From NCBI GenBank assembly GCA_021296345.1, contig JAGWAN010000022.1, forward strand, positions 50,805 through 85,040: a stretch of DNA of 34,236 nt, written 5' to 3'. The DNA is from Acidimicrobiia bacterium (lineage in GTDB: Bacteria > Actinomycetota > Acidimicrobiia > Spongiisociales > Spongiisociaceae). This document shows, one piece after another, positions 1 to 34,236 of the stretch. Each line of letters starts with the position of its first letter. Positions within the stretch are counted from its first letter, which is position 1. Below the pieces are notes generated by a model, which saw only the letters and a program-made list of their open reading frames with translations, was not told the DNA's origin and ran no database searches. Position numbers and translations under genes: made by a program.

Positions 1-333
1 GGTACCGTGACCCTTGCCACCATGGCCATTTCCGGCGCTCTGGCCGGGATAGCCGGCGCTGGGGAATTGTTGGGGCTCCATCATCGTGTCCAGCTCGACA
101 TCGCCGAGGGCATCGGTTTCACGGGCATCATCATTGCCTTGGTGGCCCGGCTGCATCCTCTCGGCGTGATCGTGGCCGCCATACTGTTCGGCGCCCTTGT
201 CAACGGGTCCACCGCGATGCAGTACGAGACCGGCATCCCGAAAGCGCTGGTGTTCGTAATCGAGGGGACCACGCTGGCGCTGGTCCTGATCGCGGCGATG
301 GTGTCGAGATACCGGATCCGGAAGGCCGCCTGA
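1..333 (+). CDS. ABC transporter permease, nucleoside/BMP type (C-terminal part)
   Basis: The reading frame is open from the first base, so the start lies upstream of the window; GTG at 7 is merely the first internal start codon. The visible ~110 residues are hydrophobic and end in a basic tail (RYRIRKAA). The stretch SGALAGIAGAGELLGLHHR followed by a GIGFTGIIIALVARLHPLG block matches the C-terminal half of PF02653 permeases of the nucleoside/simple-sugar group (YufP-like partner). It would form half of the membrane channel of an importer fed by a BMP-type binding lipoprotein. It ends 1 nt before the next permease, so the two are co-transcribed. The ATPase and binding protein are presumably upstream of the window. 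Substrate is unknown. Confidence 0.85.
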   Translation, partial: GTVTLATMAISGALAGIAGAGELLGLHHRVQLDIAEGIGFTGIIIALVARLHPLGVIVAAILFGALVNGSTAMQYETGIPKALVFVIEGTTLALVLIAAMVSRYRIRKAA

Positions 334-334
334 C

Positions 335-1246
335 ATGGAAGAACTCTTCACCAGCGCCGTCCTCGTCGGGATCTTCTGGGCCACGTTGCGGATCGCCACC
401 CCCCTCCTCCTCGCTGCCCTGGGGGAGTTGGTGTGCGAGAGCAGCGGGATCCTGAACCTCAGCCTCGAGGGAACCATGACCATGGGCGCCTTTGCCGGCT
501 TCTACGTCGCCAACGAGACCGGCAGCATCCTGGCCGGCTTGGTGGCTGCCGGGCTCGGTGGGGCATTCCTTTCACTCATCATGGCGCTGATGACCGTTAC
601 CGCCAAGGTGAATCAAGTTGTCGCTGGCCTAGCTCTCAACATCCTGGGTCTCGGGCTGGCCTTCTTCTGGTACCGATCCATCTACGAGGCCGAGGGGAGC
701 ATCGACATCCCCACAGTCGAGACGATGGAGGCTCCGTGGGAGTTCTTCCCCATTCCCTGGTTGACAATCCTCGCGTTCGTAATGGTTCCGGTCGTCTGGG
801 TGTTTCTCTACCGGACCAAGTACGGGCTCGAGCTACGGAGTATCGGGCACAATCCCGAGGCCTGTGATATGCGCGGGGTGGGCATCATCTCGCGGCAGTA
901 CATGGCGGTGGTGTTCGGGGGAGTGATGGCCGGGCTGGCCGGATCCTTCCTCTCCCTCGGATCGACCGGCTTGTTCTTCCCCGACATCATCTCCGGGCGG
1001 GGTTGGATCGCGCTGGCGATCGTGATCTTCGGGAACTGGAGGGCCACCTGGGTGCTGGTCGGTTCGCTGCTGTTCGGATTCCTCGAGGCCAGCCAACTCG
1101 CCCTCCAGGCAAGCGATGTCGACCTGCCCTACCAGCTCCTGCTGGCGTTGCCCTTCGTCCTCACCATCGTGGCGCTGGTCTTCAACCGCAGTCGCTCCAA
1201 CGTCCCCCTGTCGCTGACGATCCCCTACCACCGGGGCGAGCGCTAA
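335..1246 (+). CDS. ABC transporter permease, nucleoside/BMP type (YufQ-like)
   Basis: 303 residues, about eight or nine hydrophobic segments. Residues 30-47 (GELVCESSGILNLSLEGT) are the hallmark of the second permease of BMP/nucleoside-type importers in PF02653. The block GVMAGLAGSFLSLG near residue 195 mirrors the SGALAGIAGAGE block of the preceding permease, as expected for heterodimer partners. ATG at 335 follows the upstream stop by one base, with no clear ribosome site of its own, so translation is probably coupled. Length is normal for the family. Importers of this type often sit beside molybdenum hydroxylases acting on purines or other N-heterocycles, and such an operon follows here after 127 nt. 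That functional link is inference. Confidence 0.88.
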   Translation: MEELFTSAVLVGIFWATLRIATPLLLAALGELVCESSGILNLSLEGTMTMGAFAGFYVANETGSILAGLVAAGLGGAFLSLIMALMTVTAKVNQVVAGLALNILGLGLAFFWYRSIYEAEGSIDIPTVETMEAPWEFFPIPWLTILAFVMVPVVWVFLYRTKYGLELRSIGHNPEACDMRGVGIISRQYMAVVFGGVMAGLAGSFLSLGSTGLFFPDIISGRGWIALAIVIFGNWRATWVLVGSLLFGFLEASQLALQASDVDLPYQLLLALPFVLTIVALVFNRSRSNVPLSLTIPYHRGER

Positions 1247-1305
1247 CCGGCTGTGTGTCGCCAAGTTTCTTGTAACCGTTCAAGTCAAGCTACGCGCCAA
1301 CATGT

Positions 1306-1330
1306 TAGATTGGATCAATAATCCGACCTA
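1306..1330. promoter_or_regulatory. Imperfect inverted repeat, candidate operator
   Basis: Arms TAGATTGGAT (1306-1315) and ATCCGACCTA (1321-1330) match as reverse complements at 8 of 10 positions around a 5-nt spacer. It lies in the 127-bp gap before the molybdenum hydroxylase operon, 43 nt upstream of its start codon. The left arm overlaps TAGATT, a passable -10 hexamer, although no good -35 is visible. Size and symmetry fit a dimeric regulator such as a GntR-type repressor. The regulator is not encoded in the window. Confidence 0.4.
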
Positions 1331-1373
1331 GCAGGGTCCTGTTCGTGGTTGAGTCAGGAGGTCGTGCAGACAC

Positions 1374-3800
1374 ATGACGTTAGACAGTCCCATGCGCATC
1401 AACCCGATGATCCGCCATCGGGCTAGCCACATCGGCAGGGCCGTGCCACGCCGGGAGGATCGATCCTCTTTGATGGGCCGCCAGCGCTACATCGCCGACC
1501 TGAAACTACCCGGTATGCTCGAAGTGTCCTTCGTGCGCAGTACCGAGCCCCACGCCCGGATAGTCAGCATCGACACAGGCCCCGCCCTCGCCCTGCCCGG
1601 TGTGCATGCCGTGTTCACGGGCGCCGACCTGGCGGATGTGGAGTTGTTCCCGCAGAAGATCCTCTACATCCAGCCGGTGCACCAGCCCGCCCTCGCCGTG
1701 GACCGGGTTCGCTACGTCGGCTCTCCCTACGCAGCCGTGGTCGCCACCGACCGGTACGTGGCGGAGGACGCAGCGACCCTGGTGGCCACTCACACCGAGT
1801 TCGACCCGCTCCCCACCGTGGCCGACCTGGATCAGGCGCTGGCCGATGACGCCCCCAGGTTGTTCGACGACTGGCCCGACAACTACCTGGTCAACTTCCC
1901 GGCCGACAAGCCCGAGGTGAGGAAGGCCTTCGAAGAGGCCGACCACACGTTCAGCGACACCTACGTGAGCCAGCGCCAGACCGGGCTCCCGCTGGAGTGT
2001 CGGGGCGTCCTCGCAGACGAAGTCGACGGTGAGTTCACCATTTGGACTTCTACCCAGAGTCCCCACATAGTCCGGACCACGATCGCCGAGATGACCGGCA
2101 TTCCCGAGCCGCGCATCAGGGTGATCGTCCCGGCCATGGGGGGCGGATTCGGCACCAAGACCCACATCTATCCCGAGGACGTGGTGATGCCTTGGATAGC
2201 CCGCAAGCTGGGGCGCCCGGTCCGCTGGCTCGAGGACCGCTTCGAGAACCTTGTCTCCGCGGTGCATGCCAGGGACCAGCGCCACGATGTGGACGTGGCC
2301 TACGACGATGACGGGACCATCCGTGCCATCCGATGCAAGGCCTACTGCGACGTGGGCTCGGGGGAGATCTTCATGCCTGGCACTGCCACGGTGTTCGTCA
2401 CAGGGGGAGTCTTGACGGGTGGCTATGACTTCCGGAATATGGAGGTGCACCACTTCTGCGTGGTCACCAACAAGACTCCGAGCGGTGCCTATCGGGGATT
2501 CGGTACACCCGAGGGCATGTTCGTCATGGAGAGGATCATCGACCGGGTGGCCCACCTCACCGGGACCGACCGGGTCGAGATCCGTCGCCGAATGATCCTC
2601 CAGGAAGAGCAGATGCCCTACATAATGCACGGCGGCGGGAGGGTGGACTCCGGATCGCACGCCAAAGGTTTCGAGCGGGCTGTGGAGATGATCGGCGAGT
2701 CGCTCGAGCGGGTGCGGGCCCGGTATGCCGACGATCCTGACGTGCGGGTGGGGGTCGGCTACACCAACTATGTGGAGCCCACCACACCAACCTACCACCT
2801 CACCACGGGGCACTGGGCCGGATACGACTCGGCCACCCTGAGGGTCGATCCTGACGGCGCGGTCAGGGTGGGTCTAGGCACTACGGCCCTGGGGCAGGGC
2901 ACCGAGACAACCGCCGCCCAGCTCGCCGCCGACGCTCTGGGCGTGGATCCGGACGACGTGACGGTCGTTATGGGGGACACCGACCGTGCGCCATACGGGC
3001 TGGGGGCGTGGGGAAGTCGCTCGGCGATCGTGATGAGCGGATCGATCCTGATGGCCGCCGATCGGGTGATGACCAAGGCTCAGGAGATTGCAGCCCACAT
3101 GTTGGAGGCAGCAGCCGATGACATAGTGCTGACCGACGGTCGATTCCATGTAGCGGGTAGTGACACACCGACGGTGACATGGTCCCAAGTTGCGACAGCC
3201 GCCTGGGTTCGCACCGTCGATCTGCCCCAGGGGTTGGAGCCCGGATTGGAGATGTCGGGTTACTTCGAGCCGCCCGAACTCGAGCACCTTCCCGGGATGG
3301 ACGGCAAGGTTAACGCGGCGGCCAGTTGGTCGAACGGTGCCCACGCAGGCGTGGTCAGCGTGCGGGTCAGCACCGGGGAGATCAAGATAGAGGACTACGT
3401 GGTGGTCCACGACTGCGGCACGATGATCAACCCGATGATCATCGACGGTCAAGTCCACGGGGGGGTGGCGCAGGGGATCGCCGGCGCGATGTTCGAGCAC
3501 TTCCAGTACGACCCCGAGACGGCCCGGCCTCTCTTCGCCTCATTCATGGAGTACCTGTACCCCACCTGTTCCGACGTACCGATGATGACGGTCGAGCACT
3601 TCGAGACACCCTCCCCCGATCAGCCTCTCGGCGTCAAGGGCTGCGGGGAAGGGGGAACGATCGGTCCGGCTGCTGTGGTCGCCGGCGCTGTGGACGACGC
3701 CCTCTCCGACCTCGGGGTGGAGATCAAGGCCACCCCGGTCACTCCCTCGGCGATACGTAAGGCCATAAGGGAGGCAGCCGACGGAGGGGGTGAACGATGA
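1374..3800 (+). CDS. Xanthine dehydrogenase-family molybdopterin-binding large subunit
   Basis: 808 residues, the usual size of a CoxL/XdhB-like catalytic subunit of a heterotrimeric molybdenum hydroxylase. Visible motifs: MGGGFGTK at 255-262, AYRGFGT at 372-378, GQGTETT at 507-513, and KGCGEGGT around Glu759, the position of the catalytic base in this family. True CO dehydrogenase carries AYxCSFR at the 372 position, so CO oxidation is unlikely; hydroxylation of an aldehyde or N-heterocycle is more plausible. An AGGAGG site at 1356-1361 lies 12 nt before ATG 1374; an in-frame ATG at 1392 is an alternative. Its stop overlaps the next start (ATGA). The subunit order large-FAD-FeS differs from the classical coxMSL order. 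Confidence 0.93.
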   Translation: MTLDSPMRINPMIRHRASHIGRAVPRREDRSSLMGRQRYIADLKLPGMLEVSFVRSTEPHARIVSIDTGPALALPGVHAVFTGADLADVELFPQKILYIQPVHQPALAVDRVRYVGSPYAAVVATDRYVAEDAATLVATHTEFDPLPTVADLDQALADDAPRLFDDWPDNYLVNFPADKPEVRKAFEEADHTFSDTYVSQRQTGLPLECRGVLADEVDGEFTIWTSTQSPHIVRTTIAEMTGIPEPRIRVIVPAMGGGFGTKTHIYPEDVVMPWIARKLGRPVRWLEDRFENLVSAVHARDQRHDVDVAYDDDGTIRAIRCKAYCDVGSGEIFMPGTATVFVTGGVLTGGYDFRNMEVHHFCVVTNKTPSGAYRGFGTPEGMFVMERIIDRVAHLTGTDRVEIRRRMILQEEQMPYIMHGGGRVDSGSHAKGFERAVEMIGESLERVRARYADDPDVRVGVGYTNYVEPTTPTYHLTTGHWAGYDSATLRVDPDGAVRVGLGTTALGQGTETTAAQLAADALGVDPDDVTVVMGDTDRAPYGLGAWGSRSAIVMSGSILMAADRVMTKAQEIAAHMLEAAADDIVLTDGRFHVAGSDTPTVTWSQVATAAWVRTVDLPQGLEPGLEMSGYFEPPELEHLPGMDGKVNAAASWSNGAHAGVVSVRVSTGEIKIEDYVVVHDCGTMINPMIIDGQVHGGVAQGIAGAMFEHFQYDPETARPLFASFMEYLYPTCSDVPMMTVEHFETPSPDQPLGVKGCGEGGTIGPAAVVAGAVDDALSDLGVEIKATPVTPSAIRKAIREAADGGGER

Positions 3801-4672
3801 AGCCCGCCGCGTTCGACTACTACCGTCCCGGCACTGTAGAGGATGCCTTAGCCGCCCTCGGTACCTCGGAAACGGCCAAGGTCCTGGCGGGAGGGCAGAG
3901 CCTGATTCCAGCCATGAACTTCCGTCTCTCCCAGCCCGACCTCCTGGTGGACATCGGCGGTGTTGGCGGTCTTGACCGGCTGGAGGTCGGACCCTCCGGC
4001 GTCACGATCGGCGCCTCGGTGACCCAGAGCCGGGTGATGGCGTCCGATGAGGTGGCGATTGCGGTTCCCGGGCTCCGGCGGGCCTTGCGTCATGTCGCCC
4101 ACCTCCAGATCAGGAACCGGGGAACGGTATGCGGCAGCCTCGCCCATGCCGACCCGGCCGCCGAGTTGCCCGCGCTGGCGGTCGCCTGCGGCGCGACCCT
4201 GTTCCTCCAGGGAACGGCGGGAAGGAGGACAGTGGATGCGGGCGACTTCTTCCTGGGCCCGTTCTGGACGGACCTCGCCGAGGGAGAGATCATCACCGGG
4301 GTGCATTTTCCGAGCGAGGCGGCGGACACCGTTACGGTGCTGGATGAGTTGGCTTGGCGGTCGGGTGACTTCGCCATCACCGGGCTGGCGGCTGCCCTGA
4401 CCACCCGAGACGGGACGGTGAGTGGCGCCCGGCTGGTCAGTTTCGGGGTCGGCGGAGCGCCACGGCGGATGGCCGGCGCCGAGCAGGCTGTGCTCGGCTT
4501 CGCTCTGGGGGATGATAGCTCGGCCCTGTATGGAGCCGCCTACGAGGACGGCTTCGATGCAGTGGATGATATTCACGCTTCGGCGGAGTACCGGCGGGAA
4601 GCGCTGGGCGCCCTGGCGGTAAGGAGCGTCCGGGCGGTGCTGGCATCCAACGGCAACGGGACGGGGGTGTGA
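3797..4672 (+). CDS. FAD-binding medium subunit of molybdenum hydroxylase (CoxM/XdhB-type)
   Basis: 291 residues, normal for the family. The two FAD-contact loops are present: AGGQSLIP at residues 31-38, and RNRGTVCGS at 106-114 (more commonly TIGGS; here Cys112 replaces a Gly). The C-terminal third matches the CO dehydrogenase flavoprotein C-terminal domain (VSFGVGGAPRRM). It passes electrons from the 2Fe-2S subunit through FAD to the final acceptor. It starts inside the stop of the large subunit (ATGA at 3797-3800) and ends overlapping the next gene, so all three subunits are translationally coupled. Confidence 0.92.
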   Translation: MKPAAFDYYRPGTVEDALAALGTSETAKVLAGGQSLIPAMNFRLSQPDLLVDIGGVGGLDRLEVGPSGVTIGASVTQSRVMASDEVAIAVPGLRRALRHVAHLQIRNRGTVCGSLAHADPAAELPALAVACGATLFLQGTAGRRTVDAGDFFLGPFWTDLAEGEIITGVHFPSEAADTVTVLDELAWRSGDFAITGLAAALTTRDGTVSGARLVSFGVGGAPRRMAGAEQAVLGFALGDDSSALYGAAYEDGFDAVDDIHASAEYRREALGALAVRSVRAVLASNGNGTGV

Positions 4673-5160
4673 TGATGGACACCAATCCGGGCTTGCGGGA
4701 AGTCGACGTATCGGTCTCGATCAACGGGACGCAGGTGAGCCACAGGGTTCCTGCCCGCTTGCTGCTCTCCGACTTCATCCGTGATGTCGTGGGCCTGACC
4801 GGTACCCATGTGGGGTGCGAGCACGGTTATTGCGGGGCCTGCACCGTGATCGTTGACGGCGATGCCATCCGCTCCTGCTCGACCCTGGCTGCCCAGATCG
4901 ACGGGAGTGCCATAAGAACCGTCGAGGACCTTGCCACCGATGGCGAGCTCACCCCTATGCAGCAGGCTTTCCACGAGAACCACGCAATGCAATGCGGTTT
5001 CTGCACGGCAGGGTTCCTGATGACCCTCGAGAGCGTCGATCCTGATGGCTACCAGGAGAAAGAGCAGGTGATCGATTTGCTGTCGGGAAACCTGTGCCGC
5101 TGTACCGGATACCACAACATCTTCAATGCGGTTTGCTCGACGTGGGGAGTGGACTCGTGA
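4672..5160 (+). CDS. 2Fe-2S small subunit of molybdenum hydroxylase (CoxS-type)
   Basis: 162 residues from ATG 4672, which shares its A with the preceding stop TGA; GTG at 4669 and ATG at 4675 are in-frame alternatives. The N-terminal plant-type cluster uses Cys49, Cys54, Cys57 and Cys69 (CEHGYCGAC plus a later Cys). The C-terminal cluster uses Cys108, Cys111, Cys142 and Cys144 (QCGFC and CRCTGY). All eight ligands of a two-cluster CoxS/XdhC-type subunit are present, so the electron path from molybdenum to FAD looks intact. With the two genes upstream it completes a soluble cytoplasmic heterotrimer. Confidence 0.95.
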   Translation: MMDTNPGLREVDVSVSINGTQVSHRVPARLLLSDFIRDVVGLTGTHVGCEHGYCGACTVIVDGDAIRSCSTLAAQIDGSAIRTVEDLATDGELTPMQQAFHENHAMQCGFCTAGFLMTLESVDPDGYQEKEQVIDLLSGNLCRCTGYHNIFNAVCSTWGVDS

Positions 5161-5188
5161 TCCGAACTTGGCGCGCGGAGAACCGGCG

Positions 5189-6241
5189 ATGACCAGCCGG
5201 CACGCCACAAGTGACTACCTCGACGTCGCCGCCGAGAACCGGCTCTACGAGGAGATGCGGGACAACTTCTGGTTCCCGGTCGCCTACTCCGATGACCTGA
5301 AAGACGAGCCCCAGGCATTCACCCTCTTCGAGGAGCAGTTAGTGGTCGTCCGCTTGGACGGCGCCCCCCGGGTGTTCGAGGACCTGTGCCGTCACCGGGG
5401 AGCGGCCCTTTCCCTGGGCAAGGTGATCGACGGTTGCGAGTTGCGCTGCGGTTATCACGGCTGGACCTACGATGCCGAGGGTCGGGTCACCCGGGTGCCG
5501 GCGCGTGAGGAGCTCTCTCCCGCCTTCCGGAACGTCCGGGTGCCGTCGTTCCCGCCGGTCGAGGTGTCGGGCCTGATCTACTCCACGCTCGGCGATCCCA
5601 AGTTCCCACCGCCGGCCATTCCCGAGATCGACGACCCGAGCTACCGGTTCCTGCATCTCGGCATCTACGAGTGGAACTGCTCTCTGCCCCGCCGTCTCGA
5701 GAACTACTTCGACTTCTCCCATTTCGCTTGGGTTCACGACGGCATCCTAGGGGACAGCAGCCAGCCCCGGATCGAGGACTACGACGTGGACAAGGTCGGG
5801 GGAGAGCTCCGGTTCCTCGCCGGTCCCTTCGTAGAGTTCACCGACAATGTCAAGAACAACCCGGAGTCAGGCATGGCGGAGACCTACGAGGCCTGGAAGC
5901 GCTACCAGGTGTTCTTGCCCAACGCCATGAAGCTGAACAGCACCGCCGGACCGGTGGAGGATTACGTGCTCTGGGTGGCGGTGGCACCCGTCCACCGGAA
6001 GCGAACCCGCTGCTTCACCTACGTGGGCCGCAACTATCCGGGCGCGGACGAGGACTTCCGGGCCTTCGCACAAATGGTCACCGACCAGGATCGCCCCATC
6101 GTGGAGTCGCAGCGCCCCGAGGAGCTCCCCGCCGACCTGGCCGCCGAGATGCACGTGAGGGGGGCCGACCTCGGGACGCTGGAATACCGCAAGTGGCTCC
6201 TGGACATAGCCAACGGCAAGGTCGAGTTGGCAAGCCGCTGA
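5189..6241 (+). CDS. Rieske 2Fe-2S oxygenase, vanillate O-demethylase-like (first copy)
   Basis: 350 residues from ATG 5189, chosen because GGAG (5177-5180) precedes it by 8 nt; the frame is open further back but would overlap the 2Fe-2S gene. Rieske ligands are Cys67, His69, Cys87 and His90 (CxH, 17 residues, CxxH). The mononuclear iron site is Asn172, Asp175, His178, His183 in NYFDFSHFAWVH. It should use dioxygen and electrons from a reductase to hydroxylate or demethylate a small substrate. No reductase or ferredoxin is adjacent; the set at 16756-19304 is the closest candidate. It is clearly paralogous to the oxygenase at 17017. Its position just after the molybdenum hydroxylase suggests consecutive steps of one pathway (inference). 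Confidence 0.92.
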   Translation: MTSRHATSDYLDVAAENRLYEEMRDNFWFPVAYSDDLKDEPQAFTLFEEQLVVVRLDGAPRVFEDLCRHRGAALSLGKVIDGCELRCGYHGWTYDAEGRVTRVPAREELSPAFRNVRVPSFPPVEVSGLIYSTLGDPKFPPPAIPEIDDPSYRFLHLGIYEWNCSLPRRLENYFDFSHFAWVHDGILGDSSQPRIEDYDVDKVGGELRFLAGPFVEFTDNVKNNPESGMAETYEAWKRYQVFLPNAMKLNSTAGPVEDYVLWVAVAPVHRKRTRCFTYVGRNYPGADEDFRAFAQMVTDQDRPIVESQRPEELPADLAAEMHVRGADLGTLEYRKWLLDIANGKVELASR

Positions 6242-6555
6242 GATCGGGATGGCGAGGGTTTCTTTCGTGACCCCAGCGCTACAGTCGGCGTATTCGCAGG
6301 TGGGGCTGACTGCTGAGTTCGAGATGTTTTGTCCTCCTAAGCCCCGCCGTGCCTGCAAGAAGGTGACGGGGATGGGACCCGCGTGTGACTCGGCGAGAGT
6401 TAGCGCTAGGTGGTGGACGGGCAGGATGCCGGTACCGGGGGCTATGGCGAGCCGACGGAATCCAATACACGCTTCAGGCACCAGGGTCCGCTGACCTTCT
6501 CGGAACCGCGGTCGAGCGGTTCACCGTTCGCTGATCAAGGTTCACGAGGTACCTG

Positions 6556-6585
6556 TTGACACGGCGCGAAACCCCTATGTATGGT
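6556..6585 (+). promoter_or_regulatory. Candidate sigma70-type promoter
   Basis: TTGACA at 6556-6561 is a perfect -35 hexamer. TATGGT at 6580-6585 is a 4-of-6 match to the -10 consensus with an 18-bp spacer. Transcription would begin near 6592, giving a leader of about 375 nt before the binding-protein gene at 6967. It is the best two-box promoter in the window. Confidence 0.5.
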
Positions 6586-6929
6586 TCAGAAAAGCGCTTG
6601 GAGATTGATGTGCGTCGCACAGTAACGATTGGCATCGGCGACAACTTCGCCGATCTGCCAGCGTACCTGCCTGCCAAGCCCTTACCGTTTCGAAGAGTTC
6701 CGCCTTTCTCCGCGATCCCAGGCAGGGATGTCTGGGTTCTTCAAGATGGCACGTGTCGCGTAGTAATAGGTAACTCAGCGTTCTATCGCCGGAGGGCCGC
6801 TGCTGGTCTGCACACGAATGCTCCGTCAGCACCTTCCCAACGCGGTGGCGGATTCTCTGCACCCCTCCGGTCGGCGGCCCGCGAGAGGAGTCCGACCGTA
6901 AACGTGAAGACTACCCTCAGGCACACAAA

Positions 6930-6950
6930 CGTCAGGCGGAGAGTCTGACG
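6930..6950 (+). promoter_or_regulatory. Small stem-loop just before a ribosome site
   Basis: CGTCAG (6930-6935) and CTGACG (6945-6950) are perfect 6-bp complementary arms around a 9-nt loop. They end 3 nt before the GGAGGAGA ribosome site (6954-6961) of the binding-protein gene. The hairpin could tune translation initiation or mark a protein-binding site. Arms this short can occur by chance. Confidence 0.3.
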
Positions 6951-6966
6951 CCGGGAGGAGAGAAGC

Positions 6967-8712
6967 ATGGGGAGACAAAGGCGAACTAGGTTGGTGATGG
7001 GTCTGGCGGTGACGCTCGGCCTTGTGTTCAGTGCGTGCGGCGCCGAGACCGATACCGCCGACGCTCCGGCGACGACGAGCGCCGCGCCGGAAACGACGAG
7101 CGCCGCGCCCGAGACAACGACTGCCGCGCCGGAAACGACGAGCGCCGCGGAGCCGGCAGCCACCACCGAGGCGGCTATGGAGGAAGAAGTCCAGACGTTG
7201 CGAATCGCAGTCTCTGGCGACCTTCCTTCGATCGACCCGATCTTCGGGCAAAACACGCTCACCAACATGACATTGAAGAACATCTACGCCCAGTTCCTGT
7301 TCTATGAGCCTCCCGCCGGAGACGTGGGCGATTTCGCCAAGGCCAACATCTCGAAACGGATCGGGCGGGCAGTCGAGCGAATGGAGTACTCGGACGGCGG
7401 TCGAGTGGTGACCATGCACATCCGGCAAGGAGTCACCTTCCCGACAACCGGTAACCCGATGACGGCCGACGACTTCCTGTGGTTCTACGAGCGAGCGTTC
7501 TGTGCCAAGGCGAGCACCATGTTCAACTCGAACTCGTACGGCGTGCTCTCGACCGACCAGGTTGAGAAGATCGACGACTACACGATCCGGGTCACGCTCG
7601 AGCAGCCGTCGCCCATCATCGAGAACCAGCTCCGCGCTCAGGTCGCAGTGCTACTCGACTCAGAGGCGATCAAGCCGCACATTACCGAGGACGATCCCTG
7701 CGGCAACGAATGGATCGCTCAGAACTACGCGGGCAACGGCGTCTACCGGCTCGTCGAATGGGATCGCGGGCAGCGGATCGTATTCGAGGCCAACCCGGCA
7801 TGGGCTTGGGACGAGCCCTACTTCGACCGGGTCGAACTCCTGGTGATTCCAGACGCGAGCAACCGGATCCTGTTGCTCGAAACCGGCGAGGTCGACATGG
7901 CGATGGACCTCGACGAGCGCCAACTGGCACGCCTCGATGAGTCAGGCAGCGCCAACGTCCTCAAGATTCCGGGTCGGCGGACCTTGCGGCTCCTGTTGAA
8001 CAACACGGTTCCACCGTTCGACATCCGGGAGGTGAGGCAGGCGCTCAACTTCGCGGTTCCGCACGAGACGATCATCAACGACATCCTCCAGGGCACAGGG
8101 GTGCATCTGGCTAGCCCGGTGTCGCCGAACTCGACCTACTACCAGGACTTCAACTTCGGCGACCTCCAGAAGTACTCACACGATCTCGACCAAGCGAAGG
8201 CACTACTTGCAGAGGCGGGCCTTGCCGACGGGTTCGAGTTCACCCTGATGATCCCGCAAGGAAACACGCTGGTCGATGAGATCGCCACGTTCCTCCGGTC
8301 CGAGTACCAGAAGATCGGTGTAACCATGAACATCGAACGGGCGACAGGAGCAGTGCTTGCCGAAGCCATGGGTCAGGGGACCGGGGACGCCTACTTGCGT
8401 GGTTGGTTCACCGACTTCGTGGATGAGCCTTTCTTCCACTTCAACCTCTGGTGGAGGACCAAGTCGGTGATCAACTGGACGCAATACACCGACCCTCGCA
8501 TGGATGAGCTCGTCGCTCTGCTCAAAGCCGAGACCGACAAGGACGCCCAGAGGGCTCTGGCTCGAGAGGCGATCGAGATCATCATCAACGATGCTCCGGA
8601 GGTGTGGATCGCCGGCGGCGCAACCCAAGTCGCTCTGGCCCACGGTCTCCGAGGCTACGTGCACGAGCCGGACGAGTTGCCGATATGGGGAAGCCTGTAC
8701 AGGGACGAATAG
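6967..8712 (+). CDS. ABC transporter substrate-binding lipoprotein, peptide type (SBP family 5)
   Basis: 581 residues. The N-terminus is a lipoprotein signal: basic start, hydrophobic core, then FSAC with Cys24 as the lipidation site. A low-complexity linker of about 40 residues rich in Ala, Pro, Glu and Thr follows, typical of tethered actinobacterial binding proteins. The mature domain has SBP_bac_5 features (TLRIAVSGDLPSIDP near the start, MTADDFLWFYERAF, then an extended lobe with ETGEVDMAM and DIREVRQALNFAVPHE). It sits outside the membrane and hands substrate to the permeases encoded next. A strong GGAGGAGA site precedes ATG 6967. Family members bind peptides, but also nickel, sugars or other small organics; the substrate cannot be read here. 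Confidence 0.92.
   Translation: MGRQRRTRLVMGLAVTLGLVFSACGAETDTADAPATTSAAPETTSAAPETTTAAPETTSAAEPAATTEAAMEEEVQTLRIAVSGDLPSIDPIFGQNTLTNMTLKNIYAQFLFYEPPAGDVGDFAKANISKRIGRAVERMEYSDGGRVVTMHIRQGVTFPTTGNPMTADDFLWFYERAFCAKASTMFNSNSYGVLSTDQVEKIDDYTIRVTLEQPSPIIENQLRAQVAVLLDSEAIKPHITEDDPCGNEWIAQNYAGNGVYRLVEWDRGQRIVFEANPAWAWDEPYFDRVELLVIPDASNRILLLETGEVDMAMDLDERQLARLDESGSANVLKIPGRRTLRLLLNNTVPPFDIREVRQALNFAVPHETIINDILQGTGVHLASPVSPNSTYYQDFNFGDLQKYSHDLDQAKALLAEAGLADGFEFTLMIPQGNTLVDEIATFLRSEYQKIGVTMNIERATGAVLAEAMGQGTGDAYLRGWFTDFVDEPFFHFNLWWRTKSVINWTQYTDPRMDELVALLKAETDKDAQRALAREAIEIIINDAPEVWIAGGATQVALAHGLRGYVHEPDELPIWGSLYRDE
7072..7155 (+). repeat. Four 21-bp coding repeats in lipoprotein linker
   Basis: Four tandem 21-bp units encode the heptad TTSAAPE, with the third reading TTTAAPE and the fourth TTSAAEP. 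They form the flexible spacer between the lipidated Cys24 and the folded binding domain. Units of this kind can change in number by slippage. Confidence 0.8.
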
Positions 8713-8746
8713 GGGCCTTGACGAACTCGAGGTTCTGAAGGACTCC

Positions 8747-8847
8747 GGAGGGTGCTGAGAAACGGTGATAGTGGTTGGCCAGTTGCGTGCTGACGTGGCA
8801 TTCTGCCGTCGGCGGCTGAGCCAACAGGGCGTTTCTCGGCACCCTCC
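8747..8847. mobile_element. MITE-like hairpin element, copy A
   Basis: A 101-bp element bounded by inverted repeats: GGAGGGTGCTGAGAAACG (8747-8764) and its near-complement at 8830-8847, 17 of 18 positions matching. An inner inverted repeat GTTGGC (8774-8779) / GCCAAC (8820-8825) extends the fold. No open frame lies inside. It sits in the 184-bp gap between binding protein and first permease. A second element with the same termini is at 27215-27312. No clear target-site duplication is visible. It may be a non-autonomous transposon, or a structured RNA that lowers expression of downstream permeases relative to the binding protein. Confidence 0.6.
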
Positions 8848-8896
8848 CGGGCATCGACGGAGCCCGAGCAGGTAACCGACGACAGGAGGTCGGCAC

Positions 8897-9997
8897 GTGG
8901 CCTTGTCGACAGGGCCTGAACTCGACAGGGACGGTTCGACCGGCCCGCCGCAGGGTGCAGACGAACCGGCGTCCGCTACCCGTGTCGACGTGTTCATGTA
9001 CGTCGCCAGGAAGCTGGGCTCCCTAGTCCTAGTGTCGGTGCTCGTCGCGACGCTCACCTTCGTGGTGAGCCGGGCTACCGCGGACCCTTCCTTCCTGATG
9101 GTGGGCCAGGACGCGACGGACGAGATCATCGCCGCCCGGCGCGCCGAGATGGGTCTCGACCAACCGATGTATCGCCAGTGGGCCTCGTACATGGCGGATC
9201 TGGTCAGAGGCGATCTTGGCATTTCGAGGCGGACCTTTGCGCCGGTCGGTGGGGAGATCTTTGAGCGGCTTCCCGCGACGGTTGAGTTGGCAGGCGCGGC
9301 GTTGTTACTGTCTCTGCTGGTGGCGATTCCGGGGGGAATCCGGGCCGGATTGCGACCCGATGGCTGGATCGATCGTCTTGTCGGGTCGATCGCGCAGCTC
9401 GGCGCAGCGATACCGAATTTCTGGCTGGGCCTGATGCTCATCTACTTCGGCTTCTACTGGCTCGGCTGGTTTCCCGCGCCCACTGGGCGGGGGCTGTTTG
9501 CGTTGGAATCCGAGTCGGTGACCGGCATCGTCACCATCGATGCCATACTCGCGCGTGACTGGTCGGCTGCGCGTGATTCGGTCGGGTATCTTCTGCTACC
9601 TGCGGTCACTCTGGCTTCGGGCGTGATGCCCCCGATCCTCAACGTGACTCGCAACGCCGCGGTGAGTGTCGTGAACTCGGCCTACTACGAGGCTGCGTTG
9701 TCTTTCGGGGTGCCGAGACGGGTCGTGCAGAGGAGGCTGCTGCTCCCGAACATCTCGGCCCCGGTCATAAACATCCTGGCTATCACGATCGGATTCTTGA
9801 TGGGCGGGGCCGTGCTCGTAGAGGTCGTGTTCTCCTGGCCCGGACTCGGGTCGTATGCGGTGGCCGCCATGGACAGTTCCGACTACAACCCGGTGCTCGG
9901 CGTGGTGCTCCTCGCCTCGGTTACCTACGTGCTCGTCTACCAGATCGCTGACCTTGTCACGTTTGCCATGGACCCGCGCCTTCGGATATCGCGGTGA
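8897..9997 (+). CDS. ABC transporter permease, DppB/OppB family
   Basis: 366 residues from GTG 8897, supported by AGGAGGT (8884-8890) 6 nt upstream; an ATG at 8998 is the next option and would remove a hydrophilic N-terminal tail of about 34 residues. The body has six hydrophobic segments. The family's N-terminal membrane span precedes a DPSFLMVGQDAT region. The EAA-type cytoplasmic loop appears as YYEAALSFGVPRRVVQRRLLLPN, and the end FSWPGLGSYAVAAMDSSDYNPVLG is typical of DppB. It pairs with the next permease to form the channel. Confidence 0.93.
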   Translation: MALSTGPELDRDGSTGPPQGADEPASATRVDVFMYVARKLGSLVLVSVLVATLTFVVSRATADPSFLMVGQDATDEIIAARRAEMGLDQPMYRQWASYMADLVRGDLGISRRTFAPVGGEIFERLPATVELAGAALLLSLLVAIPGGIRAGLRPDGWIDRLVGSIAQLGAAIPNFWLGLMLIYFGFYWLGWFPAPTGRGLFALESESVTGIVTIDAILARDWSAARDSVGYLLLPAVTLASGVMPPILNVTRNAAVSVVNSAYYEAALSFGVPRRVVQRRLLLPNISAPVINILAITIGFLMGGAVLVEVVFSWPGLGSYAVAAMDSSDYNPVLGVVLLASVTYVLVYQIADLVTFAMDPRLRISR

Positions 9998-10021
9998 CGG
10001 GAACCACGGGGACAGCAGCCC

Positions 10022-10936
10022 ATGCTCCGGTTGGAGCAGTTGGTGGTGCTCTATGCAGGGTTGACCGGGCAAATGACGGCTAACCGGGCGGATACGCATC
10101 CGCGTCGTACCAGGCTGGCGAGGGCCGCGGTTTGGATAAGGAGGCTGCCTCTACTGCCCACCATTATGCTGGCCATCACCTTCCTGGTGATCCTGATCGG
10201 CCCGGCGATCGTCCCGCACGATCCGCTCCAGCCTAATCCCGCCAACGTCCTCGAGGCCCCCTCACGTGGCCACTGGTTCGGGACGAACGGCTTCGGCATG
10301 GATGTCTTTTCCCGCGTGATCGCGGCAGCCCGCATCGACGTCGGCGTCGCGGTCGCCGGGGTTACCGTAGGGGCGGTCGTTGGCTCGATCCTGGGCGCCA
10401 CCGTCGCATACACCGGTGGGTGGGTCGATGCGATCGTCCAGAAGGCCATAGAAGTACTCCAGTCGTTCCCGCTCTTCCTATTCGCCTTGGCCTTGTTCGC
10501 CGCGCTCGGCGACAACACTTTCAATCTCGTTGTGGTCATCTCATCAATAAGCCTCCCCTGGTACGTACGCGTCGTACGAAGCGTCATTTCCCCGCTTCGA
10601 GAAGCGGATTGGGTTAAGGCATTGCAGAACGCCGGTGCGAGCGGCCCCCGCATCGTTGTCCTGGAACTCCTTCCCAACGCCACCAGCCAGGTGCTTGGCC
10701 TCTTCGCCCTCAGCACTGCTCTGGCGATCCAGGTCATCGCTGCTCTCGCGTTTATCGGTCTGGGTGTCCAGCCGCCCTTCCCCGAGTGGGGATCCATGAT
10801 CAACACCGGAGCACCCTTCCTGCTCCAAGGTGCATGGTGGGTATCCACCTTCCCGGGCGTCGCCGTCGTGCTTGTCGTGATCAGCCTCCACAGTCTCTCG
10901 CGATTCTTCGACGCTGAGACTCGTGGGATCGGGTAG
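10022..10936 (+). CDS. ABC transporter permease, DppC/OppC family
   Basis: 304 residues from ATG 10022; ATG 10073 is a plausible alternative, since family homology only begins around the first membrane span (LPTIMLAITFLVILIGPAIV) and neither start has a strong ribosome site. The conserved ...PHDPLQPNPANVLEAPS...HWFGTNGFGMDVFSRVI segment is diagnostic of DppC proteins. The EAA loop is WVKALQNAGASGPRIVVLELLPN. About six membrane spans. It begins 24 nt after its partner permease and is followed closely by the first ATPase, so B-C-D-F order is standard. Confidence 0.92.
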   Translation: MLRLEQLVVLYAGLTGQMTANRADTHPRRTRLARAAVWIRRLPLLPTIMLAITFLVILIGPAIVPHDPLQPNPANVLEAPSRGHWFGTNGFGMDVFSRVIAAARIDVGVAVAGVTVGAVVGSILGATVAYTGGWVDAIVQKAIEVLQSFPLFLFALALFAALGDNTFNLVVVISSISLPWYVRVVRSVISPLREADWVKALQNAGASGPRIVVLELLPNATSQVLGLFALSTALAIQVIAALAFIGLGVQPPFPEWGSMINTGAPFLLQGAWWVSTFPGVAVVLVVISLHSLSRFFDAETRGIG

Positions 10937-10949
10937 AGGGAGGGCTGCT

Positions 10950-11966
10950 ATGCCACTCCCGAGCCATCTGGAGGGAGCCAGGATGGGCGAGGTCGTCCTC
11001 CTGTCCGGCGCCGGGATCCGGATCGATCGGAAGGCCCTACCTCCTCTGTACCCGGTCCAGAACGTGGATCTGTCCGTCCGGATCGGCGATCGAACGGCAC
11101 TGGTAGGTGAGTCCGGCTGCGGGAAAAGCCTTACCGCAAGGCTGCTTACCGGGCTGCTCCCTCCCAACGCGGTGCTGGATCGAGGATCGGCCACCCTGCT
11201 CGGCGAATTCGACCTCGGTGAGGAATTCCCGGATGAGGTGCGCGGCAGCCGCGTCGCCATGATTTTCCAGGATCCCGTTTCCGTTCTGGACCCTATGGCC
11301 GGAATCGGAGTACAGATCGGACGGGCGCTGGCCGCAGCCGGTGTCGCTAAGGCCGAGCGGAGGGGAGCCGCGGTCGATCTGCTCGGCTCCTTGCATATCC
11401 CGGACCCGGAAGAGGTTGCCCGGAAGTACCCGCATCAGTTGAGCGGCGGAATGTGCCAGCGTGTCGCCATCGCGATGGCGCTGGCGCCGAAGCCGGATCT
11501 GCTGATAGCCGACGAGCCGACGACATCGCTGGACGTCACCACCGAGGTCCAGGTTCTCGACCTGCTCGAGGAGTACCTCGACAGCTCCGGCGCGAGCCTC
11601 ATCCTTATCTCTCATGACCTGAATGTCGTGGATCGTCTGGCCGAGAGCGTGACCGTGATGTACGCGGGTCAGTCAGTGGAGCATGGACCGATCGCCGATA
11701 TCCTCAGCGAGCCCGCCCACCCCTACTCGCGGGATCTCGTGCGTAGCAGCGTGCTAAACCGGGGCGAGGCCGCCCATTCGATCGCAGGAACACTTCCCTC
11801 GATCGAGAATGTCACGCGGACGTGTCCCTATCGTGTGCGCTGCAGCGAGGCCCGCTCGGCATGCTCGGATACTTCGCTAGGTCAGGTGCCCTCCTCGGAC
11901 GGTTTCGTCCGGTGCCTGTTCCCGTTGAAGAAGATGCCCGGCGCGGCTGGCGGGGAACCGGTGTGA
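10950..11966 (+). CDS. ABC transporter ATP-binding protein, DppD/OppD family
   Basis: 338 residues from ATG 10950, which has GAGGGAGGG at 10936-10944. ATG 10983 has an equally good GGAGGGAG (10970-10977) and would start closer to the usual family N-terminus; GTG 10923 would overlap the permease. Walker A is GESGCGKS, the Q-loop sits in MIFQDP, the signature is LSGGM (LSGGQ in most families; Met is seen in DppD-type subunits), Walker B is LLIADEPT and the switch is SHDL. The C-terminal oligopeptide-transporter extension is recognisable by TCPYRVRC. It powers import with the next ATPase. Confidence 0.92.
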
Positions 11967-12988
11967 CCCATCACGAGTCCCCGACCGGGTCGTACGACGA
12001 CGCTACGGGCATAGACGCGGAAGTTGAATCGGGACGGCCCGTCCTGAGTGTCCGGGAGCTGTCCAAGACCTACACAACGAAGCGACTCATCGGGTCGGGC
12101 AAGGGGTACCAAGCCCTATCGAATGTCTCGCTCGACCTCAGAGCCGGGGAGATACTCGGTGTGGTGGGCGAGAGCGGATGCGGTAAGTCCACACTGGGCA
12201 AGGTGATCGCAGGTGTCGAGACAACCGGCATCGGAGGCGCCGAAGTGGGCGGCCAACCGTTGGATCTCGCGCAGGGCACGCGAACGCGTGACCAACGGCG
12301 CCAAGTGCAATTCGTGTACCAGAGCCCGCGAGGCTCCTTCAACCCGGCGCGGCGCGTCTCCGCCGCGCTGCGCTACAACGCCCGGCTTGCCAGAGAGGTC
12401 ACGGGAGAGCCGGTGGACGACGCTCTGGAGAGAGCGGTTAAGTCAGTGGGTCTCGGTGCGCAACACCTGGACCGCTACCCGAACGAATTGAGCGGTGGTC
12501 AGCTTCAACGGCTCTCCATCGGAAGGGCTCTCATCACGCGACCGGACATCGTCTTTCTCGACGAGCCCACCTCATCGCTCGACGTGTCCGTCCGGGGGGA
12601 GATTCTCAACTTGCTCACGGGTCTTCGCGAGTCGATGGGGCTATCGATGATTCTCGTGAGCCATGACCTCGATGTCATCTCGTATGTCGCCGATCGCATC
12701 CTGGTGATCTACGTCGGCCAGATCGTCGAGGAAGGGAGTGCCTCCGATATCGTCGCTCGGCCCGCCCATCCCTACACGCGGGCGCTTCTCACGGCGAGCA
12801 GCTTGCCGGATCCCGCTGAGCCACTCGAGCTTGCGGTCGACGTCCGGGATGCGTCTTTCCTTCCGACCGGCTGCCGTCTCGCTCCCCGTTGCCCACTCGC
12901 CGAAGCGCGGTGCTCGGAACCCCAGCATCTCGTTGCCTCCCATGGGAGATCCGTGCGGTGCTGGAAGGCTGAGTCGACGCTTCGGTAG
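11963..12988 (+). CDS. ABC transporter ATP-binding protein, DppF/OppF family
   Basis: 341 residues from GTG 11963, which overlaps the previous stop as GTGA; the open frame reaches back to 11822 but that would overlap the partner ATPase by 145 nt. Motifs: Walker [10 protein letters not shown]-loop FVYQSP, signature LSGGQ, Walker B IVFLDEPT, switch SHDL. The C-terminal cysteine-containing extension (CRLAPRCPLAEARC) is standard for the oligopeptide group. A hydrophilic tail of about 30 residues precedes the ATPase fold. It is last in the importer operon and converges on the SDR gene with 19 nt between stops; no convincing terminator is visible there. Confidence 0.93.
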   Translation: MTHHESPTGSYDDATGIDAEVESGRPVLSVRELSKTYTTKRLIGSGKGYQALSNVSLDLRAGEILGVVGESGCGKSTLGKVIAGVETTGIGGAEVGGQPLDLAQGTRTRDQRRQVQFVYQSPRGSFNPARRVSAALRYNARLAREVTGEPVDDALERAVKSVGLGAQHLDRYPNELSGGQLQRLSIGRALITRPDIVFLDEPTSSLDVSVRGEILNLLTGLRESMGLSMILVSHDLDVISYVADRILVIYVGQIVEEGSASDIVARPAHPYTRALLTASSLPDPAEPLELAVDVRDASFLPTGCRLAPRCPLAEARCSEPQHLVASHGRSVRCWKAESTLR

Positions 12989-13007
12989 GAGGCTGGGAGG
13001 AAACGCC

Positions 13008-13787
13008 TCAGAACAACCGGCCGCCGGAGACCCTGAGCTCCGCTCCCGACACGTAGCTCGCTTCCGGTGACAGGAGCCAGGTTACCGCGGCAGCTACCTC
13101 GTCGAGGTGCGGGAACCTTCCTAGAGGGGTGCGGCGGAGCAGGCTCGCCCGGACTTCGTCGGCGGCCCGCGCGGTGAGCGGTGTCGAGACGAAGGACGGG
13201 AGGATGGCGTTGACTCGCAGTCCGACCGGTCCTAGTTCGTTTGCTGCCACTCGGGTGGCGGCGACCAAGCCCGCTTTTGACGATGCGTATGCAGACTGTC
13301 CGGCGTTGGCGCCGTATGCCGACAGGCTGCAGACGTTGACGATCGCGCCGGTATCACCAGCTCGGCGCCGGCTCTGGTCTGCGACCCAATGCCTTGCGAA
13401 CAGACTCATAGCGGCTATCGCAGCTATCAGGTTCACCTCGATCGTCCTGCGTAGGTGATCAAACGACATTTGGAGAAGCCGATCGTCCGCCGACACACCA
13501 GCACAGTTGACGAGGGCGGTCGGCGTGCTTGCCAGCCGGGTTACCTCATCGAAGGCCGACTCGAGATCGCGTGTCGACGTGATGTCCACGCCCAGCAACA
13601 ACCCCGGAAATGTACGGTCATTTCGAGAATCGATCACGTCGGGAAGATCTAGACCGGCAACCGTCCAACCGGTAGCCTGCAACCCTTGGCAGATTGCTCC
13701 GCCCATGCCGCCGAGTGCGCCCGTGACTATGGCGACCCCAGCACTCGCCGGCTGGGGCGATGCTCCGTCGCCACTCGGGACCGTCAC
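13008..13787 (-). CDS. Short-chain dehydrogenase/reductase (SDR), first copy
   Basis: 259 residues from GTG 13787, which starts 2 nt after the amidohydrolase-like stop; the frame extends upstream to 14069 only as a shadow of that gene. Cofactor motif TGALGGMG at residues 22-29, the NNAG position reads NCAG, and the active site is Ser followed by YASSK. The C-terminus (SYVSGAELRVSGGRLF) is typical of classical SDRs. It would catalyse NAD(P)-dependent oxidation or reduction of an alcohol or ketone. Its tight coupling to the amidohydrolase-like gene suggests they act on the same compound. Confidence 0.9.
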   Translation of the reverse strand: MTVPSGDGASPQPASAGVAIVTGALGGMGGAICQGLQATGWTVAGLDLPDVIDSRNDRTFPGLLLGVDITSTRDLESAFDEVTRLASTPTALVNCAGVSADDRLLQMSFDHLRRTIEVNLIAAIAAMSLFARHWVADQSRRRAGDTGAIVNVCSLSAYGANAGQSAYASSKAGLVAATRVAANELGPVGLRVNAILPSFVSTPLTARAADEVRASLLRRTPLGRFPHLDEVAAAVTWLLSPEASYVSGAELRVSGGRLF

Positions 13788-13789
13788 TT

Positions 13790-14620
13790 CTACGCGAACC
13801 CGCCCGCGTATTCGATCAGACGCCGGGCGTTGCCTGACAGGATCTTCCGAAGCGAGTCCTCGGGCCATCCGAGACCGACATAGTTCTTCCAAGCATCGAG
13901 AGGCTGGAACGGGAAGGCGCTGGCGTAGACCACCTTGTCGGAGATCAGGGTTCCAGCTGCATCCCGGAACACATGCGCACCGGGATGGAAAGCGTAGATG
14001 GAGGCTTCGAGATAGATGTTGTCGTTCCGGTAGGCCGTAGCCACCAACTCCTCCGAGCGAGGCCAGCATCCATGCGCGATGACCAGGCGCAGGTCCGGAA
14101 AGGTGCGGGCTATCCGTTCGAACGGTCCCGGATCCCCGTAGAACTGTCCCACGAAGGGTCCGACCGTGAGGATGGCGACCAGCTTGTTAGCGGCAGCGAA
14201 CTCATAGATCGGGAACATTATCGTGTCGTCGTCCCAGCCGAGCGGCTGGGCAGCTATGGGATCCCCCGGAGGATCGAGCGCGATGCCGATGTTTCGGCTG
14301 TCGGCGGCCGCGGCGGCAAGTTCCACCTCCCGCTCCGTGGAGTGCGGGTCGATACCGTAGGCGGTGAACAGAAGACCTCCGGTCCTGGCAGCCGTTTCTC
14401 GTACGTAATGACTGCTGAGGTTTGCCCAGCTGCTGTTGCGTCCCGTGAACACGCCGACCTCGATGCTCTGCTGGCGAGCCTCGTTCGCGAAGTACTCCAG
14501 AGGCACGGGTGCAGGCTCCGGAATCCCGAACCGGCGCCACAGCAGTGCGTAACCCGATCCGGTATACAGATTCATGTACTCGGTAGTGTTGGGTCGGACA
14601 CGGAAGTCGATGACCTTCAT
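13790..14620 (-). CDS. Amidohydrolase-like TIM-barrel protein lacking the HxH motif
   Basis: 276 residues, resembling amidohydrolase-2 (PF04909) proteins such as the ACMSD/resorcylate decarboxylase group. The usual metal-binding DxHxH at the first strand is replaced by VIDFRVRP at residues 3-10, and the usual GSDxP near the C-terminus by ASAFPF. His remains in LVIAHGCWP, and the closing ILSGNARRLI is typical. An AGGAG ribosome site stands 6 nt before ATG 14620. With two or more metal ligands gone it may be a metal-independent lyase or hydrolase, or a non-catalytic protein. The decayed paralog at 15580-16229 has the same DFRVRP start, so the change belongs to the subfamily and is not random damage. 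Confidence 0.75.
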   Translation of the reverse strand: MKVIDFRVRPNTTEYMNLYTGSGYALLWRRFGIPEPAPVPLEYFANEARQQSIEVGVFTGRNSSWANLSSHYVRETAARTGGLLFTAYGIDPHSTEREVELAAAAADSRNIGIALDPPGDPIAAQPLGWDDDTIMFPIYEFAAANKLVAILTVGPFVGQFYGDPGPFERIARTFPDLRLVIAHGCWPRSEELVATAYRNDNIYLEASIYAFHPGAHVFRDAAGTLISDKVVYASAFPFQPLDAWKNYVGLGWPEDSLRKILSGNARRLIEYAGGFA

Positions 14621-14676
14621 GCTGTGCTCCTATCGTCGATTGGTGGCTTCGACAGATCCATCCTCTACCGATCGGC

Positions 14677-15429
14677 TCATCCTACGTTCGCGCCGCCGTC
14701 AACCATGAGAGATGCCCCCGTCATGTAGCTTGACGCGCCGTCGAGCAGGAACAACACCGTCGAGGCGACATCTTGTGGCACCCCGACCCTATTCAGCGGT
14801 ACCGATTCGGCCATTCGCTCGGTCCACTGCTCTACCGAAAGCCCATCAGCCTCGAACCCGGTTCTTGACATCGGCGTCAGGATCGGGCCGGGAAGTACGC
14901 AGTTGACGCGAATGCCGCGGTCCGCCAACTCAACTGCGGCCGATCTTGTCAGTCCTTCGATTCCCCCTTTTGCTGCACTATACGCAGACATGCCGGCCAT
15001 GCCTTTGCGAGACAGCACAGAACCTACGAGGACGATCGAGCCGCCGCCTTCGGCCATGGCAGTGGCACAGGCTTCTAGCAGCCAGTAGGAACCCAACAGG
15101 TTGACGCTGACTATTGCCTTGACCCGGTCCCACTGCGAGATGCCGATCGATTGCCTCGCAGCAGCTCCGCCGATCCCGGCGCATGCGGCGAGACCGTCTA
15201 TCCTCGCAACCTGGCTCCTGACTTGCGCGATCGCCCCATGAACGGCGACGGGGTCCGCTATGTCGCAGTGAGCGAAGAGCACGTGGTCGCTGGCAAGCAG
15301 GTCTTCGGGAGGCATCCGGAGGTCGAGGAGCGCGGCAGACCGGCCGCGATCCTGCAATCCCTCCACCACGGCTTTCCCGATACCTGATGAACCCCCGCTG
15401 ACGATGGTGGTGCCGGGTGTCGCCGTCAT
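14677..15429 (-). CDS. Short-chain dehydrogenase/reductase (SDR), second copy
   Basis: 250 residues. Cofactor motif SGGSSGIG near residues 11-18, followed by an acidic LLDLR end of the second strand that usually favours NAD. Active site Ser in LVGSVLSRKG and YSAAK; C-terminus MTGASLMVDGG is classical. GGAGAGAG lies directly before ATG 15429. It is only distantly related to the SDR at 13008, so the cluster has two different dehydrogenases around one amidohydrolase-like gene. Gap to the next gene downstream is 56 nt, consistent with one minus-strand transcript. Confidence 0.92.
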   Translation of the reverse strand: MTATPGTTIVSGGSSGIGKAVVEGLQDRGRSAALLDLRMPPEDLLASDHVLFAHCDIADPVAVHGAIAQVRSQVARIDGLAACAGIGGAAARQSIGISQWDRVKAIVSVNLLGSYWLLEACATAMAEGGGSIVLVGSVLSRKGMAGMSAYSAAKGGIEGLTRSAAVELADRGIRVNCVLPGPILTPMSRTGFEADGLSVEQWTERMAESVPLNRVGVPQDVASTVLFLLDGASSYMTGASLMVDGGANVG

Positions 15430-15579
15430 CTCTCTCCGCTCGCCCAGAGGCTCGAACCAGGGTCAAGCGACAAACACAAACCTGCGGCCTGCGCAGGCGG
15501 GAACTGCTGCCTTGTGGTGGTGAATGCCTCCCCGTCGAACCGCATCTGTGCGACCCAGGTCTTGCCCGCCATCCGCAGT

Positions 15580-16229
15580 TCAGATTCCCAGAAGGCGTTG
15601 CACGTTCCCGCCCAGACAGCGTTGCCTGAGATCTTCGTCCTCGAACGGAAGCGCCGCAAACTGTTCGACGCTCAGTCCGAGAGGACGGATCGGGGAGCTG
15701 CTAGCGAACAGCAACCGGTGACCTAGGTAGTAGTTGGCCGCCCTAATGTACTCCTCAGCCCCCGGGCTGTTGGGAAGACCGTGCTCTGCAACCCGCTCGC
15801 ACACCGGAAAGAGGGATTCGTCGTCATACAGGGCAGGGACACACCATCCGTTGTCTTTCGCGACACCCTTGAACCCGAGTTCGACACACTGGTCAACCTG
15901 GCTCACGGCGTCCTCCGATGCGCCATCCACCGAACCGAACCCGACGAATCGCCCGGGTACGTCTCGACCAACTCAGCGACATCGGAGTTGAGTACCGATC
16001 CCCACGGTGCGGGTGAATTACGGCCCATGGCGACGGCTACGTCGATCCCGGATTCGTTCATCTCTTCAACGAATCGCTCGATGGACCGGTCGTCGAGGAT
16101 CGGAAGGGCGGAACGTCGAGCCACACGCCGGGGGCGGCTACCGGGTCCGGGGTTCGGATCGCGAGCCCCGTAGATGTTCAGTTTGCAGAAGCTCTTGAAC
16201 GGAGGTCTGACACGAAAGTCGATGATCAT
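15580..16229 (-). pseudogene. Decayed amidohydrolase-like gene (frameshift plus internal deletion)
   Basis: It starts MIIDFRVRPPFKSF from ATG at 16229 and is paralogous to the gene at 13790-14620. The first frame runs through VAELVETYPG, then a one-base loss near 15951-15956 shifts it; the alternative frame continues RFVGFGSVDG and on to GNVQRLLGI. A second lesion near 15771 joins CERVAEHGLP directly to NSPGAEEY, removing roughly 63 residues present in the intact paralog, including its LVIAHGCWP segment. Two independent lesions make expression of a working protein very unlikely. The clean reading frame in each segment suggests recent inactivation. Confidence 0.85.
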
Positions 16230-16240
16230 ACGGTATGATC
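16224..16240. promoter_or_regulatory. 17-bp palindrome over the pseudogene start, candidate operator
   Basis: GATCATAC (16224-16231) and GTATGATC (16233-16240) are perfect reverse complements around one central base. The palindrome covers the start codon of the decayed amidohydrolase-like gene at the head of the minus-strand cluster, and faces the divergent ferredoxin operon about 500 bp away. The form resembles sites bound by GntR-type dimers. No regulator gene is in the window. Confidence 0.45.
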
Positions 16241-16755
16241 CTTCTCTGTGAAGACGTACGGATAGCGTATCATTCTTTGCGCCAGCCCGTGGGGGTTTGG
16301 GGTCCGTCTCGCCGATCAGCGGCAAGCCCAGATGATTTCACCCCACGAACCCCGAACCACAGCAGGGGATCACGGGGACCGAACAGCGAGCCGACGCTTT
16401 GCTCGGCCCGGCGTGGGTGGCGGGCCCTGGTCGGTGACCATCTGCGGCGTTTGAAGGACCCGAGCCGTCCCGTTTTGAGCGTGCAGGCACGGTGGTTTCA
16501 GAGCGACACGGACGGTATGGTCAGAATCCTCGGAGCACCACGGCGATGACAATGCTCCCAACCACGGTGACCCATCCGACGGATATGCCCCCGGGACAGG
16601 CTTCCGTGCCGACGTGAATGACCGCAGGATGCGTCGCCCGGCAGTTTCGGGTAGCCGATGTTCGTAAGGGAGGATGAGAGTGCGGCCCACCTCCGCCTTT
16701 GATGTGGTCTATAATTCGGTTCCAGAAGGGGTGCTGATCGAACGGAGGAGTCGGC
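16241..16755. other. Divergent intergenic stretch of about 515 bp
   Basis: It separates the minus-strand SDR cluster from the plus-strand ferredoxin operon. Short open frames on both strands look like noise. One weak inverted repeat is seen (16294-16305 with 16347-16358, 10 of 12 positions). On the minus strand, codons just above the stop at 16521 spell a hydrophobic stretch, VGWVTVVGSIVIAVVLRGF, that could be the tail of a lost membrane protein, but nothing upstream supports it. Confidence 0.45.
16710..16715 (+). promoter_or_regulatory. Candidate -10 box for ferredoxin-oxygenase operon
   Basis: A perfect TATAAT, uncommon in DNA this GC-rich, lies 40 nt before the GTG start at 16756. Predicted transcription start is near 16722, leaving room for the GGAGGAG ribosome site at 16744-16750. 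No good -35 hexamer is visible, so an activator may be needed. Confidence 0.5.
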
Positions 16756-16956
16756 GTGGCCACAATCGAGCTCGACCATGCGGTTTGCATCGTCTCGGGC
16801 ATGTGCGCGTCGCTGGCGCCTTCCCTGTTCCGGGTTCCGGACGACAACAGCGAGATAATCGTGCTCCAGACGACCGTTCCAGACGATCTCCTCGACGAAG
16901 CCATGAACGCGGAAGTGTGCTGTCCGGTCGAGGCGATCCAGGTGGTGATTGGCTAG
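16756..16956 (+). CDS. Small ferredoxin, 3Fe-4S/P450 type
   Basis: 66 residues from GTG 16756, with GGAGGAG 5 nt upstream. Cluster ligands are Cys11, Cys17 and Cys56, the last followed by Pro (CCPVEAI). The middle position of the usual CxxCxxC motif is Ser14, so the protein should hold a 3Fe-4S cluster or a 4Fe-4S cluster with a non-cysteine ligand, as in small ferredoxins that serve cytochromes P450 and some Rieske oxygenases. No P450 is present; the oxygenase gene 60 nt downstream and the reductase after it are the obvious partners. It would carry single electrons between them in the cytoplasm. Confidence 0.9.
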   Translation: MATIELDHAVCIVSGMCASLAPSLFRVPDDNSEIIVLQTTVPDDLLDEAMNAEVCCPVEAIQVVIG

Positions 16957-17016
16957 AAGTCAGCCGGGCTGTTGGTGTGCCACGCCGGCCACGGCGACCG
17001 ACGAGGGGAGATGACG

Positions 17017-18090
17017 ATGGTACAGATCACTGCCGAACTCGATGAGACCCAGGGGAATACCCAGCTCGATGTAGCCGGAGAGACGAAACTCTACGAGCAG
17101 CTTCGCAACTTCTGGCACCCGGTGGCCTTTTCCGAGGATCTGACGGACGAGCCCCACCAGGTGACCCTGTTCGATACCCGCCTGGCCGTTGCGCGCTTGG
17201 ACGGGAAGCCCTACGTGTTCGACGATATCTGCCGGCATCGCGGCTCCGCGCTTTCCCTGGGCCGCATAGAGGGTTGCTACCTCCGGTGCGCCTACCACGG
17301 CTGGGCCTACGACAAGGAAGGGACCGTGGTCGACATCCCGGCCCGGCCCGAGCTCAACGGCAAGCTCAAGGCGCAGCTACCGGTCTACCCGGCGGTCGAG
17401 TCGGGTGGCCTGGTATGGACCTGTATGGGTGACGAGCCCCCGGTCTTCCCTCCAGCCGTACTGCCGGAACTCGACGATCCCGAGTACCGGATCCTGCGCT
17501 GGGAACCCTACGAGTGGAACTGCTCGGTGGGTCGTCGCCTCGAGAACTACTTCGACTTCTCCCACTTCGCCCATGTCCACCACGGAATCCTGGGGGACCG
17601 GGACAACGCGGTCATCGCCGATTACGAGGCCTACCGGCGAGGCGGGGAGATCCGGATCAACGCCGGCCCCTTCCTCGAATACACCGACAACCCCAAAAAC
17701 TCCACGGTGGCCGTTGAGGGAGAGACCTACGACGCGTGGAAGCGTTACCGGGTGTTCATGCCCAATGCCATGTGGCTGGACAGCTCGGCGGGTCCGGACG
17801 AGCACTACATCCTGTTCGTCGCGGTGGCCCCGGTCGGCCGCAAGCGGACCCGGTGCTTCACGTTCGTGGCCCGCAACTTCGCGTATGACATGGACGAGGA
17901 GTTCGACCGGATGCAGCGGGTCATCCTCGCCCAGGACAAACCCGTGGTCGAGTCGCAGCGCCCCGAAGAACTCCCGGTGGAGTTGACGGCGGAGATGCAC
18001 GTCAAGGCGGCCGACCTGGGCACCGTGATCTACCGGCGCTGGCTCATGGAGTTCGCCGACGGGAAGATCGAGCTGGCGCCCACGGAGTGA
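17017..18090 (+). CDS. Rieske 2Fe-2S oxygenase, vanillate O-demethylase-like (second copy)
   Basis: 357 residues from ATG 17017, chosen because GGGGAG (17005-17010) lies 6 nt upstream; ATG 17011 directly abuts that site. Rieske ligands Cys72, His74, Cys91, His94 (CxH, 16 residues, CxxH). Iron site Asn177, Asp180, His183, His188 in NYFDFSHFAHVH. It aligns with the first Rieske oxygenase (5189) along its full length, including ESQRPEELP and a shared C-terminal pattern, so the two are paralogs, perhaps for related substrates. Its stop overlaps the reductase start (GTGA), placing oxygenase, ferredoxin and reductase in one operon. Confidence 0.93.
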   Translation: MVQITAELDETQGNTQLDVAGETKLYEQLRNFWHPVAFSEDLTDEPHQVTLFDTRLAVARLDGKPYVFDDICRHRGSALSLGRIEGCYLRCAYHGWAYDKEGTVVDIPARPELNGKLKAQLPVYPAVESGGLVWTCMGDEPPVFPPAVLPELDDPEYRILRWEPYEWNCSVGRRLENYFDFSHFAHVHHGILGDRDNAVIADYEAYRRGGEIRINAGPFLEYTDNPKNSTVAVEGETYDAWKRYRVFMPNAMWLDSSAGPDEHYILFVAVAPVGRKRTRCFTFVARNFAYDMDEEFDRMQRVILAQDKPVVESQRPEELPVELTAEMHVKAADLGTVIYRRWLMEFADGKIELAPTE

Positions 18091-19304
18091 CCCGACCGCC
18101 CGCCGTAGTCATCGTCGGGGCCTCCCTCGGCGGCTTCCGTACCGCCCATACCCTGCGGCGCCTCCGGTTCGAAGGACGGATAATCCTGGTCGGGGACGAG
18201 CCCCACCTGCCGTACGACCGTCCGCCCCTCTCCAAGGAGGTGCTGACCGAGGAGAAGGGACCGGACGATACGTACTTCCGTGCGGTGGACTTCTTCGAGG
18301 ATCAAGGCATCGAGCTGAAGCTGGGCTCTCCGGCGGCGGGCCTGGACGGCGAACGTCACATGATCACCCTCGCAACCGGCGAACAGCTCGGATATGACGC
18401 GGCGGTTATCGCCACCGGCGCCCGTCCCCGGCGCCTTCCGGGCACCGAAGGCCTGCCGGGGGTCCATGTGATGCGCACCTTGGATGATTCCGCATCCATC
18501 CGGTCGGCACTCGACCGGGCGAGGCATGTGGTGGTGGTCGGGGCGGGATTCATCGGCAGCGAGGTGGCGGCCAGCGCGCGCAGCCGGGGCGCAGCCGTCA
18601 CGATTCTGGAGGCGGCCGGCCAGCCTCTGGTGGCGGCGGTGGGCGCCGAGGTGGGGAAGCGCTGCGCGGCTCTACATGACGTCTACGGGACCGAACTTCG
18701 GTGCGGCGCCGGCGTCGAGGGCATCGATCGGACCCCGGATGGCCTGGTGGTCCGCCTCGCCGGCGGCACGGCTGTCGGATGCGACCTGGTGGTGGTCGGG
18801 ATCGGGGTGATCCCCAACATCGAATGGCTTGAGGGTTCGGGGATCGAGATCGATCGGGCAGTGCGGTGCGACCGGTACATGCGCACCTCGTTGCCCGATG
18901 TGTACGCGCTGGGCGACCTGGCCTCCTGGCACAACCCCCGGTACGGCGAGCGGATGCGTGTCGAGCACTGGACCAACACGGTCCAGCAGTCCACGACCGT
19001 CGCCCGCAACATCGTGGCCTCCCTGGCCGGTGCCGATCAGGTGGCCTATGACGGCATCCCGTACTTCTGGTCCGACCAGTACGGGCACCGCCTGCAGCTG
19101 GTGGGCCGCGCATCAGGAGACAAACCGGTATTCGTCCACGATCCGTCCGATCGCCCCGCCATGATGGCCCTGTACCGCGACGGGGATCGCTTGGGAGGCG
19201 CCTTCGCCATCGACACGGTGGGTCCCCTCATGCAGATGCGAAGCCTGTTGGTCCGCAATGCGGGCTTCGATGAAGCCCTCGGTCTGGCAGCCGACATCGA
19301 GTAG
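18087..19304 (+). CDS. FAD-dependent ferredoxin reductase (oxygenase electron-transfer component)
   Basis: 405 residues from GTG 18087, overlapping the oxygenase stop as GTGA. FAD-binding GASLGG at 11-16, then PYDRPPLSKEVL near 43-54, a hallmark of BphA4/rubredoxin-reductase-type enzymes. The NAD-binding site VVGAGFIGSEVA lies near residue 150, and the second FAD contact VYALGDLA near 272-279. A C-terminal reductase domain closes the protein. It moves electrons from NAD(P)H through FAD to the small ferredoxin, which feeds the Rieske oxygenase. Being the only such reductase visible, it may also serve the first oxygenase at 5189. Confidence 0.93.
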   Translation: MTRPPAVVIVGASLGGFRTAHTLRRLRFEGRIILVGDEPHLPYDRPPLSKEVLTEEKGPDDTYFRAVDFFEDQGIELKLGSPAAGLDGERHMITLATGEQLGYDAAVIATGARPRRLPGTEGLPGVHVMRTLDDSASIRSALDRARHVVVVGAGFIGSEVAASARSRGAAVTILEAAGQPLVAAVGAEVGKRCAALHDVYGTELRCGAGVEGIDRTPDGLVVRLAGGTAVGCDLVVVGIGVIPNIEWLEGSGIEIDRAVRCDRYMRTSLPDVYALGDLASWHNPRYGERMRVEHWTNTVQQSTTVARNIVASLAGADQVAYDGIPYFWSDQYGHRLQLVGRASGDKPVFVHDPSDRPAMMALYRDGDRLGGAFAIDTVGPLMQMRSLLVRNAGFDEALGLAADIE

Positions 19305-19368
19305 GGGGTTCGGGTCCCCGCGAGTCCATAATTCCGACCAGCGTGCAGGCCGACTATGTCACACCTGA

Positions 19369-19668
19369 TCGTTAGCGTCGGATCATGACTACAGCGCGAG
19401 GTGCCCGTTCGGGAATCTGTTCCTGTTTCCTCCGGGAAGCAACGGTGGCTGGGAAGACCTGGTCCGGTGCGAATCCTATCGCCGTTATGACCCGAGCGTC
19501 CCGGACACGGGCATGGAAGTCTCCTACGCGCTCTATGAGGAAGGAGGCCTGAGCGGAGTGGGCGGGACTATGTGGACCGACGGCGTCTACCTAGCGGTGA
19601 CGGGTCCTCCAGAAGTCTGGGATCACCCCGCCCATGTGCCCTGCGGGCTCGAGTTCGACGACGACTGA
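19369..19668 (+). pseudogene. Remnant reading frame, unknown protein
   Basis: An open frame of about 100 codons ends at TGA 19666-19668 and starts after an in-frame TGA at 19366. Its composition looks coding (many GC-ending codons, mixed residues such as NLFLFPPGSNGGWEDLV and HVPCGLEFDDD at the end), but there is no start codon before ATG 19513, which would give only 51 residues. A different frame starting at ATG 19385 runs about 57 codons, so a frameshift could explain the loss of the beginning. I recognise no family. It fills the 509-bp gap between reductase and Gfo/Idh gene; nothing else is seen there. Confidence 0.4.
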
Positions 19669-19813
19669 CCGGACCTGCAGAACCCGCTTCGCCGTCATTC
19701 TTATTTGTCAGCGGGCCTCGCGAGGAACACTGCTGCCGTCGGCATTCCACTAGTACAGTCACCGCTGGTTCATCCATTCCCTTGGGAGGGCGATTTGGCG
19801 CGAGCAGGTAACC

Positions 19814-20929
19814 ATGAGCGACGCTAACAAGGTGCGGATCGGTGTGGTCGGCGCCAGTCCACCTGGCTTCGGGGACCGTGCCCACCTGCCGGCCATCCAG
19901 TCCGCCGAGGGTCTGACGCTGGAAGCGGTCTGCACCACCCGTGAATCCACCGCCCGGGCCGCGGCCGAGAAATGGGGCGCCCGCAAGTGGTACTCGAATG
20001 TTGAGGAACTGTGCGCCGACCCCGATGTCGATCTGGTCACGGTGGCGGTCCGTCCCCGGCTCCATTATCCGCTCACGATGGCGGCTCTCCGGGCGGGTAA
20101 GCCGGTGTACTGCGAGTGGCCGCTCGCTCTCAACACCGGTGAAGCCCGCAAGATGGCAGAGCTGGCCGGACAGACCGGGCTTCCCACCGCAGTCGGCCTG
20201 CAAGGACGCTCCGCCCCCGCCGTTGCCTGGGCTCGCCGGCTGGTTGCGGAAGGAGCGGTCGGCAAACCCCTCTCCTTCGTGGTCTCCCAGATGCTCTCCA
20301 AGTTCGAGGTCGACTCCGACCGCTCCTGGCTGGTGCGCCACGAGGAAGCCAGCGGCGCACTCTTCGTGGCCTTCGCACATGTGGTGGACTCGGTCCGGCT
20401 GATCCTGGGCGATGTGGAGTCCATATGCGCCCGCCAACTCACCCTCTCACCGGACGGGTCCTACTCCGAGGGCGGAACGTTTGAGTGGAAGACGGCCGAC
20501 ACGGTGATGGCCCTGGCCGAGCTGTCCGGTGGCGTCGTCGGTACCGCCTACGTGTCCAACACCACCTCCCCGCCCCAGGGATACTCGCTTAGGATCATCG
20601 GCGAGGACGGCCAGATGCTCCTGGAAGCCCCTTCCTACTACCAGTTCAGTCCCGTCAGGGTGTCGGCCGGACCGCTTCAGGTCTCGGTCGGCCGGAGGGA
20701 CTCGGACCGTCTCGAGGCGGTCGAGATCCCCGCCGAACATTTCTCGCAGCTAGCCGTTACGGAGGGGCACTCCGGCTACAACGTGGCCCGAGCCCTCACC
20801 GCATTCGCTGGGGCGATCCGGGATGGCGGCCGCTTCCGGCCCGACTTCCGGGACGGGGTGGATCTCCACCGCCTGCTGGACGCGGTCATGACCTCCGAAG
20901 AGGAGGGCGGCTGGGTCAGCTGCTTTTAG
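19814..20929 (+). CDS. Gfo/Idh/MocA-family oxidoreductase with EWP in place of EKP
   Basis: 371 residues. The N-terminal Rossmann domain begins RIGVVGASPPGFGDRAHLPAI, a variant of the GxGxxG loop. The position that is EKP in active Gfo/Idh dehydrogenases is Glu101-Trp102-Pro103 (CEWPL), so the catalytic Lys is absent. A EWP form is also found in the non-catalytic Gal80 group. The C-terminal domain looks complete. It may bind dinucleotide and a sugar-like ligand without redox chemistry, or use another residue. ATG 19814 has only a weak GCAGGT site upstream. It precedes the hydrolase-M24-dehydrogenase operon by 192 nt. Confidence 0.85.
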   Translation: MSDANKVRIGVVGASPPGFGDRAHLPAIQSAEGLTLEAVCTTRESTARAAAEKWGARKWYSNVEELCADPDVDLVTVAVRPRLHYPLTMAALRAGKPVYCEWPLALNTGEARKMAELAGQTGLPTAVGLQGRSAPAVAWARRLVAEGAVGKPLSFVVSQMLSKFEVDSDRSWLVRHEEASGALFVAFAHVVDSVRLILGDVESICARQLTLSPDGSYSEGGTFEWKTADTVMALAELSGGVVGTAYVSNTTSPPQGYSLRIIGEDGQMLLEAPSYYQFSPVRVSAGPLQVSVGRRDSDRLEAVEIPAEHFSQLAVTEGHSGYNVARALTAFAGAIRDGGRFRPDFRDGVDLHRLLDAVMTSEEEGGWVSCF

Positions 20930-20949
20930 CGGCCCGTCAGGCCTGCGAA

Positions 20950-21008
20950 CCTTAGGTTGAGGGCGCGGTGGGGCGCGTTGTGAGCCTTAGGTTGAGGGCG
21001 CGGTGGGG
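20950..21008. repeat. 24-bp direct repeat, two copies, 35-bp period
   Basis: Positions 20950-20973 and 20985-21008 are identical over 24 bp, beginning CCTTAGGTTGAG and ending GCGGTGGGG, with an 11-nt spacer. They lie between the Gfo/Idh stop and the isochorismatase-like gene. They could be a local duplication or a tandem binding site; each begins with the palindrome CCTTAGG minus one base. No coding frame explains them. Confidence 0.85.
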
Positions 21009-21121
21009 GAGGGAGTGTTCCGAAGCAATATACTGAGCAGCGTGCGCCTGCCGGGTGTGTCCTTCGCCCGGACGGGACCGCGTTCCCAGCGTCCACGCCC
21101 GCTAAGGAGAGGCCCGAGCCT

Positions 21122-21850
21122 ATGGACTTGCATGATCCCTTCTACGACCTGTTTCCCCGCAGGTCCTTCCCTTCGATCGAGCCCGGGAGGACCGCCCTCC
21201 TCACTATCGATCTCCAGTACCTGGACGCCCATGAGGACGGCTGGATCGGCCGCATCGCCCAAGCGGCCGGGAAGCCGGAGGTCATGCGGGAGCGCTGGGA
21301 CAACATCAACGGGATCCTCCCCAACGTCCGGCGCTGCCAGGACGCCTTCCGGGAGGCCGGCGAGGAAGTGATCCATGTCCGGGTGGCCTATCGCACCGCC
21401 GATGGAAGGGATGCCGGCAAGGCCTTCATGCCCACCGCCGACCTCGAGCCCGTACCCCGCGTACCCATGGACGACGAACTCCTGCCGGAGGTCAAGGCGA
21501 TGGGTGACGAGATGATTTTCTCCAAGACTTCATCGAGCGTTTTCAACACGAGCAACATCAATGACGTCCTGAAGCGCATGGGCATCACCAATCTGGTGTT
21601 CACGGGAATCGTGACCGAGGGTTGCGTGGAGCTGTCCGCCCGGGACGCCGCCGACAGTGGCTACACGGTGTCGCTGGTCAGCGACGCCTGCACCTCATCC
21701 ACCAGGGAGCTGCACGAGAACGCCCTGGACCGGATGACGGATGGCGGCTTCATCGCCGCGCGGACCACCGACGAGATCATCGCGGAGATCTCCGACCCAC
21801 AACCATCCGCCCCCTACCGGCCGGCGTCGATACCGACCCCCAACAGCTAA
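21122..21850 (+). CDS. Isochorismatase-fold cysteine hydrolase
   Basis: 242 residues. The catalytic triad of the family is visible: Asp30 in LLTIDLQ, Lys135 in FSKTSSSVF and Cys168 in GIVTEGCVE, with the preceding Val-Thr forming the usual cis-peptide region. Such enzymes hydrolyse amide, imide or carbamoyl bonds (nicotinamidase, N-carbamoylsarcosine amidase, biuret hydrolase) or vinyl ethers; substrate cannot be assigned. AAGGAG lies 11 nt before ATG 21122. The next gene begins 12 nt after its stop, so the two are co-transcribed. Confidence 0.92.
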   Translation: MDLHDPFYDLFPRRSFPSIEPGRTALLTIDLQYLDAHEDGWIGRIAQAAGKPEVMRERWDNINGILPNVRRCQDAFREAGEEVIHVRVAYRTADGRDAGKAFMPTADLEPVPRVPMDDELLPEVKAMGDEMIFSKTSSSVFNTSNINDVLKRMGITNLVFTGIVTEGCVELSARDAADSGYTVSLVSDACTSSTRELHENALDRMTDGGFIAARTTDEIIAEISDPQPSAPYRPASIPTPNS

Positions 21851-21862
21851 GGAGCCGACCGA

Positions 21863-23029
21863 ATGGCAGAAGGCACACTCACCCACATCTCCTCTCCCGA
21901 GGAGCGGGAACGACGTCATCAGGTACTGCGCGAGGCCATGGCCGGTGCGGGGATCGACGCCATGATCATCTGCAGCCGGGGCGATGAGTTCGTAAGGGGC
22001 CGGGTCCAGTACGTGAGCGACATCTTCCAGTGGGCCGGTTGGGGGATGGTCGTCCTCCCGCAGAAGGGCGAGCCCACCTTCATAGGAGACCCGCTGTGGG
22101 GCCTCTCGCGGGTGGCGCTGGTCAACTGGATCCAGGACTTCCGGGCCACCCAGACACCGGGGGTGGAGATAGCCGGCATACTCTCCGACCACGGCATCTC
22201 CAACGGGACCATCGGGATCGTTGGGCTGGCGGATATCACCTCCGCCGCCCACTACATGGCCTTCCAGGAGGCGTTCGGGAAGACAGCCACGCTGGTTGAC
22301 GCCACCGACATCTTCGACGACATCAAAGCCATCAAGAGCGATGAGGAGATCGAGAACCTGCGCGAGACCTCTCGGATCATCCGGCTGGTGTTCCGGAGCC
22401 TCGAGGGTCACATCCGTCCGGGAGCGATCGAGCGGGACATCCTGGCCGAGGCTCACCGCCTGGTCCGCCAGCACGGATGTCTCGACGGGATCGCCCAGAT
22501 GAGCCGCCAGCCCTACCGCGCCTACACCTTCGGGATGGACGCGGAAATCGAACGGGACGATGTTCTCTGCATCGATCTGGAATGGGGAGGCCCCTCCGGT
22601 TACTGGGTCGAGGTGCGCCGCACCTACACCTTCGGGCGTCCTTCCGATCAGATCCTCCGCTACTGGGATACACGTATCGAGACCCTCGACGCCTGCGTAG
22701 ACGCCATGAAGACCGGCGCATCCTCCGACGAGGTGTTGGCGGCCCGTGACCGAGTCCATCGCAAGTACGGGCAGGGCGGCTTCGACTCGGTCGCCTACAC
22801 CGCCCACGGGATCGGGCTGGACTCCCACGAGGTTCCATGGGTGCCCGGCAAGGAGCGGGTGATGGAGACCAACATGGTCATCAACCTGCACCCCCAGATC
22901 ACCTTCGACGATCCGGCGGAGGCCCTCGCCGTAGGTGGGATATGCGTGTCCGACAACGTGCGGGTCACTCCGGACGGCGGCGAGCGCCTCACCTACGACC
23001 GCGACATCCTGGTCGACCTGGATGCATAG
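21863..23029 (+). CDS. M24/creatinase-fold protein with most metal ligands replaced
   Basis: 388 residues with an N-terminal creatinase-type domain and a C-terminal pita-bread fold. Of the five metal ligands of methionine aminopeptidase-type enzymes, only Asp238 (CIDLEW) and His315 (AHGIGL) remain; the second Asp is Glu250 (WVEVRRTY), and the two Glu are His343 (INLHPQ) and Ser363 (VSDNV). The substrate-loop His322 is kept. Creatinase and ectoine hydrolase are known members that do not need two metals, so this is probably a C-N hydrolase for a small molecule, not a peptidase. A GGAG site lies 9 nt before ATG 21863. Its 3' end overlaps the dehydrogenase start. Confidence 0.85.
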   Translation: MAEGTLTHISSPEERERRHQVLREAMAGAGIDAMIICSRGDEFVRGRVQYVSDIFQWAGWGMVVLPQKGEPTFIGDPLWGLSRVALVNWIQDFRATQTPGVEIAGILSDHGISNGTIGIVGLADITSAAHYMAFQEAFGKTATLVDATDIFDDIKAIKSDEEIENLRETSRIIRLVFRSLEGHIRPGAIERDILAEAHRLVRQHGCLDGIAQMSRQPYRAYTFGMDAEIERDDVLCIDLEWGGPSGYWVEVRRTYTFGRPSDQILRYWDTRIETLDACVDAMKTGASSDEVLAARDRVHRKYGQGGFDSVAYTAHGIGLDSHEVPWVPGKERVMETNMVINLHPQITFDDPAEALAVGGICVSDNVRVTPDGGERLTYDRDILVDLDA

Positions 23030-24113
23030 CCGGGCCGCCCTGGTGGTCGAGCCGGGGCGGGTAGAGGTCACCGGGATCACCTTCGGTCCTCCCAGGGAGG
23101 GGGAGGTGATCCTGAGGATGGAGGCAGCCGGGGTGTGCCGGACCGATTACAAGGTCTCCAAGGGCCTGCAGTCGAGTCGGAAACCCCTCTACCCGATGCT
23201 CTTGGGTCACGAAGGCGCCGGAGTGGTCGAGCAGGTCGGCCCGGGTGTGAGCCGTCTCTCGGAGGGTGACCGTGTCGCGGTCGGATGCCGGGTGCCCTGC
23301 GGATCGTGTTCGATGTGCCGACGGAACGATCCCCGGCGCTGCAACTCCTCGGGTGCGCGCCCGCCCTCTGTCTCGCTGGCCTCCGATGGAGCCGGAGTGG
23401 ACGTACCGATGGGCCTGGGCGTGTACGCCGAACGGATTCCGGTGGACGCCGGGGCCGTATTCAGGGTCAGCGATGCGATGCCGATGACTTCCGCCTCGCT
23501 GCTGGGTTGCGCGGTCATGACCGGTACCGGTGCTGTGTTCCACACCGCCCGGGTCTGGCCCGGCGCTACCACCGCCGTCATCGGGTGCGGCGGGATCGGC
23601 CTCTCGACCGTGCAGGGCGCCAGCCTGGCAAACGCCTCAAAGGTGATCGCGGTGGACATATCCGACCGCAAGCTGGAGTGGGCCCTGTCCATGGGAGCGA
23701 CCCATGCGGTCAATTCGGCCCGCGAGGATGCAGTGGCGGAGGTCCGCGCCCTGACCGGCGGTGATGGGGTCGACTTCTCCTTTGAGGCCGTGGGACTGGG
23801 CGCCACGCTGGAGCAGGCGCTCGGGATGCTGTCATACGGGGGCGTCGTCACCATGATCGGCGTGCCCCCTCCCGGATCCCGGGCCGAATTCGATCCCTCG
23901 GCCTTCTTCCGCAACACCTCGACCCTGATAAGCACCCACGGCGGGGAGGGCATACCAGCCCAGGACTTCCCCGTTCTGGACTCGCTCTACCGATCCGGCC
24001 GGCTGAACCTCGACGACATGGTCACCCACACCATCCCGCTCTCGGAGATGGAGAGGGGCTTCGAGAACCTGGAGACCGGCTCGGCCCTCCGCACGGTGGT
24101 GGTTCCCGACTGA
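23022..24113 (+). CDS. Zinc-containing alcohol dehydrogenase (MDR family)
   Basis: 363 residues from ATG 23022, which overlaps the M24 gene by 8 nt; the open frame reaches 22935 but that part is a shadow. Catalytic zinc ligands Cys39 (GVCRTDY) and His63-Glu64 (GHEGAG); structural zinc site Cys93, Cys96, Cys99, Cys107. The Rossmann motif GCGGIGLSTVQG is followed by VDIS, favouring NAD. It resembles class III-like aryl/formaldehyde-type alcohol dehydrogenases. As the last gene of the operon it would oxidise an alcohol released or passed on by the two hydrolase-like proteins upstream (inference). Confidence 0.93.
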   Translation: MHSRAALVVEPGRVEVTGITFGPPREGEVILRMEAAGVCRTDYKVSKGLQSSRKPLYPMLLGHEGAGVVEQVGPGVSRLSEGDRVAVGCRVPCGSCSMCRRNDPRRCNSSGARPPSVSLASDGAGVDVPMGLGVYAERIPVDAGAVFRVSDAMPMTSASLLGCAVMTGTGAVFHTARVWPGATTAVIGCGGIGLSTVQGASLANASKVIAVDISDRKLEWALSMGATHAVNSAREDAVAEVRALTGGDGVDFSFEAVGLGATLEQALGMLSYGGVVTMIGVPPPGSRAEFDPSAFFRNTSTLISTHGGEGIPAQDFPVLDSLYRSGRLNLDDMVTHTIPLSEMERGFENLETGSALRTVVVPD

Positions 24114-24360
24114 CACCGCCGAGCCGCTCGCTTCAACGGTTGCCGCTGTTTCACACACAGACCACCGGCTGCGCGGGGCTGTTCGTCCCGACGGCTGTAG
24201 TTCTGGGCGGGGGAGCAGGGGGGGTTGAAACCCTCCCGCGGACAAGGCATGTTGGGAGTGAGGTCCGACGGGCAAGGATCGATTGACAAGATTCTCGTCA
24301 TCGGCAGAACGCCACCGGATGGGGACCAGTGGTATCCTCGATAGCGGATGAAGGAGAGGC

Positions 24361-24609
24361 ATGACCGCGCCGACTTTCGACACCCAGGCCAGCGTTACCA
24401 AGCTTCGCTCAGCGGGAATCGACGAGCCCGCCGCCAATAGCATCGTAGAGGTTGTCTCCGACGCGACGAGCCCACTCGTAACACGCGACATGCTCACGAC
24501 GGAACTATCCGGGCTGCGGGCTGACATGTACCGCGCACTGTGGATACAGGGCGCCGGTATCGTCGCGGTCGTCGGCGGCATCGTAGGCATCGCCGAAGTC
24601 ATCGGCTGA
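24361..24609 (+). CDS. Small coiled-coil/membrane-anchored protein, DUF1640-like
   Basis: 82 residues. The first 60 residues are polar with helical pattern (FDTQASVTKLRSAGIDEPAA, then LVTRDMLTTELSGLRADMYR); the rest is one membrane span, ALWIQGAGIVAVVGGIVGIA. This arrangement matches bacterial DUF1640/CCDC90-like small proteins, whose role is not known. AGGAGAGG stands just before ATG 24361. It follows a 247-bp gap in which I see no gene; TATCCT at 24332 may be its -10. A YibE/F gene begins 38 nt downstream. Confidence 0.8.
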   Translation: MTAPTFDTQASVTKLRSAGIDEPAANSIVEVVSDATSPLVTRDMLTTELSGLRADMYRALWIQGAGIVAVVGGIVGIAEVIG

Positions 24610-24647
24610 AGTCCGGGTTACTGGGGCGTCCTAAGCTTCGGAACCGG

Positions 24648-25913
24648 ATGGAGAAACCTCTCGGACAACCCGCGGACGGAGCGGATGCCCTTCGTCCTGG
24701 CGGCGGCTGGAAGGCGTGGAGGTCTTACCCCGGCTTGCGGTGGGTGCTTGCCATCGTGGTCGGCGCGGCGGTCGCGACAGGGTTCGGGGTGGCGACGCTG
24801 TGGCCCACCCAGGAGGGTGTAGAGGCCGCGACAGCCAGCGCCGACGAGATCGGACTCGTGACGGACCGGTTCGGCGCCACCGTGGAGGAAATCCGTGACG
24901 GTCCCTGCAGCTATTCGAGCGCCGATAATCCCAATGCCTGCCGCCAGGTCACGGTCGTTCTGGACGAGGGTCCGGCCCGGGGCTCGCTGGTACCTCTACC
25001 GGAACTGGACCTCGCTTTCACGGCGACTACGCCTTCCCTGAGGGTCGGCCAGAAAGTTATCATCGGCTACGAGCCGTCCACCGACTTCTACTTCTACGCC
25101 GACAACGACCGCCGGACCCCGCTCGCGTGGCTGGGTGCGTTGTTCGCCGTGTTCGTGATCGCGCTGGGGCGGCGTCGTGGTGTACTGGCCCTGGTGGGCA
25201 TGGCCGGCACGCTGGTGGTGCTCCTCGCCTTCATGGCGCCGTCCATTCTCGATGGCAACGATCCGTTGCTGGTCTCGGTGGTAGCGGCTTCGGGGATCGC
25301 GTTTGTCAGCCTGTATCTCGTCCATGGCTTCAGCCCGATCACCACCGTGGCTCTGGCCGGAACGCTCGTGTCGCTCGGGTTGACGCTGGGCCTGTCCTGG
25401 GCGTTCTTCGAATTGGCCGCTTTCACCGGTCTGGCCAGCGAGGAGGGCTTGGTCCTGCCCCTCATCGCCGGTGGCCTGGACGTCTCCTCCCTGATCCTGG
25501 GCGGCGCGGTCATCGGCGCCCTCGGCGCGCTGGACGACATCACGGTTACCCAAGCTGCTCTGGTGGCGGAGCTCCGCTATCGGAGTCCGGGCCTGGGTGT
25601 CTACGAGTTGGTCTCGTCCGGAATCCGGGTGGGCCGGGAACACATCGCCTCGACGGTCAACACCCTCCTACTGGCCTATGCCGGCGCCGCGATCCCCCTG
25701 CTGATGCTGTTCGTCGTCTCCGATCTGTCCCTGGTGATGGTGGCGAACTCCGAGCTGGTGGCGGTGGTGATAGTCCGCACATTGTGCGGATCGATCGGGC
25801 TGGTGGCGGCCGTGCCGATCACTACCATCCTGGCCGCCCTGGTGTCATCCGGCACGGGCTGGCCGGAAGGAGCTCCCGCTCCGATCGCCCCTGACAGTCC
25901 GCACTCCGAATAA
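24648..25913 (+). CDS. YibE/F family multi-pass membrane protein
   Basis: 421 residues from ATG 24648; the frame extends to 24540 within the preceding gene. One N-terminal membrane span (residues about 29-45) is followed by a ~100-residue extracytoplasmic domain, then about eight membrane spans. The conserved core GALGALDDITVTQAA and the later VGREHIASTVNTLLLAYAGA are signatures of YibE/F. Members are poorly characterised; one has been linked to copper or stress in some bacteria, but I cannot assign a substrate. Two cysteines lie in the external domain (GPCSY and ACRQV), possibly forming a disulfide. Confidence 0.9.
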   Translation: MEKPLGQPADGADALRPGGGWKAWRSYPGLRWVLAIVVGAAVATGFGVATLWPTQEGVEAATASADEIGLVTDRFGATVEEIRDGPCSYSSADNPNACRQVTVVLDEGPARGSLVPLPELDLAFTATTPSLRVGQKVIIGYEPSTDFYFYADNDRRTPLAWLGALFAVFVIALGRRRGVLALVGMAGTLVVLLAFMAPSILDGNDPLLVSVVAASGIAFVSLYLVHGFSPITTVALAGTLVSLGLTLGLSWAFFELAAFTGLASEEGLVLPLIAGGLDVSSLILGGAVIGALGALDDITVTQAALVAELRYRSPGLGVYELVSSGIRVGREHIASTVNTLLLAYAGAAIPLLMLFVVSDLSLVMVANSELVAVVIVRTLCGSIGLVAAVPITTILAALVSSGTGWPEGAPAPIAPDSPHSE

Positions 25914-25994
25914 GCAGGACACGCCGAACCTTTTGGAACCCGCTCTACGGGTAGGATTCCTGGCGATCACCAACCTTGATGGAAGGGCTCCGCC

Positions 25995-27143
25995 GTGGTA
26001 GTACCCATGTCCGATCTGGCCGCCGAGTACGGGTCGCTCAAGACCGAGATCCACGATGCGATCGACCGGGTGCTGGCCAGCGGCCTCTACGTCCTGGGTG
26101 AGGAACTCGATGCCTTCGAGGATTCCTTCGCCGCCTACGTGGGCGCCCGTCACGCCATCGGCGTGGGTTCCGGTACGGCTTCGCTCCACCTTGCCCTGGC
26201 GGCTCTCGACCTCGAGCCCGGCGATGAGGTGATCACCGTTCCCAACACCGACACGCCCACCGCGGCGGCGGTGACCCACGCGGGTGCGAGGGTGGTCCTG
26301 TCGGACACGGACGGTCATACCTTCACCATGGATCCCGCCCGGTTGGTGGAGGCGATCACGCCGCGGACCCGGGTGATCCTCCCGGTCCACCTGTTCGGCC
26401 ATCCCGCCGACCTGGACCCGATCCGCGCGGTTGCCGACCGGCACGGGATCGTGGTGTTGGAGGACTCGGCCCTGGCCGTGGGCGCCGAGTACAAGGGCCG
26501 CAAGACCGGAACCTTCGGGCCCCTTGGGTGTTTCAGCCTGGCGCCTGGGAAGATCCTGGGCGGGTACGGCGACGGGGGGATCGTGGTCACCGACGACCCT
26601 GACCTGGCGCACCGCGTCAGAGTGCTCCGCAACTACGGTCACGCACCCGGACAGAAGCTCTCGGGCAAGGATCTGACTGGGGGCCACGGCTGGACGGTAC
26701 TGGAACAGGGTTACAACCAGCGTCTCGACACCCTCCAGGCGGCGCTTCTGGCCGCCAAGCTCCCGACGCTCGAAGACCGGATCGCGGGTCGCCGGCGTGC
26801 TGCCGCCCTCTACAGGGAGGCGTTCGTCGGGACGCCGGTGACGGCTGTCCACGAGGCGCCTTGGGCGCGCCATGTCTACTTCGCCTACAACGTGCTGGTG
26901 CCCGCCCGCCTCCGCGACCGGGCTCGCGCCCATCTCGCTGCCAACGGTATCGCCACCCGGCTGTACTACAACCCCCCGCTCCATCTCCATCCCGCCTACG
27001 AGTGGATGGGTCTCGGGGCAGGTTCGTTACCGGTGGCCGAGCTCACTGCCTCCCAGATGATCGGCCTGCCCTGCTTCCCCCAGATCACCGACTCCCAGGT
27101 CGAGCAAGCCGCATCGACCCTTCTGGACTTCTTCGCCGGGTAG
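25995..27143 (+). CDS. DegT/DnrJ/EryC1/StrS aminotransferase (PLP-dependent)
   Basis: 382 residues from GTG 25995, supported by GGAAGGG about 8 nt upstream; ATG 26007 is the alternative. The start VVVPMSDLAAEYGSL is standard for the family. The PLP-binding Lys is Lys186 in SLAPGKILGGYGDGG, and the cofactor Asp lies in VLEDSALAVGAEYKG. The usual EDAAQ reads EDSAL, a mild change at a position next to the cofactor. The family makes amino sugars for polysaccharides, glycans or secondary metabolites. No other sugar-nucleotide gene is nearby, so the pathway is unknown. A TAGGAT box at 25952 may be its -10. Confidence 0.93.
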   Translation: MVVPMSDLAAEYGSLKTEIHDAIDRVLASGLYVLGEELDAFEDSFAAYVGARHAIGVGSGTASLHLALAALDLEPGDEVITVPNTDTPTAAAVTHAGARVVLSDTDGHTFTMDPARLVEAITPRTRVILPVHLFGHPADLDPIRAVADRHGIVVLEDSALAVGAEYKGRKTGTFGPLGCFSLAPGKILGGYGDGGIVVTDDPDLAHRVRVLRNYGHAPGQKLSGKDLTGGHGWTVLEQGYNQRLDTLQAALLAAKLPTLEDRIAGRRRAAALYREAFVGTPVTAVHEAPWARHVYFAYNVLVPARLRDRARAHLAANGIATRLYYNPPLHLHPAYEWMGLGAGSLPVAELTASQMIGLPCFPQITDSQVEQAASTLLDFFAG

Positions 27144-27214
27144 TGGTAGCCACTTCTCGGACGAACCGGATCGGACAGGGGTTGAATTGTCACCATCCCG
27201 CGATACGTTGCTTA

Positions 27215-27312
27215 GGAGGGTACTGAAAAACGTCGAGTTGGCCCGTTACTAGCAATGAAACCCCGGGCCATGGCACCGCGGGCCAACCAATCCCGTCTCT
27301 TCAGCACCCTCC
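27215..27312. mobile_element. MITE-like hairpin element, copy B
   Basis: A 98-bp element with termini GGAGGGTACTGAAAAACG (27215-27232) and the near-complement at 27294-27312 (the complement of the right arm begins GGAGGGTGCTGAA, as in copy A). A perfect inner repeat GTTGGCCCG (27237-27245) / CGGGCCAAC (27279-27287) extends the fold. The inner arms share the TTGGC/GCCAA core with copy A while the loops differ completely. It is flanked by TA on both sides, which may be a short target duplication or part of the repeat. No open frame lies inside. Confidence 0.6.
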
Positions 27313-27330
27313 TATAGCGACGCACCAAAT

Positions 27331-27368
27331 GCCGGCCGATGATGCGCGACCGAATCGGTTCGGCCGGC
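27331..27368. repeat. Nested inverted repeat, possible structured RNA or terminator
   Basis: GCCGGCCGA (27331-27339) pairs perfectly with TCGGCCGGC (27360-27368). Inside the loop, ACCGA and TCGGT form another perfect pair around a single A (27349-27359). The result is a two-part hairpin with a 9-nt bulge on one side. It lies 19 nt after the MITE-like element and about 190 nt after the aminotransferase stop. There is no T-run. Confidence 0.55.
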
Positions 27369-27570
27369 CCGAGGGAACATACGAGGCTTGATTGAGCCGA
27401 GGCTGATGGAGCGACCGCCGACACCCGGCAGCCGGCCGGGCACGGCCGACCACGCTCCAAACCAGGAGGTGGCTTGACGGGTAGCGGTAGCGATTAGGGG
27501 TCAGGGTGCCAGGAGTACGGCTTGGCGAGAAAGGTGGTATTGCCACGGGCTCCGTGGGCAGGTCCGGCGG

Positions 27571-27576
27571 TATGCT
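27571..27576 (+). promoter_or_regulatory. -10 box of hydrolase copy 1, leaderless type
   Basis: TATGCT ends 7 nt before ATG 27584, the same spacing as in the other two hydrolase copies. Transcription would begin at or next to the start codon, and no ribosome site is present. No -35 hexamer is clear. Confidence 0.5.
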
Positions 27577-27583
27577 CGGTCCC

Positions 27584-28423
27584 ATGACTTCATCATTCAT
27601 CACCGCTGACGGGGTACGTATTGCCTACCACGAGGTGGGCGCCGGCGATCCGCCCATCGTCTTCATCCACGGCATCTACGGAACCCGGCAAGCCTTCGGC
27701 AACCAGGAGGAGTACTTCTCTCCGAGCCATCGGTGTGTAGCAGTGGACCTGAGGGGCCACGGTGAGAGCGACAAGCCCGACAAGGTCTACTCGATGGCCC
27801 GATACGCCGATGATGTAGCGGAGCTGATGCGCCACCTCGCCCTACCGCCGGCAGTCATGGTCGGTCACAGTATGGGCGGCCAGGTGGTCATCTCGGTGGC
27901 CGCCCGCCATCCCGATCTGGTTCAGGCGGTGGCCAGCCTGGATTCGCCCAGCAACATTCCCGGGTGGCAGAAGCGTTTCCACTCGCCCTTCGATCATTTG
28001 ATCACGTTCGACGGTCCCTACCGGGAGGGTGTACACCGGTTCTTGGCGGCCGCCTACCTGCCCACCGACGATCCTTCCTGGGTCGGGGGGCTCGAGGAGC
28101 GACTTGCCGGGATACCGGATCACATGATCGTCCGGGCCTGGGACGCGATGAAGGTCTACGAGCCAAGCGACACCCTGCGCCGGATGACCTGCCCCTACCT
28201 CTACGTCGACTCCGGCCAGCCGGACCTAGACTTCGATCTGCTGCGCGAGCACTGCCCCCAGGTGGTGGTCGGCAAGACGGTGGGAGCCGGCCACAAGGCT
28301 CTCCAGGACGTGCCGGATCAGATCAACGCCATGCTGAACCGGTTCATCCGGCATGCGGAGGGGATCGCGGCGGAGATGGTCCGGACCGGGGGAGTGTTCC
28401 GGTACAACTTCCCGCCCCGCTAG
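27584..28423 (+). CDS. Alpha/beta hydrolase, copy 1
   Basis: 279 residues from ATG 27584, the start that aligns with both paralogs; the open frame extends back to 27506 without support. Nucleophile Ser96 in GHSMGGQV, oxyanion loop VFIHGIYG, catalytic His237 in GAGHKAL; the acid is probably an Asp in the DSGQPDLD region, but I cannot fix which one. Soluble, no signal peptide. Family members include esterases, lactonases, epoxide hydrolases and C-C bond hydrolases; the substrate is unknown. The last 154 bp are almost identical to copy 2 while the rest has diverged. Confidence 0.9.
   Translation: MTSSFITADGVRIAYHEVGAGDPPIVFIHGIYGTRQAFGNQEEYFSPSHRCVAVDLRGHGESDKPDKVYSMARYADDVAELMRHLALPPAVMVGHSMGGQVVISVAARHPDLVQAVASLDSPSNIPGWQKRFHSPFDHLITFDGPYREGVHRFLAAAYLPTDDPSWVGGLEERLAGIPDHMIVRAWDAMKVYEPSDTLRRMTCPYLYVDSGQPDLDFDLLREHCPQVVVGKTVGAGHKALQDVPDQINAMLNRFIRHAEGIAAEMVRTGGVFRYNFPPR
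28261..28414 (+). repeat. Homogenised 154-bp 3' tract, hydrolase copy 1
   Basis: This stretch matches 30267-30420 with 3 mismatches in 154 bases, while the sequence immediately upstream diverges much more. Copy 3 matches less closely over the same segment. The sharp change suggests gene conversion or recent recombination between the paralogs. Confidence 0.75.
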
Positions 28424-28559
28424 CCGAGACCATGCATTATTCGGGCCTGGCGCACCCTCTCGGATCGGGGATACCACGAGCCAAGACGGAGATGGGCTGT
28501 GAGTCGAAGGTCTGTATTGTCCCGGCTGGCCCGACGACCGTCATATCGAGGCCTGTGCC

Positions 28560-29540
<981 letters not shown>

Positions 29541-29567
29541 CCGAGCGGGCCGCGGCGCCGGGGCAAC

Positions 29568-29573
29568 TATGCT
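29568..29573 (+). promoter_or_regulatory. -10 box of hydrolase copy 2, leaderless type
   Basis: TATGCT ends 7 nt before ATG 29581, identical in sequence and spacing to copy 1. It lies inside the 40-nt gap after the ParA-type gene, so copy 2 may have its own promoter. Confidence 0.5.
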
Positions 29574-29580
29574 CGCCGGC

Positions 29581-30429
29581 ATGACCCACCCAACCAGATC
29601 GATCACAGTCAGCGACGGCACCCGGATCTCCTACCACGAGGTCGGGTCGGGAGACCCGGCCATCATCTTCATCCATGGCGCCTACAGCAACCGGCGTGGC
29701 TTCGGTAACCAGGAGGAGTACTTCTCCCCAAACCATCGCTGTATCGCGGTCGACCTGCGCGGTCACGGCGACAGCGACAAGCCGGACCAGCCGCTCACGA
29801 TGGAGCAGCACGGGCACGACGTGGCCGAACTCATCCAGCAACTCGGCCTCGACAGGCCGGTACTGGTCGGCCAGAGCATGGGCGGCCAGGTGGTCATCTC
29901 GGTGGCCGCCTTCTACCCGGATCAGGTGACGGCCGTGGCGAGCCTCGACTCTCCCAGCAACATTCCCGGCTGGCATCAGCGGTTCCACGGTCCCTACGAT
30001 CATCTGATGACCGAGGACGGACCCTTCCGGGAGACGTTGATCGCCTTCCTCAGCGCCGCCTATCTACCAACGGACCATCCCTCCCGGCTCGAACAGATGG
30101 CCGAACGCCTGGCGGAGGTGCCTGACCATGTGATCCTCAACAGTTGGGGCGGCAAGGTGGAATACGACCCCACTGACACGCTCCGGGCGGTCGAGTGCCC
30201 TTACCTGTACATCGACTGCGGTCAGCCCGACCTGGACCTGGATCTGCTGCGCGAGCTCTGTCCGCAGGTGGTGGTCGGCAAGACGGTGGGGGCCGGCCAC
30301 AAGGCTCTCCAGGAGGTGCCGGATCAGATCAACGCCATGCTGAACCGGTTCATCCGGCATGCGGAGGGGATCGCGGCGGAGATGGTGCGGACCGGGGGAG
30401 TGTTCCGGTACAACTTCCCGGAGGTCTAG
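29581..30429 (+). CDS. Alpha/beta hydrolase, copy 2
   Basis: 282 residues from ATG 29581, matching the paralogs; the frame is open back to 29455 within the ParA-type gene. Nucleophile Ser99 in GQSMGGQV (copy 1 has His in place of Gln before the Ser), His240 in GAGHKAL, oxyanion loop IFIHGAYS. It aligns end to end with copies 1 and 3 without large gaps. The acid loop reads DCGQPDLD as in copy 3, so copies 2 and 3 are closer to each other in the body while copy 2 shares its 3' end with copy 1, a mosaic pattern. Confidence 0.9.
   Translation: MTHPTRSITVSDGTRISYHEVGSGDPAIIFIHGAYSNRRGFGNQEEYFSPNHRCIAVDLRGHGDSDKPDQPLTMEQHGHDVAELIQQLGLDRPVLVGQSMGGQVVISVAAFYPDQVTAVASLDSPSNIPGWHQRFHGPYDHLMTEDGPFRETLIAFLSAAYLPTDHPSRLEQMAERLAEVPDHVILNSWGGKVEYDPTDTLRAVECPYLYIDCGQPDLDLDLLRELCPQVVVGKTVGAGHKALQEVPDQINAMLNRFIRHAEGIAAEMVRTGGVFRYNFPEV
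30267..30420 (+). repeat. Homogenised 154-bp 3' tract, hydrolase copy 2
   Basis: Partner of the tract at 28261-28414, with 3 mismatches in 154 bases. It covers the catalytic His and the C-terminal helix region up to four codons before the stop. Confidence 0.75.
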
Positions 30430-30447
30430 CTCGACCGCGCCTCCGTG

Positions 30448-30473
30448 CTGCCGGAGAGGCCCATGCCCGGCAG
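30448..30473 (+). terminator. Hairpin between hydrolase copies 2 and 3
   Basis: CTGCCGG (30448-30454) and CCGGCAG (30467-30473) form a perfect 7-bp stem around a 12-nt loop, 18 nt after the stop of copy 2. There is no T-run, but GC-rich hairpins without one are common terminators in actinobacteria. It ends 3 nt before the -10 box of copy 3, so it might also influence that promoter. Confidence 0.4.
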
Positions 30474-30476
30474 GGC

Positions 30477-30482
30477 TAAGCT
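30477..30482 (+). promoter_or_regulatory. -10 box of hydrolase copy 3, leaderless type
   Basis: TAAGCT ends 7 nt before ATG 30490, the same geometry as the other two copies with one base different. It supports a separate leaderless transcript for copy 3. Confidence 0.45.
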
Positions 30483-30489
30483 CGCTGGC

Positions 30490-31326
30490 ATGACTACCCA
30501 AAGTATCACCGCTTCCGACGGCGTGCGTATCGCCTACCACGAGGTCGGGTCGGGAGACCCGGCCATCATTTTCGTCCATGGCGGCTTTGGTAACCGGACC
30601 GGTTTCGGCTTACAGGAGGAGTACTTCTCGCCCGACCACCGTTGCGTCGCGGTGGACCTGCGGGGCCATGGTGAGAGTGACAAGCCTGATGTGGTGTACA
30701 CCATGGAACAGCACGGTGACGATGTAGCGGAACTCATCCGGCAGCTGGGTCTCGAGAAGCCGGTGCTGGTCGGCCAGAGCATGGGCGGCCAGGTGATCAT
30801 CTCCGCCGCTTCCCGCCACCCCGCACTGGTGGGGGCCATTGCCAGCCTTGACTCGCCCTCCAACATCCCCGGCTGGCACCAGCAACACCACGGTCCCTTC
30901 GATCATCTGATGACCGCCGAGAGCGACTTCCGTGAGACATTGCGCATGTTCCTGAGCGCTTCCTACCTGCCGACCGACGACCCGTCCCGGGTCGCGACCA
31001 TCTCCGATCGGCTGGCCGAGGTGCCCGACCACGTGATCCTGAACGGATGGAAGGGGATGATGGGGTTCGACGCCGAACCGATCATGCGAGGCGTGAAGTG
31101 CCCCTACCTGTACATCGACTGTGGCCAGCCCGACCTCGATCTGGAGCTGCTGCGCGAGCTGTGCCCTCAGGTGGTGATCGGCAAGCCGGTTGGTGCTGGT
31201 CACAAGGCTCTCCAGGATGTGCCGGATCAGATCAACGCCATGCTGAACCGTTTCATCCGGCATGCGGACGGGATCGCGGCGGAGATGGTCCGGACCGGGG
31301 GAGTGTTCCAGTACAACTTCCCCTAG
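30490..31326 (+). CDS. Alpha/beta hydrolase, copy 3
   Basis: 278 residues from ATG 30490, aligning with the other copies; the frame is open back to 30445 only. Nucleophile Ser97 in GQSMGGQV, His238 in GAGHKAL, oxyanion loop IFVHGGFG. The substrate-facing middle (AESDFRETLRMFLSASYLP, then GWKGMMGFDAEPIMRG) differs most from copies 1 and 2, which suggests altered specificity after duplication. The gene ends the plus-strand block; a 249-bp gap with two small hairpins separates it from the convergent HEPN-like gene. Confidence 0.9.
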   Translation: MTTQSITASDGVRIAYHEVGSGDPAIIFVHGGFGNRTGFGLQEEYFSPDHRCVAVDLRGHGESDKPDVVYTMEQHGDDVAELIRQLGLEKPVLVGQSMGGQVIISAASRHPALVGAIASLDSPSNIPGWHQQHHGPFDHLMTAESDFRETLRMFLSASYLPTDDPSRVATISDRLAEVPDHVILNGWKGMMGFDAEPIMRGVKCPYLYIDCGQPDLDLELLRELCPQVVIGKPVGAGHKALQDVPDQINAMLNRFIRHADGIAAEMVRTGGVFQYNFP

Positions 31327-31395
31327 GTCTGATCAGCCCCTGAGCGCCAGGGCGGGATGCTGACATCACATCCTCGTCTATGTCACACCCTCGTT

Positions 31396-31417
31396 TTACG
31401 GTGTTGGATAACCGTAA
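31396..31417. terminator. Stem-loop between convergent genes
   Basis: TTACGGT (31396-31402) and ACCGTAA (31411-31417) are a perfect 7-bp inverted repeat with an 8-nt loop. A second small stem, CCCTG/CAGGG, is at 31338-31352. They lie between hydrolase copy 3 and the minus-strand HEPN-like gene, where a two-way terminator is expected. On the minus strand the stem runs into AAAA instead of T, so terminator function is uncertain. Confidence 0.35.
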
Positions 31418-31575
31418 GCACCTGCTGTCCGGTTCGGACGTCGACCGGGTGGCGTGAGGGAACATTCTGTTGAGGCAGGCCCGCCCGGGGTAGGACGGGA
31501 CGCGCTCGACACCAAGGTGGTGGCGGAGGGGGAGGGCCCGGCGGGGTTTTCGCGTTCTTTCGCCGGCGCGGACCG

Positions 31576-31983
31576 CTAGGTGGTGGGCACAGGTTCGGTT
31601 CCCTGGTGGTTCAGCAACGGTTCCAGCCGGTCGAGCAGGCCACGCACCTCTGCCAGCCCTCCGGCCACATAGTCGGTGCTGCCCCAGTTCTCGTAGAAGT
31701 TCTGGTGGAGGGCGTTGGCAGTAGCGAACCGGAGATGGATACCCTTGTCGCCGGTTTCCTTCACCAGCCGGTCGATGACGCGGTAGAGGGAGGCGTGGGT
31801 ATTGTGCTTCCAGCCGCGGCTCGATGCGACGGCCTTAATCATCTGCGCGGCCGCGCCCCATCCCTTCTCCGATGCCTGCCGGGAGTCTCCGGCGGCCAGT
31901 TCCTCGAAGCCTTGGGCCAGCAGGTGCCGGGCCGCATCCTGGTAGGTCAATGTTGTCATCACACTCTCCGTGCCGTGAATCAT
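31576..31983 (-). CDS. PaREP1/HEPN-like small helical protein
   Basis: 135 residues from ATG 31983, favoured because GGAGG (31991-31995) precedes it by about 7 nt; ATG 31998 (possible leaderless start after TAATAT) and ATG 31959 (GGAGAG upstream) are alternatives. The pattern DAARHLLAQGFEELAAGDSRQASEKGWGAAAQMIKAVASSRGW, helix by helix, then HLRFATANALHQNFYENW and a C-terminal leucine-rich helix, matches PaREP1/HEPN-like families. HEPN proteins are often RNases paired with a nucleotidyltransferase antitoxin, but no MNT partner is adjacent, and the RxxxxH motif is not clearly present. A non-toxic role is possible. Confidence 0.7.
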   Translation of the reverse strand: MIHGTESVMTTLTYQDAARHLLAQGFEELAAGDSRQASEKGWGAAAQMIKAVASSRGWKHNTHASLYRVIDRLVKETGDKGIHLRFATANALHQNFYENWGSTDYVAGGLAEVRGLLDRLEPLLNHQGTEPVPTT

Positions 31984-32068
31984 AACGTTGTCCTCCATTG
32001 TGGATATTAGCGTATGGTTCAGCTACCCGTGATGTGAGCGGGCCGGAAGGGACCGTTTGGCACCTTTC

Positions 32069-32983
32069 CTAGCCGGCGATGGACATCACCAGACCGACCG
32101 CGACCAGCGCTACCCCCGTCCACTGCAGGTGGTGGAGCCGCTCGTGGAAGAAGATCACCCCGCCGATCACCGCGATCACCCGGCCGCTCTGGGAGAGCAA
32201 CCCGATGAGCCAGGCCGGCGCATAGGCCAGACCGTATCCGAACGTCACGAAGGAGACGGCGTCGATGACCCCGACCAGGCCCAGGAGCCATCCATTGCGC
32301 CAGGTGACCTTCGACTGCCTCCTGTCCCAGTCCTCCAAACGCGACTTCTTCCCCTCCCGCTCCCTGTTCTGGGTTATGCGGGCGATGATCACGAACACCA
32401 GGGCGACGTAGGCCACGGTGTAGAACCGCTGGGTGATGATGGTCCAGTTGGAGTCGAGGCCGTCGCGGATGGGGATCTTCAGACCGGCGTTAGAGAGCGA
32501 CCCCACCAACACCGCGATCATGGCGAAAACCGGACCCCATGTGACCAGGCGGATCTTGGTGCCCTTCTCGATGACCAGCGACGCCAGGACCGCTCCTGCC
32601 GCGGCGATGGGAATCCCGATCCACTGCACCGCGGTGGGCCTCTCCGCGAGCAGCCAGTAGGAATAGAGCACCGTGATGGCGCCCGACAGGGCGCTGATGG
32701 GACTCACCACCGAGACCGGACCGAGCCGCAGGGCCATGTAGCTTCCCAGGAACGAGGTGGCTGCGGCGGCCCCGAGCAGGCCCAGCAGGATGATCTGGTC
32801 CCTAGTGATCTGGAAGGGCACGCCGATCACCAATGCCCAGGCGATCATCACCACAAAGGCGATCGTCAGGGTGAAGGTAGTGGAGCGCAGTACCCCGAAT
32901 CGGCGGGCCACCACCGCCGTGAGAAGGTTGTTGACGCCCAGCGTCACCGCCGTGATCAACCCGAATACCGCCCCAGTCAGCAT
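32069..32983 (-). CDS. EamA/DMT-family transporter
   Basis: 304 residues with ten hydrophobic segments arranged as two five-span halves, as in EamA (DMT superfamily) exporters. The end of the first half carries LSGAITVLYSYWLLAERPTAVQWIGI and the second IGLLSQSGRVIAVIGGVIFFHERLHHLQWTG, the duplicated P-x-E-R motif of the family. A charged cytoplasmic loop (about residues 208-230, REREGKKSRLEDWDRRQSK) separates spans 6 and 7 and is longer than usual. Substrate unknown. AGGA lies about 9 nt before ATG 32983. It follows the permease gene by 54 nt on the same strand. Confidence 0.88.
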   Translation of the reverse strand: MLTGAVFGLITAVTLGVNNLLTAVVARRFGVLRSTTFTLTIAFVVMIAWALVIGVPFQITRDQIILLGLLGAAAATSFLGSYMALRLGPVSVVSPISALSGAITVLYSYWLLAERPTAVQWIGIPIAAAGAVLASLVIEKGTKIRLVTWGPVFAMIAVLVGSLSNAGLKIPIRDGLDSNWTIITQRFYTVAYVALVFVIIARITQNREREGKKSRLEDWDRRQSKVTWRNGWLLGLVGVIDAVSFVTFGYGLAYAPAWLIGLLSQSGRVIAVIGGVIFFHERLHHLQWTGVALVAVGLVMSIAG

Positions 32984-33037
32984 GATCTGTGTCCTGACCG
33001 GGTCATTGCCGTGGACTGAACCGGTTGTCGATTCGGA

Positions 33038-34236
33038 CTATTCGTGGAGTTGGTCTCCGGCGCGACCCGCGGCGCCCGCGGCGCCCGCCACCTTGGAGAT
33101 GTCCGTGGTCCCACTGGTACGTTGCGGCATCCAGCTGACCATCCGGTTGAACATCTGGTTGAGCAGGTAGAAGGTCAGGAGCGAATAGAACGCGACCACG
33201 ATGGCCACTATCACCAGGCGGGCCGTGTTGGTTTCCTGAACCGCCGCGGCGGCCATGAAGCCCAATCCGGTCGGGAAGCCCAAGAACTCGGCGGCGATCG
33301 TCAACGACCACCCGAGCCCGCCGGCCAGCAGGAGCGCGGTGCGCAGTTCCGGCATGGCCCCCGGCACGATTACCTTGAAATAGGTGCGAAGCCGCGACGC
33401 ACCCAGAGTACGGGCGCTCTCGATAAACCTGTCGGGCACGTTGGCCACGGCGTTCATGGTCGCCACCACCAGCATCACCCACACCCCGAAGCCGATGAAG
33501 AGCGTCGTAGCACGGAGGTCGACCCCTAGGGCGAACTGCATCCAGGGGATCGCTGCCAGCAACGGGATCATTCTGAGGAAGTTGAACGGCGCCCAGGAGA
33601 TCTGGCGCAAGGCGGACCAGTAGGGGAGGGCGAGACCGGTGGCCAGACCGGCTATCAACCCGACACCCAAGCCGGCTATCAGACGGGACAGGGTCATGAC
33701 GGAGTGGAAGCCCAAGGCCAGGAACACGGCGGTCCAGGTCCTCGACTCAGGACCGTCTATGGCGGGGAAGGGCGCCAGCGCTCCGAATTGCAGGGTAAGC
33801 CCGGCCACGCTGAACCCTCCGAACAGATCCCAGTTACCGGACAATCTGTAAAGGGCGTTGTAGATGATGTAGTCAAACCCCGGCACCAGCGGATGCTCGA
33901 GTGTCCCTTTGGGCGCGATGTACGACATGATCTGCCAGCCCACCAGCAGAACCGCCCAAGTGATGAAGAACAGAGGGTTGGCTTTTGCGGCTTTCACCGT
34001 GCGCTGAGGCAGACCGATAATGGCCTTGCCGATCCTCGTGATGGCTGCGGTCGACCTTCGGAACCGGAAGACGAATGTGTAAGCCCAGAACAAGACCGTC
34101 CAGAAGAGGAGGAACTGCCAGGTCAGATGGAGTATGCCCTCTTCGAATTGCCAGTCTCCCAGCGGTGTCATAGCGAGGACGAGCAGACCCGAGACGAAGA
34201 ACCAAACGGCCCATCCGACCCAGAATAGGATCCGCA
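33038..34236 (-). CDS. ABC transporter permease, TauC/SsuC-like (N-terminus outside window)
   Basis: ATG at 34171 looks like a start, but the frame stays open to the window edge and the extra codons spell another hydrophobic span (ILFWVGWAVWFFVSGLLVLA), so the gene most likely begins beyond 34236. At least 399 residues are visible, longer than a typical ~260-residue TauC permease because of two or three additional N-terminal spans. The permease loop ESARTLGASRLRTYFKVIVPGAMPEL is the EAA motif of the nitrate/sulfonate/taurine group. Its ATPase and binding protein would lie upstream, outside the window. Confidence 0.88.
   Translation of the reverse strand, partial: RILFWVGWAVWFFVSGLLVLAMTPLGDWQFEEGILHLTWQFLLFWTVLFWAYTFVFRFRRSTAAITRIGKAIIGLPQRTVKAAKANPLFFITWAVLLVGWQIMSYIAPKGTLEHPLVPGFDYIIYNALYRLSGNWDLFGGFSVAGLTLQFGALAPFPAIDGPESRTWTAVFLALGFHSVMTLSRLIAGLGVGLIAGLATGLALPYWSALRQISWAPFNFLRMIPLLAAIPWMQFALGVDLRATTLFIGFGVWVMLVVATMNAVANVPDRFIESARTLGASRLRTYFKVIVPGAMPELRTALLLAGGLGWSLTIAAEFLGFPTGLGFMAAAAVQETNTARLVIVAIVVAFYSLLTFYLLNQMFNRMVSWMPQRTSGTTDISKVAGAAGAAGRAGDQLHE

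Follow-up and report, generated by a model that had tools for sequence, protein, structure and literature searches.

MITE copies with hairpin ends in an Acidimicrobiia genome, one of them a candidate domesticated hairpin between ABC transporter genes

Two hairpin elements in the window

The window, a 34,236-nucleotide stretch of contig JAGWAN010000022.1 from an Acidimicrobiia bacterium, contains two hairpin elements, each in a gap between predicted genes. The first separates two ABC transporter genes and the second interrupts another repeat, termed E2 (Table 1). An earlier, sequence-only reading had placed both elements correctly, with the right lengths, and both features that it described, inverted termini and an inner TTGGC/GCCAA pair, were found. 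Its observation stood only in part, since its statement that the loops differ completely was wrong. Copies 1 and 2 are opposite orientations of one element and, after reversal of copy 2, both align end to end to a single consensus with identities of 63% and 84%, respectively. On the plus strand copy 2 starts with GGAGGGTACTGA, while its minus-strand start is the GGAGGGTGCTGA end.

Table 1. Positions of the two elements and neighboring features in the window
Feature	Position	Strand	Remarks
MITE family A copy 1	8747..8847	+	101 bp; old, diverged; arms kept in three relatives
Copy 1 left hairpin arm, 18 bp	8747..8764	+	Sequence, fold
Copy 1 right hairpin arm, 18 bp	8830..8847	+	Sequence, fold
ABC transporter binding-protein gene (SBP_bac_5), upstream of copy 1	6967..8712	+	
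ABC transporter permease gene (BPD_transp_1), downstream of copy 1	8897..9997	+	
MITE family A copy 2, a typical member	27215..27312	-	98 bp
Duplicated target TA, left flank of copy 2	27213..27214		
Duplicated target TA, right flank of copy 2	27313..27314		
E2 (second repeat) core, interrupted by copy 2	27306..27472	+	Model R2 match; first bases overlap MITE end

Family A and its mobilization

A search of the whole genome with terminal sequence, which the sequence-only reading had proposed, revealed further copies. The 12-mers GGAGGGTGCTGA and GGAGGGTACTGA occurred 27 and 21 times, far above chance, and the reversed-pattern controls gave 0 matches. Inspection of the 27 GGAGGGTGCTGA sites by eye showed that three (L001, L002 and L022) were the 12-mer without the element, that L024 had only the left part, and that L008 and L009 were opposite ends of a single copy. 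The element, which we call family A, is dispersed over the 2.83 Mb draft in at least 74 copies of ca. 101 bp with 16-bp inverted ends, GGAGGGT(G/A)CTGAAAAA. Identity of 74 copies to the consensus was 63–93% with a median of 82%; copy 2 is typical of the family and copy 1 has the lowest value. The terminal pattern occurred in 12 of 99 genomes, comprising all 10 of the genus (the present one included), two of the five others of the family and none of the remaining 84 of the order. According to a crude gene finder, which predicted a coding density of 84%, 50 of 77 copies are intergenic, 19 overlap a predicted gene end and 8 lie inside a predicted gene. A literature search found no publication joining MITEs, Acidimicrobiia and sponge.

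Flanking sequences were counted for 69 of 83 extracted copies, chosen as starting with G, ending with C and being at least 90 bp long. TA was present on the left in 41, on the right in 45, on both sides in 32 and on neither side in 15. In 26 of the 32 copies with TA on both sides a G followed the right TA, and 8 showed the pattern CTA..TAG. The target duplication is TA (2 bp) or TAG (3 bp). The orthologous gap lacks copy 2 in four relatives (G001, G005, G006 and G008), and the empty site GTTGCCTATCGCC of G008 compares with GTTGCTTA[element]TATAGCG in the filled site. The assignment as a MITE follows from the inverted ends, the TA(G) target preference and the absence of the element from orthologous sites, with a duplication of TA where it is present. 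The two window elements are very probably copies of this one family, and the suggestion of a non-autonomous transposon, made earlier for the pair, is supported family-wide.

The other suggestion, an RNA with selected structure, would make the whole family a regulatory or structural RNA or a REP-like repeat with the stem selected in every copy. Inverted ends are present in every copy, the consensus has a good fold (−51.4 kcal/mol, z −4.5), and changes on both sides of the end repeats numbered 29 against 13.5 in shuffles, with 0 of 1000 as high. The excess is modest, however, since controls with slid pairing gave 20 and 24. For the inner stem 5 both-sided changes were found where 3.2 were expected; 210 of 1000 shuffles were as high and slid controls were higher still, so that covariation in this stem did not exceed the shuffle level. 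Furthermore, an alignment of 17 copies gave no clear covariation, and the empty sites with TA duplication speak against this reading. Rfam gave no match in the window at the gathering score. We consider an RNA function of the entire family very improbable; for copy 1 alone such a role is possible.

The mobilizing enzyme of family A was probably an IS1182-type transposase, the best-supported candidate because of similar ends on IS1182 elements of the same order. Such a DDE transposase would have recognized the ends and moved the copies in trans. Among 19 examined IS1182 loci of the order, CTAG-flanked inverted ends were present at 12 and not seen at 7, and the ends began with TAGGAG at 8. These ends, the only parts compared, are similar but not identical to those of family A, and IS1182 elements with determined termini have CTAG whereas the MITE targets are looser. 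The searches of the draft genome itself (95% complete) covered only IS1634, IS1182 and IS630 and gave 0 matches each. The proposed search for a transposase with matching ends yielded none bounded by exactly the family A ends in the genus. At L204 an exact terminus lies 196 bp away from the frame of an IS1182 gene, and the opposite terminus was not found. Frames near the same termini at L181 and L183 had no NCBIfam match; judging by eye, we think that the broken frame adjoining the terminus at L183 is a decayed IS1182 gene.

Mobilization by another transposase family (the IS5 group, IS630 or an undescribed one) appears less likely. A TA or TAG duplication is compatible with IS630 or some IS5 elements, an IS5-family gene (L216) occurs in G005 of the same genus, and weak IS630 matches were obtained in G002 and G007. 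However, two of three IS630 loci have inverted repeats unlike the MITE ends and at the third none was found, L216 has no family A-type ends in the available stretch, and similar ends do occur on IS1182 elements. Two further loci were rejected. An IS1634 transposase (L179) lies between two MITE ends, but inverted ends belonging to the IS1634 itself were located near 409-2369, so that it sits inside a type B-like copy, the exact reading of which is blocked by a masked run of N; a search of viral contigs with this transposase gave no relative. The composite-like L130 has 1.9 kb between MITE-like ends, and its largest frame resembles, by eye, a methyltransferase rather than a transposase.

Insertion sites of copies 2 and 1

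Copy 2 is inserted into E2, which has at least 23 copies and looks like a structured-RNA-like multi-copy repeat. A relaxed Rfam search of region 27200-27560 gave four matches, all with E values of 0.47 or worse. Copy 2 is a younger insertion, directly behind a promoter-like box in E2. The mutual orthologues L148 and L128 represent a second locus where an element occupies the same TA of E2, as judged against uninterrupted E2 paralogues; these loci have no match to the flanks of the window.

Copy 1 matched a family profile built without it with 40.4 bits (E 1e-9). Its interior alone scored 11.6 bits (E 0.96), a weak match, and 7 of 2000 shuffled interiors aligned as well. No TA flanks the copy. 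In four of the four genomes with an aligned locus, the present one included, out of 10 of the same genus, a conserved stem lies between the binding-protein and permease genes. In the three related species (G008, G005 and G002) the arms remain at the site and the interior is lost. When tested alone, the short hairpin of G008 scored 6.3 bits (E 42) against the profile, with no report for G005 and G002, and the link of the relatives' hairpins to the MITE therefore rests on orthology with copy 1. These observations would also suit an unrelated intercistronic hairpin with MITE-like ends by chance, given the weak interior match, the lack of TA flanks and the relatives' hairpins without a profile match. 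We regard such a coincidence as improbable, because the full-length match was obtained with copy 1 outside the profile and because copy 1 has the right length and a correctly placed inner TTGGC/GCCAA pair.

Copy 1 is an old insertion between the two genes, and its hairpin probably outlived the transposon. Between the present genome and G008 the arms are identical at 35 of 36 positions, compared with 26 of 37 and 43 of 49 in the flanks of the gap and 260 of 301 in the upstream gene. Pairing of the arms is kept across species through A-U, G.U and G-C states at one pair, on a basis of four species and three substituted positions. This pairing was read from the sequences and single-sequence folds, since MAFFT put the left arm in the wrong place when the four hairpins were aligned. 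The fold of copy 1 has −62.5 kcal/mol (z −7.5) and the three relatives' hairpins have −38 to −41.8 kcal/mol (z −7.5 to −11). An intrinsic terminator was not recognized, as no T run is present; position 8847 is followed by CGGGCATCGACGG, and the orthologues are alike in kind.

The comparison tentatively suggests selection on the copy 1 hairpin. From its position and conservation, it would most likely be an intercistronic RNA structure that shields the binding-protein mRNA at its 3′ end or restricts read-through. A more far-reaching reading, to which we assign a probability of roughly 0.35, is that copy 1 may be a domesticated dead MITE whose end repeats are kept as a pairing-selected hairpin, while other copies would recurrently land after the promoter-like box of an undescribed multi-copy structured RNA.

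Comparison with known systems

Since MITEs assigned to IS1182 have been described before (PMC3852290), family A itself is ordinary. With its dozens of hairpin insertions across ten related genomes, it provides a set for gauging how often transposon ends are recruited as mRNA-stabilizing or terminating hairpins. Copy 1 offers a specific candidate on which such recruitment can be tested. E2 may merit more attention than the MITE.

The described IS1182-derived MITEs of Methanosarcina acetivorans are likewise short non-autonomous repeats; they are 160 and 169 bp long (PMC3852290), occur in 14 and 7 copies and have ISMac2 as listed partner. In contrast, family A belongs to a different phylum, has at least 74 copies of ca. 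101 bp and duplicates TA(G) instead of 4 and 0 bp, and no partner was found in its genome. Closer at hand, IS1182 elements of the same order (for example L310, L312, L313, L314 and L320) have TAGGAG-type inverted ends and CTAG flanks; they carry a transposase, and their best end resembles the MITE at ca. 14 of 18 positions by eye. IS1272, a member of the IS1182 family and thus sharing its transposase family with the proposed mobilizer, targets hairpin DNA and replaces stem-loops with no target duplication, as described in PMC5678879 and PMC4923244, whereas TA is duplicated in family A.

For copy 1 the closest parallel is the protective intergenic structure of Escherichia coli malE-malF, as presented in PMC5927463. 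In both cases a stable RNA structure, predicted for copy 1 from sequence and fold, lies between genes for an ABC transporter binding protein and permease; unlike that of malE-malF, the copy 1 hairpin appears to be MITE-derived. By analogy, copy 1 may work like the malE-malF stabilizing structure.

Family A: copies, target site and pairing

Both hairpin elements described by the sequence-only reading are correctly placed and lie, as it held, in gaps between predicted genes (see table). Copy 2 has the opposite orientation to copy 1, and its minus-strand start, GGAGGGTGCTGA, is that of copy 1. With a probability of roughly 0.8, we consider both to belong to a MITE family, here called family A, that is new but of a kind already known. 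The genome search with the end sequence yielded further copies: the own draft genome (2,826,246 bases in 82 contigs, 95% complete) contains the 12-mer GGAGGGTGCTGA at 27 sites and GGAGGGTACTGA at 21, while reversed-pattern controls of both gave no occurrence. As judged by eye, at three of the 27 GGAGGGTGCTGA sites (L001, L002, L022) the 12-mer is not followed by an element, a fourth (L024) belongs to a truncated element, and two (L008 and L009) are the ends of a single copy.

Matches to the 101-base consensus in a BLAST search of the own genome numbered at least 43, and a covariance model of 17 copies gave at least 95 at E ≤ 1, some of which are both strands of the same place; these are lower bounds because 40 of 81 and 150 of 1405 candidates, respectively, were scored. 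From 83 extracted places, three type B copies and six seemingly weak or partial ones were set aside. The 74 aligned copies are 63% to 93% identical to the consensus over 101 core positions (median 82%), with copy 2 at 84% and copy 1, at 63%, the lowest of all. The claim that the two loops differ completely could not be maintained: full-length copy 1 matches a profile built without it at 40.4 bits (E 1e-9), and the loops are therefore related. Taken alone, the copy 1 interior reaches just 11.6 bits (E 0.96), and its alignment is equalled by 7 of 2000 shuffles. Two same-orientation pairs of family A elements, 1 to 5 bp apart, were seen at C65:4490-4694 and C20:10570-10767 of the own genome, the partner at C20:10672 being a weak match.

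Coordinates of the features and arm sequences at the copy 1 locus
Feature	Location	Details
Copy 1	window 8747-8847 (+)	101 bp
Copy 2	window 27215-27312 (-)	98 bp
Type B	C19:7399, C50:1365, C56:3206	about 110 bp; ends as in family A, interior different
Family A element in E2, second locus	L148 7356-7600; L128 6458-6702	
E2	window 27165-27530, core 27306-27472	own-genome loci L343-L365; at least 23 copies
Diverged E2 copy	window 31372-31560, core 31402-31523	model R2, E 0.015
Left arm, copy 1 locus		own GGAGGGTGCTGAGAAACG; G008, G005 GGAGGGTGCTGGGAAACG; G002 GGAGGGTGCTGGGAAGCG
Right arm, copy 1 locus		own, G008 CGTTTCTCGGCACCCTCC; G005 CGTTTCCCGGCACCCCTCC (one C inserted); G002 CGTTTCCCGGCACCCTCC

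Of the two explanations first offered, a non-autonomous transposon is supported by dispersed copies, TA flanks and empty orthologous sites. Among the 69 of 83 extracted copies that start with G, end with C and span at least 90 bp, TA flanks the left side in 41, the right in 45, both in 32 and neither in 15. Of the 32 copies with TA on both sides, 26 have G after the right TA, 11 have C in front of the left TA, and 8 show the pattern CTA..TAG. Copy 2 is absent from the corresponding gap in four relatives (G008, G001, G005, G006); the site reads GTTGCCTATCGCC in G008 versus GTTGCTTA, the element, then TATAGCG in the own genome. The stretch is missing from, or outside the compared sequence of, G002, G003, G004, G007 and G009. 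At L148 and L128 a family A element occupies the same TA of E2, the repeat interrupted by copy 2, in the same orientation as in the window; the flanks of these two loci are 96.5% and 90.9% alike, and neither locus matches the window flanks. Judging from these sequences, family A appears to have inserted recurrently at one E2 site, as copy 2 and at the L148/L128 locus. Together with the empty sites, the second locus establishes the duplicated bases as TA, or as TAG in element orientation, which is evidence against CTAG (4 bp) being duplicated in general. According to a crude gene finder (84% predicted coding density), 50 of 77 copies are intergenic; a further 19 extend over a predicted gene end, and the remaining 8 fall within a predicted gene.

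The other explanation, an RNA structure under selection, was not supported for the family as a whole. In 74 copies, both-sided changes affect 5 cells of the inner stem; shuffles give 3.2, with 210 of 1000 reaching the observed value, and slid controls range from 6 to 12. For the end repeats, the count is 29 versus 13.5 in shuffles (0 of 1000 as high), with slid controls reaching 20 and 24; sub-lineages and the need for matching ends can explain this excess. The 17-copy alignment showed no pairing signal clearly above shuffles.

Distribution and candidate mobilisers

The pattern GGAGGGTRCTGAAAAA was found in 12 of 99 genomes: every one of the 10 in the genus, the own genome among them, 2 of the 5 other family members and none of the 84 other genomes of the order. 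In GTDB contigs, an exact search for TAGGAGGGTRCTGAAAAA returned 94 stretches, from many Acidimicrobiia MAGs, many of which we take from their isolate codes to be sponge-derived, and scattered in Chloroflexi, Acidobacteria, Nitrospinae, Bryobacteraceae and others. Several of the scattered stretches contain short elements whose ends are similar and whose interiors differ. A MITE at L279 1413-1513 (G013), which has the same ends and belongs to a different sub-family, adjoins an IS5-family transposase remnant.

The analysis detected no transposase with the interior of family A, and own-genome searches, which covered IS1634, IS1182 and IS630 transposases, had no hits. The best-supported source of family A is an IS1182-type transposase, an assignment that we regard as probable, not proven. 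CTAG-flanked inverted ends are present in 12 of the 19 IS1182 loci from the family and order with examined flanks, other partial matches lying outside this count; 8 of the 19 begin TAGGAG (e.g. L312 CTAGGAGTCTGCTGATTAAT, L314 CTAGGAGACTGCTGAGCAA, L320 CTAGGAGGCTGCTGATTTA), and seven (L255, L315, L317, L318, L319, L321, L322) do not show them. In Flavobacterium, outside the order, an IS1182 gene (L204, 301 bits) lies 196 bp from an exact TAGGAGGGTACTGAAAAA; a search for the second end of this element found none. IS1182 fits better than IS1634 as the mobiliser. The IS1634 of L179 was rejected as a partner: it is bounded by inverted ends of its own and interrupts a MITE, whose ends lie on either side. 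In that locus (320-2425), the IS1634 ends lie near 409-2369, and the surrounding MITE resembles type B. Two of three IS630 loci have inverted repeats unlike the MITE ends and none were found in the third; an IS5-family gene (L216, same-genus G005) has no MITE-like ends within the sequence examined.

E2, the repeat interrupted by copy 2

Window positions 27311-27473 match many places in the genus, with at least 9 of 10 genomes among the matches listed; L153 and L158 probably represent the tenth, G009. The own-genome count includes the window copy and comes from 40 of 72 candidates scored. By eye, E2 copies have a promoter-like stretch, TGTCACACCCCCGCTATACG, and a core from AAGCACC to GGTGG, and several have a hairpin followed by T's. 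Copy 2 is inserted directly after the promoter-like box of one E2 copy, and a generic scan for promoters and terminators had no hit in this interrupted copy.

Across 22 copies, 93.9% of the cells in a four-helix structure are paired, versus 91.4% in shuffles, and 15 cells have both-sided changes, versus 4.5; for each value, 0 of 500 shuffles are as high. Five pairs carry a both-sided change versus 2.6 in shuffles (19 of 500), four of them in helix 2, and further pair types show no excess (142 of 500). Single-sequence folds of three copies gave z-scores of -3.8, -2.7 and -0.7, and Rfam gave no match at E ≤ 0.1 in 15 loci. The crude gene finder places the gene next to E2 on the opposite strand in 13 of the 23 copies; in 8 the strand is shared and in 2 it is unclear, an arrangement that favours an independent small RNA gene over a leader. 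E2 is a candidate multi-copy small RNA.

Of the 94 named loci, 88 were scanned with the E2 model (R2), which found 7 copies, each in an Acidimicrobiia or RHO1 MAG. A further 63 loci, from different genera in the family and order, gave no copy, in a sample (197 kb) too small to be informative. The diverged window copy retains TGTCACACCCTCG, AAGCACC, GAGGGAACAT and GGTGG. A palindromic repeat, approximately GAGGCAGAGGGCGTCATATATGACGCCCTGAACCTCAGG, was seen by eye downstream of E2 in L344, L347, L349, L354, L358 and L359. The alpha/beta hydrolase gene after copy 2 (window 27506 onward) has several 72-78% similar stretches nearby, in the own and related genomes, probably a paralogue array.

Copy 1 between transporter genes

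The upstream neighbour of copy 1 is a binding-protein gene (SBP_bac_5) whose stop codon lies 34 bp away; its downstream neighbour, a permease gene (BPD_transp_1), is predicted to start 49 bp beyond it. The locus was aligned in three of nine other same-genus genomes (G008, G005, G002). In all three, the arms lie at the place of copy 1 and the loop between them is short, giving a hairpin of 48 or 49 nt. From the arm sequences, one pair is A-U, G.U, G-C and G-C across the four species, and every substitution leaves a standard or wobble pair. Between the own genome and G008 the arms are identical at 35 of 36 positions, versus 26/37 and 43/49 in the gap flanks and 260/301 in the upstream gene. Predicted folds reach -62.5 kcal/mol for the own locus and -38 to -41.8 kcal/mol for the relatives, with z-scores of -7.5 to -11 over all four; no T run follows the copy 1 hairpin. 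Against the MITE profile the short G008 hairpin scores 6.3 bits (E 42), and those of G005 and G002 gave no reported hit; because these hairpins have no profile match alone, we infer their MITE origin through orthology with copy 1.

Copy 1 looks domesticated. Selection on it is a tentative reading to which we give somewhat less than even odds, drawn from four species and three substituted positions, with three relatives that may represent a single lineage. The closest parallel to the copy 1 hairpin between binding-protein and permease genes is the malE-malF structure, described in PMC5927463 as protecting the binding-protein mRNA.
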